Below, piece by piece: positions 1 through 64,000 of a stretch of 64,000 bases of DNA (its first letter is position 1; every line of letters starts with the position of its first letter). The stretch spans positions 1-64,000 of the forward strand of contig NZ_NGFO01000022.1 of the NCBI RefSeq assembly GCF_002149015.1, given 5' to 3'. The position numbers and the translations under genes were made by a program. The stretch is from Gordonia lacunae (GTDB lineage Bacteria > Actinomycetota > Actinomycetes > Mycobacteriales > Mycobacteriaceae). The notes under the pieces are model-generated. The model worked only from the letters and a program-made list of their open reading frames with translations, ran no database searches and was not told where the DNA came from.

Positions 1-186
1 TCGTGAGCTGCGGTCGGCCATGCCCGTCGGTCCCTGCTCGCGGTAACGCCGAGCCCATCGCTGGGCGGTGGTCACCGCGACTTGGAATCGTTCAGCGGCA
101 CGGCGCAGCGACCAACCGTCCTCAACGATGCAGCGGGCCAGACGCAGACGCCCGGTTTCTGACAATGGGGCATTACGGTGGGACAC
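1..186 (-). CDS. IS481-family transposase, N-terminal part (cut by window edge)
   Basis: Reading leftward from a GTG at 186 gives 62 codons up to the window edge, beginning VSHRNAPLSETGRL. A helix-turn-helix follows (GWSLRRAAERFQVAVTTAQR), then RRYREQGPTGMADRSSR, which is the standard N-terminal pattern of IS481-family transposases. The DDE catalytic part would lie outside the window, so intactness cannot be judged. A perfect inverted repeat sits directly upstream of the start. Confidence 0.8.
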   Translation of the reverse strand, partial: MSHRNAPLSETGRLRLARCIVEDGWSLRRAAERFQVAVTTAQRWARRYREQGPTGMADRSSR

Positions 187-246
187 GAAGACCTCCGAGG
201 ATGGGGAGCGTTCCTTAGACAGCTCGCACTCCACTCGGAGGTCTTC
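187..246. repeat. 13-bp perfect inverted repeat upstream of the transposase start
   Basis: GAAGACCTCCGAG at 187-199 is the exact reverse complement of CTCGGAGGTCTTC at 234-246, with 34 bases between. It abuts the GTG of the transposase gene. It can form a hairpin in the element's 5' region, where it might limit transposase expression from outside promoters, or form part of the element's end. No flanking target duplication can be checked because the other end is outside the window. Confidence 0.75.
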
Positions 247-300
247 TTCATGTCACCACGCCACGCCGTAGGCCGTACCTAACGTCCGTGGTCAGTACAT

Positions 301-1230
301 CTAGCTCGCCGGCTCGGCAGCAGTGAGCTTGTCGACCCACGGCCGGAGCAGGCCTGCCAGCTCGCCTCGTTCGAGCGTTCCCCATGTCCACCGGATCACC
401 ATGATCCCTTGCGCGCGCAGCGCATCCTCCCGGCGTTTCTCTCGAATGAGCGCATCGCGCGGGGTCTCACCGCGCCGCACCAGGCGGCCGTACTTCTGCA
501 GTCCATCGAACTCGCCGACAAGTACTCCGTCCCAGTCGAAGTCGGTCCGTGCCGGGCCCTCATGGGTCGGGAACGTGTGCTGGAGACGCGGCAAGGGGAG
601 ACCGGCCTCGATCATCTGCGCTCGACTCCACGACTCCCCCACACTCTCCGCGGCACTGTCGGCGAACGACAATGCACGACGCGCGATCCCCACACCTCGC
701 CATCGCAGACGCGACTCCAGAAGACGCGCCATCGTGTCTGCGTCCGCACCGGCGGCGAGCGCGCGGTCGAACACGACCAGCGCCTGCGCGAAGTGGCCGG
801 CCATCGCCACGTCCACCGCGGTCCGCTCGAGGTTGGTGACCCGGACACCGTCGATCTCCACGATCTCCGCTGCGGTCAGGGGTCCCGCGTGTACGGCACG
901 GAGCCCACGCACGAAGCCGGCCCCCGGCTCGACCCTGGTCAGATGCACGCGCTCCCGCTCGGGGTGAAGGAGTGACAGACGCAGGACCGCCGCAGCCGAA
1001 TCGTGACCGAGTAGCGAGGAATCGCAATCACGGGCGGATGTCGCCACCCCTACAGACCTCAGGCGGTACAGATCGTCCATATCATCGGTGGCGGTCGTGC
1101 AGACACCCGGCGCGAGCCTCACCAGTTCGCCCCGCTTCACCGCCGACCTCACGACATCGTCGCCGATGCCCAGCCGTAGCGTCGTCTCGCGCCGAACGAG
1201 TCCGTATCGGTCAGTGGGAAAAGTTGTCAT
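301..1230 (-). CDS. AbiEi-antitoxin-like / DUF559-like protein
   Basis: A 309-residue protein of a type common in mycolic-acid actinomycetes. Residues 5-45 resemble the winged helix of AbiEi-type antitoxins (YGLVRRETTLRLGIGDDVV...ELVRLAPGVC). The C-terminal part from about 236 resembles a Vsr/DUF559 endonuclease-like fold, with VLVGEFDGLQKYG and then EKRREDALRAQGIMVIRWTW. No AbiEii-like toxin gene is adjacent, so a toxin-antitoxin role is doubtful and a solitary DNA-binding or nuclease-like protein is equally possible. The ATG at 1230 (MTTFPTDRYG) is preferred to the in-frame ATG at 1278, because the conserved part begins there. Confidence 0.6.
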   Translation of the reverse strand: MTTFPTDRYGLVRRETTLRLGIGDDVVRSAVKRGELVRLAPGVCTTATDDMDDLYRLRSVGVATSARDCDSSLLGHDSAAAVLRLSLLHPERERVHLTRVEPGAGFVRGLRAVHAGPLTAAEIVEIDGVRVTNLERTAVDVAMAGHFAQALVVFDRALAAGADADTMARLLESRLRWRGVGIARRALSFADSAAESVGESWSRAQMIEAGLPLPRLQHTFPTHEGPARTDFDWDGVLVGEFDGLQKYGRLVRRGETPRDALIREKRREDALRAQGIMVIRWTWGTLERGELAGLLRPWVDKLTAAEPAS

Positions 1231-1317
1231 AAGGGTTGGACGCACTGCAGGCGGTTTCGGTTCACATCGGCGGCGCACCTGATACGTGACCTCATCGCGT
1301 TACGGACCGGCAGACTG

Positions 1318-1377
1318 CAACTCGACGGCCAGACGTCGATCGAGGTCTGGCGGTCGAGTTGAGGTCTGCCGGTCGAA
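1318..1377 (-). repeat. Dispersed palindromic repeat, copy 1
   Basis: The first 44 bases form a near-perfect palindrome from CAACTCGACGGCCAGAC to GTCTGGCGGTCGAGTTG, followed by a partial repeat of one arm (GAGGTCTGCCGGTCGAA). The reverse complement aligns along its whole length with 20319-20377. It lies in the 226-base gap between the upstream end of the AbiEi-like gene and the 3' end of the DUF4352 gene. No coding potential is seen. Confidence 0.75.
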
Positions 1378-1456
1378 GAGACCGACTGGTAGCGCGAAAC
1401 ACTATTGTGCGGCACGGCCGTCCCACGCTCTTCGATGGCAGAACGGCCGCGGTGAG

Positions 1457-2200
1457 TCAGGACAGAGTGACTTTGACCCCGTCCGAGAAAACCGAGTCAT
1501 GCAACTCGATGGACGCGGGGACAGCGTCCTTCGGCATGTCGTAAACGACCTTCACCTCGACCGCATTACCCGGATTGATGTTGTCCCACACGGGAATGTC
1601 AGAGCCTCCTAGCGCGATTTGAGCTGTCGAGCTGGGCTCAAAGCTTCGCCGCTTGTTGTCGAACAACTTCTGATCGCTGGGCGAGAAGCTCTTAGGTTCA
1701 TTGCTGGTGTTCGTCACCGTCATACTCACGATCACGAACTGGCCTTGCGCCTGTTCAGTCAGGTAGGGATTGTCGCCCACTGACGTCAGGCCAGGCTCCA
1801 CACCGGTCACGACGAACTCGAACTTGCCGTCACGCACCTTCGTGTTGAGACCTGGCGCGGATTCTTCACCGTCAGGCGCCCCATCGGAGCCACCCGCTTC
1901 GGACGAGTTCGAGTTGCCGGACTCCGCGGTGTTGCTCGACTCATCGCTCCCACCCCCGGAAGTCGCAGCGATGACGATGATTAGCAGAACGAGAAGCCCA
2001 CCGATAACCCAAGGCCACTTCTTTTTCTTCTTCACAGCTGGGCTCGGGTACGGCTGCGGCGGAGCACCATACTGGGGAGCGCCGTATTGGGGGGCTCCGG
2101 GTTGCGGCGGCTGTCCGTATTGCTGTCCTTGATACGGCTGGCCGTATGGCGGTTGCTGACTCGCGTGGGGGTTGGGATTGTGATTCTGGGGGTCGGTCAT
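1457..2200 (-). CDS. DUF4352-type membrane-anchored protein
   Basis: A 247-residue protein. Residues 1-55 are a low-complexity Pro/Gln/Tyr/Gly stretch with repeated APQYG and GQPYQGQQYGQ units. A lysine cluster (57-61) and one membrane segment (about 62-80) follow, then a Ser/Gly/Glu-rich linker. The C-terminal domain from about 118 is of DUF4352 type (immunoglobulin-like beta sandwich; FVIVSMTVTNTSNEPKSFSP). The arrangement predicts a cytoplasmic tail and an extracytoplasmic domain. Related proteins are frequent in actinomycetes and their role is unknown. Codon use is less GC-rich than in its neighbours (many AAG/TCG/TTC runs), which with the nearby IS suggests an accessory region. Confidence 0.7.
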   Translation of the reverse strand: MTDPQNHNPNPHASQQPPYGQPYQGQQYGQPPQPGAPQYGAPQYGAPPQPYPSPAVKKKKKWPWVIGGLLVLLIIVIAATSGGGSDESSNTAESGNSNSSEAGGSDGAPDGEESAPGLNTKVRDGKFEFVVTGVEPGLTSVGDNPYLTEQAQGQFVIVSMTVTNTSNEPKSFSPSDQKLFDNKRRSFEPSSTAQIALGGSDIPVWDNINPGNAVEVKVVYDMPKDAVPASIELHDSVFSDGVKVTLS

Positions 2201-2400
2201 CGTTGTCCTTCTCCAAGTGCGGCGTCGGGAAGCTTCGCCGCATCTGAAGGCAGATTCTCATACGAATCCGACAAATCTCATGTGGTTCAACGTCGTCCGA
2301 ACAGGTGAACTTCGCATCACGGGTCGAGGTCGCTAGTCGTTCCGAGGGTCGAGGCGAAGGCCCGAGGCACCCATCGGAGCGCCGTGCTTGAATGTGACCC

Positions 2401-2919
2401 ATGGCACGTTCCCATGAGCTGCAGACCTTCGATCTCGACTTCTTCGACAATGCGCCGGTCCGGCACGTCATCGACGTCCGCCTGCCGGTCACGCCGGACC
2501 GCGCGTGGGCCGAGTTCACCCGGCAGAACACCCTGGACTGGTGTCGCGCGATCAAGAAGATCGAGTTCGTGTCTCCGCCGCCGTACGGTGTGGGGACCCA
2601 GCGCCGCGCGGTCCTGGGCCCCGGCTACGTGACCCTCGAGGAAGACTTCTTCGACTGGACCGAAGATCCGGAGAACGGGCACTACCGCAACGGTTTTCGC
2701 GTTCTTCGGGCGAACGTCCCGGGCATCCGGCGTTTCGGCGAGGCGACCGAGATCCTGCCCGCCGACGTGGGATGCCGGCTCAAGTGGACCTTCGCACTGG
2801 AACTGCCCACGTCCTCGCGCGTGGTCACCGCCTTCTCCGGTCCGGCGTCGTCGACGGTCTACAAGACCATCGAGGCCGACACCCTCAACCACTTCGCGAA
2901 TCTCGAACCCGCGACGTAG
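2401..2919 (+). CDS. SRPBCC-family protein
   Basis: A 172-residue protein of the START/SRPBCC (polyketide cyclase-like) fold. It has HVIDVRLPVTPDRAWAEFT near residue 21, the typical first strand and helix, followed by the usual alternation of strands and a C-terminal helix (TVYKTIEADTLNHFANLE). Such proteins bind hydrophobic ligands in a central cavity, but no ligand can be assigned. It lies 88 bases upstream of the ABC exporter genes on the same strand and may be cotranscribed with them. Confidence 0.7.
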   Translation: MARSHELQTFDLDFFDNAPVRHVIDVRLPVTPDRAWAEFTRQNTLDWCRAIKKIEFVSPPPYGVGTQRRAVLGPGYVTLEEDFFDWTEDPENGHYRNGFRVLRANVPGIRRFGEATEILPADVGCRLKWTFALELPTSSRVVTAFSGPASSTVYKTIEADTLNHFANLEPAT

Positions 2920-3007
2920 GTCTGCCCCCGCACCGCCGACGCCCCACGACAGCACCACGTAAGCCGACGCAAGCCCGACGACAGGCGGCGGCGCGACAGT
3001 CGTCGGC

Positions 3008-4078
3008 ATGACAACGACAACCACTCCCCGGCCCGACGCCGGGTCGGCCCGGTCCCCCCGCACCGACCTGGCGATCGACGCTCGCGGCCTCGTCAAGCAC
3101 TTCGGTTCGACCCGCGCGGTCAACGGTGTCGACCTCGCCGTGCCGACCGGATCGGTGTACGGCGTCCTCGGCCCCAACGGCGCGGGAAAGACGACCACCG
3201 TCAGCATGCTGGCCACCCTGCTGCGGCCGGACGCCGGAGAGGCGCGGGTCTTCGGCTACGACGTCGTCGACGACGCGGTCGCGGTGCGCTCGCTCGTCGG
3301 GGTCACCGGCCAGTACGCCTCCGTCGACGAGGATCTCACCGCCACCCAGAACCTGGTGCTCTTCGCCCGCCTACTCGGCTTCTCACGGACCGCGGCCCGC
3401 TCGCGCGCCGACGAGTTGCTCGAGGAATTCGCCCTCACCGACGCCGCGGCCCGACCGCTGAAGAACTTCTCCGGCGGCATGCGTCGGCGCCTGGACCTCG
3501 CGGCCAGCCTGATCGACACCCCGCCGCTGCTGTTCCTCGACGAACCGACGACCGGCCTCGACCCGCGTACCCGTGCCCAGATGTGGGACACCATCCGCCG
3601 GCTCGTCGCGGGCGGATCGACGGTCCTGCTCACCACCCAGTACCTCGACGAGGCCGATCAGCTGGCCGACCGCATCGCCGTCATCGATCACGGCCGTGTC
3701 ATCGCCGACGGCACGGCCGACGAACTCAAGCACTCGATCGGCGCCAGCACACTCCAGCTCGTCGCGGCCGATCGTGCGGACGCACCCCGCGTGTGCGAGA
3801 TCGCCGAGTCGATCCTCGGGCAGAAGGCCACGCTGAGCCCGGAGGCCGCGCGGACGACCGTGCCGCTGAGTTCGGCCGAGCTGGTGCCCGACGTCCTGAT
3901 CGCTCTGCGCGAGAACGGGATCGGCGTCGAGGAGATCACCGTGCAGAAACCCAGTCTCGACGAGGTGTTCCTCACCATCACCGGCAGGCCGGCCGAGTCG
4001 GACGCCGACACCGACCCAGCCGCACACCCGTCATCCGACACACCGTCGTCCGACCCCACCCAGGAGGCCCGTTCATGA
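3008..4078 (+). CDS. ABC exporter ATP-binding protein (DrrA type)
   Basis: A 356-residue ATPase subunit of the daunorubicin-resistance DrrA subfamily. Walker A is GPNGAGKT (55-62), the signature is FSGGMRRRLDL (about 154-164) and Walker B is LLFLDEPTTGLDP (about 174). The C-terminal extension (TVQKPSLDEVFLTITGR) is the DrrA-type regulatory tail. The stop overlaps the start of the permease gene (ATGA), so the two are translationally coupled. It energises export of a hydrophobic compound or lipid. The substrate is unknown. Confidence 0.9.
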   Translation: MTTTTTPRPDAGSARSPRTDLAIDARGLVKHFGSTRAVNGVDLAVPTGSVYGVLGPNGAGKTTTVSMLATLLRPDAGEARVFGYDVVDDAVAVRSLVGVTGQYASVDEDLTATQNLVLFARLLGFSRTAARSRADELLEEFALTDAAARPLKNFSGGMRRRLDLAASLIDTPPLLFLDEPTTGLDPRTRAQMWDTIRRLVAGGSTVLLTTQYLDEADQLADRIAVIDHGRVIADGTADELKHSIGASTLQLVAADRADAPRVCEIAESILGQKATLSPEAARTTVPLSSAELVPDVLIALRENGIGVEEITVQKPSLDEVFLTITGRPAESDADTDPAAHPSSDTPSSDPTQEARS

Positions 4079-4908
4079 CCACCACCCTCGACAGTCCCCC
4101 GTCGACCTCGATCACGACCCGCGCCGCACGCGCGCAGGTGAAGACCTCCATCAGCCTGGCCGAGTCGTTCCGGCAGTCGTTCAGCATGGCCTACCGCGGT
4201 GTGCTCAAGATCCGGCACAACCCCGAACAGCTCTTCGACGTCACCTTCCAGCCGATCATCTTCACGCTGATGTTCACCTACATCTTCGGCGGCGCGATCA
4301 GCGGCAACGTGGAAGCCTATCTCCCGGTGATCATCCCGGGCATCCTCGTGCAGACCGTGATCATGACCTCGATCGTCACCGGCACCCAGTTGCGGGAGGA
4401 CATGGACAAGGGCGTCTTCGACCGGTTCCGTTCGCTGCCGATCGCCCGGATCAGCCCACTCGCGGGCGCCCTGCTCGCCGACGTCATCCGCTACTCCATC
4501 GCCACCGTACTGACCGTCGTGATGGGTGTGCTGATGGGCTGGCGCCCCGATGTTCTCGGCGTGATCGCCTCGGCCGCACTCATCATCGTGTGCAGCTTCG
4601 CGGTCTCGTGGATCTTCGCTCTCATGGGCTGCCTCATGAGCAAAGCGTCGGCCGTGCAGGGTATCTCGATGATGATCATGTTCCCGCTGACCTTCATGTC
4701 GAATGCCTTCGTCCCGGTCGACACCATGCCCGGGTGGCTGCAGGGCTTCGTGAACGTCAACCCGGTCAGCCATCTCGTCACGGCGGTCCGCGAACTGACG
4801 AATTCCGGTCATGCCGGAATCCACGTCGTGTGGGCCCTGATCGGCGCCGCGGTGATCACCGCCGTGTTCGCCCCGCTCGCGGTACGGGCCTATATGCGCA
4901 ACGCGTGA
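4075..4908 (+). CDS. ABC exporter permease (DrrB type)
   Basis: A 277-residue ABC-2 type permease with about six membrane segments (for example PIIFTLMFTYIFGG, LIIVCSFAVSWIFALMGCLM, VIIPGILVQTVIMTSIVTG). The motif GVFDRFRSLPIARISPLAGALLAD is characteristic of DrrB-like permeases. The ATG at 4075 overlaps the ATPase stop and has AGGAGG 8 bases upstream, which fixes the start. The 3' end overlaps the convergent regulator gene by 19 bases. Confidence 0.9.
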   Translation: MTTTLDSPPSTSITTRAARAQVKTSISLAESFRQSFSMAYRGVLKIRHNPEQLFDVTFQPIIFTLMFTYIFGGAISGNVEAYLPVIIPGILVQTVIMTSIVTGTQLREDMDKGVFDRFRSLPIARISPLAGALLADVIRYSIATVLTVVMGVLMGWRPDVLGVIASAALIIVCSFAVSWIFALMGCLMSKASAVQGISMMIMFPLTFMSNAFVPVDTMPGWLQGFVNVNPVSHLVTAVRELTNSGHAGIHVVWALIGAAVITAVFAPLAVRAYMRNA

Positions 4909-7900
4909 TCGCGGATCACGCCGGCGAGCTCGTCCACGGCGATGCGGCGCGGCACCCTTCGGTGCCGGGCCGCGCCGTCGTGCTCCCGACTCCGGTCCTC
5001 AGACCACTGCCGAGCCCACCGCAACGACGGATAGTCCTGGCGTCCGGGAAGACTCAGCGTCAGCTCGACGAGGCGCCGGCCGAGAGGGTCTGACGACGCA
5101 CGGTCCGCGCCGTACAGCACGGTGAACGCCGCGGCCACGGTGCCGGCTTGCGGGAGGTCCTGCCACCCGGGCCCGAACACCATGTCGTCGAGCCCCTTCA
5201 CCATCTGCGGGACCAGTTCCCATGCCGTCTCGATGTCTCCGCACCGCACCAGCCCGGCCACACACCCACTGACCACCATCAGCACCGCGGGATCGGCGAC
5301 GCCGAACGGGTGATCCCGCAACATGATCCGTGCGGCCCGGGCGAACATCGCCGCGACCTCGTCCTCGGGCAGACCGTCGACGAGAGCGAGTTCGGCGACA
5401 CCGAGCAGCGCCGGTCCGGTGACCTCCGGATTCCCCTGCGGGTCCTCGACGTCGAGATCCCACTCGTCGACGATGACCCCGAGTTCGCGTCGGGCATCGG
5501 CGACCCGGCCGTCGGCGAGCAGGGTGAGCGCCAGAAAGGTCTGGAGCTGGCGGACGTCCTCGACGGCGTGCAGGCGCCCCAGCAGGTCGATCCCGACCCG
5601 GTACGTCGACGCCGCCGCAGCATAACGGCCCTGCTGCGAGTACAGGCTGCCGGTACTCGATTGCCACATCCCCTGGAACCACGGGGCATAGCGGCTGCGG
5701 GTGAGCCAATCACCCGATGCGATCGAGTCCCGGAGCGCGGGACCCAGCAGCCCGCGGTTCTCCCGCAGATGGGACCGCATTGTCAGCGCCAGCGCCCGCA
5801 CCTCGTCGTCGGTCGCGGTCTCGGCGGCCCGACAGACCATGCGGTAACCCCGGACCGCGTTCGGCGCCAACGCGACAGCGGACACGAATTCGCTCGCACG
5901 ATCGTAGGTGAGACCGGCACGATGCAACCCGCGCAGGATGAATCTGGCGGTGGCGACCACCCGGAGTTCGCCGGTCATCGTCCCGTGCACCGCTCCGACG
6001 ATGGCGGTCACCTGCCAGTTCTCGCGGACCGTGTCGTCGGGTGCCGCGGGAGGGCGCGGTAACGCCATCAGCACCCGCGCGCCCCACGCGCGCGTCTCCC
6101 CGTGCAGGCCACGAACCGTCCAGTGATACGCCAGTGCCGGGTACAGCGTGGTGAGCACCGCGACGACGCCGTCGGTCGGCGCCGCGGCCGCAGACTCACA
6201 GGCCGACCGGAGAATCCACGTTAGGTTGTCGGCTTCGCGCGCCATGCCACCGGCACCCGCGGGATGGTCGCCGTTCTCGGCCAGGTCGCGCATCCGAGAG
6301 ACGAATTCGATTGCCCAGCCGCGCATCCGCGACTCGACCCGGGCCGCCAGGTCGGCGTCCATCCGGGTCTCGCCGAACTCACGAACCATCTCCAGCATGC
6401 GAAAACGGGCCGAACCGTCGGTCTCCACGACCGACAGGAGCGACTGGTTGGTCAGACTCTCGAGGGTGTCGTCGAGAACCGTCCCGGCGGCCCCGGTCAC
6501 CGCGCGGGCAGCCGATCGGCCGAACCCACCGGGAAAGCGGCACAGCTGCACCAGCGCTGCCCGGCCGGCGTCGTCGAGCAGCTCCCAGCTCCACTCGATC
6601 ACCGCGTAGAGCGTGCGGTGCCGGTCCGGCGTGGTGCGGTCGGCCGAGCGCAGGAGTGCGAACTTCTCCCCCAGCCGGTCGGCGATCTCCTCGACCGTCA
6701 TCGTCCGGATCCGGGCTGCCGCCAGCTCGATGGCCAGCGGCAGTCCGTCGAGGTGGCGGCACAGCTCGACGACGCGCTCCGGGGGCAGCTCCGCGTCGGG
6801 ACGCACAGCTCGCGCGCGCGTCCGGAACAGTTGCACCGCCGGTGAATCCGCGTCCACCGCCGCCAGTACGGGCAGCTGATGCACCTGCTCACCGACGATG
6901 GCCAGCGGCGTGCGGCTGGTGGACAGGACGCGGACGCCGGGTACCGCGGCGGTGAGTTCGGCGACGATCCGGGCGCACGCGCCGACGATCTGTTCGCAGT
7001 TGTCCAGGATCACCACCGATGCGCGCTCGCGTAGCACGTCCTCGAGACGTGCGGTCAGGTCTCCGGGTGTCATGCGCGGGCGGCCGGTGGCGGAGAGATC
7101 CGATTCGCCGACCCCGAGGGTGGCGGCGATCGCCGGGATCACGTCGTCGTCGGACCGCACCGACGCGAGGGACACGAAGAAGACCGGGACTCCCGCCGCA
7201 TGCAGTCGATGGCCCATCTCGGTCGCGACCCTCGTCTTGCCGACGCCGCCCGGTCCGAGCACGGTCACCACACGCCCGGTGTCGAGCATGTCCGCCACGA
7301 CGTCGAGGTCGGCGCCGCGGCCGATGAGTTCGGTGGTGGGCGAGCGCAATCCGACGGCACGCGTCGGTCGGGGCGTACTGATCGCCGGTGGTGCCGCGGC
7401 GAGGATGTCGGCGTGGGCCCGGGTCACCTCGGCCCCCGGGTCCATCCCCAGCTCGGCCGACAAGCGACGTCTGAGCCGGTCGAACACGGCGAGCGCGTCG
7501 GCGGCGCGACCTTCGCCGGCCAGCGCCCGCATCAGGGCGGTGTGTGCCGACTCGTCGAACGGGTCTCGCGCGCAGCGTTGTTCGGCGATGGATCGCGCGG
7601 TCGCGAAGTCGCCCTCGGCGAGCGCGGCCGTCAGCTGCGCACCGTCGAGCGCGTCTCGGGTGCGTCGAATGCGTGCCGACAGCGTCGCCGTCACCGGGGA
7701 CCCATCCCCGAGATCGTCTCCGGGCACGCCGCGCCACCACTGCCGGGCCCGGTCGTGGGCATCCCGGTCGCCTTCGGCGAGCAGCGTGTCGACCACGTCG
7801 AGGTCGGTGCGGCTGTTGCGCAGTCGATAACCGTTCTCGGTGCCCTCCAGAACCCCCTCGGGCAGGAGCTTGCGCAGCCGGGACACCTGGGTGTGCAGCG

Positions 7901-8123
7901 CACTGTGGGGCGAACGCGGCGGATCGTCGGCCCAGACGTCGTCGATCAGGCGGTCCGCGGAACGCACACGCCCCTCGGCGAGGGCGAGCGACACGAGCAG
8001 GCGTCGGGCACGCAGACCCGGCACTCCGACGAGCCGGTCGGGCCGCTCCGCACCCACCGGGCACGATCCGACCGCGATCGGGCCCAGCACACCGATCAGG
8101 GCGGGTCCGTCGGCAGGCACCAA
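4890..8123 (-). CDS. SARP/AfsR-type transcriptional regulator with NB-ARC ATPase
   Basis: A 1077-residue regulator. Residues 10-100 form the OmpR-like winged helix of SARPs (SALHTQVSRLRKLLPEG). Residues 100-245 are the bacterial transcriptional activation domain (BTAD), ending in the typical LSAELGMDPGAEVTRAHADIL. Residues about 265-560 are an NB-ARC ATPase with P-loop GPGGVGKT (290-297) and VVILDNCEQI as Walker B. The remainder is alpha-helical and TPR-like. AfsR-type proteins are known to activate secondary-metabolite or export genes in response to ATP binding. The drrAB-type genes converge on it, but no biosynthetic cluster is present here. It lies 25 bases after the threonine ammonia-lyase gene and may be read through from that operon. 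Confidence 0.85.
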   Translation of the reverse strand: MVPADGPALIGVLGPIAVGSCPVGAERPDRLVGVPGLRARRLLVSLALAEGRVRSADRLIDDVWADDPPRSPHSALHTQVSRLRKLLPEGVLEGTENGYRLRNSRTDLDVVDTLLAEGDRDAHDRARQWWRGVPGDDLGDGSPVTATLSARIRRTRDALDGAQLTAALAEGDFATARSIAEQRCARDPFDESAHTALMRALAGEGRAADALAVFDRLRRRLSAELGMDPGAEVTRAHADILAAAPPAISTPRPTRAVGLRSPTTELIGRGADLDVVADMLDTGRVVTVLGPGGVGKTRVATEMGHRLHAAGVPVFFVSLASVRSDDDVIPAIAATLGVGESDLSATGRPRMTPGDLTARLEDVLRERASVVILDNCEQIVGACARIVAELTAAVPGVRVLSTSRTPLAIVGEQVHQLPVLAAVDADSPAVQLFRTRARAVRPDAELPPERVVELCRHLDGLPLAIELAAARIRTMTVEEIADRLGEKFALLRSADRTTPDRHRTLYAVIEWSWELLDDAGRAALVQLCRFPGGFGRSAARAVTGAAGTVLDDTLESLTNQSLLSVVETDGSARFRMLEMVREFGETRMDADLAARVESRMRGWAIEFVSRMRDLAENGDHPAGAGGMAREADNLTWILRSACESAAAAPTDGVVAVLTTLYPALAYHWTVRGLHGETRAWGARVLMALPRPPAAPDDTVRENWQVTAIVGAVHGTMTGELRVVATARFILRGLHRAGLTYDRASEFVSAVALAPNAVRGYRMVCRAAETATDDEVRALALTMRSHLRENRGLLGPALRDSIASGDWLTRSRYAPWFQGMWQSSTGSLYSQQGRYAAAASTYRVGIDLLGRLHAVEDVRQLQTFLALTLLADGRVADARRELGVIVDEWDLDVEDPQGNPEVTGPALLGVAELALVDGLPEDEVAAMFARAARIMLRDHPFGVADPAVLMVVSGCVAGLVRCGDIETAWELVPQMVKGLDDMVFGPGWQDLPQAGTVAAAFTVLYGADRASSDPLGRRLVELTLSLPGRQDYPSLRWARQWSEDRSREHDGAARHRRVPRRIAVDELAGVIRDHALRI

Positions 8124-8148
8124 GACAGGTTAGCGCCGTCGCCCACGC

Positions 8149-9354
8149 TCAGTCGCGCAGGAACCCGGCGTCGGCGAGGGCCCGACGGACGTCGTGCTGG
8201 TGGTCGTGCCCACGGGTCTCGACGCTCACGGTCACCTGCACCTCACCGAGATACAGGTCGTCGGCGACGCGCGAGTGAACGACGTCGAGCACGCTCGCCC
8301 CCAGGTCGCGGAGCAGTTCGAGGAGGGTGACGAGACCACCGGGACGGTCCGAGACGGTGGCCGTCACGGTGAGGAAACGTCCGGCGGCGGTCAGGCCGTG
8401 CGTCGTCACATGGCGCAGCAGCAACGGGTCGATGTTTCCGCCGGACAGTACGACGCACGCGGTTCCCGACAGCCCGAGCCGTCCACTCACGGCAGCCGCC
8501 ACCGCCGCGGCCCCGGCTGGCTCGACCACCAGCTTGGCCCGCTCGAGCATCAGCAGGAGCGCGGTGCTCAACTCCTCCTCGCTGACCGTGACGACCCGGT
8601 CCACGAACTCCGTGACATGGGCGAACGGAACCGCCCCGGGCGTTGCGACGGCGATGCCGTCGGCCATCGTGTTCATCGACGTCGCGGGCACGGGACGCTC
8701 TTCGGCGATCGATGCCGGCCAGGCCGCGGCCTGCGCCGCCTGGACGCCGATCACCCTCACCTCCGGACGCCGCAGACGCACCGCGGCGGCGACTCCGGCC
8801 AGCAGTCCACCGCCGCCGAGCGGCACCACGATCGTGGCGACGTCCGGGATCTGCTCCAGGATCTCCACCCCGACCGTCGACTGCCCGGCCACGATGTCGA
8901 GATGGTCGAACGGATGGATCAGGGCCGCGCCCGTGGCCTCGGCATGTCGCTGTGCCTCGACGAGCGCCTCGTCGACCGTCGATCCCGCGAGCACCACCTC
9001 GGCGCCATAGGCTTTCGTGGCGGCGATCTTCGGCAACGCGGCACCGGTCGGCATGTAGACCCGCGACGCGATGCCCAGATCCGATGCCGCCCAGGCGACT
9101 CCCTGCGCGTGGTTACCCGCGCTGGCCGCAACGACCCCGCGCGCGCGTTCCGCCGCCGACAGCCGGGAGATGCGCAGGTACGCCCCGCGCGGTTTGAAAG
9201 ACCCGGTGCGCTGCAGATTCTCGCACTTGAGCCAGACCTGGGCCCCGCTGCGCTCGGACACCACCCGCGAGGCGATCGTCGGCGTCCGCCGGATCACCCC
9301 CGTCAGTTCCTCGACGGCCCGGTCGACATCGGCGGCGGTCAGCAGCATGCGCAC
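8149..9354 (-). CDS. ilvA: Threonine ammonia-lyase with ACT domain
   Basis: A 401-residue PLP enzyme that deaminates L-threonine to 2-oxobutanoate and ammonia, the first step toward isoleucine. The PLP lysine is in GSFKPRGAY (K54), the phosphate-binding loop is LGGGGLLAG (about 179-187), and SAGNHAQGVAWAA is conserved. A single ACT-like domain occupies about 325-401 (TVTATVSDRPGGLVTLLELL). The length and single ACT domain fit the shorter actinobacterial type rather than the E. coli biosynthetic form with its double C-terminal domain. It follows metB by 16 bases, so it is probably cotranscribed with the transsulfuration genes, which also yield 2-oxobutanoate. Confidence 0.85.
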   Translation of the reverse strand: MRMLLTAADVDRAVEELTGVIRRTPTIASRVVSERSGAQVWLKCENLQRTGSFKPRGAYLRISRLSAAERARGVVAASAGNHAQGVAWAASDLGIASRVYMPTGAALPKIAATKAYGAEVVLAGSTVDEALVEAQRHAEATGAALIHPFDHLDIVAGQSTVGVEILEQIPDVATIVVPLGGGGLLAGVAAAVRLRRPEVRVIGVQAAQAAAWPASIAEERPVPATSMNTMADGIAVATPGAVPFAHVTEFVDRVVTVSEEELSTALLLMLERAKLVVEPAGAAAVAAAVSGRLGLSGTACVVLSGGNIDPLLLRHVTTHGLTAAGRFLTVTATVSDRPGGLVTLLELLRDLGASVLDVVHSRVADDLYLGEVQVTVSVETRGHDHQHDVRRALADAGFLRD

Positions 9355-9370
9355 CAGTATCCGCTCCGGC

Positions 9371-10543
9371 TCAGCGCAGCGCGTTCTCCAGATCGCCGAG
9401 GATGTCGTCGATGTCCTCGATGCCCACCGAGAGCCGGACGAGGTTGGCCGGCACCTCGAGCAGCGATCCGGCGGTCGAGGCGTGCGTCATCGCACCGGGG
9501 TGTTCGATCAGCGACTCGATGCCGCCGAGCGATTCGGCGAGCGTGAACACCTCGGTGCGGGCGCAGAACTCCTTGGCGTCGTCGAGGCCGCCCTTGACCA
9601 GCACCGAGACCATGCCGCCGTAGCGCTTCATCTGCTTGCCCGCGACCTCGTGTCCCGGATGGTTCTCCAGACCCGGGTACAGGACGGCGTCGATCTTGTC
9701 GTGCCCGGTCAGGAACTCGACGACCTTCTCCGCGTTGTCGCAGTGCCGATCCATCCGCACCCCGAGGGTCTTGATGCCACGAAGCGTCAGGAATCCGTCG
9801 AACGGCCCGGGAACCGCGCCGGCACCGTTCTGCAGGAACGCGAACGCCTCGTCGAGCTCCTCGCTGTCGGTGACCAGTGCGCCGCCGACGACGTCCGAGT
9901 GTCCGCCCAGGTACTTGGTCGTCGAGTGCAGGACGACGTCGGCACCCAGCACGAGTGGCTGCTGCAGGTACGGCGAGGCGAAGGTGTTGTCGACGACGAG
10001 CTTCGCGCCGGCCTCGTGCGCGACGGCGGCGAGGGTCTCGATGTCGCCGACGTTGAGCAGCGGGTTGGTCGGTGTCTCGGTCCAGACCAGCTTGGTCTCC
10101 GGCCGGATGGCGTCGCGCACCGCGGCGACATCGGACACCGGGGCCACCGAGTAGGTGATGCCCCACTGGCTGAAGACCTTGTCGATCAGCCGGAAGGTAC
10201 CGCCGTAGGCGTCGTTGGGGATCACCAGATGGTCACCCGGCCGCAGCGTCGACCGCAGCAGGCAGTCGGTGGCCGCCATGCCGGAGGCGAAAGCCCGTCC
10301 GTAGGTGCCGCTCTCGAGAGCGGCGAGATTGGCCTCGAGCGCGCGTCGGGTCGGGTTGCCGGTGCGCGCGTATTCGAAGCCGTCGCGCAGTCCACCGACA
10401 CCGTCCTGGGCGAAGGTCGAACTCGCGTAGATCGGGACGTTCACCGCGCCCGTCTGGGGATCCGGGTCGTAACCGGCATGGATGGCGCGGGTCGAGAAGC
10501 CTTGCCAGCGAACCGAATCCGCGGCACTGCGTCGTTCACTCAC
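9371..10543 (-). CDS. metB: Cystathionine gamma-synthase
   Basis: A 390-residue PLP enzyme of the Cys/Met metabolism family. The PLP lysine is in HSTTKYLGGHSD (K210). SSTFAQDGVGG, YARTGNPTRRALE, ASGMAATD and DNTFASPYLQQP are all conserved. It joins an activated homoserine with cysteine to give cystathionine. The family also contains cystathionine gamma-lyases, so the reverse transsulfuration reaction cannot be excluded from sequence alone. It starts 10 bases after the cystathionine beta-synthase gene, the same pairing as in mycobacteria. Confidence 0.85.
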   Translation of the reverse strand: MSERRSAADSVRWQGFSTRAIHAGYDPDPQTGAVNVPIYASSTFAQDGVGGLRDGFEYARTGNPTRRALEANLAALESGTYGRAFASGMAATDCLLRSTLRPGDHLVIPNDAYGGTFRLIDKVFSQWGITYSVAPVSDVAAVRDAIRPETKLVWTETPTNPLLNVGDIETLAAVAHEAGAKLVVDNTFASPYLQQPLVLGADVVLHSTTKYLGGHSDVVGGALVTDSEELDEAFAFLQNGAGAVPGPFDGFLTLRGIKTLGVRMDRHCDNAEKVVEFLTGHDKIDAVLYPGLENHPGHEVAGKQMKRYGGMVSVLVKGGLDDAKEFCARTEVFTLAESLGGIESLIEHPGAMTHASTAGSLLEVPANLVRLSVGIEDIDDILGDLENALR

Positions 10544-10553
10544 GGTGGTGCTC

Positions 10554-11948
10554 CTATCCGACGATCGGGTGGCTCGACACGAAGGCGAGCAGGTCGTGGC
10601 GCGTGATCACGCCGATGGGTTTGCCGTCCTCGACGACCATGAGCGCGTCGCAGTCGCCGAGCGCCTTGGTGGCCGCCGACACCGGTTCGCCGGAACCGAT
10701 GAGCGGGAACGGCTCACCCATGTGGGCCGACACGGGGTCGGCGAGGCTGGCCCGACCTTCGAAGACCGCGCTGAGCAGGTCTCGTTCGGTGACCGCACCC
10801 GCGACCTCGCCGGCCATCACGGGCGGCTCGGCGCCGACGACCGGCATCTGGGACACGCCGTACTCGCGGAGGATCTCGATCGCATCGCGCAGCGTCTCCT
10901 GCGGATGGGTGTGCACGAGGTCGGGCAGCGCGCCGGTCTTGCCGCGCAACACATCCCCGACGAGGGATTCCTTGGTGTTGGCGTCGAGCGGGGTGCGCAG
11001 GAAGCCGTAGCTGCTCATCCACTGGTCGTTGAAGATCTTCGCCATGTAGCCGCGACCGCCGTCGGGCAGCAGGACGACGACCACGGCGTCGGGTCCCTCG
11101 CGTTCGGCGACCTGCAGTGCCGCGACGACCGCCATCCCACACGACCCGCCCACCAGCAGGCCCTCTTCGCGGGCCAGCCGCCGGGTCATGTCGAAGGAGT
11201 CGGCGTCGGAGACGGCGATGATCTCGTCGGGGACGGCCGGGTCGTAGGCCGACGGCCAGAAGTCCTCGCCGACGCCCTCTACCAGGTACGGCCGACCGGT
11301 CCCGCCGGAGTACACCGAACCCTCGGGATCGACGCCGACGACCTTCACCGCACCGTCGGAGATCTCCTTGAGGTACCGGCCGGTGCCGGTGATCGTCCCG
11401 CCCGTGCCGACGCCCGCCACGAAGTGCGTGATCTTGCCGTCGGTGTCGGCCCAGATCTCGGGCCCGGTGGTCTCGTAGTGACTCTGCGGGCCGGCCGGGT
11501 TGGCGTACTGGTTGGGCTTCCACGCACCGTCGATCTCGGTGACCAGGCGGTCGGAGACGCTGTAGTAGCTGTCCGGGTGGGACGGCTCCACCGCGGTCGG
11601 GCAGACCACGACCTCGGCGCCGTACGCGCGCAGGACGTTGCGCTTGTCCTCGCCCACCTTGTCCGGGCAGACGAACACGCACTTGTAGCCGCGCTGCTGC
11701 GCGACGAGCGCCAGGCCGACGCCGGTGTTGCCCGATGTCGGTTCCACGATGGTCCCGCCCGGCTTCAGCTCGCCCGACGCCTCGGCGGCGTCGATCATCC
11801 GCACGGCGATGCGGTCCTTGCTGCTACCACCGGGGTTGAGGTACTCGACCTTGGCGGCGACCAGGCCCGATCCGGGCGAGGTCACCGAGTTCAGCTTGAC
11901 CAGCGGGGTGTTGCCCACCAGGTCGACGACGTGATTGGCGATGCGCAT
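10554..11948 (-). CDS. cbs: Cystathionine beta-synthase
   Basis: A 464-residue enzyme that condenses serine (or O-acetylserine) with homocysteine. The N-terminal fold-type II PLP domain has NPGGSSKDRIAVR (K44) and EPTSGNTGVGLALVA. Two CBS domains follow from about 340 to the end (VSQMPVVGAEPPVMAGEV... and DALMVVEDGKPIGVITRHDL). No N-terminal haem-binding segment is present, as in other bacterial enzymes. The reading frame extends upstream to 12098, but the ATG at 11948 (MRIANHVVDLVGNTPLVKL) is where family homology begins and gives the usual length. The SGNH hydrolase gene diverges from it. Confidence 0.9.
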   Translation of the reverse strand: MRIANHVVDLVGNTPLVKLNSVTSPGSGLVAAKVEYLNPGGSSKDRIAVRMIDAAEASGELKPGGTIVEPTSGNTGVGLALVAQQRGYKCVFVCPDKVGEDKRNVLRAYGAEVVVCPTAVEPSHPDSYYSVSDRLVTEIDGAWKPNQYANPAGPQSHYETTGPEIWADTDGKITHFVAGVGTGGTITGTGRYLKEISDGAVKVVGVDPEGSVYSGGTGRPYLVEGVGEDFWPSAYDPAVPDEIIAVSDADSFDMTRRLAREEGLLVGGSCGMAVVAALQVAEREGPDAVVVVLLPDGGRGYMAKIFNDQWMSSYGFLRTPLDANTKESLVGDVLRGKTGALPDLVHTHPQETLRDAIEILREYGVSQMPVVGAEPPVMAGEVAGAVTERDLLSAVFEGRASLADPVSAHMGEPFPLIGSGEPVSAATKALGDCDALMVVEDGKPIGVITRHDLLAFVSSHPIVG

Positions 11949-12036
11949 GCGTCCATGGTCCCAGAGCGGCCGCGAACGGCGACACCCGGCCGCTGCCGGG
12001 ATCAGCAGACGCCGTTCACCGCCTAAACTGGCACTC

Positions 12037-12972
12037 GTGTCCGGTTCTAGTCGCAAGGGAATCGTCTCCGGGAGGATCGTGCGCGATGTCGGCGCCACGG
12101 CGGCGGCGACCGCGGGTGCGGCCGGTGCCGGATGGGCGGCCTACAACCTGCTGAACAGTCAGGCGGCCGAGGCCCGCGTGGTGATCCCGCATCGCACCGA
12201 CAACGCCCCGGACGGCGACGGCGTGTACCGGCCCGACGGCACGAGCGAGCGCTTCACCCGCGACACCGTCTACGACCTGTACCTCGTGGTGTTCGGCGAC
12301 TCGACCGCGGCCGGGCTCGGCGCGGAGACCGCCGAGGAGACGCCGGGGGTACTGATCGCCCGCCGGGTGGCCGCGGAGACCGACCGGGTGGTCCGGTACG
12401 CCAACAAGGCCATCGTGGGTGCGACCTCGAAGGGCCTCGCCGCTCAGATCGAGGCGATGTTCGTCCACCACGAGCGCCCCGACGTCGCCGTCATCCTCGT
12501 CGGCGCCAACGACGTCACCGCCCGGAACAGTCCACTTCCATCGGCGCGCCGCCTCGGCGAGGCGGTCCACGCGCTCGTCGACGAGGGCGCGAAGGTCATC
12601 GTGGGCACCTGCCCGGACTTCGGGGTGGTCACCGCGATCCCCCAACCCCTGCGAATGGTGTTGCGACGCTGGGGACTTGCGCTGGCCGCCGCGCAGCGGT
12701 CGGCGGTCCGAGCCGCCGGCGGCCGCCCGGTACCACTCGCCGACCTGCTGACCGAGGAGTTCCTCGCGCGCCCGGAGCACATGCTCTCGCCCGACCGCTT
12801 CCATCCGTCGGCCGCCGGGTACGAGCTGGCCGCCGACATCCTCGTGCCCGAGGTCCTGGCCGCGATCGGCGAATGGGGACCCACACCGCTGCCCGAGCCG
12901 CCCAAGGTGTCCGAGGCCGTCGAAGAAACACGGCTCGTCACTCGTGTCAGAAGGCTCTTCACAAAGTCCTGA
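12037..12972 (+). CDS. SGNH/GDSL-type hydrolase
   Basis: A 311-residue esterase-like protein. Block I is VVFGDSTAAGLG with the nucleophile Ser at about 89, block III is ILVGANDVT, and the catalytic Asp/His pair is in SPDRFHPSAAGYELAA. A hydrophobic Ala/Gly-rich segment near residues 18-40 (GATAAATAGAAGAGWAAYNLL) may be a membrane anchor or signal. The GTG at 12037 is chosen because the longer frame from 11935 would overlap the cbs start and adds unconserved sequence. It lies just upstream of the thiolase gene, as in mycobacteria. Confidence 0.75.
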   Translation: MSGSSRKGIVSGRIVRDVGATAAATAGAAGAGWAAYNLLNSQAAEARVVIPHRTDNAPDGDGVYRPDGTSERFTRDTVYDLYLVVFGDSTAAGLGAETAEETPGVLIARRVAAETDRVVRYANKAIVGATSKGLAAQIEAMFVHHERPDVAVILVGANDVTARNSPLPSARRLGEAVHALVDEGAKVIVGTCPDFGVVTAIPQPLRMVLRRWGLALAAAQRSAVRAAGGRPVPLADLLTEEFLARPEHMLSPDRFHPSAAGYELAADILVPEVLAAIGEWGPTPLPEPPKVSEAVEETRLVTRVRRLFTKS

Positions 12973-13003
12973 CCAGTACTTTTCCGGACACGCCGACCGT
13001 GCA

Positions 13004-13021
13004 ACCAAGCAGGTGCTTGGT
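13004..13021. promoter_or_regulatory. 18-bp perfect palindrome upstream of the thiolase gene
   Basis: ACCAAGCAGGTGCTTGGT is fully self-complementary apart from the central GG. It ends 16 bases before the thiolase ATG. Its size and position suggest a dimeric repressor operator, probably TetR-type as is usual for fatty-acid genes. The regulator is not identified. Confidence 0.5.
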
Positions 13022-13037
13022 GGGGTAGTTTGAGGAC

Positions 13038-14261
13038 ATGCCTGAAGCTGTCATCGTTGCCCATGCCCGTTCCCCGATCGGCCGCGCCGCCAAGGGATCC
13101 CTCAAAGACGTCCGGCCCGACGAACTGTCGCGCCAGATGGTCGAAGCCGCTCTCGCCAAGGTGCCCGAGCTCGACCCCGCCCTGATCGAGGACATCCACT
13201 GGGGCATCGGCCAGCCCGGCGGACAGGGCGGTTACAACATCGCCCGGGTCATCGCGGTCGAGCTGGGTCACGACCACATCCCCGGTGTCACGGTGAACCG
13301 CTACTGCTCGTCGTCGTTGCAGACCACCCGGATGGCACTGCACGCCATCAAGGCCGGCGAGGCAGACGTCCTGATCTCCGGTGGCGTCGAGAGCGTGTCG
13401 AGCTTCGGGATCTCCGGTGGTGCCGACGGCGCGCCGAACTCGAAGAACCCGCTGTTCGACGACGCGATGGCCCGCACCGAGAAGGCGGCCGCCGGTGATG
13501 CGGGCATCTGGCACGATCCGCGCAAGGACGGGGTCATCCCCGACGTGTACATCGCGATGGGCCAGACCGCCGAGAACGTCGCGTCGTTCACCGGCATCTC
13601 CCGCGAGGATCAGGACCGGTGGGGCGTGCTGAGCCAGAACCGCGCCGAGGACGCCATCAAGTCCGGGTTCTTCGAGCGCGAGATCGATCCGGTCACCCTG
13701 CCCGACGGCTCGCTCGTCACCACCGACGACGGTCCGCGCGCCGGCACGACCTACGAGAAGATCTCGCAGCTCAAGCCGGTCTTCCGCCCGGACGGCACCA
13801 TCACCGCGGGCAACGCGTGCCCGCTGAACGACGGCGCCGCGGCGCTGGTCATCATGAGCGACACCAAGGCGAAGGAGCTGGGTCTGACCCCGCTCGCGCG
13901 GGTCGTCGCCACCGCGGCAACCGGCCTGTCCCCCGAGATCATGGGCCTCGGTCCGATCGAGGCGATCCGCAAGGTGCTGCGGGTCTCGGGGATGTCGCTG
14001 TCGGACATCGACCTCGTCGAGATCAACGAGGCCTTCGCCGTTCAGGTCCTCGGGTCGGCCGCCGAACTCGGCATCGACCACGACAAGCTGAACGTCTCCG
14101 GCGGCGCGATCGCGCTCGGCCATCCGTTCGGCATGACCGGCGCCCGCATCACGACCACTCTGCTCAACAACCTCCGTACCCACGACAAGACCTTCGGCAT
14201 CGAATCGATGTGTGTGGGCGGCGGTCAGGGTATGGCCATGGTGCTCGAGCGCCTCAGCTGA
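13038..14261 (+). CDS. Acetyl-CoA acetyltransferase / thiolase
   Basis: A 407-residue thiolase. The acyl-accepting cysteine is C90 in [11 protein letters not shown]. The other conserved motifs are [25 protein letters not shown] (His near 362) and [10 protein letters not shown], whose second active cysteine is near 392. It catalyses the last step of beta-oxidation or the reverse condensation of acetyl-CoA units. The neighbourhood matches mycobacterial fadA3. A palindromic operator candidate precedes it. Confidence 0.9.
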
Positions 14262-14814
14262 TCGAGGTCGCCTCCGTCTCGTCGACGCCCCTCGCCGCAT
14301 CCGGTCCTCGGACCGCGACGCTGCGGGGGGTTGTTCGTCGGTAGACGAGCCATGCGATGACGACCGCGCCGACGATGTAGATCTCGGCGGGAATCGCCCA
14401 GACGTTGTTGGTCGCGGTGTTGTCGTGGATGTAGTACTGCGAGATGTGGCCGGCAAGGTCTCCGCCGTAGCTGATCGCCAGCGCCCAGACGGCGGCGTCG
14501 AGCCATCCGCCACGGTTGCGCACGCGGAAGCAGAGCACCCCGAGGACACCGACGGCGATGTCGTTCCATCCGAGTTCCCATTGGAACATCGACGGGATGA
14601 AATCCGGTCCGATGCCTTCGGCGATCTCCGGGGCGTTTGGTCCGACGTGCCCGATGCCGGCGAGGATGCCGAACGCGCCTCCCGGAACGAGAATCCAGAG
14701 CAGCACGAGTTCGGCTGCGCGGCCGAGAGTGCGTCGCCGCACCGATCGGTCCACCAGTATGTGCACCACGGCGCCGATGATCATCAGCGCCAGCTGAATC
14801 AGAAAGAACGCCAT
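14254..14814 (-). CDS. Small integral membrane protein, possibly DUF6790
   Basis: A 186-residue protein with about five membrane segments (MAFFLIQLALMIIGAVVHIL at the N-terminus, then LVLLWILVPGGAFGILAGIG, IAVGVLGVLCFRV, AVWALAISYGGDLAGHI, IYIVGAVVIAWLVY). A His-containing loop GGDLAGHISQYYIHDN lies between two of them. The frame continues upstream to 15003, but the ATG at 14814 opens directly into the first membrane helix and avoids reading through the terminator hairpin. It overlaps the convergent thiolase gene by 8 bases. The function is unknown. Confidence 0.6.
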   Translation of the reverse strand: MAFFLIQLALMIIGAVVHILVDRSVRRRTLGRAAELVLLWILVPGGAFGILAGIGHVGPNAPEIAEGIGPDFIPSMFQWELGWNDIAVGVLGVLCFRVRNRGGWLDAAVWALAISYGGDLAGHISQYYIHDNTATNNVWAIPAEIYIVGAVVIAWLVYRRTTPRSVAVRGPDAARGVDETEATSIS

Positions 14815-14897
14815 GTCCGCACGGTAGAACCGCGGCGGCCGGATCGGCCCGGCAAACGCGATCGGGTGGCACAGTTTGTCGCCATCCGACCCGGACA

Positions 14898-14943
14898 CGA
14901 CAGCGGCCCCGCACCTCTTCTCTGAGGTGCGGGGCCGCTGTCG
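14898..14943. terminator. Strong hairpin terminator downstream of the Bax-inhibitor-1 gene
   Basis: A perfect 20-bp stem (CGACAGCGGCCCCGCACCTC and its complement) with a 6-base loop (TTCTCT). It ends 8 bases beyond the stop of the leftward Bax-inhibitor-1 gene. It has no U-tract, as is usual in high-GC actinomycetes. It also separates that gene from the membrane protein at 14254-14814. Confidence 0.85.
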
Positions 14944-14951
14944 TCGGACGA

Positions 14952-15818
14952 CTAGTCGGAGTTGAAGTAGGTCAGCAGGCGCAGGATCTCGACGTAGAGC
15001 CACACCAGGGTGACGGTCAGGCCGAGTGCGACGCCCCAGGCGGCACGGTCGGGTGCGCCGGCACGGATCAGGCGATCCGCGGCGTCGAAGTCCAGCAGGA
15101 AGCTGAACGCGGCGAGGGCGATGCAGACCAGCGAGAAGATGATCGCGATCGGACCGCCGTCGCGGAGCACGCCGGCCTCGCCGGTGAACAGGCCGATGAC
15201 CAGGTTGCCCAGCATCAGGACCAGGACGCCGATCATGCCGGCGAACAGCATGCGGGTGAAACGCGGCGTCACACGGATGGCGCCGACCTTGTACACGAAC
15301 AGCATGCCGAAGAACACGCCGAAGGTGCCGAGGACCGCCTGGCCGATGAGGGCTCCGGCCGAGGTGTCACCGGCGACGGCCCAGTTCGCGAAGACGAACG
15401 AGATCGCACCGACGAACAGGCCCTCGAACGCGGCGTAGGCCAGCACGATCGCCGGGTTGTCCTGCTTGCGCCCGAAGCTCGCCACCAGGACGAGGACGAG
15501 ACCGGCGATGGCACCGACCAGCATGAGCGGCGTCGCGAGAGCTGCCTGAGCGGCCTCGGTCGCGCGGCTGCTGATCGCGAAGTAGGTGGCGACCGCGGCC
15601 AGGGTCAGCACCCCGAGGGTGATCGCGGTCTTCGTGACGACGTCGTCGATCGTGAGCTGACGGGTGGCCGGCGGGGCCGGCTGGGTGTAGGGGTCAGTCG
15701 CCTGACCGTATTGGTTGACCGCGGCGCCGGCGCCGGCCATGCCGGCCCCGAAACCCGCGTACCCGGATTGATTGTCGCGGACCACGCCGCGCATCACCGG
15801 ATTGCTGCTTTCTCGCAC
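14952..15818 (-). CDS. Bax inhibitor-1 / YccA-family membrane protein
   Basis: A 288-residue protein with a soluble Gly/Ala/Pro-rich N-terminus of about 60 residues and seven membrane segments. A C-terminal Asp-rich signature, FSFLLDFDAADRLIRAGAP, is typical of the actinobacterial BI-1/YccA branch. Family members are proton-sensitive calcium leak channels in known bacterial cases. The GTG at 15818 is preferred because AGGAGCG lies at the right distance upstream (AAGGAGCGCTTC-GTG). The longer frame from 15857 has no ribosome-binding site. Confidence 0.85.
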   Translation of the reverse strand: MRESSNPVMRGVVRDNQSGYAGFGAGMAGAGAAVNQYGQATDPYTQPAPPATRQLTIDDVVTKTAITLGVLTLAAVATYFAISSRATEAAQAALATPLMLVGAIAGLVLVLVASFGRKQDNPAIVLAYAAFEGLFVGAISFVFANWAVAGDTSAGALIGQAVLGTFGVFFGMLFVYKVGAIRVTPRFTRMLFAGMIGVLVLMLGNLVIGLFTGEAGVLRDGGPIAIIFSLVCIALAAFSFLLDFDAADRLIRAGAPDRAAWGVALGLTVTLVWLYVEILRLLTYFNSD

Positions 15819-15962
15819 GAAGCGCTCCTTAATCGGTACGGATGTATACCGTCTCAACGTCGGGTCTTTCCTGTGAGTTCCCTGACGAGAACGCGGAACG
15901 ACCGAGTCGACGTCGACTTTACCGACTCTTGACTCTTCTGTCGTCGAACACCCGCCGCGGAG

Positions 15963-16649
15963 TCAGTTCACGCCCTCGCGCAGCGCCCGTAACCGGCCGC
16001 GGACGGCGGTCGGATCCGAGCCGTCACCGGTCCCGAGCGCGGCCCGGCCGAGGAACATCGCGGTCAGCATCGACTCCGCCCGCGCGAAATCGTCGCCCCA
16101 TGCGAGGCCCGGTTTGGCGAGCATCAACGACGCGATGCCGTGGGCCGCGGCCCAGAACTCGAGAACGATGTCCGCGATCTCTGCGGGGTCGAACACGCCG
16201 AGGTCGGCCAGCTCGGTGACCGTTGCGACGAACCGGGAGTACGCACTGGCGGCGAGCACCTCGTCGACCTTCGACGGATGCCCTTCGGGAGTGGGTTTGC
16301 CGAACGCCACGCGATAGAGCACGGGCGTGGCGACGGCGAATCGCACGTAGGCCATCCCCTGGCTCAGCGCTCGTTCGAAGGCATCGTCGACGCCCTCCGA
16401 CGCGGCGGCCATCTCGTCGTCGAGGCGCTCGAAATAACGGGCGCACACCGCATCGAGCAGCGCCTCCTTGTCGGCGAAGTGCAGGTAGATCGACGGCGGT
16501 GTGACCCCCACGCGGTTGGCGACCGCGCGGATGGACATCGCGGTGTCCTCCCCGTTTTCCACCAGCAACTCACCGGCGGCCTCGATGATCTCCTCGGCGA
16601 GGATCTCCCCCGATCCACGTGGTGATCTCGCTCGTCTCCGTGTCGTCAC
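15963..16649 (-). CDS. TetR/AcrR-family regulator with WHG-type C-terminal domain
   Basis: A 228-residue repressor. The N-terminal helix-turn-helix is AAGELLVENGEDTAMSIRAV followed by ANRVGVTPPSIYLHFADKEAL. The C-terminal ligand domain has EFWAAAHGIASLML, the signature of the WHG subgroup. The GTG at 16649 has AGGAGTG just upstream and is preferred over an ATG at 16751. It starts 55 bases downstream of the MMPL gene on the same strand, so it probably controls the MMPL/oxygenase unit, perhaps through the palindrome at 19007-19023. Confidence 0.85.
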   Translation of the reverse strand: MTTRRRARSPRGSGEILAEEIIEAAGELLVENGEDTAMSIRAVANRVGVTPPSIYLHFADKEALLDAVCARYFERLDDEMAAASEGVDDAFERALSQGMAYVRFAVATPVLYRVAFGKPTPEGHPSKVDEVLAASAYSRFVATVTELADLGVFDPAEIADIVLEFWAAAHGIASLMLAKPGLAWGDDFARAESMLTAMFLGRAALGTGDGSDPTAVRGRLRALREGVN

Positions 16650-16704
16650 TGCACTCCTGAATCCGTACCGCCGTCGTCCGGTCGCCGATATGAGGTATTC
16701 GGTG

Positions 16705-18978
16705 TCAGACCTTCGACGGCGCCGTGTCGGCCACGGGTTTCTCGGCACCACGACCGATCTCGGGGGCCTCCTCGGACAATCCGATCCGATCGTGCAGCCG
16801 CCTCAGGGGCCCCGGCGCCCACCAGTTGGCCCGACCCGCCAGCCTCATGAACGCGGGGACGAGGAACATCCGGATGAGCGTCGCGTCCATCAGGACCGCC
16901 AGGGTGAGCCCGACCCCGAACATCCGCATGAACGACACCTCCGACGCCGCGATGGCGGCGAAGACGATGCTCATCAGCAAGGCCGCCGCGGTGATGACCC
17001 GTCCCGTCCGGGCCAGGCCCAGCGCCACGGCGTGGTCGCTGGCGGCTCGCGTCCGGTCCGATCTCAACCACTCCTCACGAATCCGTCCCAACAGGAACAC
17101 CTCGTAGTCCATCGACAGGCCGAATGCGACGCAGAACAGCAGCACCGGCATGGTCGCGTTGAGGGTGCCCGTCGCGGTGGTCCCCAAACCTCCGAGATGA
17201 CCCTCCTGGAAGAACCAGATCATCGCCCCGAATGTCGCCGACAGCGACAGGATGTTGAGGACGAGCGCCTTCAGGGGCAGTACGACGCTGCCGGTGAACA
17301 GGAACAGCAGCACGAATGTCGCGATCGCGATCAGACCGAGCACCCACGGCAGGTGGGCGTAGATGGACCCGACCGTGTCGTCGGTGGTGGCGGCGAGTCC
17401 GGTGAACAGCGTCTCCGTTCCCGCCGGGGACGCCACCGCGCGCAAGTCGTCGAGTTGCGCGATCCCCGCGTCACTCATCGGGTCGCGGTCGGTCGAGACG
17501 TTCAGCACGTGTACGTCGCCCCGGCTGTCGTCCGGACTGCCGGGGGCGACCGGCGCACCGCGGACGAACGTGCCGGCCGATGAGCCCGCCGAGTTGACGT
17601 CGTCGACCTCGGACAGGGCGCGGGTGTACGCCGTCAGGGTCTGATCATCGACGGGTCCCCGCACGACCACGGTGACGGCGGCGGACAGATCGTCGTCGTA
17701 GTCGTCGCGGATCTCCTGCTGGATCGCGTGCGAGCTCGCCGACTCGGGAAGCACCCGGTCGTCGGGGAACCCCATCTTGATCGACAGGAACGGTGCGCCG
17801 AGCACCAGCAGGAAGACCGTGACCACGGCGGCGACCGGCAGTGCGTGACGAAGCACCCACTGCACGAGCCGATACCACCACGTGTCCTCGGGCTCGACGG
17901 GCCGGGCCGGCGGCAGACGCAACAGGCGCCGCAGCGGTTTGCGCGCGTCAAACGCGTCGATGCGGTCGCCGAGGAGCATGAGCACGGCCGGGGTCAGGAC
18001 GAGCGCCGACACCGCGGCAACGACCACGACGCCGAGACCCGCGAATGCGAAGGATCGCAGGAAGTACTGCGGGAAGAGCACCAGCGCGCTCAACGACAGG
18101 GCGACGGTCACGGCAGAGAACGCCACGGTCCGTCCGGCCGTGGCCAGGGTTCGGACGATCGCGTCGGGGCGACTCAGCCCGTGCTCGACCTCTTCCCGAT
18201 AGCGCGTCAGCAACAGCAGCGTGTAGTCGATCGCGAGCGCGAGACCCAGTGCGGTGGTGAGGTTCAGCGCGAACACGGAGACGTCGGTGAGCGATCCGAT
18301 CACGCGGAGGAGCGCGAAGGTGAGGATGATCGAGACGATGCCGATGCCGACGGGGACGGCCGCTGCGAGCAATCCGCCGAAGATGAAGATCAGGACGATG
18401 AACGTGATCGGGATCGCGATCGCCTCGGCGATGAGCAGATCCGACGAGGTCTGATCGTTGACCTGCGCGAAGACGAGTCCCTGACCGCCGACCTGCACGG
18501 TGATCCCGTCCCGGACGCCGGCGAATGCCTCTTCGATCTCCTCGGCGTGCGCCGGTGCCGAATCCTCGCCCCCGTCGAGCGACGCGATGATCAGGGTCGA
18601 CGTCCGGTCGCGACTGACCAGCGCGGAGTCGAGTGCCGGATTGGCCCATACGGACAGGATCTGGTCCTGGACGTACGCGTTGCGGTTCAGATCGGCGATG
18701 ATGTCGTCCCCGACCGCCCGCGCCGTCGGGTCACGTGAGATGTCGACACCGTCGGGTCCGTCGAGCTTGAGGACGACCTGGATCCCACCACGGTTGAACG
18801 TCTCGTCGAGGATCTTCTCGGCTCGGGCCGAACCCGAGTTCGGGTCGCTGTAGCCACCCGCGAGAAGGTGTTGGGCCGCGGTGGCGCCGTACGCACCGCA
18901 CACCACCAGCAGGATGAGCGCACCCAGCAGCACGCGTTTGGGCATGGATATGACCAGCCGTGTCATTCTGACCAGCAT
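16705..18978 (-). CDS. MMPL-family RND transporter
   Basis: A 757-residue transporter with two repeated blocks. Each has an N-terminal membrane helix (RVLLGALILLVVCGAYGATA), a periplasmic-type domain and a five-helix bundle. The paired Asp-Tyr proton-relay motifs are visible in LALAIDYTLLLLTRYREE and FGLSMDYEVFLLGRIREEW. The length is that of short MMPL proteins rather than the larger lipid exporters of the cell envelope. It probably exports a lipid or xenobiotic. The oxygenase gene ends 58 bases upstream and the TetR gene follows. Confidence 0.9.
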   Translation of the reverse strand: MLVRMTRLVISMPKRVLLGALILLVVCGAYGATAAQHLLAGGYSDPNSGSARAEKILDETFNRGGIQVVLKLDGPDGVDISRDPTARAVGDDIIADLNRNAYVQDQILSVWANPALDSALVSRDRTSTLIIASLDGGEDSAPAHAEEIEEAFAGVRDGITVQVGGQGLVFAQVNDQTSSDLLIAEAIAIPITFIVLIFIFGGLLAAAVPVGIGIVSIILTFALLRVIGSLTDVSVFALNLTTALGLALAIDYTLLLLTRYREEVEHGLSRPDAIVRTLATAGRTVAFSAVTVALSLSALVLFPQYFLRSFAFAGLGVVVVAAVSALVLTPAVLMLLGDRIDAFDARKPLRRLLRLPPARPVEPEDTWWYRLVQWVLRHALPVAAVVTVFLLVLGAPFLSIKMGFPDDRVLPESASSHAIQQEIRDDYDDDLSAAVTVVVRGPVDDQTLTAYTRALSEVDDVNSAGSSAGTFVRGAPVAPGSPDDSRGDVHVLNVSTDRDPMSDAGIAQLDDLRAVASPAGTETLFTGLAATTDDTVGSIYAHLPWVLGLIAIATFVLLFLFTGSVVLPLKALVLNILSLSATFGAMIWFFQEGHLGGLGTTATGTLNATMPVLLFCVAFGLSMDYEVFLLGRIREEWLRSDRTRAASDHAVALGLARTGRVITAAALLMSIVFAAIAASEVSFMRMFGVGLTLAVLMDATLIRMFLVPAFMRLAGRANWWAPGPLRRLHDRIGLSEEAPEIGRGAEKPVADTAPSKV

Positions 18979-19006
18979 GCGGACCCCTCGTCGCGTCGGT
19001 CGATCG

Positions 19007-19023
19007 ACTTTACGGCGTTAAGT
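19007..19023. promoter_or_regulatory. Imperfect palindrome in the MMPL promoter
   Basis: ACTTTACGGCGTTAAGT is self-complementary at 14 of 16 non-central positions. It lies 29-45 bases upstream of the MMPL start in the 58-base gap after the oxygenase gene. That is where a TetR-family repressor would bind, and the TetR gene at 15963 is the obvious candidate. The AT-rich sequence beside it (TTATCAGCAGTAATTTA) stands out in this GC-rich DNA. Confidence 0.45.
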
Positions 19024-19036
19024 TATCAGCAGTAAT

Positions 19037-20278
19037 TTAGGCGGTCAAGGTCGTGTCCGCCGGTTGCGGCATTCCGAGTCCGCGTCGGACGGTGCGCAGT
19101 TCGCGTTCGATCACCGTCGACTCCGAGCCGAGCAGCCCGGTCGCCCGCGCGATCTCCCGCAGCCGAACGGCAGGGCGCGCGACATCGACGAGATGATGCA
19201 GCGGCGTCCGGCGCAGACCCATCCGCCGGGCGACCGGCCGCTCGACCCACCTGGTGCTGATCGCCGAGAACGACGACATGAGCAGCGGCCGCGTCAGCGC
19301 ATCCACCGCGGAGACCAGCAGCCCGGGTACCGGCACCGGGGCGGCACCGTGCACGACGCGCGGGAGGTCGTAGCCCTCGCGGAGCAGCGCCTTGATCAGG
19401 ACCTTCGACGAGTCGTCGGGTCGCAGCTCGAATTCGCCTGCCACGGCGAACAATTCAGTGGCCGCCTCGTGGGTCGGCGGGAGCAGGTCGTCGTCGACGC
19501 CGATGACCCAGCCGATCCAACGCCAGAGATGGGTGATCGCCTCCCGCTCCGCGCTGCTGTAGTGGATGCCGAAATCCCGTGCGACGACGAGGGGTAGGGC
19601 GAGGAAGCCGCACGAGATGGTCATCACCGAGTACGTCTGGTTGATGGGCGCGCCCCATTCGTCTTCGTCCCAACCCGGGCCGTCGTGCTCCGCCGCCACT
19701 CCACCGGGTGGATGCCGCAAAATGTCGCGAATGTAGGCGTGCAGCAAACGGATACGTAGTGTTGCAACCCATCCGGGACGTCCCGGCAACATCGAGCCGG
19801 GAGCCGTCGCCTCGGCGACCCACCGCGCCGTCGACTCGACCCGATCACGGGTCCCCGACCCCAGCCGACCGGTGGCGACGAGCGGCCGGACGAAACCCTG
19901 AGCCTTGAACCCGTAGATCAACGACTGATACAGCGTCGACGACTGCAGCGTTCCGAAGCGCCACCACGCGCGGGCCCCGGCCTCGGCCCAGGCGGCATCG
20001 AACCACGGCGGCGGGACACTCGCGACCTGGAGCAGATGCGTCATCGAGGCGGGCATCTCGAGATGATCGGGATCGGATGCCGCATCGGCAGCGCTGTGCG
20101 CCTCCAGCAGCGCGACGAGGGTGGAGAACGAGATGCCCCGCTCCCGGGCCTCGGCGATCACCGCGTCGGCGAGCGGGTCGCCCTGCATCAGACCGGCCTC
20201 GAGACGCTCGACGATGGTGGGGTGCCGTTCTCGGACGGACTCCCAATTACGTGCGCCGGTCACCGCTGCCGCGTCCAT
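19037..20278 (-). CDS. MpaB/Lcp-type oxygenase (DUF2236)
   Basis: A 413-residue protein of the DUF2236 family, which includes latex-clearing protein Lcp (a b-type haem dioxygenase that cleaves polyisoprene) and fungal MpaB. Family patterns present are VATGRLGSGTRDRVESTARW, LRIRLLHAYIR (His 180, in the region of the haem ligand), NQTYSVM and LWRWIGWVIGVDDDLLP. No Tat or Sec signal is seen, whereas true Lcp enzymes are secreted. An intracellular oxygenase on a soluble or membrane lipid is therefore more likely than rubber cleavage. It precedes the MMPL exporter on the same strand. Confidence 0.75.
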   Translation of the reverse strand: MDAAAVTGARNWESVRERHPTIVERLEAGLMQGDPLADAVIAEARERGISFSTLVALLEAHSAADAASDPDHLEMPASMTHLLQVASVPPPWFDAAWAEAGARAWWRFGTLQSSTLYQSLIYGFKAQGFVRPLVATGRLGSGTRDRVESTARWVAEATAPGSMLPGRPGWVATLRIRLLHAYIRDILRHPPGGVAAEHDGPGWDEDEWGAPINQTYSVMTISCGFLALPLVVARDFGIHYSSAEREAITHLWRWIGWVIGVDDDLLPPTHEAATELFAVAGEFELRPDDSSKVLIKALLREGYDLPRVVHGAAPVPVPGLLVSAVDALTRPLLMSSFSAISTRWVERPVARRMGLRRTPLHHLVDVARPAVRLREIARATGLLGSESTVIERELRTVRRGLGMPQPADTTLTA

Positions 20279-20318
20279 GCCCCATGATCACCCCGGTGCC
20301 CGGACCGGTCAAGGACGT

Positions 20319-20377
20319 CTGACTCCCAGACCTCGACTCGACTGCCAGACCTCGATCGAAGTCCGGCAGTCGAGTTG
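20319..20377 (+). repeat. Dispersed palindromic repeat, copy 2
   Basis: Two tandem CCAGACCTCGA units followed by a palindrome from CTCGACTGCCAGACCTCGAT to ATCGAAGTCCGGCAGTCGAG. It aligns over nearly 60 bases with the reverse complement of 1318-1377. It lies in the gap between the oxygenase gene and the tRNA gene, outside the integrated element. Confidence 0.75.
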
Positions 20378-20470
20378 TGGTCCATCCGTGGCGACGCCGG
20401 ACCACAGGACGGCCGCCACGCCGCCGGCTGACTATGCTCACCAGGGGCACCGTCGTCGCGCGGACCCTGC

Positions 20471-20544
20471 GCCCCCATAGCCCAATTGGCAGAGGCAGCC
20501 GACTTAAAATCGGCACAGTGTCGGTTCGAGTCCGACTGGGGGCA
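20471..20544 (+). tRNA. tRNA-Leu(TAA)-like gene, attachment site of the integrated element
   Basis: A full cloverleaf can be drawn. The acceptor stem is GCCCCCA/TGGGGGC with discriminator A. The D arm begins GCCC with loop AATTGGCAG, and the anticodon stem GCCGA/TCGGC encloses the loop CTTAAAA, giving anticodon TAA. The T arm is GTCGG-TTCGAGT-CCGAC. CCA is not encoded. The variable arm is only five bases (ACAGT), whereas leucine tRNAs normally have a long one. The anticodon therefore reads UUA but the body is class I. The 3' half (from 20500) is duplicated at 35733, showing integration into this gene, which remains complete. Confidence 0.85.
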
Positions 20545-20547
20545 CTC
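20500..20547. repeat. attL core (48-bp direct repeat)
   Basis: The 48 bases from CGACTTAAAATCGGCACAGT to CCGACTGGGGGCACTC are identical to 35733-35780. They cover the anticodon loop through the end of the tRNA plus three bases. This is the expected overlap for a tyrosine-recombinase element in a tRNA gene, and the integrase gene starts 34 bases away. Confidence 0.95.
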
Positions 20548-20580
20548 CTGACCAGGCGTTTATGGCCTGTTGGCGGTCAG

Positions 20581-21756
20581 CTACCCGCTGTCGGTGTCAC
20601 GACTTGTCACATTTCGCCCGAAACTGCTCGCAGCGGCCTTCAATGCGTCGTCCTGGGAGTGTGCGTAGGTCGCCAGTGTGAACGCCGCGGAGGCGTGGCC
20701 CATCCAGGCGGCGATGACCGCGATCGGTACGCCCCGTAGGTGCATGAGGGTGGCGCATGAGTGCCGTGCATCGTGCAGCCGGACGTGGGGGATCTTCAAC
20801 GTTTCGAGGAGCTTTCCCCACCGGAACGTGAGCAGGTTCGGGTGGTAGGGCTCGCCCGCCTCGTCGCACGCGACGTACTCCCCCGACCCGTACGACTCCC
20901 CGAGCGCCATCCGCTCCTGCAGCTGCTGTTTGCGTGCGGCCCTAAGTACGTCGACAACCTCATCGGGTAGGGGCAGCGTCCGTTGTGACCGCTTCGATTT
21001 GGGGGTGCCGGCGACGATCTCGCGGCCGACGGCGACACGGTTCTCGGCGACCGTGACCGTCTTCGCGCCTAGGTCGACGTTGTCCCATCGCAGTCCCGCG
21101 ATCTCGCCGCGGCGCAGCCCGTACAGAGCGAGCGTCCACAAGTGCCGGTCCCGGCATTCGTGGTCGAGGATCTGGAACATTTGTTCCTGTGTGAGGGTCT
21201 TCATCTCCGGGCGCTCGGCCGGGATGCGATCGACAAGGCGGGCGACGTTGCGCACCACGTGACCTTGCCGCTGCTGGTCCTCGAGCACCGCGGTCAGTAG
21301 ACCCAGCATGTGGTTAACCGATCGAGCGGACCACTTCCGTCGGCCATCGACTTCCCCGGCCCTCAGGCGTCCGACGAGGGCGTCGATGTCGCGCTTTGTC
21401 AGCTGCTGAACGATGGTGTCGCCGAGTTCGTCGCGGACGGGCGCAAGTCCCGTCTTGTGACTGCGCTTCGTGGATGGCTTGAGTCGGTGTTTCGCGGCCA
21501 GCCACCCGTCGACAGCCTGAGCGACAGTGAGTTTCGAGGCATGGACATAGGTCCCGGCCACGACCGACGCCTGCACGGAAGACAGCTCCGCGCGCGCTTC
21601 CGCCTCGGTGGTGAATCGCCTCCGGATCTGTCGGCGCTTGCCGCCGACGACGCCAGCATCGACGGTGACCTGGTAGCGAGTGACGCCCTTACCCGTCCGC
21701 CTGTCACGGACGGTCAGCTTGCGGATCTGTGGCGGGAGTTGGCGCCTGCTGCTCAT
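20581..21756 (-). CDS. int: Tyrosine recombinase / phage integrase
   Basis: A 391-residue integrase. The N-terminal arm-binding region (about 25-70; GVTRYQVTVDAG, RRFTTEAEARAELSS) and SAM-like core-binding domain (75-165) precede the catalytic domain. Catalytic residues are visible: R215 in YGLRRGEI, a Lys in TPKSKRSQ (253 or 255), H328 and R331 in LHDARH, H354 in MGHAS and Y364 in ATYAHS. It is complete and apparently active. It reads toward attL and its start overlaps the repressor stop (ATGA), so lysogenic expression of both may be coupled. An arm-type site candidate lies inside its 3' end. Confidence 0.95.
   Translation of the reverse strand: MSSRRQLPPQIRKLTVRDRRTGKGVTRYQVTVDAGVVGGKRRQIRRRFTTEAEARAELSSVQASVVAGTYVHASKLTVAQAVDGWLAAKHRLKPSTKRSHKTGLAPVRDELGDTIVQQLTKRDIDALVGRLRAGEVDGRRKWSARSVNHMLGLLTAVLEDQQRQGHVVRNVARLVDRIPAERPEMKTLTQEQMFQILDHECRDRHLWTLALYGLRRGEIAGLRWDNVDLGAKTVTVAENRVAVGREIVAGTPKSKRSQRTLPLPDEVVDVLRAARKQQLQERMALGESYGSGEYVACDEAGEPYHPNLLTFRWGKLLETLKIPHVRLHDARHSCATLMHLRGVPIAVIAAWMGHASAAFTLATYAHSQDDALKAAASSFGRNVTSRDTDSG
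20591..20611. promoter_or_regulatory. Candidate integrase arm-type site, attL side
   Basis: TCGGTGTCACGACTTGTCAC lies 43 bases inside attL and overlaps the last codons of the integrase gene. It recurs with one inserted base and one substitution at 35606-35627 near attR. A repeat present only in the two arms of the attachment region is what arm-type integrase sites look like. Confidence 0.5.
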
Positions 21757-22436
21757 CTGACACCCCCTCCGTCACTGGGTCCTGGGTTCGGATTCAGCAT
21801 CTCGCGCATATCCCAGTCCCTCACCTTCATCCCAAGAGCACGCATCCGTTGGACGACGATCTCGTTGTCCTCTTGGGCGCGCTCGAGCATTCGCTCCGCC
21901 TGTCTGCGTTCGTCTGGGTCGTCGGTGTCGGCCTTATGCACAGCCTCGATCGCCAGGCTCCCAATTCGGTCATACCTGTTCATCAGTTGCAGAGGTTCGT
22001 TTCCGTCCGAATCTCCGGATAGCACAGGCATTTCGACCCCCAGTGTGGTGACCGGAGCGTCCGCGTTCGGCTCGACGGGTCGCGACGCCAACTTGCCGGT
22101 GAACATCCCCAGCGCCGTCCTTGATCGGCGATCTGGGCCGTTAGGTACGTAGCGAACCACTTCGTCCAGGAGGCCCGGGTAGAGCAAGAGAACTGGGGCA
22201 ATCTCAAGTGCCGCGGCCATGACGATGAGTTCGGCGACATCGAGTTTCCCTGCGCGGGTGTTGCTTTCGATCTTCGATATGGCGACACGGGAGATCGGGA
22301 ACCCTAGAGCCCTTGTGCGCTCCGACAGGGCGGCGGCGGTCAGCTTTAGTGCACGCCGGCGCTGGCGCACCGCCTCGCCGACGCGGCCAGCCTGCTCGAG
22401 CTGCCACGTCTTCGCGTCGTCATCAATGTTCGGCAT
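21753..22436 (-). CDS. Helix-turn-helix repressor (lysogeny control)
   Basis: A 227-residue protein with an N-terminal XRE-type helix-turn-helix at about 15-75 (GEAVRQRRRALKLTAAALSERT, then SRVAISKIES and LDVAELIVMAAALEI). The C-terminal half has no recognised fold and ends in a charged helix (ERRQAERMLERAQEDNEIVV). No autoprotease Ser/Lys pattern was recognised, so induction may not be RecA-dependent. Its stop overlaps the integrase start. It diverges from the rightward operon across a 117-base region with operator-like repeats. Confidence 0.85.
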   Translation of the reverse strand: MPNIDDDAKTWQLEQAGRVGEAVRQRRRALKLTAAALSERTRALGFPISRVAISKIESNTRAGKLDVAELIVMAAALEIAPVLLLYPGLLDEVVRYVPNGPDRRSRTALGMFTGKLASRPVEPNADAPVTTLGVEMPVLSGDSDGNEPLQLMNRYDRIGSLAIEAVHKADTDDPDERRQAERMLERAQEDNEIVVQRMRALGMKVRDWDMREMLNPNPGPSDGGGVR

Positions 22437-22553
22437 TGCAACATTCTCTCACGGATACGCACGCATCCGGGAGCATCCGTGTTACGCTCCATTACGAGAC
22501 ATGAACCACGGGTTCAAGTTTCATTCTGGAGCAGACAATTAGGAGGTCTCCAC
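22437..22553. promoter_or_regulatory. Divergent control region with operator-like repeats
   Basis: Between the repressor and the rightward operon lie CGGAT (22452-22456), ATCCG (22465-22469) and ATCCG (22475-22479). The first two form an inverted repeat with an 8-base spacer, and GCATCCG occurs twice in tandem 10 bases apart. These are good candidates for repressor binding sites over the early promoter. AGGAGG at 22541-22546 is the ribosome-binding site of the next gene. Confidence 0.6.
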
Positions 22554-22742
22554 ATGTCCAAAAGCCTACTCAAGCCCGGAGAAGCCTTCGCGCGCATCGG
22601 CGTCGGCAACAGCAAGGGCTACGAACTGATCAAGTCCGGCGCACTTCGGTCGGTGAAGATCGGCAGCAATCGCCGCATCCCGGAGCAGGCGATCGACGAG
22701 TACATCGCCGGCCTCGAACAGGCTGCGAGCGGCGCAGCGTGA
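22554..22742 (+). CDS. Excisionase-like helix-turn-helix protein
   Basis: A 62-residue protein with the excisionase/MerR-like winged helix: LKPGEAFARIGVGNSKGYELI, then KIGSNRRIPEQAIDEYIAGLE. This is the pattern of small recombination directionality factors and AlpA-like regulators. It is the first gene of the rightward operon, fixed by the ATG at 22554 with AGGAGG upstream. The frame could be extended to 22479 but that would run through the operators. Its last codons overlap the next GTG. Confidence 0.8.
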   Translation: MSKSLLKPGEAFARIGVGNSKGYELIKSGALRSVKIGSNRRIPEQAIDEYIAGLEQAASGAA

Positions 22743-22900
22743 CTGATCGGTACGCCCACATCCGCGACCGCGAAGACCTCGGGGGAATCGAGATGTTCCC
22801 CGACTGCACCGACGACCTCGTCGGCGCAAAAGAAAAGGCCCCGGACCTGTTGGCGCAGGTTCCGAGGCCAGTAACCCCTGCACACCCTGATGAGAAGTGA
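22739..22900 (+). CDS. Hypothetical small protein (53 residues)
   Basis: The GTG at 22739 overlaps the preceding stop (GTGA) and opens a 53-codon frame: MTDRYAHIRDREDLGGIEM, then FPDCTDDLVGAKEKAPDLLA. It is acidic, soluble and has no recognised domain. The stop-start overlap, and the next gene starting 12 bases later, make it likely to be real despite its size. Confidence 0.6.
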   Translation: MTDRYAHIRDREDLGGIEMFPDCTDDLVGAKEKAPDLLAQVPRPVTPAHPDEK

Positions 22901-22912
22901 GGAAGTTCTGAC

Positions 22913-23122
22913 ATGCACATTACACACCGACGCCGACAGAGTCACCCCCTACCTGTCAGGCAGGTGACGCCGCTTGCCGCGGACGACGATCTCATGATCG
23001 ATCTGATGCACGACGCCCTTGCAGGTATCGAGCCGGAGGACGTCTCTGACCTGCTGGAACTCGCTGACATCGTCCACGAAGTCGAAGGCGGAACGTGGAC
23101 CGTTCAGACGGCGGTGGTCTGA
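22913..23122 (+). CDS. Hypothetical small protein (69 residues)
   Basis: It has a basic N-terminus (MHITHRRRQSHPLPVRQ) and an acidic helical C-terminus (DDDLMIDLMHDALAGIEPED, then VSDLLELADIVHEVEGG). GAGGAAG precedes the start. No family is recognised. It sits between the excisionase-like gene and other small early genes of the element. Confidence 0.6.
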   Translation: MHITHRRRQSHPLPVRQVTPLAADDDLMIDLMHDALAGIEPEDVSDLLELADIVHEVEGGTWTVQTAVV

Positions 23123-23353
23123 ATGTCCTCCACTGCAACCAATCGCCGTCCCCTGGCTGAGGTGACCGGGCGGGACCAGCTCATCGAGCGAATCATCGAC
23201 GGGCTGGACTACGGCTGCATCAGCGGCGCGACGACCTCGCAGTTGCTGATCTTCGTTGCCCTCCTGGAGGACCTCCCGCAGTACGAGGAGAAGCACGAGG
23301 ACCGCCCTGCTCGGCACCTCCAGCTCGTCGACACTTCGTCGGAGGTGATCTAG
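23123..23353 (+). CDS. Hypothetical small protein (76 residues)
   Basis: The ATG at 23123 directly follows the previous stop codon, so translation is probably coupled. The sequence is soluble with two likely helices (GRDQLIERIIDGLDYG and TSQLLIFVALLEDLPQYEEK). No known family is recognised. Confidence 0.6.
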   Translation: MSSTATNRRPLAEVTGRDQLIERIIDGLDYGCISGATTSQLLIFVALLEDLPQYEEKHEDRPARHLQLVDTSSEVI

Positions 23354-23355
23354 AG

Positions 23356-23826
23356 ATGTTCCGACCGGTCTACTACGAGCCCTCGAATACAACTGCCGAG
23401 GAACTGGCTGTGTTCGGGGTGAAGGTCCGTGAGATCCAGCGTGACCCCCAGTTCAAGTTCGCACTCGGTCGGTTGTGGAAGTCGGCTGCCAGCGTCTTCT
23501 TGTACGACGACGGCCGGGTCGTCCTGACGTTGCACAGCCACCTGAATGAGCGTGAGCGGCACCAAATCTACGGGATCGGCCAGACCGTCTTCCGTGACGG
23601 CGTCGCCCACTGCAAGAGGCAGGAGTTCACTCGTCTGCGGAAATCTAAGAAGCGGCCAGTTGCTTGTTGGTGGCAGTTCGTGTGGGTCGCAGTCTCGCGC
23701 GCAGACTCCCTGTACGACTCGATCTTCTGGTCGGCATACGGGCACCACCCGGATCAGATCCGCTCGATCGACTCCGAGGACGAGCGCCTACATCAGCAGC
23801 ACAGTGCCGAGGGGGCGACACAGTGA
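23356..23826 (+). CDS. Hypothetical protein (156 residues)
   Basis: A soluble protein with a Tyr/Phe-rich N-terminus (MFRPVYYEPSNTTAEELAVF), a possible beta-rich middle (ASVFLYDDGRVVLTLHSHLN) and an aromatic stretch (CWWQFVWVAVSRADSLYDSIFW). It ends in a His/Glu-rich tail. It starts 2 bases after the previous stop and overlaps the next GTG. No family is recognised. A role in replication or host takeover is only a guess from position. Confidence 0.6.
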   Translation: MFRPVYYEPSNTTAEELAVFGVKVREIQRDPQFKFALGRLWKSAASVFLYDDGRVVLTLHSHLNERERHQIYGIGQTVFRDGVAHCKRQEFTRLRKSKKRPVACWWQFVWVAVSRADSLYDSIFWSAYGHHPDQIRSIDSEDERLHQQHSAEGATQ

Positions 23827-24128
23827 TCGGTCACGAAGAGTTCGAACAGTTTTCGGCCCAGTGCCTGCTCTACACGGGGCGGGAATGGGACGGAACCGTC
23901 GAACACATCACACAGATGACCGCAGTCGTGTCCGCCGGTAACGATGTGCTCGACGCAGTTATCGACTGGCTGTCCGCTGCCCGCGAGCGCGCCGAACAAG
24001 ACGGGCGGCGGTGGAACACCAGCGAGTGTCGACGGCAAGCGCGCTTGTCCGGGGACCTCACCGTCTGTCCCGAATGGTTGGCCGCGGAGTTTGAACGCGT
24101 CACGCCTGACGATCGGATGCGCCGATGA
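23823..24128 (+). CDS. Hypothetical protein (101 residues)
   Basis: The GTG at 23823 overlaps the previous stop as GTGA. The 101-residue product begins MIGHEEFEQFSAQCLLYTGR. It contains the helical stretch NDVLDAVIDWLSAARERAEQ and ends PEWLAAEFERVTPDDRMRR. A longer frame from 23664 exists but overlaps most of the previous gene. No known domain is seen. Confidence 0.6.
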   Translation: MIGHEEFEQFSAQCLLYTGREWDGTVEHITQMTAVVSAGNDVLDAVIDWLSAARERAEQDGRRWNTSECRRQARLSGDLTVCPEWLAAEFERVTPDDRMRR

Positions 24129-24373
24129 CCCGCCGAAACAACGAATCCCAGACACCCGCCACGTTCATTGATGCTTGCCTGCAGGGGGTTGCAACGCCAG
24201 CAGACATTGACGACTGGGTAGACCGCTGGCATGCCGGCGAGGGGCCAGACCTGACGCTCGGCGAGTTCCTCGGTTTCACACCCGATGAGGGGAAGATGTG
24301 GGCTGAGGACCCCACCTGTCTTGACGAGATCATCAACGCGCACCGCGCTGGCGAGGCAGGTGAGGTGCTGTGA
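24125..24373 (+). CDS. Hypothetical small acidic protein (82 residues)
   Basis: It overlaps both neighbours by 4 bases (ATGA and GTGA). The sequence TPADIDDWVDRWHAGEGPDL followed by LGEFLGFTPDEGKMWAEDPT resembles small helical proteins often seen in actinophage early regions. Its role is unknown. The high content of acidic residues and tryptophan is notable. Confidence 0.6.
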   Translation: MTRRNNESQTPATFIDACLQGVATPADIDDWVDRWHAGEGPDLTLGEFLGFTPDEGKMWAEDPTCLDEIINAHRAGEAGEVL

Positions 24374-24723
24374 GAGATCCAGCAGTCGTCACGCTCAACG
24401 CTGACGGGGAGTACTACCTCAACGACGTGGCCACCGCGCTCATCATCGGCGTCAGCGCAGAAACCCTCCGGTCCCACGCTGTACGCGACGACCACGGCCG
24501 CGCCGCGTACCGACTCCCCGAGACCTTGATCCGCAGCGGACGCAGGCGCACAAGGGAGTTCGGCGAGATGACAGGGACGACCGAACCCGACATGGGAGAC
24601 GCGCTGATCCACTTCGCCAATCTCGAGGGCGTCGAGTTGATCTTCGAAGACGCGACGGGCGAGCGAATCACGCTCTCGGCTCCCGGGTTCTGGCGGCGGA
24701 ATGGAGGTGCACCAACCAACTGA
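24370..24723 (+). CDS. Hypothetical protein with possible helix-turn-helix (117 residues)
   Basis: It starts at a GTG overlapping the previous stop. Residues 15-50 (YYLNDVATALIIGVSAETLR, then DDHGRAAYRLPETLI) resemble a MerR/excisionase-like helix-turn-helix. The C-terminal part is acidic and unrecognised. It is the last gene before an intra-operon hairpin at 24791-24821, so it may close the first transcript segment. Confidence 0.55.
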   Translation: MRDPAVVTLNADGEYYLNDVATALIIGVSAETLRSHAVRDDHGRAAYRLPETLIRSGRRRTREFGEMTGTTEPDMGDALIHFANLEGVELIFEDATGERITLSAPGFWRRNGGAPTN

Positions 24724-24790
24724 GCAGGTTCTTCCGCTTGAGGGGTGAAAAGGGTTCCTGGCCAAGCGATTCATTCTTGAAACCCAAGCG

Positions 24791-24821
24791 ACGCGGCCCC
24801 CGGAAGGCTCGGGGGCCGCGT
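24791..24821 (+). terminator. Hairpin terminator within the element operon
   Basis: A perfect 12-bp stem, ACGCGGCCCCCG with CGGGGGCCGCGT, around a 7-base loop (GAAGGCT). It lies 67 bases after one gene and 17 bases before the next start codon. A hairpin so close to a start can also act as an attenuator separating early from later genes. Confidence 0.7.
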
Positions 24822-24838
24822 CTGGAAGGACACACCAC

Positions 24839-25045
24839 ATGTCTGCATTGCAGTCTACCGATGCCCCGGAGGGGTATCCCGAACAATATGTCGACCCCGG
24901 AGACAAGCTGCTACTCGCTGCGCTGCGAGGTGGCACCTACGTGCTCGCTGTCCGTTGCCGTGTGTGCGGTGCACCGCTGACAGCGCAGCGGTCTAAGGCC
25001 CGCGGCATCGGCCCGAAGTGCGGGCGCCGGGAGGTTGTGGCATGA
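24839..25045 (+). CDS. DUF6011-like zinc-binding protein
   Basis: A 68-residue protein. The C-terminal half has CRVCGAPLTAQRSKARGIGP followed by KCG, the Cys-x2-Cys and GIGPxC pattern of DUF6011. That is a small zinc-ribbon-like domain common in actinophages and integrated elements. The function is unknown. The stop overlaps the next ATG. Confidence 0.65.
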   Translation: MSALQSTDAPEGYPEQYVDPGDKLLLAALRGGTYVLAVRCRVCGAPLTAQRSKARGIGPKCGRREVVA

Positions 25046-25518
25046 GCGCAACCCTCACGGTCTCGCTTCTGGCCGCAACGTTCGACGCATCACCCGGCAT
25101 GATCGTCAGCGCCCTCACCCTCGTCACTCCTGAGGACGTCCGCTTGTTGGACGCCCCCACGGCGGAGTGCTTGGACATGGTCCTGGCGATGGCGAAGAAC
25201 GGGGACCAGCCGGCGCCCGTTCTGTTGAACGCCGAGCTGATGCGTCACGGTCTGTATTCCGGCCACCGCGGCGAGCTTGTGAAGAACCGTGTTCTTGACG
25301 CGGTGACAACCGCTGTGCCCGGTGTCCGAGTCTTTGAGTACGCCTCCGCGGTCCTCGCCGAGGTGGTTCGGGCCCGGATGATCTCGGCCGCTGACGCCAT
25401 CGCTGAGCGGGCACGCGACGGTGCCGAAGCCGACGCCTGGCAGACGTTCATCCGAGAAGGGGCGGCGGTCCGGATGCTCTGGGAACGGTTGTGCGCAGCG
25501 CGGGGGGTGGCCGCATGA
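25042..25518 (+). CDS. Helical protein, possibly DnaB N-domain-like
   Basis: A 158-residue protein. Its middle part (LLDAPTAECLDMVLAMAKNG, then LLNAELMRHGLYSGHRGELV) and the helices around it faintly recall the N-terminal domain of replicative helicases, without an ATPase domain. It is encoded immediately before the DUF3631 ATPase and overlaps it (ATGA). A helicase-loader or partner role is possible but is an inference. The ATG at 25042 is chosen for its overlap with the previous stop. Confidence 0.5.
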   Translation: MSATLTVSLLAATFDASPGMIVSALTLVTPEDVRLLDAPTAECLDMVLAMAKNGDQPAPVLLNAELMRHGLYSGHRGELVKNRVLDAVTTAVPGVRVFEYASAVLAEVVRARMISAADAIAERARDGAEADAWQTFIREGAAVRMLWERLCAARGVAA

Positions 25519-26753
25519 CGGAGACTCCCGAGGCTATTGACGGCGCCGCGCTTCTCGACGCCGTTGAGGACCACTTCAACACCTACGTCGCGGTTCCCGA
25601 CGATGCGGACCTGTCGCTCCTGACCCTCTGGACGGTCCACACGCATCTTGCGCTCGAGTGCTACTCCACGCCTCGGCTGCTGATCGACTCCACAATGCCC
25701 GGGTCCGGGAAGACCACTGTTCTCGATCACATCGCAAGGTTGGGCTGCAATCCAGTCCAGGCAGCATCGCTGTCCAGTTCGGCAATGCTGGTGCGCATCC
25801 TCGACACCGGTATCCGAACGATTCTGATCGACGAGACGGACCGGAGCCTGAACCCCGACAAGCCTGGGGTCCAGGAGTTGATCGCTGTTCTCAACTCCGG
25901 GTACCGCCGTGGTGCTACTCGGCCGGTCTTGGTCCCGGATAAGGAGAGCGGGTGGGTCACGAAGGAGATGCCGACATTCGCACCTGTGGCGATGGCCGGC
26001 AACTCCCCGCGGCTGCCGGACGACACCCGCTCACGGTGCCTTCGGGTCTTGTTGATGCCCGACGTAACCGGCCGAGTCGAGGACTCGGACTGGGAGTTCA
26101 TCGAGGATGATGCGCTTGCGCTACGGGATCGCATCGTGGCGTTCGCCGATAGTGTTCGAGACTGTTTGCCGCGCGAGGTCGATCTACCGAAGGGGTGCCG
26201 GGGCCGCGCCAAGGAGAAGTGGCGTCCCCTGAAACGTGTCGCGGTCGCTGCGGGTGGGCACTGGCCTGCCATCGCGGACGACCTGATTGCTCGGGGGCTC
26301 GCCGAGGATGCCGCCGAGCATGAGGCGGGACTCCAGCACGAGCCACCCGGGATGGTCATCCTCCGCGATCTCGCTGCGGTGTGGCCGGGCGACGAAACCC
26401 ACGTGCCGACCGAGACTCTGGTGTCGAGGCTGGTCGTTCACAACTCCGATTACTGGGGTCTCCGGTCGAACTACGGCAAAGCGTTGACCGCGCACCGGTT
26501 GGGTCGCCTGGTAGCGCAGGCGTCGAAGGTGACGAGCACGCGGCCAGGTGGCCGTGGGCCGCGTGGATATGCTCTGACCTCGCTTGATCCGGTTTGGCAC
26601 CGTTTGGGGATACCTCGCAAAGAGACCGGTGCAAGTGGCGGAACTGGCGAAACTGGAGCGGTCGCCGCACCACTATCGCCGGTTGATCCGCTTGCACCGG
26701 ATGCACAGAGAGGGTCCGGAGAACGGTTCCTGAGCGATCGGGAGTCGGCATGA
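25515..26753 (+). CDS. DUF3631 ATPase, probable replication protein
   Basis: A 412-residue protein. The ATPase core has MPGSGKTTVLDH as P-loop (62-67) and TILIDETDR as Walker B (103-109), followed by TFAPVAMAGNSPRLPDDTRS, a sensor-like strand. DUF3631 domains occur at the C-terminus of phage and plasmid primase-helicases. Here the domain stands alone without a primase domain. It is the strongest replication candidate in the element. The last 60 residues are low-complexity (GASGGTGETGAVAAPLSPVD). It overlaps both neighbours by 4 bases. Confidence 0.8.
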   Translation: MTETPEAIDGAALLDAVEDHFNTYVAVPDDADLSLLTLWTVHTHLALECYSTPRLLIDSTMPGSGKTTVLDHIARLGCNPVQAASLSSSAMLVRILDTGIRTILIDETDRSLNPDKPGVQELIAVLNSGYRRGATRPVLVPDKESGWVTKEMPTFAPVAMAGNSPRLPDDTRSRCLRVLLMPDVTGRVEDSDWEFIEDDALALRDRIVAFADSVRDCLPREVDLPKGCRGRAKEKWRPLKRVAVAAGGHWPAIADDLIARGLAEDAAEHEAGLQHEPPGMVILRDLAAVWPGDETHVPTETLVSRLVVHNSDYWGLRSNYGKALTAHRLGRLVAQASKVTSTRPGGRGPRGYALTSLDPVWHRLGIPRKETGASGGTGETGAVAAPLSPVDPLAPDAQRGSGERFLSDRESA

Positions 26754-27061
26754 GGGGCCAGACCCGGCGCGAGGCCGGCCCCATCGCGTTGCTCGCTGAG
26801 ATTCTGCGCGGCACCGATTCACTGACCGGTGCGGCGTGCATCGGTTCACCCGAGCTGTTCGACCCTCGAGACCCCCGTGAGGACAGCGACGCCGCCGAGT
26901 ACAGGCACCGGGCCGCGGCCCAACTGTGCGCCCGCTGCCCGGTGTTCGACGCCTGTCTGGCTTGGTCTGATTCGAGATCCGACCAAGCGCACGCAGTCAC
27001 CGCTGGGCGCATCCCACGAGCGCCCGGACGACCACCGAAGGGAGGTGAAACAGCAGCATGA
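26750..27061 (+). CDS. WhiB-like iron-sulfur regulator
   Basis: A 103-residue protein with the four cysteines of WhiB proteins spaced C-x29-C-x2-C-x5-C (C30, C60, C63, C69; AAAQLCARCPVFDACLAW). These ligate a [4Fe-4S] cluster in the family. The usual GVWGG turn is absent and the sequence after the last cysteine reads AVTAGRIPRAPGRPPKGG, so it is a divergent phage-type member. Phage WhiB proteins are known to interfere with host WhiB2 in at least one mycobacteriophage. It may act on sigma-factor-bound host or helper transcription. Confidence 0.75.
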   Translation: MRGQTRREAGPIALLAEILRGTDSLTGAACIGSPELFDPRDPREDSDAAEYRHRAAAQLCARCPVFDACLAWSDSRSDQAHAVTAGRIPRAPGRPPKGGETAA

Positions 27062-27264
27062 GCGAAACCACCCGCGCCCCCCGCGCCCACGTGTGCCAGC
27101 GTTGCTACGGCCCCTGCCGGTCCCACAAAGGGTCAATGCATGGATGGACTTGCGAAGCGTGCCTCCGGGACTACCTCGACAGTCAGACCCCAACCCCGAC
27201 TCCGGACGAGGGTCGCATCTCAGATGTAGCCCTCGTCCGCCGAGCCCGGAGACGGAACCGGTGA
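27058..27264 (+). CDS. Small zinc-finger protein (68 residues)
   Basis: Two CxxC pairs (CQRCYGPC and CEACL) around a Gly/His loop form a probable treble-clef or zinc ribbon at residues 13-35. The C-terminus is basic (ALVRRARRRNR). This fits a nucleic-acid-binding role. It overlaps both neighbours by 4 bases. Confidence 0.55.
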   Translation: MSETTRAPRAHVCQRCYGPCRSHKGSMHGWTCEACLRDYLDSQTPTPTPDEGRISDVALVRRARRRNR

Positions 27265-27665
27265 CCGCCCGCGCACTCGGAACAGCCGTCCTCATCGAGG
27301 GTGAGACCGCGTTGCGGATGGCGAAGTACGCGGCCGTCGCCGCACTCGAGAAGCTGGCACGGTCGGGTATGCCACCCGGCCCCGAACTCGTCGAGATCTA
27401 CGAGGCCGCGAAGCAGGCTCAGTCCCACCCGGGACATTCGGACGGACCCGAAATCGCACTCGCAGAAGACTGTTCCCCGACAGACCTGATCGACTCCGCG
27501 ACAGCGGCTCGCATCCTCGGAGTGACCCGCCGCCAAGTAGTCAGATTGGGTGCCACCCTCGACGGAACCCAGCTCCCCAACGGGTACTGGACCTTCCACC
27601 GGGGGACGGTTGAGGACTACGCCAGACAGCGCCCACGTCAAACACAGAGGCGCACAGCGGCATAG
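27261..27665 (+). CDS. Helix-turn-helix protein (134 residues)
   Basis: The GTG at 27261 overlaps the preceding stop. The N-terminal half is helical (MAKYAAVAALEKLARSGMPP). The C-terminal half is an excisionase/MerR-type helix-turn-helix (LIDSATAARILGVTRRQVVR, then GYWTFHRGTVEDYARQR). It could be a late regulator or a DNA-recognition protein such as a small terminase-like factor, but no terminase signature is visible. It lies 20 bases upstream of the tape measure gene. Confidence 0.6.
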   Translation: MTARALGTAVLIEGETALRMAKYAAVAALEKLARSGMPPGPELVEIYEAAKQAQSHPGHSDGPEIALAEDCSPTDLIDSATAARILGVTRRQVVRLGATLDGTQLPNGYWTFHRGTVEDYARQRPRQTQRRTAA

Positions 27666-27685
27666 CCGACAGAGGGGGGTGCCGA

Positions 27686-30600
27686 ATGCCAGAGTTGGCC
27701 ACGGCATGGGTGAGCGTGATTGCCGACACTCGGCAGATCCCAGGGCAGATCAGGCGGGCGTTCGGCGAGACGGATCGGATAGCCCAGCAGCAGGGGCAGC
27801 GCGCCGGTCGATCATTCTCCGGGGCATTCGGCACCTCCCTCAAAGCCGCAGGCGCAATCGCTGGCGCTGCAGGCGGAATCGCCGCTGTCGGCGCGGCGAT
27901 GCGCTCCTCAATTGGCGCGGGTATGGACTTCACCGGCGCATTGAACACCCTTCAAGCCGTGTCCGGCGCAACCGCCCAGCAGGTCGCTGAGGTCGGCCGT
28001 CGGGCACGCGAACTCGGAACAGACTCCCAACTGGCGTCTACGTCCAGCATCGACGCCGCCAACGCCATGTTGGAGCTCGCTAAGGGTGGGTTCACGGTTG
28101 AGCAGTCGATGCAGGCTGCTCGCGGCACGCTGCAGTTGGCTGCCGCAGCGCAGATCTCGGCCGCGGAGGCGGCAACCATCCAGTCGCAGGCGTTGCAGGC
28201 GTTTGGTCAGGACGCTACCTATGCCGGTAAGACCGCTGACATCCTCGCGAACGCCGCGAACGCATCGTCGGCCGAGATCACCGATGTCGCACAGGCTTTG
28301 CAGCAGTCCGGCACGGTTGCTAACCAGTTCGGCCTGTCGATGTCGGATACTGCGGCGTCGATCGCTTTGCTGGCCAACGCAGGCATCAAGGGATCTGACG
28401 CCGGCACGCTGCTGAAGTCGACCTTGCTCGCGCTCACTGATCAGAGCGACCAAGCCGAGACTGTCATGAAGCAGCTCGGCCTGACCGTCTACGACTCGCA
28501 GGGCCGATTTGTTGGCATGGAGTCGCTGTTCGGGCAGCTCAATGCTGCGTCCGAGCGGATGACGGACCAGCAGTATCAGCAGGCCACCGCGATTCTCTTC
28601 GGGTCGGATGCGATGCGTCTGTCGGGTCTCGCTGCGCAGGTTGGTGCTGACGGTTTCAGTCAGATGCGCGCCGCGATGGAGAAGAGCGGTTCGGCGGCTG
28701 ATGTGGCTGCGGCGAAGATGCAGGGACTCCCCGGGGCGTGGGAGAAGCTGAAGAACAGCGCGCAGGACGCCGGGCTGGCGTTCTACGACGTCGTAGAGGG
28801 TCCACTCACCTCTGCGGCCAACGCTGCCGCCAACGTTCTCGGCGACCTGGTCTCCGACGCGGAAGACGCCGGCAAGGGCGTGCGCGCCGCGTTCGACGAT
28901 TCGCGGGTCCAATCGTTCCTCGCGAGCGTCCGCAACGATGGTGCGAGCGCGTTCGCCGGGATCACTCAGGCTGCCACTGGCTTGGCTCCTGTTATTGAGC
29001 AGAACCTGAAGTCGGCTGCGACGATTGCTGGCGCGCTCGGCGTTTCAACATGGACTGTGTTTCTCGAGGTTGTCCGTGCAGCGACGACTGTCATCGAAGG
29101 CCTCACTCCGGTTCTGTCGACGCTGGCCACGTTCACGAGTAACAACGCCGGCCTGGCTACCGCGATGGTGGGTGCGTTCCTCGCGTGGAAGCTGATTCCT
29201 CCGGTTATGAGTCGGGTCCAGTCGGCTCTGGCGCCAGTCACTAGCGGCCTGTCGAATGCGCGGACCGCGGGACAGAACTTCATCCAGACCAACACGGCGA
29301 TGTCTCAAGGGCTCGCACAGAACCGCGCCCTGCTGATGCAGATGGCTGGCGTGGTGCAGACCGCGAATGGGCGTTGGCAAACACTTTCGGGTCAGTCTCT
29401 GACTGCCGCGCAGGCGATGCAGCGGATGAACACTGTTGCCGCGTCGGGTGTTACGACCTTCGGGAGGTTCGGTAGCGCGATTTCGCAGATCGGGTCTCAC
29501 GTTCCGGTGGTGACTCGTATGCAGGCGGCGTTCGTGAACACGGCGATCAGCGCGAATCAGTTCGGCCGCACTCTGGGTGTGGCGGCTGCGGCCAGTACGG
29601 GCCTTCGTTCTGCTGGGTCGGCGATGATGGGTGTGTTTGGCGGTCCGTTGGGCGCCGCAGTTGCGGGGGCGACGGTCTATTTGGGTCTTGCTGCGAGTGC
29701 TCACGCTGAGAACACGCAGAAGGCTCGCGCGCAGAGTCAAGCTGTGAAGGATCTTGCGGCGTCTGAGGTGGCGTTGGGGTCGGCGCTGTCGCAGTCTCGT
29801 GGCGCGATGTCTCAGGATGTTTGGGGTAAGGCTGGCGAGCAGTTGACTGCCTACCAGCAGACGCTGAAGACGACTGCCGACCAGCACAAGTCGACCTGGG
29901 ATCAGCTGAAGGAAATCGGTGGCATCGGCAAGATCCTGTTCCACACGAACGATGAGCTGAATCAGACTTCTGAGCGGGCGATGGCCGCACAGAAGGCGAT
30001 GACTGACCTCGGCATGACCAATGAGGAAGTTGCTCGCGCGGTCTACGGTACCGAGGGGCAGTGGAAGCTGGTCTCCGACCGCCTGGCCGGGATGGGTGAG
30101 GGCGGGGTGATGGCCGCCGCCAACCTGGCGCACATGAGGCGGGAGTTCGAAGGACAGCAGGCATCCGCATCGCGCGTCACACCAGGTGTTACGGAACTCG
30201 GCGATGCGATGCGGCTGCTGGGCGACAAGTCCGCAGATGCTGCCGACAAGTCCAGGGCACTCCGCGCAGCACTCGAAGCGCTCAATCCCGCCCGATCCAA
30301 GGGTGAGGCAATTGCACAGCACAACGAGATCATGCAGCGGATCACCGCCTCCACTAAGGAGGCGATCGATCGCACGCAGGGGTTCGGCAAGGCGTTGCTC
30401 GACGTCCAATTCGGTGTCAACACCTCGACAACCAACGGGCAACAGTTGCGAAAGTCGTTGATGGACATCGTTGATGCCACCGAATCCGCAGCCGTCAAGG
30501 GTGCGGACATGGCGGAACGCAACCGGCTGAACGGCGAGGCGCTGCAGCAGCTCGCCCGCCAGTACGGTTTGACGGTGGAGCAGATCCGCGGAGCCGCAGA

Positions 30601-33328
30601 CCAGCTCGGACTAGATGACATTGAGATCTCGGTCGCGATGAAGGATCTGACTCCGGGTGGGTTGCTGCATCAGCTCACTGCTATCTCCACCGCCTGGCGC
30701 GGAGTCCCTGAGGGACAGAAGACGGTCACCGTGGACCGGGACCAGGTCTCGGACGAAACAGAGGCTTGGCTCAATCGTGTCGGGGCGAGCGTGAAGCAGA
30801 TCCCGAACAGCAAGCAGGTCACGATCACGGCGAAAGACGATGACGCCAAGGCCAAGGTTCTGCTGTTGACGCAGAACCTTTCGGTTCTGAACGCGATGAA
30901 GGTCGACCCGAAACTCAACCTCGAGACCTCGCTGTTCCAGGCACGCAACACCGAAGCGATCGGCGCGCTGCAGGCTCTCGACAAGACGTTCGTGTCCGGC
31001 CGGGCAGGTCTCATGATCGACGAACTGCTGGCAGGTAAACAGTTCTCGATGCAGGAACTGCAGATCCTGTCTCAGACGACAGCTGATCCTGCCGTGCACC
31101 TGTTGATCGATCAGCTGTTGCAAAACGCCACGATCGCGAACAAGGCTCTCGACGATCTGGCCCGTAAGCGCAACGCGCAGATTCAGATTGATTTCATCCG
31201 TGGGCTGACCGCGCCGGCGCCGGTGGACAATCCGCAGCAGTTCGGCGCGAACTTTGACCGCAACCTGCAGGAGCTCGGTCGGCGGCAGCAGGGCGCTTAT
31301 GCCGACGGCGGTATCCGTACCTACGCAGAGGGCGGGATTGCGGCCCTCGCGAGGTATGCGAATGGTGGGCATCTCACCGAACCGCAGATCCTTCCGGGCC
31401 GCGGTGCGGGGTCGCTCTACACGACCGCTATGGGGCCGGCGATCGCTGCCGAGGGGGAGACTGGCGGTGAAGCGTGGATACCGCTGGGGCTCGGCAAGCG
31501 TGCCCGCTCTACCAGCATCCTCGCGACAGTCGCGGACCTCTTCGGCCTCACCCTGTTCCCCAAGGATCAGCTGCCTAGCAACATCTCCGGACTCTTCGGC
31601 GCGCTTGCTGGCGGCGCGGTCAAGGGCGCACTAAAGGGTGTCGATGGCGTTCGGAAGTTCGCTGACGGTGGCATTCTGCGGTCGCTCGCTGACGGCGTCG
31701 GAGCGTCTCGTCCTTTGACCGGCGCCCCATACGTGTGGGGTGGAACGAACTGGGGTGATTGCTCCGGAACCATGAGCGCGTTTGCTCGGATGGCTGCAGG
31801 GCTGGACCCCTTCGGCGGCCGGTTCTCGACCGCAACCATGGGCGCGCAGATCCAGCAGATGGGCGGTCAGCTCGGTCGGGGCGGGTCCGGGGATATGCGG
31901 TTCGGGTGGGTCAATGGCGGCCCGGGTGGCGGCCATACCGCGGGTACCCTTCCTGACGGCACGAACGTGGAGATGGGTGGCGGGAACGGCGGTGGCATGG
32001 TCGGCGGCTCCGCGGCCGGCGCTGACGACCCTCAGTTCAGCGAACACGCCTTCTTCCGTGTCGAGTCGCCGTACAACCCCGGCACAGGCGTCCCCGGCGA
32101 CCCGGGCGGCTGGGTGCAGCGCCCTGACGGGACGTGGGTACAGAACGCCCCCACGGGCAGCTTCGGCAGCAGTGGCAGCACAGGCGGCAGCGGGGAAGAC
32201 AAGACCCTCTCCGGGCGACTCGGCAACGCAGCATCAGCATTCGTCTCCGGACAGATCACCGACCTATTCAACGTCCTCTCCATCAACGACCAGCCCGGGT
32301 GGCTCGCCGCGATCACCGAGTACGAGAACCAGCAGCGCCAGGCGCAGAGCGGATCGGGCTCCAAGGGCACCGACCCGATGGTTAAGCAGCAATACGAGGA
32401 CGCAAAGCTCAAGTCCAAGCAGGACTTTGAGAACGCCAAGCTGCAACGCAAACGAACACACGACACCGCACTGGCGAAGCTGCGCAGCGAGCTCGATGCG
32501 AAGCGGATCAGTGAAGCCGAGTACGACCGACGCGTCGCCGACCTCAAGCGCAAGCACGAGGACACCGAGCTCGCGAAGAAGCAGGAGTTTGACCAGAAGA
32601 CTCTGGAGGCCAAGCAGAAGTTCGACCAGCTCAAGACGACACCGAATCAGCCGAACACCCCCGGCCAGGCGCCGACTGTGCGCGATCCCGGCACGACCCG
32701 CCCCGCCCCCGGTCAGGACCTCGGCCGCGGACCGACCGCAGGACTGCCCGCCACTGGCAGCGCGATCAAGGATGCATTCAGGTCCGGGCTACGCGAGGCA
32801 TGGCGTCAGGGTCCCCCCTGGGATGCGACCGACTGGATCATCAACAAGGAATCCGGTTGGGACATGAACGCCCGCAACGGGAAGTACTTCGGTGGCGGCC
32901 AGTTCAGCCCGGAGGTGTGGGCCGCTGCAGGTAAGACGCCGACAGCCGACGCACGCACCCAGGGCGAGGTGTTCGACAACTATGTCGGCAGCCCCCGCTA
33001 CGGCGACCCGCTGAAGGCCAAGGAGCACCACGTCAACGCTGGCTGGTATGAGCGGGGCGGTGTGATCCACGAGGGCGCCAACATCATGCTCAACGGGTTG
33101 GGACACAAAGAGACTGCGCTCCCATTCGACCCGCGTGATTTGAAAGCGTCACTCGACCGCGGTGGCAGCAGCTCGTCCGAGGCGGTAGTGGCCAAGCTCG
33201 ACCAACTACTCCAAGTCCTCGCGCACAACGTCCGCGGCACAACCTACAACGTCTCCGACGACCGCAGCCTGAAGCAAGCACAGAGGTCCGAGAAGCAGCG
33301 CATAGCAACAACCCTCGCCGGTCTCTAG
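27686..33328 (+). CDS. Phage tail tape measure protein with two cell-wall hydrolase domains
   Basis: An 1880-residue protein. The first 350 residues match the tape-measure core (MDFTGALNTLQAVSGATAQQ, LGTDSQLASTSSIDAANAML, then LAKGGFTVEQSMQ). Hydrophobic segments follow near 480-510 and 640-670. Around 1345-1420 is an NlpC/P60-like module (PYVWGGTNWGDCSG, C1359; GGHTAGTL, H1417). A charged coiled coil spans about 1560-1650. A lysozyme/Rpf-like module (WIINKESGWDMNARNGKYFG, E1722; GGGQFSPEVW) precedes the C-terminus. Such proteins set tail length and help DNA cross the wall. No other tail gene is present, which is highly unusual. At the usual 1.5 angstroms per residue the length would suit a tail of roughly 280 nm if unprocessed. 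Confidence 0.95.
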   Translation: MPELATAWVSVIADTRQIPGQIRRAFGETDRIAQQQGQRAGRSFSGAFGTSLKAAGAIAGAAGGIAAVGAAMRSSIGAGMDFTGALNTLQAVSGATAQQVAEVGRRARELGTDSQLASTSSIDAANAMLELAKGGFTVEQSMQAARGTLQLAAAAQISAAEAATIQSQALQAFGQDATYAGKTADILANAANASSAEITDVAQALQQSGTVANQFGLSMSDTAASIALLANAGIKGSDAGTLLKSTLLALTDQSDQAETVMKQLGLTVYDSQGRFVGMESLFGQLNAASERMTDQQYQQATAILFGSDAMRLSGLAAQVGADGFSQMRAAMEKSGSAADVAAAKMQGLPGAWEKLKNSAQDAGLAFYDVVEGPLTSAANAAANVLGDLVSDAEDAGKGVRAAFDDSRVQSFLASVRNDGASAFAGITQAATGLAPVIEQNLKSAATIAGALGVSTWTVFLEVVRAATTVIEGLTPVLSTLATFTSNNAGLATAMVGAFLAWKLIPPVMSRVQSALAPVTSGLSNARTAGQNFIQTNTAMSQGLAQNRALLMQMAGVVQTANGRWQTLSGQSLTAAQAMQRMNTVAASGVTTFGRFGSAISQIGSHVPVVTRMQAAFVNTAISANQFGRTLGVAAAASTGLRSAGSAMMGVFGGPLGAAVAGATVYLGLAASAHAENTQKARAQSQAVKDLAASEVALGSALSQSRGAMSQDVWGKAGEQLTAYQQTLKTTADQHKSTWDQLKEIGGIGKILFHTNDELNQTSERAMAAQKAMTDLGMTNEEVARAVYGTEGQWKLVSDRLAGMGEGGVMAAANLAHMRREFEGQQASASRVTPGVTELGDAMRLLGDKSADAADKSRALRAALEALNPARSKGEAIAQHNEIMQRITASTKEAIDRTQGFGKALLDVQFGVNTSTTNGQQLRKSLMDIVDATESAAVKGADMAERNRLNGEALQQLARQYGLTVEQIRGAADQLGLDDIEISVAMKDLTPGGLLHQLTAISTAWRGVPEGQKTVTVDRDQVSDETEAWLNRVGASVKQIPNSKQVTITAKDDDAKAKVLLLTQNLSVLNAMKVDPKLNLETSLFQARNTEAIGALQALDKTFVSGRAGLMIDELLAGKQFSMQELQILSQTTADPAVHLLIDQLLQNATIANKALDDLARKRNAQIQIDFIRGLTAPAPVDNPQQFGANFDRNLQELGRRQQGAYADGGIRTYAEGGIAALARYANGGHLTEPQILPGRGAGSLYTTAMGPAIAAEGETGGEAWIPLGLGKRARSTSILATVADLFGLTLFPKDQLPSNISGLFGALAGGAVKGALKGVDGVRKFADGGILRSLADGVGASRPLTGAPYVWGGTNWGDCSGTMSAFARMAAGLDPFGGRFSTATMGAQIQQMGGQLGRGGSGDMRFGWVNGGPGGGHTAGTLPDGTNVEMGGGNGGGMVGGSAAGADDPQFSEHAFFRVESPYNPGTGVPGDPGGWVQRPDGTWVQNAPTGSFGSSGSTGGSGEDKTLSGRLGNAASAFVSGQITDLFNVLSINDQPGWLAAITEYENQQRQAQSGSGSKGTDPMVKQQYEDAKLKSKQDFENAKLQRKRTHDTALAKLRSELDAKRISEAEYDRRVADLKRKHEDTELAKKQEFDQKTLEAKQKFDQLKTTPNQPNTPGQAPTVRDPGTTRPAPGQDLGRGPTAGLPATGSAIKDAFRSGLREAWRQGPPWDATDWIINKESGWDMNARNGKYFGGGQFSPEVWAAAGKTPTADARTQGEVFDNYVGSPRYGDPLKAKEHHVNAGWYERGGVIHEGANIMLNGLGHKETALPFDPRDLKASLDRGGSSSSEAVVAKLDQLLQVLAHNVRGTTYNVSDDRSLKQAQRSEKQRIATTLAGL

Positions 33329-33362
33329 CCACATCACCACCACATCGAAGGAGAACCACACC

Positions 33363-34007
33363 ATGAGCCACTACGACCAAGCCAAGAAGGACATGGAAGA
33401 AGTCCGCACCACACTCGCTGACGCCGTCGCCCGCATCCGAGCGAACGACAACTACTCAGCCGAAGGCAAGCGGCGCGAGATCGCACGAGTCACACTCACC
33501 GCACGAGAAGCAGCCAACGCACTCAAGACCGACCACGCCAACACCCGAGCACAACGACGCAGCCAACTGCAGCGCGAACTATTCGGCAGCCCCAGCGACG
33601 CATCCAGCATCATCCTCCTGCGCGACAGCCAAGACCGAGCAGCCGCACTCAAAGACCCCGAACAGGCAGACGCAATGATGCAGCGAGCCATCCAATCCGG
33701 CGACACCTACCTCGCCAAAGCCGTCGCCCAAGTCTCCATCAACCACGGCTGGAACGACCCCGTCCGCGCCCTCGCACACCACGACCCGGACACTGGCGAA
33801 CTCATCAACGAACTCGCAGAGCTCCCTGAAGGACCACGCACAGTAGGAACAGACAAGCTCGTATTCCGCGTACCCAACGCCAGCGAACTCGGGGATGCCG
33901 ACGACGAAGGCCTCGCCCGAATGGCCGGCACCTACTCCAACCAAGAGAAGCAACAAGCCGCCCGAGTCCTCCGCGAGTACAGCCACACCGGCAACGTCGG
34001 AGTCTGA
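33363..34007 (+). CDS. Unknown protein encoded directly after the tape measure protein
   Basis: A 214-residue hydrophilic protein. Residues 1-75 form a basic, probably coiled-coil helix (SHYDQAKKDMEEVRTTLADA, KRREIARVTLTAREAANALK, THANTRAQRRSQLQREL-like). The middle is helical (QADAMMQRAIQSGDTYLAKA) and the C-terminus is loop-rich. It has a good ribosome-binding site (GAAGGAG) and is followed by a terminator, so it closes the operon. It does not look like a distal tail protein, the gene normally found here. A tail chaperone or scaffold-like partner of the tape measure protein is an inference from position. Confidence 0.6.
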   Translation: MSHYDQAKKDMEEVRTTLADAVARIRANDNYSAEGKRREIARVTLTAREAANALKTDHANTRAQRRSQLQRELFGSPSDASSIILLRDSQDRAAALKDPEQADAMMQRAIQSGDTYLAKAVAQVSINHGWNDPVRALAHHDPDTGELINELAELPEGPRTVGTDKLVFRVPNASELGDADDEGLARMAGTYSNQEKQQAARVLREYSHTGNVGV

Positions 34008-34031
34008 CCGGTCCCACGGTGACCCCGCACA

Positions 34032-34068
34032 GGTGCCGCGCGTAATGACGACCGTTACGCGCGGCACC
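34032..34068 (+). terminator. Hairpin terminator at the end of the rightward operon
   Basis: A perfect 14-bp stem, GGTGCCGCGCGTAA with TTACGCGCGGCACC, around a 9-base loop. It begins 24 bases after the last stop codon of the operon. Confidence 0.8.
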
Positions 34069-34479
34069 GACCCTTCTCGGTGGCGTCACCGAAAAGGGGA
34101 CGAGTCTCCAAAACCGCAGGTCAGAAGGTTCGCACTGGTCACGGGGTGGGGGTATGCCCCCTCAGGCGCACGACTCGCCCCCCAAGGCATTGGCGGTACC
34201 CCCTCCGAGGTACCCCCCTCCCCCCTGGGGTATCCCCGGTTTCGGTCTCGTCGGGCCGGACTTCTCACGGTTGACCGTGAAATCTGGTGTGGAAAAAGCT
34301 GCGGGGAGAGAGATCGCCAATGCCGTGAGGGGCGTCGGGGGTGCGCTGGGGGTCGCCCCCCACCATCTCCCTCGACCGGCGCATATGGGGCAGGGCCGTT
34401 GTCGATGGGTCAGACGAATCGGAACTTGATCCTTAGCATTCGAGCCGCTGTTGTCGTTCGCCGCGGTTAGCATCACGCC
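34069..34479. other. Non-coding region rich in GGGGTA/TACCCC repeats
   Basis: No convincing gene in about 410 bases. Between 34148 and 34237 there are several related elements: GGGGGTATGCCCCC (34148-34161), GGTACCCCC twice (34195-34203 and 34209-34217) and CCCCTGGGGTATCCCC (34222-34237). A perfect palindrome TCACGGT-TG-ACCGTGA follows at 34265-34280, and another G/C-run pair near 34340-34365. Clustered short repeats in a satellite's only large non-coding gap suggest an origin, a packaging (cos/pac) site or a regulatory array. Nothing in the sequence decides between these. Confidence 0.5.
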
Positions 34480-34767
34480 ATGCATTCGATCTTCACCAGC
34501 TACGGCGACATGAACATAGAGGCCTATTCGATTAGGCCGCACAAGAGTCCAGAAAACGGGCGCGAACGAGAAGCATCTATCGCTGTGCGCTTGGGCACGG
34601 GCGGCGTGGCGGAGGGCGACCGGCCCGTCTACCTCAGCTTCACGATCGATGAGGCGCAGGAACTGGCCGACGTGCTCAAGAACCTTTCCGAGGCAGCTCG
34701 ACGTGGCGAGTACAGCAAAAGCGGCGATGAGCTGATCGAGCGCCGGGGCAAGGCCAATCGTGAATAA
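34480..34767 (+). CDS. Hypothetical protein (95 residues), accessory block near attR
   Basis: A soluble 95-residue protein. It has a beta-rich first half (MHSIFTSYGDMNIEAYSI, EASIAVRLG, PVYLSFTIDEAQELADVL) and a helical C-terminus (KNLSEAARRGEYSKSGDELI). No family is recognised. It overlaps the next gene by 8 bases and stands apart from the main operon, as genes expressed in the integrated state often do. Confidence 0.55.
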   Translation: MHSIFTSYGDMNIEAYSIRPHKSPENGREREASIAVRLGTGGVAEGDRPVYLSFTIDEAQELADVLKNLSEAARRGEYSKSGDELIERRGKANRE

Positions 34768-35173
34768 CCTCTCCGCCAACCGTCTCATCTCGATCCTGGC
34801 CGCTGCCGGCGCCGTGATCCTGCTGATTGTGTGTATCCCGTTGATGGCATCGACGATGCGTGGTCCGGGAGCGAACTGCGGGACAGTCTTTGCGTCATCG
34901 GATACCTGGACATACTCGTCCAGCTATGAGTCGGGCGACTCGTCGTACTACGACGGGGCGAGAACAGAAGCAGACTTCCGTGCCGGCGCTCAGGCTGCCG
35001 TCGACGATCTGTTTGCAGATATCAGCGTGGGCGCGGCCGCGTACGAGTACTGCCAGAACCAGCACTCCGATCGCCGCATCCTGTTGATCTCACTAGGTTC
35101 TGTCTCGTTCGTGCTGTTGGTGGTCTCCGGCGTCGTGTGGTGGATGGGCCGTCGTCCTCAGCAGCAGGAATGA
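34760..35173 (+). CDS. Membrane protein with two transmembrane segments
   Basis: A 137-residue protein starting at a GTG that overlaps the previous gene. Membrane helices lie at about 9-30 (LISILAAAGAVILLIVCIPL) and 106-128 (ILLISLGSVSFVLLVVSGVV). A Ser/Tyr/Asp-rich loop with two cysteines (C40, C98) sits between and is probably extracytoplasmic. A lysogenically expressed envelope protein beside attR is a typical place for superinfection exclusion, but this is inference. Confidence 0.6.
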   Translation: MNNLSANRLISILAAAGAVILLIVCIPLMASTMRGPGANCGTVFASSDTWTYSSSYESGDSSYYDGARTEADFRAGAQAAVDDLFADISVGAAAYEYCQNQHSDRRILLISLGSVSFVLLVVSGVVWWMGRRPQQQE

Positions 35174-35382
35174 GCGTTTCAGGGTGTTGTGGGCACTGTC
35201 GATCAACGACGAAGGTTCTACTGACGGTCCCTGAGGCTGCCGAAGCGTTGTCGACGTCGGTGTCTCAGCTGTACCGGCTGCACAAGGCGGGGAAGATCAC
35301 GTTCACCCGGTCGGGGGAGAGACAGACGCGGGTGCATATCGATGAGATCCGTTCGTATGCGGCGTCGCTCAGGACGTTTTAG
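35170..35382 (+). CDS. Second excisionase-like helix-turn-helix protein
   Basis: A 70-residue protein, ATG overlapping the previous stop. Residues 15-68 are an HTH_17-type winged helix (LLTVPEAAEALSTSVSQLYR, GKITFTRSGERQTRVHIDEI, RSYAASL). It is closer to classical excisionases than the 22554 gene and lies 350 bases from attR. The element therefore has an excisionase candidate at each end. Confidence 0.75.
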   Translation: MSVSGCCGHCRSTTKVLLTVPEAAEALSTSVSQLYRLHKAGKITFTRSGERQTRVHIDEIRSYAASLRTF

Positions 35383-35582
35383 CTCGTCTCGCGGCTGAGG
35401 ATCACCGCGAGGCCGTAGACGCACAGAATGACTTCGTCTGACACCGCGGGGTCGAGGCCCTTGAGCTCTCTTACGACCAGCTCAAATAGCCCTGGCGACG
35501 ATCGGCGAGCACCGGCCGCGATGGCCTGAGTGGCCTCTCCCCCTCGCTCTTGTGCTTCTTGGCTCGGGGTGAACTCAGGCAT
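35379..35582 (-). CDS. Hypothetical small protein (67 residues)
   Basis: It is convergent with the excisionase-like gene (4-base overlap). The sequence begins MPEFTPSQEAQERGGEATQA. Its second half (GLFELVVRELKGLDPAVSDE, then VILCVYGLAVIL) may form an amphipathic or short membrane helix. No family is recognised. The coding call is tentative. Confidence 0.4.
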   Translation of the reverse strand: MPEFTPSQEAQERGGEATQAIAAGARRSSPGLFELVVRELKGLDPAVSDEVILCVYGLAVILSRETS

Positions 35583-35605
35583 CGATGGCCCTCTCTACAC
35601 GGGGT

Positions 35606-35627
35606 TCGGTGTCACGAGGTTGTCACA
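35606..35627. promoter_or_regulatory. Candidate integrase arm-type site, attR side
   Basis: TCGGTGTCACGA-GG-TTGTCACA matches the site inside attL (20591-20611) at about 20 of 22 positions, in the same orientation. It ends 105 bases before the attR core. Confidence 0.5.
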
Positions 35628-35654
35628 ACTCGTCGCGGATCACTGCGGACACTA

Positions 35655-35714
35655 GCGGACGCACACGGACTGACAGTGCAGATGAGAGCGTGTTTCGCGG
35701 ACGCGTGCGGACTG
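35655..35714. repeat. Paired 18-bp direct repeat beside attR
   Basis: GCGGACGCACACGGACTG (35655-35672) and GCGGACGCGTGCGGACTG (35697-35714) differ at three positions. Further CGGAC units surround them (for example 35645 and 35718). They lie immediately inside attR and may be excisionase or integrase accessory sites. Confidence 0.55.
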
Positions 35715-35732
35715 CTACGGACGGAACCCCGG

Positions 35733-35780
35733 CGACTTAAAATCGGCACAGTGTCGGTTCGAGTCCGACTGGGGGCACTC
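35733..35780. repeat. attR core (48-bp direct repeat)
   Basis: A perfect copy of 20500-20547, consisting of the tRNA 3' part from the anticodon loop onward plus three bases. Upstream bases (ACGGAACCCCGG) do not complete a tRNA, so this is the displaced end. Chromosomal sequence resumes after 35780. Confidence 0.95.
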
Positions 35781-36006
35781 ACGGCCGGGCGTTTTCGCCG
35801 TGTGCAGCGCCACTTCCGGCGCCCGTCCACGTTCTACGTCCCGCTCCGCGTCGATCAAACGCATGGCCGTTCAGCCGAATACGTGCGTGGACACCGCTCC
35901 GATCCCCACGGTTACATGACTGCCGGTGGTACCGAACGACTCTCGGGACCTTCCGAGTCCGTTGCGGCCCATCGAGACCAATCAGGACGACCCGTCGGGG
36001 GAACAG
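35781..36006. other. Intergenic region between attR and the nuclease gene
   Basis: About 226 bases with no supportable gene. The long frame from 35550 that crosses attR is rejected. A promoter for the nuclease is expected here but no clear -35/-10 pair was recognised. Confidence 0.5.
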
Positions 36007-36900
36007 ATGAAGATATTGATGCGTGGGGCGATGATCGCTCTCTTTCTCGTCGTCGCACTTGTCACGCCGGTCCATGCGGCGAATGCCGTACCGACCGGAT
36101 GCAGCGACCGCGACATCGCGCAGGGAAATGCGGAGGCCCGGTCACTGAACGCCCGCATCGCGGCGCACAACTCCAGGCCGAGACAGTTCCGGATTCCGGA
36201 GCAGCAACTACAGGCCACCGCCTACCAGGCCGAGGCCAATCGACTGAACACCGAACGTGCGGCCCTCGTCGCCTGGGCCAACGGGTGCCGCGTACACCTG
36301 CAGGGAATGGGCCCGGGCTCGGGCGGTCCACACCGGCCGAGCACTCCCCCACCGCCGCAGCGGCCGGGCACCCCGGCGCCGTCGGTCACCAATCCGACGC
36401 CGGGCTACCCGGCGCCACAGCGCTACCCGTACAGCGACAAGATCGCGAGCGACCGCACCGACCGGACGACCCTCACGCGAACCACGCGATTCCGGGACGG
36501 TGGCGAAGTCAACCTGACACGGATGCAGGGTCGCGCGGCGACCGGTATGAACGCCGCCATCACTCCGAACATGCTGCGGACCGGCACTCCGAGTACGCGC
36601 TCCGTCACTCCGCCGGGGTACCGGCCGGGCCTGGAACGCGGGCATCTGCTCGCCAACCGGCTCGGCGGTCTCGGCGGCGACGCCCGGAACATCGTGGCCC
36701 TGAGCAACGCGGCCAACACCCGCATGCGCGTCCTCGAGAATCGCATCGCTCGTGTCGTCGCGAGGGGCGAAGCCGTCCACTACAGTGTGACCCCGATCTA
36801 CGGGAACGGGTACAGCCGTCCGCCCACCGACATCGCCGTCGGCGCGTTCGGCGTCCGGGGCGGTATCGCTCATTTCGAGATCATCCCGAACGTGAGGTGA
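36007..36900 (+). CDS. Secreted DNA/RNA non-specific endonuclease (toxin)
   Basis: A 297-residue protein. Residues 1-27 are a Sec signal peptide (MKILMRGAMIALFLVVALVT, then PVHAANA). A helical domain follows, then a Pro-rich linker (about 110-145; HRPSTPPPPQRPGTPAPS). The C-terminal domain has the beta-beta-alpha-metal nuclease motif ERGHLLANRLGG (general-base His) and RNIVALSNAANTRMRVLENR (metal-binding Asn and Glu), as in Endonuclea_NS_2. It is probably exported to attack neighbouring cells or free nucleic acid. The SUKH gene 5 bases downstream is its probable immunity protein. The ATG at 36007 is chosen because it opens the signal peptide. Confidence 0.85.
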   Translation: MKILMRGAMIALFLVVALVTPVHAANAVPTGCSDRDIAQGNAEARSLNARIAAHNSRPRQFRIPEQQLQATAYQAEANRLNTERAALVAWANGCRVHLQGMGPGSGGPHRPSTPPPPQRPGTPAPSVTNPTPGYPAPQRYPYSDKIASDRTDRTTLTRTTRFRDGGEVNLTRMQGRAATGMNAAITPNMLRTGTPSTRSVTPPGYRPGLERGHLLANRLGGLGGDARNIVALSNAANTRMRVLENRIARVVARGEAVHYSVTPIYGNGYSRPPTDIAVGAFGVRGGIAHFEIIPNVR

Positions 36901-36905
36901 CCACC

Positions 36906-37469
36906 ATGCCGAAGCACACCATCGATGATCTGATCGCGCTGATCCCACCACCGGCGGCGCGGCCGGCGACGATCGACTGGGGGCCCACCGAACGGCGACT
37001 GGGATTCCGATTGCCGACCGACTACAAGGCACTCGCCGACACCTACGGACCCGGGGTCTTCTGCGACGACTTCCTCGTATGGACCGGACTCCCCTGGCCC
37101 GACGCGTCGATCGAGGAGGCGGGGCGCCGCGCGGCGACCGAACTCGAGCCGCTTCTCGCGGACCTGAGCATCGTGACCTGGGCCCATGACGACGGCACCG
37201 ACACGGCCGTCGATCTGGTCGGCGGCTCCTTCTTCGGATGGGGGCGTTCCACCGACGGCGACTCGGGTTATTGGCACCGAACGGGCGACGACCCCGACGA
37301 GTGGCCGGTGCTCGTCACCGACGGGGTGATGGTGTGCGACTACCACTCCGGCGGCCTGGTCTCGTACCTGTACGACTTCTGGACGGGAGGCTTCCCGAAC
37401 CGGCAGGTCTTCGCCGGGCGCGAAGCACCGGAACGACCGACCTTCGAGCAGGTGACCGTCGGCTCCTGA
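36906..37469 (+). CDS. SUKH (SMI1/KNR4) family immunity protein
   Basis: A 187-residue cytoplasmic protein. The SUKH signature is present: TERRLGFRLPTDYKALADTY followed by GPGVFCDDFLVWTG, then strands such as SFFGWGRSTDGDSGYWHRTG and WPVLVTDGVMVC. SUKH proteins are known immunity proteins of polymorphic nuclease toxins, and this gene starts 5 bases after a secreted nuclease. The pair is therefore a toxin-immunity module. The fold assignment is secure. The partner assignment is inferred from adjacency. Confidence 0.85.
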   Translation: MPKHTIDDLIALIPPPAARPATIDWGPTERRLGFRLPTDYKALADTYGPGVFCDDFLVWTGLPWPDASIEEAGRRAATELEPLLADLSIVTWAHDDGTDTAVDLVGGSFFGWGRSTDGDSGYWHRTGDDPDEWPVLVTDGVMVCDYHSGGLVSYLYDFWTGGFPNRQVFAGREAPERPTFEQVTVGS

Positions 37470-37480
37470 GCGGGCGCGGA

Positions 37481-37509
37481 CCCCTCCGCGAAAAGCATGA
37501 ACGGAGGGG
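37481..37509. terminator. Bidirectional hairpin between convergent genes
   Basis: An 8-bp stem, CCCCTCCG with CGGAGGGG, around 13 bases. It lies between the stop of the immunity gene and the stop of the TetR gene. Confidence 0.6.
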
Positions 37510-37524
37510 CCCCGCGGGCTCGGC

Positions 37525-38091
37525 TCACATACCGGGCCCGCGGATCCCCTCGACCACGAGTTCCACCAGTCGTTGCGACTCGACGCAATTCCGTCCGAGA
37601 GCGATCATGTTGGCCAGGGTGAACAGTTCGTCCACAGTGAGGTCGGCGCGGATTCCGCCCGACCGCTGGGCGGCGCCGAGGATGGCCGCGCCGGCCACGC
37701 GGATGTCGGCGCAGCTGGTGTAGAGCGGACTCGCCGGATCGCCCGCCGCCGCGATGATGATCTCGGGCAAACCCTGATACGCCCCGACGTGGCGGGCGAG
37801 TGCACGAACCCAGTCGACGAGGCGCTCCCCCGGCGCCTCCCCGTCTGCGGTCTGCGCCGACTCCACGAGGGCGGCGGTGTCCTGTCGCATCGCGGCCGCG
37901 ACGAGGGCCTCCCGCGAGGGGAAGTGACGGTACAACGTGCCGGCCCCCACACCGGCTCGTTTGGCGATGTCATCGAGCGACGTGTCGATCCCCGACTCAC
38001 GGAAGGCCTCCGCCGCCGTGGCAACGACCTTGTCGTAGTTGCGTCGAGCGTCGGCTCGCATCGGCTTCGCCGGCGCGGATGCGCTGGTCAT
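37525..38091 (-). CDS. TetR-family regulator of the divergent MFS exporter
   Basis: A 188-residue repressor with a helix-turn-helix (TSLDDIAKRAGVGAGTLYRH, then FPSREALVAAAM) and a C-terminal ligand domain of SbtR type (LTVDELFTLANMIALGRNC). GGGAGG precedes the ATG. It diverges from an MFS drug-exporter gene across 114 bases that hold three identical-pattern palindromes, so autoregulation and control of the exporter are very likely. Confidence 0.9.
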   Translation of the reverse strand: MTSASAPAKPMRADARRNYDKVVATAAEAFRESGIDTSLDDIAKRAGVGAGTLYRHFPSREALVAAAMRQDTAALVESAQTADGEAPGERLVDWVRALARHVGAYQGLPEIIIAAAGDPASPLYTSCADIRVAGAAILGAAQRSGGIRADLTVDELFTLANMIALGRNCVESQRLVELVVEGIRGPGM

Positions 38092-38120
38092 GGCACCTCC
38101 CGAGGAAAAGACTTGTAACC

Positions 38121-38175
38121 GGAGAACATCTCCGGTTCAATAAGCGGAGACAGTCTCCAATTGGAGAGACTCTCC
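38121..38175. promoter_or_regulatory. Three operator palindromes GGAGA-N3-TCTCC
   Basis: GGAGAACATCTCC (38121-38133), GGAGACAGTCTCC (38146-38158) and GGAGAGACTCTCC (38163-38175) all fit GGAGA-N3-TCTCC. The first is extended on both sides to AACCGGAGA-N3-TCTCCGGTT. They occupy the shared promoter of the TetR and MFS genes and are the probable binding sites of the TetR protein. Confidence 0.85.
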
Positions 38176-38205
38176 TCTTCGACCTTACCCGCCCGGGAGG
38201 CCCCG

Positions 38206-39639
38206 ATGTCCCAGATCTCCGATCGCGCAGCGCCGACGTCGAAGTCCGACGCCGGCGAACCGACCATCGACCGCCGCACCTGGATCGGACTGATCGTCGT
38301 GGTAGCAAGCCAGTTGATGGTGATCCTCGACGGCACGATCGTCACCGTCGCACTCCCGCGCATTCGCGACGACCTGGGCTTCAGCGAGGTGTCCCAGTCG
38401 TGGGTGATGAACGCCTACGTGCTGGCGGTCGGCGGCCTGCTGTTGCTCGGCGGTCGCCTCGGCGACCTGATCGGACGCCGCCGCGCCCTGCTCTACGGCA
38501 TCGCGCTCTTCACCGCGGCCTCACTCCTCGGCGGCCTGGCGACCAGTGCGTGGATGCTTCTCATCGCCCGCGTCCTGCAGGGCATCGGCGCAGCGCTGGC
38601 CGCACCCACCGCTCTGGGACTGATCGTCGCGAACTTCCCTCCGGGACCCGATCGTGCGAAAGCGATCAGCTGGTTCTCCCTGGGCGCCGCGTCGGGCGGA
38701 GCTCTCGGCCTACTCCTCGGCGGCGTACTCACCGAGAAGCTGTCGTGGCATTGGGTGATGCTGGTCAACGTGCCGATCGGGGTGGCGATCCTGCTCGCCG
38801 CACCGTTCACCGTCGACGAGACACCTCGGCAGCCCGGTCACCTGGGCCTCTGGGACACCCTTCTGTCCGCGGCGGGTGTCGCCGCGGTGGTCTTCGGTTT
38901 CATCCGCGCGTCCGAGGTCTCCTGGGCCGACCCGATGACCATCGCATCCCTTGCCGTCGGCGCATCGACCCTCGCGGCTTTCGCTGTCCGGCAGCGGCAT
39001 ACAAGCCATCCCCTGCTGCCGCCCCGGCTGGTGAACTCGGCGCGCAAGGCCGCGCCGTTCGTGGTGATGCTGCTGTTGCCCGGGGCGATGATGGGCATGT
39101 TCACCTTCATGACCCTGCACCTGCAGGACGTGATGGGTTACAGCGTCGTCGCGTCCGGGTTCGCGTTCCTACCGTTCATGGTCCTCAACATCGGACTGAC
39201 GGTCACCGGGATCACCGCCCGCCTCGTCGCACGTCTCGGTGCGGCACCGGTGTTGATGGCGGGACTGTCGCTGGCGATCGTCGGTCTGCTGTGGCTGTCG
39301 TTCGTCGGCCCGGAATCCACCTTCGTCGGTGCGATTCTGGCGCCGTCGATGATCATGGGCGCGGGAATCGGCCTATCCGTGGTCCCCGCCAACGTCCTGA
39401 TCGTCGACAACTCACCCGCCCCCGACGCGGGCGCCGCCTCGGGCCTCATGCAGGCTCTGCTCCAGGTCGGCGGCGCGCTCGGACTTGCCACCCTGATGAC
39501 TGTGTTCGGCCCGCTGCAACGCAGCGATCCGTCCGGCACCGCTACCGGCACAACGATTCTGGTCGGTTCCTCGTTCGCCGTCGTCGCACTGCTCGTGCTC
39601 GTCGTCGCCTACCGGCCGCGGCGTGCCGTGGACGCGTGA
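38206..39639 (+). CDS. MFS exporter, DHA2 (14-helix) family
   Basis: A 477-residue major facilitator with about 14 membrane segments. The family motifs are LDGTIVTVALPRI (motif D1), GGRLGDLIGRRRALLYG (motif A) and ARVLQGIGAALAAPTALGLI (motif B/C region). It is likely a proton-coupled drug or metabolite exporter. The ATG at 38206 has GGGAGG upstream. It is controlled by the divergent TetR gene through three operators, and an inducer that the pump exports is expected. Confidence 0.9.
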   Translation: MSQISDRAAPTSKSDAGEPTIDRRTWIGLIVVVASQLMVILDGTIVTVALPRIRDDLGFSEVSQSWVMNAYVLAVGGLLLLGGRLGDLIGRRRALLYGIALFTAASLLGGLATSAWMLLIARVLQGIGAALAAPTALGLIVANFPPGPDRAKAISWFSLGAASGGALGLLLGGVLTEKLSWHWVMLVNVPIGVAILLAAPFTVDETPRQPGHLGLWDTLLSAAGVAAVVFGFIRASEVSWADPMTIASLAVGASTLAAFAVRQRHTSHPLLPPRLVNSARKAAPFVVMLLLPGAMMGMFTFMTLHLQDVMGYSVVASGFAFLPFMVLNIGLTVTGITARLVARLGAAPVLMAGLSLAIVGLLWLSFVGPESTFVGAILAPSMIMGAGIGLSVVPANVLIVDNSPAPDAGAASGLMQALLQVGGALGLATLMTVFGPLQRSDPSGTATGTTILVGSSFAVVALLVLVVAYRPRRAVDA

Positions 39640-39766
39640 CGAACAGACGTGACGCAGAGCCGTGATGCGGGACGCCCGAGCTCGGTCACGATCTCCCGCC
39701 GCGTGACAACACGTCCGATGCGATCCGCGTGCACTCCCGAATCCCGCTGGTGATGTACTCGGTGTC

Positions 39767-39985
39767 ATGTCCACTCGGGTTGTCTTCCTCGCCGACTCCT
39801 CGGTCGCCCTTCTCACCCTCGGTATCTCCGTGTACTCGATCGCGATCCTGGTCTGCCTGGGCATCGCGATCAACGCCGCCCGTTTCGGACGGCGACGCGT
39901 CGCCGTCGCGATGGCGTGGGTGGTCGGTGTGCTGACGGTGGCGGGTGTCGTCGTGGCCATCCTGTCGAGCGTCGCCGGCAGTTAA
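39767..39985 (+). CDS. Small membrane protein (72 residues)
   Basis: Two membrane helices, SSVALLTLGISVYSIAILVC and AVAMAWVVGVLTVAGVVVAI, joined by a basic loop (NAARFGRRR). It overlaps the convergent SDR gene by 4 bases. The function is unknown. High hydrophobicity and the stop-to-stop fit support it as a real gene. Confidence 0.55.
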   Translation: MSTRVVFLADSSVALLTLGISVYSIAILVCLGIAINAARFGRRRVAVAMAWVVGVLTVAGVVVAILSSVAGS

Positions 39986-40836
39986 CCCTCCGGCCGCAGT
40001 TGCCCGCGCTGGCGGTCGATGAACTGCGCGGCAAGCCGATTCGTGAGGCCAGGCGCCAATCGCTGGATGCGCCAGGTGATCCGGGATCGACGGGGAACGA
40101 CGAGCAAGGGCTGGTCCCGTCCGATGGCGGCGAGCGTGTCCTGCGCCAGCCGATCCGCGTCGTATGCCGTCGAGGAGCCCTGACTCGCGAGATAGTATGA
40201 GCGGCCGACGAATCCGCCGACCGACCCCTTGTCGAGGATCGGCGTCTCGACTGCCGAGGGGCACACCGCCAGCACGGTGACCCCGTGACCCGCGGCCTCG
40301 GTGCGCAGCGCAAGCGACAGTCCGACGACCGCATGCTTGGTCATCACATAGCTGGTGATGAGTCCGGCCGCGACCAGCCCGCCCATCGACGCCGTGTTGA
40401 CGATGGCCCCGGAACGCTGCTCGATCATCACCGGATACGCCGCCGCGACCCCGTGGACGACGCCGCGGATGTTGACGTCGATGATGGCGTTCCATTGCTC
40501 CGGCGTCAGCATCTCGGTGGGACCGCCCCACGTGATCCCGGCGTTGTTGAACATCAGGTCGAGCCGTCCCGACTCCGCGACCACGTCGTCGACGACCCGC
40601 TGGACCGCCGCCCCGTCCGTCACGTCGAGACGCACGGCCCGGACCGTGCCCGGCCCACCGAGCAGCGACGACGCCACCCGTTGCGCGGCAGGCAGGTCGA
40701 TGTCGGCGCAGGCGACCTGGGCCCCCTCGGCGGCCAGCGCACCGGTGAGGGCGGCCCCGATACCGGACCCGCCCCCCGTCACGATCGCGACCTTGCCCGC
40801 CAGGTCCGGTCCACCACGCCTCCTGCGTCCGAGCAC
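39982..40836 (-). CDS. SDR-family oxidoreductase
   Basis: A 284-residue short-chain dehydrogenase. The cofactor loop is TGGGSGIGAAL (about 21-31), NNAG is present and the catalytic Tyr-Lys pair is in SYVMTKHAV. ADIDLP after the second strand favours NAD(H). The basic C-terminal extension (RRSRITWRIQRLAPGLTNRL) is typical of the membrane-associated actinobacterial group. It starts at GTG 40836. The substrate is unknown. Confidence 0.8.
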   Translation of the reverse strand: MLGRRRRGGPDLAGKVAIVTGGGSGIGAALTGALAAEGAQVACADIDLPAAQRVASSLLGGPGTVRAVRLDVTDGAAVQRVVDDVVAESGRLDLMFNNAGITWGGPTEMLTPEQWNAIIDVNIRGVVHGVAAAYPVMIEQRSGAIVNTASMGGLVAAGLITSYVMTKHAVVGLSLALRTEAAGHGVTVLAVCPSAVETPILDKGSVGGFVGRSYYLASQGSSTAYDADRLAQDTLAAIGRDQPLLVVPRRSRITWRIQRLAPGLTNRLAAQFIDRQRGQLRPEG

Positions 40837-41000
40837 GTCAACCCCTGTCCTTTGTGATCCGGGCCCGCTGTTCAGCGGCGACCGCGGTCGCCCAGCGCGG
40901 GCTCAGACGAGCATGACCGATCCCGACGCGAGCGGCACCGCTTTGCCCAGACCGGGTCTTGACATCCTCACAGCTCGCTCTTAGTGTTGCTGCCATCACA

Positions 41001-41018
41001 AATTGAAACGTTTTAATT
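41001..41018. promoter_or_regulatory. LacI-type operator candidate upstream of the rhamnose operon
   Basis: AATTGAAACGTTTTAATT is an almost perfect 18-bp palindrome centred on ACGT, the usual form of LacI/CcpA-family operators. It is an AT-rich island in GC-rich DNA, 63 bases before the mutarotase start. The core TTGAAACGTT recurs at 42957. The LacI-type regulator at 50687 is the likely ligand. Confidence 0.65.
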
Positions 41019-41081
41019 CGCCGAGTCGGACCCCTCTCGACGGTCCGCGATTCCCCACCCGTCGTCTCGTCAGGAGCAGCA

Positions 41082-41429
41082 ATGTCCGACCCCCAGCGCG
41101 TCTGCTTCGTGCTCCACCTCCGCCCCGAACGCGTCGAGGACTACCTCGAGGCCCACACCGAGGTGTGGCCGGAGATGCTCGACGCCCTGCGCGAGACCGG
41201 TTGGCGCAACTACTCCCTGTTCCTCCGGAAGGACGACGGCATGGTCGTGGGCTACCTCGAGACCGACGACTTCCCGGCGACCAGCACCGCCATGGAGGCG
41301 ACAGACGTCAACACCCGCTGGCAGGCGCACATGTCCGAGTACTTCCTCCCACCCACGGGCGGCGGGGCGAACGCGGCGAACCCGGACACGATCCGCACCG
41401 AACTCACCGAGTACTTCCACCTCGACTGA
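41082..41429 (+). CDS. rhaM: L-rhamnose mutarotase
   Basis: A 115-residue protein interconverting alpha- and beta-L-rhamnose. Family features are RVCFVLHLRPERVEDYLEAH (N-terminal strand with the conserved His), VWPEMLDALRETGWRNYSLF and VGYLETDDF. The length is slightly above the usual 104. CAGGAG lies upstream of the ATG. It is the first gene of the rhamnose operon and supplies the anomer used by the isomerase. Confidence 0.9.
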   Translation: MSDPQRVCFVLHLRPERVEDYLEAHTEVWPEMLDALRETGWRNYSLFLRKDDGMVVGYLETDDFPATSTAMEATDVNTRWQAHMSEYFLPPTGGGANAANPDTIRTELTEYFHLD

Positions 41430-41554
41430 CCCATCCGAACGACATCGACGCGACACGCATGACACCTACTGACGGGCGCACCGACATCAGCGAACTCCGG
41501 TTTGACCTCCACGATCCCGACCCTCTGTACTGATCTCCGACGCAAGGAATCACC

Positions 41555-42928
41555 ATGAAAGTAGGAGCGCGCTCCACCACCGGCTGGCGGGCGACCATCT
41601 CGGTCGCCATGTCGAACTACATCGAGGCCGGCTCGATCATCGCGATCGCCACCAGCCTCACCTTCTGGCAGGACGAGTTCGGCATCAGCAACTTCGCGGT
41701 CGGCCTCCTGGCCGCGCTGAGCGCCAACGCGTTCGGTGCCGCCGTCGGCGCCGCGATCGGCGGCCCGCTGTGTGATCGCTACGGCCGCAAGGCGATCTAC
41801 ACCTACGACCTGCTGGTCTACATGGCCGGCGTGTTGCTCGCGGCCTTCGCGTTCAACTTCACCATGCTGCTGGCCGCCTTCATCATCACCGGCCTCGCGG
41901 TCGGCGCCGGCGTCCCGGCCTCGTGGACGTACATCGCCGAAGAGGCCCCGTCGGTCGAACGCGCCAAGCATGTCGGCACCGCGCAGCTCGCCTGGTCGGT
42001 CGGACCCCTGATCGGCTTCGCGCTCGCCGCGGCGCTCGCCCCGATGGGCCTGCTCGGTTCGCGGATCATCTTCCTGCATCTCTTCGTCGTCGCGGCGGTC
42101 GTCTGGTGGATTCGCCAGGGTCTCGCGGAGTCGAAGATCTGGTCCGACGAGGCGGTCAACGAGACGCGGGAGCTCACCGCATCGGTCGGCGCCCGCGGCA
42201 TTAAGGGTCTGTTCTCCAAGAAGGTCAACATCACCGCCCTGCTCCTGCTCGGTGGCATCTACCTCTTCTGGAACACCGTCGCCGGCCAGGCCGGCATCTT
42301 CATGCCGCGTGTCTACGAGACCGCCGGACTGGAGAGCGCTGTCCAGCAGAACCTGCTGCAGGTGCTGGTCTGGGGGTGCACGGTGCTGGCGACCTACTTC
42401 GGCTTCATGCGCTACGCCGACCGCGTCTCCCAGCGCGCGCTCTATGTCTTCGGCGCAGCGCTCGGCATCGTCGGTTGGATCGTGCTGGTCGCCTTCACCG
42501 ACGGCGGCCTCACCACGATGCTCGCGTTCGCGATCCTCTGGGGAATCTCCTCGGGCATCGGCGCTCAGGCGTTCTACAGCCTCTGGGCCAGCGAGATGTT
42601 CGCCACGCCCTACCGGGCCAGCGCCCAGGGCGTCATGTTCTTCGCCGTCCGCACCGCCACCGGTCTCCTGAGCTACTTCTTCCCCACGATGCTCGCGGCC
42701 ACTGGGCTCACCACGGTCGGCATCCTGCTGGTCGCACTGCTCACCATCGCTCTGGTCATCGGCGCCGTCGCGGCTCCGGACACCCAGGGCAAGACCCTGC
42801 AAGAGATCGAGGTCGAGCGGTACGGCGCTCCGCTGTCACCCGAGCTCATCGAGACGCCGGCATCCTCCGGGCACCCCACCCAGGGCAGCAACCCGGCGAC
42901 GGAGTCCGGACACAAGGCCCCGGCCTGA
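41555..42928 (+). CDS. MFS sugar transporter, probable L-rhamnose importer
   Basis: A 457-residue, 12-helix transporter of the sugar-porter/MHS-like group. Motif A is GGPLCDRYGRKAIYTYDLL and ASWTYIAEEAPSVERAKHVG is the PESPR-like region. The C-terminal tail (SSGHPTQGSNPATESGHKAP) is soluble. GCAAGGAAT precedes the ATG. Its position between the mutarotase and isomerase genes implies rhamnose uptake. This differs from the RhaT and ABC importers of other bacteria. Confidence 0.85.
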   Translation: MKVGARSTTGWRATISVAMSNYIEAGSIIAIATSLTFWQDEFGISNFAVGLLAALSANAFGAAVGAAIGGPLCDRYGRKAIYTYDLLVYMAGVLLAAFAFNFTMLLAAFIITGLAVGAGVPASWTYIAEEAPSVERAKHVGTAQLAWSVGPLIGFALAAALAPMGLLGSRIIFLHLFVVAAVVWWIRQGLAESKIWSDEAVNETRELTASVGARGIKGLFSKKVNITALLLLGGIYLFWNTVAGQAGIFMPRVYETAGLESAVQQNLLQVLVWGCTVLATYFGFMRYADRVSQRALYVFGAALGIVGWIVLVAFTDGGLTTMLAFAILWGISSGIGAQAFYSLWASEMFATPYRASAQGVMFFAVRTATGLLSYFFPTMLAATGLTTVGILLVALLTIALVIGAVAAPDTQGKTLQEIEVERYGAPLSPELIETPASSGHPTQGSNPATESGHKAPA

Positions 42929-42955
42929 CACCTCCGCCTGATCGCGCCACGCGCG

Positions 42956-43031
42956 ATTGAAACGTTCCACCACCTCGATGGTCCACCCACACCTCCCCGC
43001 CGCCGGCTGTTCCCCGACGTCGGCGGCGGGG
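42956..43031. promoter_or_regulatory. Second LacI-type half-palindrome and hairpin inside the rhamnose operon
   Basis: ATTGAAACGTTCCA at 42956-42969 repeats the operator core seen at 41001. It is followed by an 11-bp stem, CCCCGCCGCCG (42995-43005) with CGGCGGCGGGG (43021-43031). Together they suggest an internal, separately controlled promoter with an attenuator or terminator ahead of the isomerase gene, 23 bases before its ATG. Confidence 0.55.
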
Positions 43032-43053
43032 AACCCCAACCGAAAGAACCCTC

Positions 43054-44214
43054 ATGGCCACCTTTGACGAGACGATCCTCGACAACCTCGAGATCGAGCT
43101 CCCCTCCTGGGCGTTCGGCAACTCCGGCACCCGGTTCAAGGTGTTCGGCACCCCGGGCACCCCCCGTACCATCCACGAGAAGATCGCCGACGCCGCGAAG
43201 GTCAATGAGCTGACCGGTCTGGCTCCGACTGTCGCCCTGCACATCCCGTGGGACACCGTCGACGACTACCGCGCGCTCGCCGCGTACGCGAGGGATCTGG
43301 GCGTCGGACTGGGTACGGTCAACTCCAACACCTTTCAGGACGACGCCTACAAGTTCGGCAGTCTCACCCACACCGACAAGACGGTGCGGCAGATGGCCAT
43401 CGACCACCACCTCGCGTGCATCGAGGTGATGAACGCGACCGGCTCGCGCGACCTCAAGATCTGGCTCGCCGACGGAACGAACTACCCCGGCCAGGGCGAC
43501 ATCCGCGGACGCCAGGACCGCCTCGCCGAGTCCCTCGCAGCCATCTACCAGCACATCGGCGACGACCAGCGACTCGTGTTGGAGTACAAGTTCTTCGAGC
43601 CCGCGACGTATGTCACCGACGTCCCCGACTGGGGCACCTCCTACGCCCATGTGACCGCGCTCGGCGAGCGGGCGATGGTCTGCCTCGACACCGGTCACCA
43701 CGCGCCGGGCACCAATATCGAATTCATCGTCGCGCAGTTGCTGCGCCTCGGGAAGTTGGGCTCGTTCGACTTCAACTCGCGCTTCTATGCCGACGACGAC
43801 CTCATCGTCGGCGCGGCGGATCCGTTCCAGCTCTTCCGAATCCTGTTCGAGGTGATCCGCGGCGGCGGCCTCGACACCGGCTCGCCGGTCGCGCTGATGC
43901 TCGACCAGTGCCACAACGTCGAGGAGAAGATCCCCGGCCAGATCCGTTCGGTGCTCAACGTCGAGGAGATGACCGCCCGCGCCCTCCTCGTCGACACCGA
44001 GGCCCTGACCGAGGCGCAGTCAGCCGGAGATGTGCTGGGCGCGAACGCCATCGTGATGGACGCGTTCTACACCGACGTCCGTCCGATGCTCGCCGAACGT
44101 CGGGTCCGCCGCGGTCTGCCCGCAGATCCGATGGCCGCCTACGCCGGGTCCGGCCACCGCGAACGCATCGTCGCCGAGCGCGTCGGCGGTACCCAATCAT
44201 CCTGGGGCGCCTGA
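43054..44214 (+). CDS. rhaI: L-rhamnose isomerase
   Basis: A 386-residue isomerase of the xylose-isomerase-like TIM barrel, converting L-rhamnose to L-rhamnulose. Conserved metal and substrate residues are visible in KIWLADGTNYPGQGD, LEYKFFEPATYVTDVPDWG (Glu and Asp), CLDTGHHAPGTNIE (His) and FDFNSRFYADDDL (Asp). The sequence is of the Pseudomonas/actinobacterial RhaI type, not E. coli RhaA. It lies between transporter and aldolase genes. Confidence 0.9.
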   Translation: MATFDETILDNLEIELPSWAFGNSGTRFKVFGTPGTPRTIHEKIADAAKVNELTGLAPTVALHIPWDTVDDYRALAAYARDLGVGLGTVNSNTFQDDAYKFGSLTHTDKTVRQMAIDHHLACIEVMNATGSRDLKIWLADGTNYPGQGDIRGRQDRLAESLAAIYQHIGDDQRLVLEYKFFEPATYVTDVPDWGTSYAHVTALGERAMVCLDTGHHAPGTNIEFIVAQLLRLGKLGSFDFNSRFYADDDLIVGAADPFQLFRILFEVIRGGGLDTGSPVALMLDQCHNVEEKIPGQIRSVLNVEEMTARALLVDTEALTEAQSAGDVLGANAIVMDAFYTDVRPMLAERRVRRGLPADPMAAYAGSGHRERIVAERVGGTQSSWGA

Positions 44215-44263
44215 GCCCTCCCACCGCCCCAATCCCCCTGAACTCCCGAGGAGATCACCCACC

Positions 44264-46300
44264 ATGACCAATCCCGCAGTCGCTGCACTCATCGCGCGGT
44301 CCAACCGGCTCGGATCGGACCCGAAGAACACCAACTACGCCGGCGGCAACACCTCCGCCAAGGGCACCGACACCGATCCCGTCACCGGTGAGGACGTCGA
44401 ACTGCTCTGGGTGAAGGGTTCCGGCGGTGATCTCGGCACCCTGACCGAGCAGGGCCTGGCCGTGCTCCGGCTCGACCGCATGCGCGCTCTCGTCGACGTC
44501 TACCCCGGCCTCGACCGCGAGGACGAGATGGTCGCCGCCTTCGACTATTGCCTGCACGGCAAGGGCGGCGCCGCCCCGTCGATCGACACCGCGATGCACG
44601 GTCTGGTCGACGCCGCACACGTCGATCACCTGCACCCCGACTCCGGCATCGCCATCGCCACCGCCGCCGACGGAGAAGCGTTGACGAACAAGATCTTCGG
44701 CGACCGCGTCGTCTGGGTGCCGTGGCGGCGCCCGGGCTTCCAGCTCGGGCTGGACATCTCGGCCCTCAAAGCGGCCAACCCGCAGGCGATCGGTTGCATC
44801 CTCGGCGGTCACGGGATCACCGCATGGGGTGAGACCTCCGACGAGGCACAGGCGAATTCGCTGGAGATCATCCACACCGCCGAGGAGTACATCGCCGCCA
44901 ACGGCCGGCCGCAGCCCTTCGGCGCCCCGATCGACGGCTACGGCGCACTTCCCGCCGAGGAACGCCGGGCCAAGGCAGCGGCGCTCGCCCCGTTCATCCG
45001 CGGTCTCGCCTCGACGGACAAGCCACAGGTCGGTCACTTCACCGACGTCGACCCGGTCCTCGAATTCCTCGCCGCGGCCGAGCATCCGCGCCTGGCCGCG
45101 CTCGGCACGAGTTGCCCGGACCACTTCCTGCGCACCAAGGTCAGGCCGCTCGTCCTCGATCTACCGGCGTCGGCGACGGTCGAGGAGTGCACGGAGCGCC
45201 TCACCGCGCTGCACGAGGCCTACCGCGAGGACTACCGCGCCTACTACGACCGCCACGCCACCGCGGACAGCCCCGCGATGCGGGGCGCCGACCCGGCCAT
45301 CGTGCTCGTCCCGGGCGTCGGCATGTTCAGCTTCGGCAAGGACAAGCAGACCGCACGCGTGGCGGGCGAGTTCTACCTGAACGCGATCAACGTGATGCGC
45401 GGCGCCGAGGCCATCTCGACCTACGCCCCGATCGACGAGTCGGAGAAGTTCCGGATCGAGTACTGGCTCCTCGAGGAGGCGAAGCTCGCGCGGATGCCCG
45501 AGCCCAAGCCGCTCGCCACCCGCATCGCCCTGGTCACCGGTGCGGCCTCGGGCATCGGCAAGGCCATCGCGGCGCGGCTCGCCGCCGAAGGTGCGTGCGT
45601 GGTGATCGCCGACCTCGATGCCGAGAAGGCGCGCGCGGCAGCCGAGGAGATCGGGTCGAGCGATGTCGCGATCGGCGTGGCCGCCGACGTCACCGACGAA
45701 GCAGCCGTGCAGGCCGCGATCGACGCGACCGTGCTCGCCTTCGGCGGCATCGACCTCGTCGTGAACAACGCCGGTCTGTCGCTGTCGAAGTCGTTGCTGG
45801 ACACCACCGCCGCCGACTGGGACCTGCAGCACAACGTGATGGCCCGCGGCTCGTTCCTGGTGAGCAAGGCCGCCGCCCGCGCCCTGATCGACCAGAAGCT
45901 GGGCGGCGACATCCTCTACATCTCGTCGAAGAACTCGGTCTTCGCCGGCCCCAACAACATCGCGTACTCGGCGACGAAGGCCGACCAGGCACATCAGGTC
46001 CGCCTCCTCGCCGCCGAGCTCGGCGAACACGGGGTCAAGGTCAACGGCATCAATCCCGATGGCGTGGTGCGGGGTTCGGGGATCTTCGCCGGCGGCTGGG
46101 GCGCCAAGCGCGCCGCCGTCTACGGTGTCGAGGAGAAGGACCTGGGCAAGTTCTATGCACAGCGCACCCTGCTCAAGCGTGAGGTGCTGCCGGAGAACAT
46201 CGCCAACGCCGCGTTCGCGCTGTGCACCTCCGATTTCTCCCACACCACCGGTCTGCACGTGCCGGTGGACGCGGGCGTCGCCGCCGCGTTCCTCCGATGA
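44264..46300 (+). CDS. Bifunctional rhamnulose-1-phosphate aldolase / L-lactaldehyde dehydrogenase
   Basis: A 678-residue fusion. Residues 1 to about 410 are a class II aldolase (ARSNRLGSDPKNTNYAGGNT; metal His in DAAHVDHLHPDSGIAIA) that splits L-rhamnulose-1-phosphate to dihydroxyacetone phosphate and L-lactaldehyde. Residues about 420-678 are an SDR domain (VTGAASGIGKAIAARLA, NNAGLS, YSATKADQ) that oxidises the lactaldehyde to L-lactate. This fusion is known from Bacillus-type and actinobacterial rhamnose operons. Its lactate product explains the lldD gene downstream. Its stop overlaps the kinase start (ATGA). Confidence 0.9.
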   Translation: MTNPAVAALIARSNRLGSDPKNTNYAGGNTSAKGTDTDPVTGEDVELLWVKGSGGDLGTLTEQGLAVLRLDRMRALVDVYPGLDREDEMVAAFDYCLHGKGGAAPSIDTAMHGLVDAAHVDHLHPDSGIAIATAADGEALTNKIFGDRVVWVPWRRPGFQLGLDISALKAANPQAIGCILGGHGITAWGETSDEAQANSLEIIHTAEEYIAANGRPQPFGAPIDGYGALPAEERRAKAAALAPFIRGLASTDKPQVGHFTDVDPVLEFLAAAEHPRLAALGTSCPDHFLRTKVRPLVLDLPASATVEECTERLTALHEAYREDYRAYYDRHATADSPAMRGADPAIVLVPGVGMFSFGKDKQTARVAGEFYLNAINVMRGAEAISTYAPIDESEKFRIEYWLLEEAKLARMPEPKPLATRIALVTGAASGIGKAIAARLAAEGACVVIADLDAEKARAAAEEIGSSDVAIGVAADVTDEAAVQAAIDATVLAFGGIDLVVNNAGLSLSKSLLDTTAADWDLQHNVMARGSFLVSKAAARALIDQKLGGDILYISSKNSVFAGPNNIAYSATKADQAHQVRLLAAELGEHGVKVNGINPDGVVRGSGIFAGGWGAKRAAVYGVEEKDLGKFYAQRTLLKREVLPENIANAAFALCTSDFSHTTGLHVPVDAGVAAAFLR

Positions 46301-47784
46301 GTCGCTCAACCCGGTCCGCCCAGGTCGCCGCGATCGACCTGGGCGCGACCAGTGGCCGGGTCATGCTCGCCGACGTCTCCCGCGGACGTCTCGAGCTCGA
46401 ACAGGTCGCGCGGTTCGCCAACGATCCGATCCACCTCTGGAACGGCCGCCGGTCCGCACTCCACTGGGACCTCCCGGGGTTGTTCCGGGCCGCCTCTGCC
46501 GGGCTCGCCGAGGCGGGCCGGCAGTCCGATGATCTGGTCGGCATCGGGGTGGATTCCTGGGCGGTCGACTACGGGCTCCTCCGCGAGGGCCGGATGCTCG
46601 GCTTACCGCACCACTATCGGGATGCGCGCAGCGCCGTCGGTGTCGACGCCGTCCACGCCGAGCTGGGTCCGGCAGACCTGTACGTCCGCAACGGTTTACA
46701 GCACCTGCCGTTCACCACCCTGTACCAGCTGGCGGCGGAGAAGGCCGACGGACTGCTCGACCAGGCCGACACCGCGCTGCTGATCCCGGACCTCATCACG
46801 TACTGGCTGACCGGACAGCGCGGCACCGAACGGACCAATGCGTCCACGACCGGACTGCTCGGGATCAACGGGCGCTGGGACACCCCCATGATGGAGCGAC
46901 TCGGGTTGCCGGTGGGGCTGTTTCCGGACATCGTGGAAACCGGCACCGACCGGGGTCCGCTGCTCGGTGAGGTCGCGGACCGGCTCGGCCTGGCCGCCTC
47001 GACCCGCGTCACCGCCGTCGCCTCCCACGACACCGCGTCGGCCGTGGCCGCCATCCCGATGGATCCCACCCGGGCGGCGTACATCTCCTGCGGCACCTGG
47101 GGTCTGGTCGGCGTCGAACTCGACGAGCCGGTCGTCTCCCGCGACGGGTGGAAGGCCAACTTCACCAACGAGGTCGGCGCCGACGGCCGGATCCGTTACC
47201 TCCACAACGTGATGGGTCTGTGGTTGCTCAGTGAGACCGTGCGCCAATACCAGCGTGAGGGCTACCGGGCCGATCTGGGCGAACTGCTGGCACAGGCCGC
47301 CGAGGCGCCGCCGACCGTCGAGATCTTCGACACCGACGATGCGCGGTTCCTGCCGCCCGGGGACATGCCCGGACGCATCCGCGCCTGGTACGACGAGCGG
47401 GGTATGCGCTCCCCGATGACCCGTCCCGAGATGGTGCGCGCGATCGTCGACAGCCTCGCGTCGGCGTTCGCCGACGGGGTCGTCCGGGCGGCCGAACTGT
47501 CCGGGACGACGGTGGAGACCGTGCACCTCGTCGGCGGCGGCTCACAGAACCGGCTGTTGTGCCAGCTGACCGCCGACCGCCTCGGGCTGCCGGTACAGGC
47601 CGGACCGGTGGAGGCGACCGCACTGGGCAACGTGCTGATCACCGCACGCGCCCACGGCCTGATCGATGGCGACCTGGCGGCGATGAGGTCTATCGTCGCC
47701 GACAGGTTCCCGCCGCAACACTATGCACCCCGAGACTCCCGCGGCACACGATTTCGCACCGCGGTCGGGACAGGAAAGGCATGA
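46297..47784 (+). CDS. rhaB: L-rhamnulokinase
   Basis: A 495-residue FGGY-family kinase that phosphorylates L-rhamnulose. The N-terminal phosphate loop is [14 protein letters not shown], and [12 protein letters not shown] and the C-terminal [19 protein letters not shown] are conserved. The FGGY domain boundary lies near [13 protein letters not shown]. The ATG at 46297 overlaps the previous stop and is preferred to an earlier in-frame ATG. It ends in an overlap with lldD. Confidence 0.9.
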
Positions 47785-49040
47785 CGATGCAACGCACATC
47801 CCCCATGAAGCGTCGAGTTCCCAAGCCACGCGACCTCGCGCCGCTGATGCAGTTCAAGAAGCCGCAGTTCGACGCGAAGAAGCGACGCCTGGATGCCGCG
47901 CTGACGATCGAGGACCTGCGGGCGATCGCCAAGCGTCGCACCCCCAAGGCCGCCTTCGACTACACCGACGGCTCGGCCGAGGCCGAGCTGTCGATCGAGC
48001 GTGCGCGGCAGGCGTTCGCCGACATCGAGTTCCATCCGGCGATCCTGCGCGACGTCTCCAAGGTCGACACCTCGTGCACGATCCTCGGCGGGCGTTCGGA
48101 GCTGCCGTTCGGCATCGCACCGACCGGGTTCACCCGGATGATGCAGACCGAGGGCGAGTACGCCGGTGCGCGCGCCGCCGCCCGCGCCGGCATCCCCTTC
48201 TCGCTGTCGACGATGGGCACGGCGTCGATCGAAGACGTGCGGGATGCGAACCCGCACGGACGCAACTGGTTCCAGCTGTACATGTGGAAGGACCGGGAGC
48301 GCTCGATGGCGCTGGTCGACCGCGCGGCGAAGGCCGGATACGACACCCTCCTGGTGACCGTCGACGTCCCGGTCGCCGGCGCCCGCCTGCGCGACAAGCG
48401 CAACGGCATGTCCATCCCGCCGGCTCTGACCACCAAGACCGTGCTCAATGCGATCCCCCGGCCGCAGTGGTGGATCGACTTCCTGACCACCGAACCCCTG
48501 GCGTTTGCCTCACTCGACCGGTGGTCGGGCACGGTGGCCGAGCTGCTGGACACGATGTTCGACCCCACGGTCACCTTCGACGATCTGGCGTGGATCAAGT
48601 CGCAGTGGCCGGGCAAGCTGGTGGTGAAGGGGATCCAGACCGTCGACGACGCCAAGGCGGTGACCGCACTCGGCGCCGATGGCATCGTCTTGTCCAATCA
48701 CGGTGGGCGCCAGCTCGATCGCGCACCGATCCCGTTCCACCTCCTGCCCGAGGTGGCCCGCGAGGTCGGCGCGGACACCGAGATCATGCTGGACACCGGC
48801 ATCATGAGCGGTGCCGACATCGTCGCAGCGGTCGCACTCGGAGCGCGGTTCACGCTCGTCGGCCGCGCCTACCTGTACGGCCTGATGGCCGGGGGTGAGG
48901 CCGGGGTCGACCGGATGATCGAGATCCTCGGCGAGCAGATCGCGCGCACGATGCGCCTCCTGGGCGTCGCCTCGCTGGACGAACTGACGCCGGCGCATGT
49001 CACCCAACTCGAACGTCTGGTGCCCCGGGCGCGTTCCTGA
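47781..49040 (+). CDS. lldD: FMN-dependent L-lactate dehydrogenase
   Basis: A 419-residue alpha-hydroxyacid oxidising enzyme. FMN-binding and active-site motifs present are [48 protein letters not shown] and [13 protein letters not shown] (catalytic His-Gly-Gly-Arg). It converts L-lactate to pyruvate with electrons passed to the respiratory chain. The ATG overlaps the kinase stop. As the last gene of the rhamnose operon it completes the path from lactaldehyde through lactate to pyruvate. Confidence 0.9.
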
Positions 49041-49053
49041 CATCCGGGATGTC

Positions 49054-49089
49054 GCGGAGGGGTCCGATCCGCCGATCGGGCCTCTCCGC
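49054..49089. terminator. Terminator at the end of the rhamnose operon
   Basis: A 16-bp stem, GCGGAGGGGTCCGATC with GATCGGGCCTCTCCGC (14 of 16 pairs), and a CGCC loop. It lies between the lldD stop and the stop of the convergent MFS gene, so it may serve both. Confidence 0.75.
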
Positions 49090-49095
49090 GCCGGT

Positions 49096-50568
49096 TCAGG
49101 CGGACCGGGCGCCGACCTCCGGAGGCTGTTCCCGGCGATGCGCGAAGTGGTCCACCAGACCCACCACCAGCGCGATGAGCACGAGGAGCGCCGCGGTCGC
49201 CAGTCCGATCTGGAACGCCCGGGCCCAGTCGCCGCCGCTGTTGGCGACCTGGGCGAAGAACACCGCACCGACGAGTGCGATGCCCGCGGCGGCGCCGATG
49301 CGCTGGCCGGTCTGCAACACGCCGCCGGCGATGCCCGCCTTGGTGACCGGCACCTGGTCGAGGCTCAGCGTGAGGTTGGGCGAGATCACGAGTCCCGAGC
49401 CGACACCGGCGACCAGCAGCGGCACCGCGGCCGCGTAGCCGACGTTGTGGCCGGGGACGAGCTGGACGGCGATGATCGTCGCGATCATCCCCACCACGAC
49501 CAGCCCCAGACCCAGCAGGACCAGCGAGCGTCCGACCCGCGTGACGATGTTGCCGCCGACGCTCGCCGACACCGCCGACCCCAGCGCGAAGGGGGTCACG
49601 GCCAGGCCGGCCTGCAGCGCCGAGTAACCCAGGCCCTGCTGGACGAAGAGGGTGTAGATGAAGAAGACGGTGGTGAATCCCGCGAAGTAGACCATGGCGA
49701 TGATGCACCCCAGCGAGTACGACCGCATCGAGAACAGCGAGAGGTCGACGAGTTGCTGATGTCCGACCCGGCCCTGGCGCCGCTCCCACAGCACGAAGGC
49801 ACCCAGCAGTACCGCGGCGACGATCAGCAACAGCCACTTCCGCGCGCCCGGCCACTCCTGCTCCTGAACCATCGGCAGCATCAACGCGAACACCCCGACA
49901 CCCAGCAGCAGGACGCCCACCGGGTCGAAACTGCCCCGCAACGGCTGCTTGGTCTCCGACGGCCGGGCCGGGATGAGCCGGATGGCGGCGAGAAAGGCGG
50001 CGATGCCGATCGGCACGTTGACGAAGAAGATCCAGCGCCACCCCTCGGCGGACCCACCCAGCTGGATGAGGACGCCGCCCAGCAGCGGACCGACCGCCGT
50101 CGAGATGCCGATCGTCGCCGCGAACATCCCGAAGGCCCGGCCCCGCTCCGCCCCACGGAAGAGCAGCTGGATCAGTCCCGAGACCTGCGGCGCGAGAATG
50201 CCACCCGCGACGCCCTGGATCAGCCGGAAGACGACGAGCTGCGTCGGACCCTGCGCGAAACCACATGCCGCGGAGGACAGTACGAACAGCGACAGCCCGA
50301 TGAGGAAGGTCACCTTGCGGCCGCGGGCGTCACCGACCCGGCCCGCCGGCACCAGGACGAGCCCGAAGGCGAGCGCGTAACCGGAGACGACCCACGAGAG
50401 ATCGGCCGAGTTCGCACCGAGACCGGATTCGATCGACGGCAGTGCGACGTTGACGATCGAGACGTCCAGGAGCGTCATGAAGCCGACGACCAGACACACC
50501 GCAAGTGCCTTCCACCGTCGCGGGTCTGGTTGATAGTCCGCGGAGAACGGGCTGGCCGGAGTCGACAT
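49096..50568 (-). CDS. MFS drug exporter, DHA2 family
   Basis: A 490-residue, 14-helix exporter. Motif D1 is LDVSIVNVALPSIESGLG, motif A is PAGRVGDARGRKVTFLIG and motif C is VFRLIQGVAGGILAPQVSGL. The ATG at 50568 is chosen because AAAGGCGG lies 6-13 bases upstream. It diverges from the LacI-type regulator gene (118 bases between starts), so that regulator could act here as well. Confidence 0.85.
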   Translation of the reverse strand: MSTPASPFSADYQPDPRRWKALAVCLVVGFMTLLDVSIVNVALPSIESGLGANSADLSWVVSGYALAFGLVLVPAGRVGDARGRKVTFLIGLSLFVLSSAACGFAQGPTQLVVFRLIQGVAGGILAPQVSGLIQLLFRGAERGRAFGMFAATIGISTAVGPLLGGVLIQLGGSAEGWRWIFFVNVPIGIAAFLAAIRLIPARPSETKQPLRGSFDPVGVLLLGVGVFALMLPMVQEQEWPGARKWLLLIVAAVLLGAFVLWERRQGRVGHQQLVDLSLFSMRSYSLGCIIAMVYFAGFTTVFFIYTLFVQQGLGYSALQAGLAVTPFALGSAVSASVGGNIVTRVGRSLVLLGLGLVVVGMIATIIAVQLVPGHNVGYAAAVPLLVAGVGSGLVISPNLTLSLDQVPVTKAGIAGGVLQTGQRIGAAAGIALVGAVFFAQVANSGGDWARAFQIGLATAALLVLIALVVGLVDHFAHRREQPPEVGARSA

Positions 50569-50686
50569 CGAGCCGCCTTTCATTCGGGGGTACCGCGCTG
50601 TTCGTAGTCAATCAGCCCGGGAGATGGGCGACCCTCCCGACTCCGCGTAACGGGTGTTGCGGTACGGCGTCTGGTGAGATGAACAC

Positions 50687-51700
50687 ATGGGTGTGAGCAT
50701 GCGGGACGTCGCGGCGGCGGCCTCGGTGTCGGTGGGAACGGTCTCGAACGTGCTCAATGCGCCCGGGAAGGTCTCCCCCTCGACCGTTGCGCGGGTGCAG
50801 GCGGCGATCGACCAGCTGGGCTTCGTCCGCAACGACGCCGCGCGGCAACTCCGGGCGGGACGCTCACGATGCGTCGGCATGGTGGTTCTCGACGTGGGCA
50901 ACCCCTTCTTCACCGACATCGCCCGCGCCGCCGAGCAACGGGCCGCCGACCACGACCTGACGGTGCTGCTCGGTACCTCCGACGACGACGAGTCGCGCGA
51001 ACAGGCCTACCTCGACACCTTCGACGAACAGCGGGTCTTCGGCCTGCTCGTCTCCCCGATCGGCGACGACCTGAGGCGTTTCGACTCGCTGCGTCGGCGC
51101 GGCACCCCGGTGATCCTGGTCGACCGAGATGCCGGCGGCTCCCCCTTCGATTCGGTTGCCGTGGACGACATCGCGGGCGGTCGGCTCGCGGTGTCGCACC
51201 TGTGTGAGATCGGGCGCCGCCGGATCGTCTTCATCGGCGGGCCACCGGGACTGCGTCAGGTCGCCGACCGCCGGCGTGGCGCCCAGTCCGCTGTCGACGG
51301 CGTCGACGGCGCGACGCTGGAGGTCGTGCACACGACGACTCTCAGCGTGCTCGCCGGACGCGAGGCGGGCACGGCGCTGCTGGCCAGGGCACCCGGCGAA
51401 CGACCGGATGCGGTGTTCTGCGCCAACGACCTCCTCGCGATCGGTGTCCTGCAGGCCTTCACGATGCTGGGTGGCGACATCGGTGTTCCGGACGACATCG
51501 CGATCATCGGTTACGACGACATCGACTTCGCCAGGTCGGCGGTCGTCCCGTTGTCGTCGATCCGGCAGCCGACCACCCGGATCGGAGTCACCGCGGTCGA
51601 TCTGCTGATCAGCGCGGCAAACGATCCCGCGGAGCACCACGACCCGTCGAACCTGGTGTTCCAGCCCGAACTCGTCGCCCGGGCGTCGACGCTGGGGTGA
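50687..51700 (+). CDS. LacI-family regulator, probable rhamnose regulator
   Basis: A 337-residue repressor. The N-terminal helix-turn-helix and hinge are MRDVAAAASVSVGTVSNVLN and FVRNDAARQLRAGRSRCVG. The periplasmic-binding-protein-like core has VGMVVLDVGNPFFTDIARAA and ICANDLLAIGVLQAF-type motifs. It is the only sugar-type regulator near the rhamnose operon, and the ACGT-centred palindromes at 41001 and 42956 are of LacI type. Either the ATG at 50687 or the one at 50699 could be the start. Its 3' end overlaps the convergent MFS gene by 92 bases. Confidence 0.8.
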   Translation: MGVSMRDVAAAASVSVGTVSNVLNAPGKVSPSTVARVQAAIDQLGFVRNDAARQLRAGRSRCVGMVVLDVGNPFFTDIARAAEQRAADHDLTVLLGTSDDDESREQAYLDTFDEQRVFGLLVSPIGDDLRRFDSLRRRGTPVILVDRDAGGSPFDSVAVDDIAGGRLAVSHLCEIGRRRIVFIGGPPGLRQVADRRRGAQSAVDGVDGATLEVVHTTTLSVLAGREAGTALLARAPGERPDAVFCANDLLAIGVLQAFTMLGGDIGVPDDIAIIGYDDIDFARSAVVPLSSIRQPTTRIGVTAVDLLISAANDPAEHHDPSNLVFQPELVARASTLG

Positions 51701-53114
51701 GGACCACGGTCTCGGCACCCGGCCGTGCGGGACGAGACATCAGACCGACCAGTCCGGCGGCTCCGGCCGCGGCCCCGCCGAGCGCGAACACCAGACCGTA
51801 CGCCGTCCCCGCCGGGTGGGCGCCGCCTGCCACCGTGAGGGCCGCGAACAAAGAGGCCACCGTCGCGCTCGCGATCGAGCTGCCGACGATCCGCGCGATC
51901 GCGTTCACCCCGTTGGCGACCGCGGTGTCCGCCGCCGGTACCGCGTCGGTCACCAACGACGGCAGGGCCGCGTAAGAGCCACTGACGAAGACGTTGACCA
52001 CCACGGCCGCCGCGATCAGCTGCCACGGCCGATCGCGGGCGACGACGAGAACGACGAACGCGATCACCCCGACGATGCACATCGCCGCGAGAACCCGGTC
52101 GCCACGAAACCGGTGGACGAGTCGTCCACTCACCGCGGCGGCGGCGAACCCGGCCCCGGCGCCCGGGAGCAGGAACACCACGCTCGCCGCCAGGACACTG
52201 GCCCCGAAACCGTAACCGGCGACCTCCGGCGCGGCCTGCACGAACTGCGCGATACCGAGGAACTGGAAGTACATCGCCGCTCCGACCAGTGCCGCCGCGA
52301 TGTGGGCGGGGGTCACCCGCCGCCCGGCCAGTGCTCGAGGCGGCACGAGGGGCGCTCCGGTCCGGCGCTCGTGCAGGCACCAGAGCACGAGGCACGCCAG
52401 CCCGCCGACACCGACTCCGACGGCGGTCCCGGCCGATCGGCGCGGGCCTTCGGCGAGCGCGAGCAACACCGCGCAGAGGCCGACCGCGAGCAGGAGCACA
52501 CCGGCCACGTCGGCTCCGGGGCCCGGCACCGCCGCGCCCGGCGTCGCGGGGACGGCAACGGACACCCAGGCAAGGGAGACGACGCTCAGCGCCAGCAACA
52601 TCCAGAAGACCCGCTGGTAGGGTCCGTCGTCGGCGACCAGCACGCCGGCGGCCACCATCCCCAGCCCGGCGCCGCCCGCCATCATCCCCGACATCAGTCC
52701 GATGGCGTGCGTGAGCCGGCGCTGGTCGGTGGTTCTGCGGAGCACCGCGACGCCGATCGGGAAGATGGCGAAGGCCGAGCCCTGCAGTACCCGCCCGATC
52801 ACGAGCAGCGGCAGGCTCGTGGCCAGCACACACAGTACGGACCCGAGGACGACCACGACGAGGATGCCGATCAGGACGCGTCGTCCACCGCGCCGGTCCG
52901 CGAGTTTGCCGAGCACCGGCGTGCAGATCGCCGCAGCGAGAAGGTTGGCGGTCAGCACCCACCCGATCTCGGCGGGCCCGGCCCCCAGCTGCGCCGACAT
53001 CGTGGGGATCATCGGTACCACTGCGGCCTGCAGGACGGACATCGTCGTCACGGCGAAGCACAGGGCCGAGACCGCCCGGCGGGTCGACGCCGCAGTGCCA
53101 CCTGGACGGTCCAC
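51609..53114 (-). CDS. MFS exporter, DHA2-like
   Basis: A 501-residue, about 14-helix transporter. Conserved parts are SVLQAAVVPMIPTMSAQLGA, VLGKLADRRGGRRVLIG (motif A) and RVLQGSAFAIFPIGVAVLR. The last 30 residues are hydrophilic (STPGRRVRAGTPGSTGRGAP) and overlap the 3' end of the LacI-type gene. It diverges from the alpha/beta hydrolase gene across 83 bases. The substrate is unknown. Confidence 0.8.
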   Translation of the reverse strand: MDRPGGTAASTRRAVSALCFAVTTMSVLQAAVVPMIPTMSAQLGAGPAEIGWVLTANLLAAAICTPVLGKLADRRGGRRVLIGILVVVVLGSVLCVLATSLPLLVIGRVLQGSAFAIFPIGVAVLRRTTDQRRLTHAIGLMSGMMAGGAGLGMVAAGVLVADDGPYQRVFWMLLALSVVSLAWVSVAVPATPGAAVPGPGADVAGVLLLAVGLCAVLLALAEGPRRSAGTAVGVGVGGLACLVLWCLHERRTGAPLVPPRALAGRRVTPAHIAAALVGAAMYFQFLGIAQFVQAAPEVAGYGFGASVLAASVVFLLPGAGAGFAAAAVSGRLVHRFRGDRVLAAMCIVGVIAFVVLVVARDRPWQLIAAAVVVNVFVSGSYAALPSLVTDAVPAADTAVANGVNAIARIVGSSIASATVASLFAALTVAGGAHPAGTAYGLVFALGGAAAGAAGLVGLMSRPARPGAETVVLTPASTPGRRVRAGTPGSTGRGAPRDRLPR

Positions 53115-53197
53115 CCTGGGAACCCCTTCCGTTGTCGGATCTCCACAAAACTTATACCTTTAGTTTGAATCATGTCTCATCGACGAAGGGAACGCCC

Positions 53198-54061
53198 ATG
53201 TCCGACACCACCAGCGCCATCCGCCTGCGCGGGGACGGCGTCACTCTCGCGGCCGATCGCTGGGATCCGACGACGCAACCCTCGACCGGGACCGCGCTCC
53301 TCCTGCACGGCGGCGGTCAGACGCGTCATTCGTGGCAGCGCACCGGGCAACGGCTCGCCGATCACGGCTGGACCGCGATGACGATCGACGCCCGAGGCCA
53401 CGGGGACAGCGACTGGGCGGCCGACGGCGACTATTCGATCGCCGCGCACGCCCGGGACCTCGCCGCGGTCGTCGCGGCGCTGGACACGCGCCCGGTCCTC
53501 ATCGGCGCCTCGCTCGGGGGCATGGCCTCGCTGATCGCGCAGGGCGCCGACCCGACGCTCGCCCGCGGTCTCGTCCTGGTCGACATCACGCCGAGCGCCG
53601 AACCGGCGGGCCTGGAGAAGATCTCGACCTTCATGCGGGACGGCCTGGCGGGCTTCGACTCGCTGGACGACGCCGCCGCGGCGGTCACCGCCTACAACCC
53701 GCACCGCCGCCGGCCCCCGCGGCCGGACGGGCTGCGCAAGAACCTGCGGTGGCGCGACGGGCGGTGGTACTGGCACTGGGACCCGCAGATGATGGCGGAC
53801 CGGTCCAACAGCCCCGAGCAGGCCGGCGTTCGCGAAGAGCAGGCGCGGACAGCGGCGCGGGCGATCACCGTGCCCACGCTGCTGATCCGCGGTGCGCAAT
53901 CCGATGTGGTCAGTCCGGAGAACGCGCGCGATCTGCTCCGGCTGATCCCGACCGCACGTCAGATCGATGTCGGCGGCGCGGGACACATGGTCAGCGGCGA
54001 CGACAACGACGTCCTGAGCGAAGGACTCATCGAGTTCCTCGACCACGATCTGCCGAACTGA
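53198..54061 (+). CDS. Alpha/beta-hydrolase
   Basis: A 287-residue hydrolase. The oxyanion HGGGQTRHSW loop, nucleophile elbow GASLGGM and catalytic His in GGAGHMVSGDD are visible, with the acid probably in RGAQSDVVSPE. The basic stretch PHRRRPPRPDGLRKNLRWRD falls in the cap. It resembles enol-lactonase or epoxide-hydrolase-like enzymes of catabolic clusters. The ATG at 53198 has GAAGGGAA upstream. It overlaps the convergent transporter gene by 35 bases. Confidence 0.8.
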   Translation: MSDTTSAIRLRGDGVTLAADRWDPTTQPSTGTALLLHGGGQTRHSWQRTGQRLADHGWTAMTIDARGHGDSDWAADGDYSIAAHARDLAAVVAALDTRPVLIGASLGGMASLIAQGADPTLARGLVLVDITPSAEPAGLEKISTFMRDGLAGFDSLDDAAAAVTAYNPHRRRPPRPDGLRKNLRWRDGRWYWHWDPQMMADRSNSPEQAGVREEQARTAARAITVPTLLIRGAQSDVVSPENARDLLRLIPTARQIDVGGAGHMVSGDDNDVLSEGLIEFLDHDLPN

Positions 54062-55394
54062 GGACCGCGCCGGCGCCCGCCTCCGGGCCGACGCGCGACA
54101 ACCATGCCGCACCGAGGCCGAGAAGCGCGATGGCACAGAGCAACACACTCAGCCAGAGGGTCGTGTCGTCGAAGGCGAGCGGCACCGCGACAAGCGGCAC
54201 GATCGCGGCCCCGAGCGCGTTTCCGGCTTCCCGGCCGAGTCCCAGCCCGCTGAACACGTGACGAGACCGGAACAGCTCGGTCACATAGGCACCCATCGGC
54301 CCGAAGACCATGCCCACGCCCAGACCGTTGCCCAGAGCGAGGACGAGCCAGAACATGGCCGAGGACCCGTACTCGGAGAGCAACCAGAATGCGGGCCAGG
54401 CGAACACCGCACTGTAGACGAACCCGCCCATGATGATGACCCGCCGCCCCACGCGATCGGACAGTCCGCCGAACACCGGGATCAGCAATGCATTCGCCAC
54501 CTGCGCGGCGATCAGCCCGATCAGGATGTCGGTGCTGCCCAACCCGAGCTGATTGGCACCGAAGGTGCCCATGAACACGAGGTAGAAGTAACCGATGCCG
54601 GTCATGCCGATGGCCATCACCATCACCACGAGCAGCGCCCTCGGCTGCTGGTTGATGACGTCACGGACGGGGGTCCGCGCCGGCCCGCCGGTGTCCTCGA
54701 TCCGATGGAACTCCGGCGTCTCGGGCAGCGAACGTCGCAACCACAATCCGTACGCGAGGATGAAACCGCTGCACAGGAACGGAATACGCCAGCCCCAGCT
54801 CATGAACACGTCCTCGGACATGACCGTCGAGCAGAGCAGCAGCGCACTGGTACCCAGCACACCACCGAGGGCCGCCCCCATACCCGGCAACGAGCCGAGC
54901 AGACCTCGTTTGCGCTGCGGTGCGAACTCGACGGCGACAAGGGTCGCGCCGCCGTACTCGGCGCTGGCGCCGATGCCCTGGACGATCCGCAGCATCACCA
55001 GCATCAGCGGAGCGAGCCAACCGATCTGGCCGTGGCTCGGCAACAAACCGACCAGCATGGTGGCCGCGCCCATCAGGACGAGCGTGAGGACCAGGATGCG
55101 CTTGCGCCCGTATCGATCTCCGAGGCTGCCCAGGATGACACCGCCGACGGGGCGCACGACGAAACCGATGGCGAACGTCCCCACCGCCTGCAGGGTGCCG
55201 AGGAACGGACTCGACCCGGAGAAGAACACACTCGCGAACACCACGGATGCCGCGGACGCGTAGAGGCTGAAATCGTAGTACTCCAACAGTGTCCCGACGA
55301 ACGCCGCCCGGCCTGCCTTCTTCGACATCTCGGGCGTGGTCGGTGGCGCCGTCGGGGAACCACCGCGGTCCGTCGATGATGTTGTCTGACTCAT
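54027..55394 (-). CDS. MFS transporter, metabolite:H+ symporter (MHS) family
   Basis: A 455-residue, 12-helix importer. The MHS pattern is clear: FVGTLLEYYDFSLYASAASV, then VVRPVGGVILGSLGDRYGRK and RIVQGIGASAEYGGATLVAV. MHS members take up organic acids or aromatic acids, which suits the catabolic genes around it. The ATG at 55394 begins the conserved region. The frame continues to 55565 without support. The octamer TTAGATTA lies about 60 bases upstream. Confidence 0.85.
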   Translation of the reverse strand: MSQTTSSTDRGGSPTAPPTTPEMSKKAGRAAFVGTLLEYYDFSLYASAASVVFASVFFSGSSPFLGTLQAVGTFAIGFVVRPVGGVILGSLGDRYGRKRILVLTLVLMGAATMLVGLLPSHGQIGWLAPLMLVMLRIVQGIGASAEYGGATLVAVEFAPQRKRGLLGSLPGMGAALGGVLGTSALLLCSTVMSEDVFMSWGWRIPFLCSGFILAYGLWLRRSLPETPEFHRIEDTGGPARTPVRDVINQQPRALLVVMVMAIGMTGIGYFYLVFMGTFGANQLGLGSTDILIGLIAAQVANALLIPVFGGLSDRVGRRVIIMGGFVYSAVFAWPAFWLLSEYGSSAMFWLVLALGNGLGVGMVFGPMGAYVTELFRSRHVFSGLGLGREAGNALGAAIVPLVAVPLAFDDTTLWLSVLLCAIALLGLGAAWLSRVGPEAGAGAVLSSADRGRGTR

Positions 55395-55455
55395 GAGATC
55401 CTTCGCCTTCGGTACCGGGCATTGCGCCCGAAAAGGACAGTGACCCTGCGAACAA

Positions 55456-55463
55456 TAATCTAA
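55456..55463 (-). promoter_or_regulatory. TTAGATTA motif, copy upstream of the MHS transporter
   Basis: On the minus strand the sequence GACGTTAGATTATTG lies 62 bases before the transporter start. The octamer TTAGATTA is shared with the promoters at 57597 and 60858, each time in the direction of transcription. It may be a -10 element or a binding site. Confidence 0.4.
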
Positions 55464-55610
55464 CGTCGTTCGTTTATTCGCGGATTCGCACAACACGACT
55501 CGCGGATTGAGCTGTCGCGCAACGACTTGAACTCGCGTCTGCATCCCGAGGCGCGAGCGAGGCAAGCCCTCCCGGCCCCTGAGGTGCGCGGAGCGATGGT
55601 CCGACCGGCG

Positions 55611-56651
55611 TCAGGCCCGGATGGCCTCGAGAATCCGGTTCCTCGATTCTTCGCGACGCGGCCAACCGCCCAGGATCAACGTCGTCAGACAGGTCGGCTT
55701 CCATCTGGTCACGATGTCCTCGCAGATCTTGTCGACCGGCCCCACCAGCGCAACGTCCTCGACCATGGCGGTGGGGACTGCCTGGGCGGCGAGATCGGCG
55801 CGGCCGGCCAGGTAGAACGACTGGATCTCGGCGCACGCCTCGCCCCATCCCATGCGGACGAAGACGTCGTTGTGGAAATTCGCCCCCTTTGCGCCCATTC
55901 CGCCGGCATAGAGGGCGACCACGGGCTTCAGCCGCGCCGCGGCCCGTTCGACATCGTCATCCTCCGCGAGCCAGCACACGTTGGCGATCTCGAAGTCGTC
56001 GGCCGACCGGCGCGCGCCCTCGCGGGCGAACCCGTCCGCCAGCGCGGCACGGTAGAACTCGTCGGTCTTCGGCGAGAACCACAGCGGTGTCCAGCCGTCG
56101 GCGATCTCCGCGGCGAGCGCCACGTTCTTCGGTCCTTCGGCACCCATGTACACCGGGATGTCGGCGCGCAGCGGGTGGACGATCGACCTCAGTGGCTTCC
56201 CCAGCCCCGTGCCCCCGTGGAGCGGAAGCTGAAAGTGCCTGCCGTCGAACGTGACCGGCTCATCCCGCGCCCACACCGCCCGCATGATCGACACGTACTC
56301 ACGCGTGCGCTCCAGCGGGCGCGGATACGGGGCGCCGTACCATCCCTCGACGACCTGGGGTCCCGACGCCCCGATGCCGAGGATGAGCCGTCCGCCGCTG
56401 AGATGGTCGATCGTCTGCGCCGCCATCGCCAGCGCGGTGGGCGTGCGCGCGGCCATCTGGCACACGGAGGTGCCGAGTGCGATGGTCGACGTCTGCGACC
56501 CCCACCACGCCAGTGGTGTCAGGGCATCGGAGCCATAGGATTCCGCGGTCCAGAAGCTGTCCACGCCGAGCGCCTCGGCCTCGGCGAGCGTCTGCTCGAT
56601 CCGCCTCGGCGGTCCCGCTCCCCAGTACCCGGCCATCACACCGACTTTCAT
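55611..56651 (-). CDS. LLM-class F420-dependent oxidoreductase
   Basis: A 346-residue luciferase-like TIM-barrel protein. Typical elements are MKVGVMAGYWGAGPPRRIEQ, ALGVDSFWTAESYGSDALTP, IALGTSVCQMAARTPTALAM and GRLILGIGASGPQVVEGWYG. The last of these, IGASGPQVVEG, is characteristic of mycobacterial F420-dependent enzymes. It probably reduces or oxidises a CoA ester or cyclic intermediate. It lies 64 bases downstream of the enoyl-CoA hydratase on the same strand. Confidence 0.85.
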   Translation of the reverse strand: MKVGVMAGYWGAGPPRRIEQTLAEAEALGVDSFWTAESYGSDALTPLAWWGSQTSTIALGTSVCQMAARTPTALAMAAQTIDHLSGGRLILGIGASGPQVVEGWYGAPYPRPLERTREYVSIMRAVWARDEPVTFDGRHFQLPLHGGTGLGKPLRSIVHPLRADIPVYMGAEGPKNVALAAEIADGWTPLWFSPKTDEFYRAALADGFAREGARRSADDFEIANVCWLAEDDDVERAAARLKPVVALYAGGMGAKGANFHNDVFVRMGWGEACAEIQSFYLAGRADLAAQAVPTAMVEDVALVGPVDKICEDIVTRWKPTCLTTLILGGWPRREESRNRILEAIRA

Positions 56652-56715
56652 CCCGCCACTGCCTCTCCGCCGATATTCCGCTGATGTGGTTGCCGTCCGG
56701 TGGCTCCGACCGGGA

Positions 56716-57525
56716 TCAGTGATTCCGGTAGACCGCAGGCCGCTTCTCGAGAAATGACAGCACCGCCTCGCGATGGTCCCTGGTCATCGCCGCCAGGATC
56801 TGCGTCCGGTTCTCCAGGTCCATCGCCGCACGCAGACTCGGGACCTCGAGGTTCGACCACATCACCTCTTTGGTCATCCACACCCCGAACGGGCTGTTGC
56901 GTGCGATGTCCTCCGCGACATCGATGGCCTCGTCGACGATCCGCTCGGCCGGAACCACTCTCGAGACGAGTCCCACACGCTCGCATTCGGCGGCATCCAC
57001 GGGCCGTCCGGTGAGCATGATCTCCGCGGCCCGGGCGAATCCGATCATCCTGGGGAGCAGCCAGCTGACGCCGATGTCGCAACTCGACTGCCCGCGGTTG
57101 ATGAACGAGGCGTGCATGGACGCGGTCTCGGACATGATCCGGACGTCGGCCATCAGCGCCAATGCCATCCCTCCGCCCGCGGCGGCGCCGTTGATCGCGG
57201 CGATCACCGGCGGCCGCGCCCCACGGAAGGCCTCCACGAGCGCGGCGATGTGCTGCTGCACGCGCATTCCGGCCTGAGCCCGTCCCTCACCCTCCTGAGC
57301 GCCGGGGGGTGCACCGTAACCGCGCAGATCGATTCCCGCACAGAAGGCCCGGCCACTCCCGGTGACCACGATCGCGCGGGTCTCGGAGTCGTGACGCACG
57401 TCTGCCAGCACGTCATGCAGCGACTCGACGAGCTGAGCATTCATCGCGTTCAACGCATCCGGCCGGTCGAGCCGGATGAGCAGCACGCCCGGGCGCGGCC
57501 TCTCGGTCACGATGACATCCGGCAT
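56716..57525 (-). CDS. Enoyl-CoA hydratase/isomerase
   Basis: A 269-residue crotonase. The oxyanion-hole segments are GSGRAFCAGIDLRGY and INGAAAGGGMALALMADVRI. The catalytic position after the second segment reads FINRGQSSCDIGVSWLLPRM, where the usual Glu pair is not obvious (Ser/Asp instead). The reaction may therefore be isomerisation or ring cleavage rather than simple hydration. It is divergent from the SDR at 57652. Confidence 0.85.
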   Translation of the reverse strand: MPDVIVTERPRPGVLLIRLDRPDALNAMNAQLVESLHDVLADVRHDSETRAIVVTGSGRAFCAGIDLRGYGAPPGAQEGEGRAQAGMRVQQHIAALVEAFRGARPPVIAAINGAAAGGGMALALMADVRIMSETASMHASFINRGQSSCDIGVSWLLPRMIGFARAAEIMLTGRPVDAAECERVGLVSRVVPAERIVDEAIDVAEDIARNSPFGVWMTKEVMWSNLEVPSLRAAMDLENRTQILAAMTRDHREAVLSFLEKRPAVYRNH

Positions 57526-57594
57526 GCGGCCTCACACTCCTCGCGGTCATCGCCCCCCGATCTCTCGGCGGGCGCCTCCAATTGAGGCTAATGT

Positions 57595-57606
57595 CTTTAG
57601 ATTAAT
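57595..57606 (+). promoter_or_regulatory. TTTAGATTAAT motif, copy upstream of the SDR at 57652
   Basis: CTTTAGATTAAT lies 46 bases before the SDR start in the divergent region with the enoyl-CoA hydratase gene. The 11-mer TTTAGATTAAT is found again, reversed, at 60856-60866. Confidence 0.5.
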
Positions 57607-57651
57607 TACTCAAGATCGAAGACATCCAGGCACTTTCGAGAGGAGCACGCC

Positions 57652-58479
57652 GTGAACGGACTCGACGGAAAGGTGGCCGTGGTGACCGGTGCGGCCAGCG
57701 GGATCGGCGCGGCGACAGCCGCCCTGCTGGCCGCCCGAGGCGCCCGCGTGGTGGTGACCGACATCGACGACGACCGCGCGATGGCCGTCGCCGCGTCACT
57801 CGGCGACCGTGCGGTCCACCTACACGCGGACGTGACCCGCGAAGACGATGTCGCCGCAGCGGTCGGCGCGGCGGTCACCCACTTCGGCCGCCTGGACGCG
57901 ATGATCAACAACGCCGGCCGGGTCGGTAACTGGACGTACGTCGCCGACACGTCCGCCGAGGACTGGGATTCGGCGTTCGCCGTGCTCGCTCGCAGCGCCT
58001 TCTTCGGCACCAAGCACGCCTCGCGCGTCATGCGCGACCAGGGGTCCGGGACGATCGTCAACGTCTCGTCGGTGGCCGGCGTGCGTACAGGGTTCGGCCC
58101 CCACCCCTACGGTGCCGCGAAAGCCGCGGTCCTGGCGCTGACCCGCAGTGCCGCGCGCGAACTCGCCGAGTTCGGCATCCGCGTCAATGCGGTGACCCCG
58201 GGCGGGGTCGCCACCCGGATCGTGGGCAGTGGTGCGGGACTGGACGGTGACGACCTGGACGCGAGCGTCGAGACCGTGCGCCGGGGGCTGGCCTCGTTCC
58301 AACCCGTCCCCCGGGCGGGCGAGGGAGAGGACATCGCCGGCGCCATCGGCTATCTCGTCTCCGACGACGCTTCCTTCGTCACGGGCCAGAACATGATCGT
58401 CGACGGCGGCCTCACCCTGGGCAAGGCGTGGCCGCGGAACTACCGCGCGGAGGCCGACGCCGCCGCCCGACGTGAGTAG
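57652..58479 (+). CDS. SDR-family oxidoreductase
   Basis: A 275-residue short-chain dehydrogenase. It has TGAASGIGAATAALLAARGA, DIDDDR (NAD-preferring Asp), NNAGRVGNW, SSVAGVRTGFGPHPYGAAKA (catalytic Tyr and Lys) and the C-terminal DGGLTLG. It starts at GTG 57652 with GAGAGGAG upstream. It probably oxidises a hydroxyacyl or cyclic alcohol intermediate of the surrounding pathway. Confidence 0.85.
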   Translation: MNGLDGKVAVVTGAASGIGAATAALLAARGARVVVTDIDDDRAMAVAASLGDRAVHLHADVTREDDVAAAVGAAVTHFGRLDAMINNAGRVGNWTYVADTSAEDWDSAFAVLARSAFFGTKHASRVMRDQGSGTIVNVSSVAGVRTGFGPHPYGAAKAAVLALTRSAARELAEFGIRVNAVTPGGVATRIVGSGAGLDGDDLDASVETVRRGLASFQPVPRAGEGEDIAGAIGYLVSDDASFVTGQNMIVDGGLTLGKAWPRNYRAEADAAARRE

Positions 58480-58488
58480 GTCGGGCGC

Positions 58489-59241
58489 TCAGACGCCCAC
58501 GGGCCCGCCGAGCCACACTCCGACCTCCTCGCCGGAGACGTGCCCACCGCCCTCCCCGACCAGGAAGGACACTGTCGCGGCGATGGACTCGGCGGGAATC
58601 CGCGGCCAGTGCGCGGCCAGGTTCGCCGCCGCGTTCTCGCCGCCCGAGGCGATGATGTCGGTCTCGACGAACCCCGGCATCACGGCATTCACGGTGATGC
58701 CGCGACGGGCGACCTCCTGCGCCATCGACCGGGTCATACCCACGAGCCCGGCCTTCGCCGCCGAATAGGCACTCATCCCCGGCGACGGCCGGCGGCCGCC
58801 GGATGGACTGCTCAGGAAGACGATCCGCCCCCATCCGGCGTCGTACATGCCCGGCAGGGCGGCGTGCGCGCAGTAGAACGCACCGCTGAGATTGACGCCG
58901 ATGACCCGATCCCACTCGTGGGGGTGCTGTGTGCGCGCCGACCCCGCGAGATTCATCCCCGCATTGTTGACCAGCACGGTCGGCGGACCGAGCACCCGCG
59001 TCGCTTCGGTGATCAAGGTCTCCGCCTGCACGGCGTCCGAGACGTCTGCGCGGACGGCTACGGCGCGTCCACCGGCCGCGACGATCTCACTCACCACCGT
59101 CCGGGCCGCCGACTCGCCGGAGGCATAGTTCACCGCGACCGCATGCCCTTCTGCCGCGAGCCGGCGCGAGATCGCGGCGCCGATCCCCCGCCCGCCACCC
59201 GTGACGACCGCAACGCGCTCCGCGCCGCCCACGGTCCTCAC
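58489..59241 (-). CDS. SDR-family oxidoreductase, FabG-like
   Basis: A 250-residue dehydrogenase. It has TGGGRGIGAAISRRLAAEGH, NYASGESAA (an NADP-type loop), NNAGMNLAG, SSPSGGRRPSPGMSAYSAAK (catalytic Ser, Tyr and Lys) and a C-terminal GEEVGVWLGGP. The GTG at 59241 overlaps the acyl-CoA synthetase stop (GTGA), so the two are translationally coupled. Confidence 0.8.
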   Translation of the reverse strand: MRTVGGAERVAVVTGGGRGIGAAISRRLAAEGHAVAVNYASGESAARTVVSEIVAAGGRAVAVRADVSDAVQAETLITEATRVLGPPTVLVNNAGMNLAGSARTQHPHEWDRVIGVNLSGAFYCAHAALPGMYDAGWGRIVFLSSPSGGRRPSPGMSAYSAAKAGLVGMTRSMAQEVARRGITVNAVMPGFVETDIIASGGENAAANLAAHWPRIPAESIAATVSFLVGEGGGHVSGEEVGVWLGGPVGV

Positions 59242-60761
59242 CTGACCTTCGGATAGGTCAGCGGAACGTCTGAATACGTCTCCCGGAGCTGCTTTTTCGA
59301 GATCTTCCCGCTGGGCATCCGCGGCAGACCGCCATCGACGAAGACCACGTACCGTGGCACCTTGTAGTCCGCGAGGTTCCGGTTGCAGAACTCGACGATG
59401 TCGGTCTCGGTGAGACCCTCGACCTTCGTGACCACGGCCGCGGGTGTCTCCCCGAACTTGTCGTCGGGAACGCTGATCACCGCGACCTCCTCGACTCCGG
59501 GGATCCGGTTGATCACCTGCTCGATCTCCACCGGCGAGATGTTCAGACCGCCGGAGATGATCATGTCCTTCAGGCGGTCCACGAAGGTCAGATAACCGTT
59601 CTCGTCGAGCGTGCCGAGGTCGCCGGTGTGCAGCCAGCCGTCGATCAGAGCGGCGCGGGTGGCGTCCTCGTTGCGCCAGTACCCCGGCATCATTCCTGGA
59701 CCTCGTAACAGGATCTGTCCGACAGTGTCCGGGGCGCAGTCGTTCCCGGCGGCGTCGACGACGCGGATCTTGGTGAAGATACCGCCGAAGCCGCACTTGT
59801 CGGGATGATCGGCCGCCTCGGCCCGGGGCATGGCTGTCGCCGATCCGCCGATCTCGGTCTGACCGTAGATCTGCCGCAGCTGCACACCGCGGTCCAGCCA
59901 GACACCCACCAGCGCGGACGGCACACGCGCACCGCCGACATGCGCGGTGGTCAGGTGACCGAGGTCGGCCTCCGCGAAGCCCGCCACGCGGGCGATCTGC
60001 TCGAAGAGGATCGGCGGGCCGGTCAGAGTCGTTGCGCGGCTGTCGATCAGCACCCGCAGCGCGGACTCCGGATCGAATCCGGGTTGCAGGAGCAAGGTCC
60101 CGCCGTGCAACACCGTGCGTGAGATCCCCCAGATGATGCCGGCGGCGGTGAACAGCGGAAGGACCAGCAGGGGGCGCAGGCCGTTCTGCTGGATCGGCTC
60201 CATCAGCGACCACTCGTGCATCTCACCGGCGATCGTCGCGTGCGTGAACACGACCCCCTTCGGCTTACCCGTTGTCCCGCTGGTGAACACGATCGCCGTG
60301 GGATCGGACAGCTCGACCACCGGACTGCGATACGCCGGATGCGCCACGCCGCGCAGCGGTCGGACGTCGGACTCGAACTCGGCGATCACGAAGGTGCCGC
60401 GCGCCCGGCGTACCTCCTCGACGCGTTCGCGCAGATCGGCATCGCAGTACACGACCGTGGGTTCGCAGTCCTCGACGAGGACCGCCAGTTCACCCGCCAG
60501 CATTCGCTGGTTGAACGGTGCCGAGATCGCGCCCACCTTCATGGCGCCCAGCGCGGCGACGCACCATTCCAGGGAATTCACACCGACGTAGCTGACCCGG
60601 TCGCCCACGCCGACGCCGCGGGACCGCAGGTCGTGGGCGACTCCGTCGGCCCAGGCGTCGAGCTCGCCGTAGGTCACGACATCGCCGGCGAAGTCGATCG
60701 CGGCCTGATCCGGCACCGTTGCGGCCCAGTATCCGAGTGCGTCGACGACGGTTCCGCTCAT
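59238..60761 (-). CDS. AMP-forming acyl-CoA synthetase
   Basis: A 507-residue ANL-superfamily ligase. The P-loop is IVFTSGTTGKPKGVVFTHAT, the A4/A5 motif is QIYGQTEIGGSATAMP, and DGWLHTGDLGTLDENGYLTF followed by VDRLKDMIISGGLNISPVEI is the A7/A8 hinge. The catalytic Lys is in PSGKISKKQLR. It activates a carboxylic acid to its CoA ester as the probable entry reaction of this cluster. The ATG at 60761 has AGGAGG upstream. Confidence 0.9.
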   Translation of the reverse strand: MSGTVVDALGYWAATVPDQAAIDFAGDVVTYGELDAWADGVAHDLRSRGVGVGDRVSYVGVNSLEWCVAALGAMKVGAISAPFNQRMLAGELAVLVEDCEPTVVYCDADLRERVEEVRRARGTFVIAEFESDVRPLRGVAHPAYRSPVVELSDPTAIVFTSGTTGKPKGVVFTHATIAGEMHEWSLMEPIQQNGLRPLLVLPLFTAAGIIWGISRTVLHGGTLLLQPGFDPESALRVLIDSRATTLTGPPILFEQIARVAGFAEADLGHLTTAHVGGARVPSALVGVWLDRGVQLRQIYGQTEIGGSATAMPRAEAADHPDKCGFGGIFTKIRVVDAAGNDCAPDTVGQILLRGPGMMPGYWRNEDATRAALIDGWLHTGDLGTLDENGYLTFVDRLKDMIISGGLNISPVEIEQVINRIPGVEEVAVISVPDDKFGETPAAVVTKVEGLTETDIVEFCNRNLADYKVPRYVVFVDGGLPRMPSGKISKKQLRETYSDVPLTYPKVR

Positions 60762-60855
60762 GTACAGCCTCCTGTTGGGTGTGGATGCCGCCGACTCGGT
60801 CAGGCGCGCAGGGCGATACCGGGCCCCACCGGTCGGGGTGTCCCGGATCACACCG

Positions 60856-60866
60856 ATTAATCTAAA
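60856..60866 (-). promoter_or_regulatory. TTTAGATTAAT motif, copy upstream of the acyl-CoA synthetase
   Basis: On the minus strand the sequence ATACTTTTAGATTAATCGG lies about 95 bases before the synthetase start, just after the molybdopterin oxidoreductase stop. It shares an exact 11-mer with 57596-57606. Confidence 0.5.
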
Positions 60867-63030
60867 AGTATTCGGTTATGTTGGCAACCCCGCTCCGCTG
60901 TCGGCGCCGGACCACCTCGACGTTGATCCCCGTGAGATGCGATTGGTTGCTGAGGGGGTCGTAACCGGCCGCGCCGGTCGGCGCGAGTTGGTTGACGTTC
61001 ACCCCCGGATGGCGCCGTGCCACATTCAGGCCACGGGCCCGACCCTGGCCCCAGCCATGTGTCATCGCCACCACGCCGTCGCGCAGGGTGTCGTCCCCGA
61101 CCACCACGGCCGGCACGGCGCCATGGCGACTACGTACGGTGACGTCGTCGCCGTCCACGAGATCGCGCCGCCGCATGTCATCGGGATTCATCCACACCGG
61201 ATTGTCCTGATGGACACCCTGTTTCAGAACCGAGATATTGTGCAACCAGCTGTTCACCATGAAGTGGGTGCGCCGGGTGATCAGCTTGAGCTGGTCGTCC
61301 GGCTCGGCCACGAGACCCTCCAGCACCCGTTCGGCGTCGTCGAACGACCGACGGAACAGATCGGGACAGCAGTCGATCAGACCATCGTCGTGCTGCACCG
61401 CGATGTCGAAGACGTCGCTGGGCACCGCCTCGGGGAGCACCTCGGTCTGACACGGCTTCGTCTTGAGCGTCTCGACCGTCAGGTCCGCTTCTCGCAGTAC
61501 GGCGTCGACCGCGGCGAGGGGGCCGTCTTCCGGGTCGTCGAGCAGACTCGGTGTACCCATCTCCTGCTGGATACGCGAGAGAATCCACCAGTCATCGCGG
61601 CGTTCGCCCACCGGTTCCACGACGGCAGGGGTGTACTGGACGTAGGGCTCCATCGCCACGCCCATCGTGTTCAGGAAGTTGATGTCTTCACGCTCCAGCC
61701 AGTCCGTCGCCGGGAGAATGTAGTCCCCGATCTCACCGGTGACGGTGCGATACAGGTCCACGGTGACGATAAGGTCCAGCGACTCGAGAGCGCGACGCAA
61801 CCGGTCTCCGCCGCCGATCGACAGCAGTGGATTGCCGGACACCACGATCAGGGCGCGGATCGGGTCGTCGGCCTGCTCGATGAAGTCGGGCAGCATGGCG
61901 GCGGGGAGATCGCCTCCGACGGTGCGGATCTCCCCGAATGGACCGTCAAAGAACGGATCCGCACGCCGTCGCCGGGAGTTCTGTACGACATCGGCGACAC
62001 CTCGCGAGTAGATGTTGCCGCCACGGCGTCCGAGGTTGCCGGAGAACAGACTCACCATGGTGAGCATCCAGTAGGCCAGGGTCCCCAGCCTGCCCTGGTT
62101 GACCCCGGTCGCCATGTAGATGCTCGCACTCGGTGCGGCGCAGAACTCGTCGGCGACCCGGGCGATGGTCGCCGCCGAGATCCCCGTGACCCCGGCCACC
62201 CGCTCCACCGGATAGCGCGAGACGAATGCGAGCAGTTCCTCGATCCCCCGGGCGTGGCGTTCGACGGCGGCGCGGTCGAATCCGATCCGGAACACGATCT
62301 CGTGCAGAAGCCCGGCCAGGAAGTAGAAGTCGGTGTCCGGGGTGATCAGCAGCACGTCACCGGTCTCCGGCGTCGACGACTCGATGCGGCGGGGATTGAC
62401 GAACAGAACCGTCCCGCCGCGCCGGGCGATCGCGCGCAGTTTGGCCATCGGATCCGAGATGTGGATCAACGTCATGTGGGAGACCTGGGGGTTGCTTCCC
62501 AGACACAGGAAGTAGTGGGTGTGCAGCAGGTCCGGTATCGGGTGCGCCATCGACGCACCGTAGACGGCCTCGCTCGCCGCGTACTTCGCGGACGTGTCCT
62601 GAGTCCCGGCGCTGAACCTCATCCGCGTGTCGAATCCCCGCGCGATCCTCGCCGCATTCGCATAGTAGAGACCGTTGAACGCGGACGGGTTGCCCTGGTA
62701 CACCGCCAATGCGTTGCGGCCGTGCTTGTCTCGGATCTCACCGAGCCGGCCGGCGATGTCGCGCACCGCCTCGTCCCAGGACACCCGCACGAAGTCACCG
62801 GCCCGGCGGCCGCCGGTGCCGACGCGTCGCAGCGGGTGGTCGACCCGATCCGGGTCGGAGTGGACGTCCAGGTAGTGGGGTCCCTTGTGACAGGAGAAGC
62901 CACGGTGGACGGGGTGGTCCGGGTCCGGACGCAGCCCCACGACACGACCCGAGTCGACCGTGGCCAGCAGCCCGCACCCGGGTTCGCAGATGCGGCAGAA
63001 GGTGTGGACCTGCCGGGCCGGCGCACTCAT
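60862..63030 (-). CDS. Molybdopterin-dependent oxidoreductase
   Basis: A 722-residue protein of the DMSO-reductase/formate-dehydrogenase superfamily. The N-terminal [4Fe-4S] motif is CRICEPGCG with a later C in GFSCHKGPH. Molybdopterin-binding segments are FVRVSWDEAVRDIAGRLGEI, SGNPLLSIGG and, at the C-terminus, THGWGQGRARGLNVARRHPG (molydopterin dinucleotide-binding domain). No signal peptide is seen, so it is cytoplasmic. Its ATG overlaps the reductase stop, suggesting electron exchange with that flavoprotein. The substrate is unknown. Confidence 0.9.
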   Translation of the reverse strand: MSAPARQVHTFCRICEPGCGLLATVDSGRVVGLRPDPDHPVHRGFSCHKGPHYLDVHSDPDRVDHPLRRVGTGGRRAGDFVRVSWDEAVRDIAGRLGEIRDKHGRNALAVYQGNPSAFNGLYYANAARIARGFDTRMRFSAGTQDTSAKYAASEAVYGASMAHPIPDLLHTHYFLCLGSNPQVSHMTLIHISDPMAKLRAIARRGGTVLFVNPRRIESSTPETGDVLLITPDTDFYFLAGLLHEIVFRIGFDRAAVERHARGIEELLAFVSRYPVERVAGVTGISAATIARVADEFCAAPSASIYMATGVNQGRLGTLAYWMLTMVSLFSGNLGRRGGNIYSRGVADVVQNSRRRRADPFFDGPFGEIRTVGGDLPAAMLPDFIEQADDPIRALIVVSGNPLLSIGGGDRLRRALESLDLIVTVDLYRTVTGEIGDYILPATDWLEREDINFLNTMGVAMEPYVQYTPAVVEPVGERRDDWWILSRIQQEMGTPSLLDDPEDGPLAAVDAVLREADLTVETLKTKPCQTEVLPEAVPSDVFDIAVQHDDGLIDCCPDLFRRSFDDAERVLEGLVAEPDDQLKLITRRTHFMVNSWLHNISVLKQGVHQDNPVWMNPDDMRRRDLVDGDDVTVRSRHGAVPAVVVGDDTLRDGVVAMTHGWGQGRARGLNVARRHPGVNVNQLAPTGAAGYDPLSNQSHLTGINVEVVRRRQRSGVANITEYF

Positions 63031-64000
63031 CCCGAGATGCCGGACACACGAGCCGACCGGGCGATGTCTGCGGCCGTGTCGGCATCGACGACCTTCACCC
63101 GTGGCCTCCCGGCAGCGCGCCCCTCGTGTCGTTCCCACCTGTCGATGGCCCGCCAGTCGGCCCCGCTCATCGCCTGCGGGCAACGCTCACGAACGAGTGC
63201 CGCCAGATCCCCACCGCTGCCGGCGGGTTCGGGCAACAGTCCGACGCGGAGATCATCGAGCAGAGACCCCACGGTCTCGACCGCGCACCACCGGTTGGTA
63301 CCGATCACCCCGGTCGCCCCGCGCTTGATCCAGCCGGCGACGTACCGACCTCGCGACGGCGAACCGGTCGCCGGATCGACGACACGACCTTCGACGTTCA
63401 CGACAGTCGACGACACCGGATCGAAGGGCAGGCCGTCGATCGGGAGTCCGCGGTAGCCGACCGCGCGCAGCACCAGACCGCAGTCGATCTCGGTACGCCG
63501 CCCGGACCCGGTGTGGCTCGTGACCAGACCTCGCACCCGGTCGGTTCCGATGACCTCCTGCGGGGTGGCCTCGAACCGCAACACGATCCGCTTGTTCCCG
63601 GGTACCGGAACACGCCGCGAATACTCTTCCAGGAGACGCAGTTTGGCGGTTTCCTCCGGGCCGGCCGACACCGGCGGGTCGACGATCACATCGACCCCGG
63701 GCAAGGAACCCAGTGCCATCAGTTCGGGGGTGGTGCAGGCTGCGTGCTCGGCCCCGCGCCGACCGAGCACCACCACTTCCCTGATCTCACTGCCGGCCAG
63801 CACGGTCAGCGCGTGATCGGCGATGTCGGTGCGCCGCAGTGCCTCCACATCCGATACGAGTATCCGCGCCACGTCCAGCGCGACGTTGCCGTTGCCGACG
63901 ACGACGGCACGCTCCCCCGACAGGTCGAAGAATCGATCGACGTGCTCGGGATGACCGTTGTACCAGGCGACGAACTCACGGGCGGAGTGGCTGCCCGGCA
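63027..64000 (-). CDS. FprA-like NAD(P)H-ferredoxin reductase (5' end outside window)
   Basis: At least 323 codons are present and the start lies beyond the right edge. The sequence reads from the edge PGSHSAREFVAWYNGHPEHV, the adrenodoxin-reductase/FprA signature. Next comes an NADP-binding AVVVGNGNVALDVARIL and RGATGVIGTNRWCAVETVGS near the C-terminus. FprA enzymes pass electrons between NADPH and ferredoxin. The 4-base overlap with the molybdoenzyme gene makes it that enzyme's probable redox partner. Confidence 0.85.
   Translation of the reverse strand, partial: PGSHSAREFVAWYNGHPEHVDRFFDLSGERAVVVGNGNVALDVARILVSDVEALRRTDIADHALTVLAGSEIREVVVLGRRGAEHAACTTPELMALGSLPGVDVIVDPPVSAGPEETAKLRLLEEYSRRVPVPGNKRIVLRFEATPQEVIGTDRVRGLVTSHTGSGRRTEIDCGLVLRAVGYRGLPIDGLPFDPVSSTVVNVEGRVVDPATGSPSRGRYVAGWIKRGATGVIGTNRWCAVETVGSLLDDLRVGLLPEPAGSGGDLAALVRERCPQAMSGADWRAIDRWERHEGRAAGRPRVKVVDADTAADIARSARVSGISG

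Follow-up and report, generated by a model that had tools for sequence, protein, structure and literature searches.

The stretch of Gordonia lacunae DNA analysed here (64 kb; the window) contains at 20500-35780 a 15.3-kb att-bounded element inserted in tRNA-Leu(TAA). This is the sole tRNA gene of the window and contains the left att copy; the direct repeat is exact over 48 bp and extends to 71 nt at 89% identity. A relative, Gordonia genome G055, has the empty site, in which 621 contiguous bp match the joined flanks of the element at 93%, adding to the exact 48-bp repeats in a tRNA gene already described in an initial annotation of the sequence. The locus has the following features, in which TMP denotes the tape measure protein.

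20471..20545, + strand: tRNA-Leu(TAA), integration site (ARAGORN); the G046 element occupies the same tRNA
20500..20547, + strand: attL, exact 48-bp repeat within the tRNA-Leu(TAA) gene
20581..21756, - strand: tyrosine integrase (PF00589, E 3e-21; phrog_1), 87% identical in G046
21753..22436, - strand: HTH repressor-like protein (weak HTH_3; phrog_3)
22554..22742, + strand: excisionase/HTH protein (PF12728; phrog_66), 75% in G046
22913..24723, + strand: operon of small genes (ORFs starting at 22913, 23123, 23356, 23823, 24125 and 24370)
24839..25045, + strand: conserved small protein of 68 aa (phrog_636), 53-67% in relatives
25042..25518, + strand: conserved element protein of 158 aa, 80% in G046 and 71% in G053
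25515..26753, + strand: DUF3631 ATPase (PF12307, E 1e-14)
26750..27061, + strand: WhiB-like regulator (PF02467; phrog_12112)
27058..27264, + strand: cysteine-containing protein of 68 aa, 72-83% in part in G050/G054
27261..27665, + strand: HTH protein directly upstream of the TMP, DNA 86% identical to G046
27686..33328, + strand: TMP of 1880 aa (PF10145; phrog_10780, 1722 bits, residues 3-1796)
33363..34007, + strand: conserved helical protein of 214 aa (AlphaFold), hallmark of the proposed satellite family
34177..34194, + strand: cos-like site 2, GCCCCCCAAGGCAT/TGGC (20.3 bits, second best of the 64 kb)
34316..34333, - strand: cos-like site 1, GCCCCTCACGGCAT/TGGC...CTCTCCCC...TTTTTCCAC (22.1 bits, best of the 64 kb)
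34480..35173, + strand: two small genes (ORFs) of 95 aa and of 137 aa with hydrophobic segments, possibly cargo
35170..35382, + strand: second excisionase-like HTH protein (phrog_66, E 4e-7)
35733..35780, + strand: attR, exact 48-bp partner of attL

Pfam and PHROGs searches agree with the initial annotation in identifying an integrase, a repressor (weakly), two excisionase-like proteins, a DUF3631 ATPase, a WhiB-like regulator and a 1880-residue TMP. The DUF3631 ATPase is probably the replication protein of the element, and it is swapped for other replication proteins in relatives. The operon gene at 24370-24723 is kept in most relatives, the protein encoded at 24839..25045 is similar to uncharacterised phage families at their C-terminal end, and the 158-aa protein has no relative among viral contigs. 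The 214-aa protein at 33363-34007 and the two cos-like sites had not been noted previously.

The TMP is the only recognisable virion gene of the element. We recognised no terminase, portal, capsid or tail-tube gene, no TerS, HNH or chaperone gene and no known capsid-redirecting gene. Three Gordonia phages supplied head, tail, terminase, HNH and chaperone proteins as queries against the element, and the TMP and the integrase were matched and nothing else, in keeping with the earlier report that terminase, portal, capsid, connector and other tail genes are missing; on the strength of this search and of the PHROGs profiles we rejected a hidden capsid or terminase. The element thus provides for its own integration and control but has no complete virion gene set, as satellites do, and lacks the major capsid, portal and terminase genes of its own that characterize capsid-forming PICIs. 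Of the genes and sites considered with PICIs in mind, the profile searches and the cos matrix recognised int, an excisionase, the DUF3631 ATPase and the cos-like sites.

The TMP is intact, with no internal stop, and aligns end to end at ~70% identity with the TMPs of Gordonia phages of the LonelyBoi/BritBrat group, LonelyBoi gp18 among them. Comparison with LonelyBoi gives a dN of 0.21 and a dS of 1.37. The protein is under purifying selection, with conservation and constraint along its whole length, lytic C-terminal region included. DNA homology to LonelyBoi starts at the ribosome-binding region of the TMP, where homology to G046 ends (27664); judged from these alignments, TMPs are swapped at gene boundaries. 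Satellite TMPs are placed at four positions among phage TMPs, and in G046 both the TMP and the cos point to the Lucky10/Ecliptus group. The closest phage homologues, from LonelyBoi (1892 aa) and Posh (1873 aa), are nearly equal in length to the 1880-aa element protein, and therefore no large change in tail length is predicted for the G. lacunae element. The earlier suggestion that the TMP could alter helper tail length is thus weak here, although it is plausible for relatives (the G054 TMP has 1392 aa). At about 0.15 nm per residue, incorporation of the G054 TMP would give tails some 60-75 nm shorter than those of the helper.

The same backbone with one TMP forms 14-20-kb att-bounded elements in four other Gordonia genomes, integrated at tRNA-Leu (16.2 kb), tRNA-Met (15.4 kb), tRNA-Lys (14.2 kb) and tRNA-Ser (19.5 kb). 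The additional virion genes in these four relatives are a tail-assembly chaperone in two and a small terminase in one. The initial annotation had named two observations that would count against its own satellite reading: related prophages in which head genes flank the segment, and stops or decay in all related copies. No such prophage was found, phages sharing only the TMP with the element, and the intact relatives are undecayed; the G008 element is damaged by insertion sequences.

Both of the best matrix matches in the window fall in one 472-bp intergenic region after the 214-aa protein gene. An earlier cos pattern had been designed partly from satellites and was circular for them, and we therefore rely on a matrix made from four phage or prophage cos sites and no satellite sites, its 18-nt motif having been chosen after the satellite sites were seen. 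Site 1 resembles the cos of Lucky10, flanking pattern included, and is the only match in the whole genome to the Lucky10 18-mer with ≤2 mismatches; site 2 resembles the prophage cos region seen in G052 and G036. The resemblance to known cos sites is one of similarity and not identity. A blastn search of the element cos region against 50,697 phage records returned no match at a genome end, and the window has no copy of the LonelyBoi cos 34-mer. An 18-mer match in the G026 prophage lies within a predicted gene and was taken as chance.

G046 copies the joined genome ends of Lucky10, with about 43 nt in common, and G054 those of LonelyBoi. A noncoding stretch of G054 matches 18 phage records, every one of them a Gordonia phage matched at genome position 1-34, and these phages are the group with the TMPs closest to that of the G. 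lacunae element. G050 has cos-HNH-TerS in Ecliptus order; in the G036 prophage the motif likewise separates HNH from TerS, and in IMG/VR contig L238 it precedes TerS. Cos-like sites of different types appear side by side, the G. lacunae element having the Lucky10 and G052/G036-prophage types and G054 these two plus the LonelyBoi type. Packaging directed by a helper is thus signalled in the family by cos sites and small terminases, and in the G. lacunae element, more weakly, by cos similarity. Because the TMP of the element is of LonelyBoi type and its cos-like sites are of Lucky10 and G052/G036-prophage type, the evidence does not converge on one helper. A search for a resident helper found none, with no TerL of PF03354 and no other TMP of the element's type.

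The absence of a terminase, capsid and other tail genes could also describe a remnant prophage, immobile and retaining its TMP by accident, and one related Gordonia element, in G008, has insertion-sequence damage. However, the att repeats are precise and an empty site exists, the layout recurs at other tRNA genes with different integrases, and cos sites are kept without a terminase gene. The TMP is intact and constrained, and the TMPs of the family come from several phage lineages. In place of gene decay and phage-like order we find a conserved, non-phage backbone in which all major ORFs are open, bearing out the earlier argument from open frames against simple decay. Repeated retention of one and the same virion gene would not be expected of remnants; this explanation is strongly disfavoured, and we consider it very improbable.

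The 214-aa protein marks about 30 loci across Actinomycetes. A TMP lies beside it in 17 of these and a small terminase in seven; a capsid gene was never seen at these loci. Eleven further giant ORFs beside the protein were assigned as TMPs by PHROGs and one by BLASTP, and the count leaves out a giant ORF in G136 that is unconfirmed as a TMP and a split TMP in G137. The small terminases of relatives match phrog_1496 or phrog_4479 (E 1e-16 to 7e-36); other relatives have a minor tail protein or a chaperone for tail assembly. The 214-aa protein is not specific to TMPs, as it also occurs without one alongside TerS, TerL, a minor tail protein or defence-like genes, and scans of IMG/VR with the element proteins found one short contig only, with a 214-aa relative beside TerS and TerL. 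The protein had no match in phage records and none with E below 0.001 by Foldseek against BFVD and PDB. Relationship to a scaffold, chaperone or protease was rejected, with <1% probability in profile comparison.

The Streptomyces conjugative plasmid pSM17B also encodes a 214-aa protein homologue, together with a TerS, as might be expected if the G. lacunae element were an integrative element spread mainly by conjugation or generalised transduction, with the TMP as passenger cargo. However, the element has no transfer gene: no DNA translocase domain of the TraB type was recognised, and its large ORFs are the integrase, the DUF3631 ATPase and the TMP. Moreover, the TMP is the commonest virion gene adjoining the 214-aa protein across the class. 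We therefore hold spread of this kind to be highly unlikely.

From these sequence comparisons, the element is likely to be a cos-type satellite of Gordonia siphophages that builds chimeric tails. The satellite idea put forward in the initial annotation is supported by the att-bounded family, the helper-phage cos sites, the small terminases of relatives and the exchange of TMPs with phages. On infection by a helper, the element would excise and replicate, and helper terminase and HNH endonuclease would cleave its DNA at the cos-like sites and package it into helper heads. These heads might be remodelled or hold several genome copies, three of which (45.8 kb) would come close to the size of a helper genome. 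The satellite's own TMP would then sit inside a tube, chaperone and tip supplied by the helper. Such tails might evade superinfection exclusion or tail-assembly inhibitors that recognize the helper TMP, or alternatively might compete with helper tails, and a change of helper would entail exchange of TMP and cos. More broadly, we lean towards a satellite family widespread in Actinomycetes, with the 214-aa protein as its marker, that usually contributes a TMP to the virion, carries cos sites of more than one helper type side by side, swaps TMPs with its helpers and controls particles mainly through the TMP rather than through head size.

A satellite could instead use its TMP as a weapon that ties up the tail tip, tube protein or chaperone of the helper and so spoils its tail assembly, in which case satellite particles need not contain it. 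Tab and Rta, known inhibitors of tail assembly, target the TMP, and the TMP-coating chaperone is also encoded by two relatives. However, a decoy would not need 1880 residues, the conservation of the TMP extends to its lytic C-terminal region, and the TMPs of the Vibrio cholerae PLEs are incorporated in virions and required for transfer. We judge this use of the TMP unlikely.

The chimeric-tail reading has a precedent in these PLEs, whose TMPs were shown in March 2026 to build chimeric tails (PMC12987554); before then no satellite had been reported with a TMP. The PLEs, with their own TMP, TAC and baseplate hub, likewise combine a helper capsid with an alternative TMP and, in some members, a chaperone or tail-tip protein (PMC12987554). 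A tail with helper parts has been shown for PLE and is what we infer for the Gordonia element, the likeness to these satellites of another host phylum being one of description and not of compared sequences. The elements described here differ from PLEs in using a tyrosine integrase at tRNA genes and in having DUF3631 or prim-pol genes for replication. Their TMP is of siphophage type and is exchanged between helper lineages, their cos sites are of helper type, and their hosts are spread across Actinomycetes. As the principle of chimeric tails has already been shown for PLEs, the Actinomycetes family would represent a new, unrelated and widespread variant and not a new kind of satellite. If this is true, the TMP as the most frequent virion gene in an unrelated family would make tail takeover general, having arisen more than once.

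Cos-type PICIs such as SaPIbov5 (in part, PMC8569155) resemble the element in their size of about 15 kb, int, repressor, excisionase and replication gene, and in having a helper-like cos or their own TerS and an incomplete head gene set; the Gordonia element differs in having a TMP and no recognisable capsid-redirecting gene. Capsid-forming PICIs make chimeric particles as proposed here, and in some of them tmp genes have been reported as putative (Extended Data Fig. 10 of PMC12987554). However, they provide head and terminase and take tails, whereas the Gordonia element, which encodes neither head nor terminase, contributes part of the tail. Among actinobacterial satellites, MulchRoom and MiniFlayer of Streptomyces have their own terminase, portal and capsid genes but lack a primase, and their description mentions no TMP (PMC10690885). 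Candidate mycobacterial PICIs, several of them at tRNA genes, are defined by an integrase and a major capsid gene (PMC10654092), so that capsid-less elements of the Gordonia type fall outside; definitions of actinobacterial satellites based on capsid genes overlook such elements. Lucky10, LonelyBoi and Ecliptus, the phages whose cos sites and TMPs match, were isolated on Gordonia terrae, making helper range, the benefit of the TMP and the use of multiple cos sites directly testable in soil isolates.

The window element was described in the initial annotation as bounded by att repeats in a tRNA gene, and an exact 48-bp repeat at 20500 and 35733 does enclose 15.3 kb at tRNA-Leu(TAA). An empty site is present in another Gordonia genome (G055), where the joined window flanks correspond to one contiguous stretch (93% over 621 bp). 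Pfam and PHROGs agree on the integrase, the repressor-like HTH protein, the two excisionase-like proteins, the DUF3631 ATPase and the WhiB-like protein, and both confirm the identity of the tape measure protein (TMP), which is encoded by an open frame of 1880 codons (27686-33328, plus strand). The reported lack of terminase, portal, capsid, connector or other tail genes was upheld by homology search with phage proteins: terminase, portal, capsid, connector, tail tube, chaperone and HNH proteins from the Gordonia phages LonelyBoi, Lucky10 and Ecliptus were compared with the element, and the only matches were the TMP and the integrase. The host genome contains neither a second TMP similar to that of the window nor a TerL of the PF03354 family, which leaves no candidate for a resident helper of that type.

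The TMP gene is directly followed by a gene for a 214-aa protein (33363-34007, plus strand), relatives of which occur in 4 of 58 other Gordonia genomes. These four genomes carry related elements, att-bounded (repeats of 31-46 bp) at tRNA genes:

G046 element: 16.2 kb, tRNA-Leu
G050 element: 15.4 kb, tRNA-Met
G054 element: 14.2 kb, tRNA-Lys
G053 element: 19.5 kb, tRNA-Ser

All four have the order integrase, repressor, small genes, replication gene, WhiB-like gene, small genes, TMP and 214-aa protein, with fewer of the small genes in G053 and a tail assembly chaperone between the TMP and 214-aa genes in G054 and G050. The integrase of G046 is 87% identical to that of the window and the others only about 25-28%, and the replication modules vary (DUF3631, helicase-like or prim-pol). 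A sixth Gordonia TMP element, with DUF3631, TMP and integrase, lies in genome G008 (C1, ~1226-1247 kb; L025, L026), with a 45-bp att at tRNA-Lys, and is broken by repeated copies of one insertion sequence. The Gordonia genome G056 has many TMP copies or fragments (contigs C2, C7, C11, C15 and C27), some inverted on the same contig, to be explained either by a set of related prophages or by a fault in the assembly.

The closest phage TMPs to that of the window are those of the LonelyBoi/BritBrat group (18 Gordonia phage records; 65-70% over the full length), and lengths are similar (window 1880, LonelyBoi 1892, phage Posh 1873 residues). Relative to LonelyBoi, dN is 0.21 and dS 1.37 (ratio ~0.16, Nei-Gojobori), with dS near saturation and phage evolution included in the comparison; third codon positions account for 684 of the 1227 changes that separate the window gene from both LonelyBoi and Posh. 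These substitution patterns indicate that the gene is clearly under constraint. In a maximum-likelihood tree of satellite, phage and prophage TMPs, those of the satellites are scattered over four positions, and the branches with good support require a minimum of four changes: the window TMP falls with LonelyBoi/Posh, that of G046 with Ecliptus, that of G053 apart, and those of G050 and G054 together, adjoining a prophage from G054's own genome. At the DNA level, the 86% identity between the window and G046 ends at 27664, the two being unrelated from the TMP start onward, and similarity of the window to LonelyBoi starts at 27671. The tree placements and this switch in similarity at the TMP start show exchange of the TMP as a gene-sized module, the pattern that would be expected if the TMP must fit the helper's tail.

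The cos site of a cos phage is formed by its joined genome ends. A noncoding region of the G054 satellite (Gordonia tangerina GW1C4-4) contains 34 nt matching positions 1-34 of 18 Gordonia phage records, with no other match among 50,697 phage records; these phages belong to the group with the closest TMPs to the window's. Past the junction, in the LonelyBoi right end, the match persists at lower quality, and an HNH gene lies beside it in both LonelyBoi and the satellite. The G046 satellite shares ~43 nt with Lucky10 across the Lucky10 junction and likewise has a TMP from the Lucky10/Ecliptus group; in G050, cos, HNH and TerS follow the Ecliptus order. In a prophage of genome G036 the cos motif lies between the HNH and TerS genes and in the IMG/VR contig L238 just before TerS, the positions expected of a cos site. 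A cos matrix was built from four phage or prophage sites (Lucky10, Ecliptus, L238 and the G036 prophage), leaving out satellite sequence. Its two best matches in the 64-kb window lie within one 472-bp intergenic region 3' of the 214-aa gene:

34316-34333, minus strand: best match, 22.1 bits
34177-34194, plus strand: second-best match, 20.3 bits

The next match in the window scores 14.7 bits, and control loci peak at 9.4-14.8. A search of the entire 5.75-Mb genome for the Lucky10 18-mer, allowing up to 2 mismatches, gives a single hit, at the minus-strand site, which continues in Lucky10-like fashion (CTCTCCCC...TTTTTCCAC); the plus-strand site continues like the G052 and G036 prophage cos regions (TACCCCCTCCGA). 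The window TMP and the window cos-like sites thus indicate different phage groups. Three cos-like sites are present in the G054 satellite (L017, ~300-900), corresponding to the window's pair (Lucky10-like and G052/G036-prophage-like) and a LonelyBoi-like site. Just 3' of the 214-aa gene, window positions 34032-34066 form a near-perfect inverted repeat (GTGCCGCGCGTAA-TGACGACCG-TTACGCGCGGCAC), possibly a terminator or protein-binding site.

At the level of sequence, then, the window element combines an integration module and a conserved TMP with an absence of other virion genes, and its family carries helper-like packaging signals. In the PLE satellites of Vibrio cholerae, the satellite TMP replaces the helper TMP in virions, and TMP deletion lowers transfer by 96-99.9% (PMC12987554). 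By analogy with this precedent, we infer that helper entry would trigger satellite excision and replication, that the satellite DNA would be cut and packaged by the helper terminase and HNH protein, and that chimeric tails would form with the satellite TMP. Candidate benefits to the satellite are escape from TMP-directed exclusion, escape from inhibitors such as Tab (PMC10884400), better entry, or starvation of the helper for tail parts. Our search of open-licence papers found no TMP-bearing actinobacterial satellite; on that basis, the TMP-bearing satellites of Actinomycetes are a new and widespread form, unrelated to the PLEs, the kind itself having been recognised very recently.

The 214-aa protein, which has no match in phage records, is predicted to adopt a helical fold (pLDDT 80, from a three-sequence alignment) with no structural match; judging by its neighbours, we guess that it takes part in assembly or packaging. 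Profile searches hit 14 of 399 genomes in the order and 16 of 395 in the class, counting the window's own. A TMP is present at 17 of 29 examined loci with the gene, five Gordonia elements among them, a count that is no census of TMP satellites as all were found via the 214-aa protein; neighbourhoods came from a simple gene caller, which can miss small genes. Elsewhere in the class, PHROGs identify the giant ORFs adjoining the gene as TMPs in G278, G258b, G359, G141, G124, G744, G596, G643, G559, G129 and G607, and BLASTP does so in G258a. In G179 (contig 100, L121:17330-19117), the position of the TMP is occupied by a 595-aa minor tail protein (phrog_110, E 3e-185). Small terminases are PHROGs-confirmed at the G050, G278, G258a, G359, G209, G071 and plasmid pSM17B loci, with profile matches also in G593 and in G573, which has a large terminase too. 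Searches of the 214-aa loci with proteins from between one and three Gordonia phages revealed neither a capsid nor a portal gene.

The G209 family member (C1, ~3208-3213 kb; L125) has DUF3631 and TerS without a TMP, and nearby ORFs resemble SIR2-type and other defence genes. On the Streptomyces conjugative plasmid pSM17B (NZ_CP029340.1, 5061-6337; L118), which has TraA/TraB, a small terminase (phrog_1496) lies beside a 214-aa relative, and this plasmid is possibly also moved by phage packaging. The viral contig L146 (IMGVR_UViG_3300049781_000028) carries HNH, a 214-aa relative, TerS and TerL consecutively, and is either a phage or a larger satellite sharing the same packaging neighbourhood.
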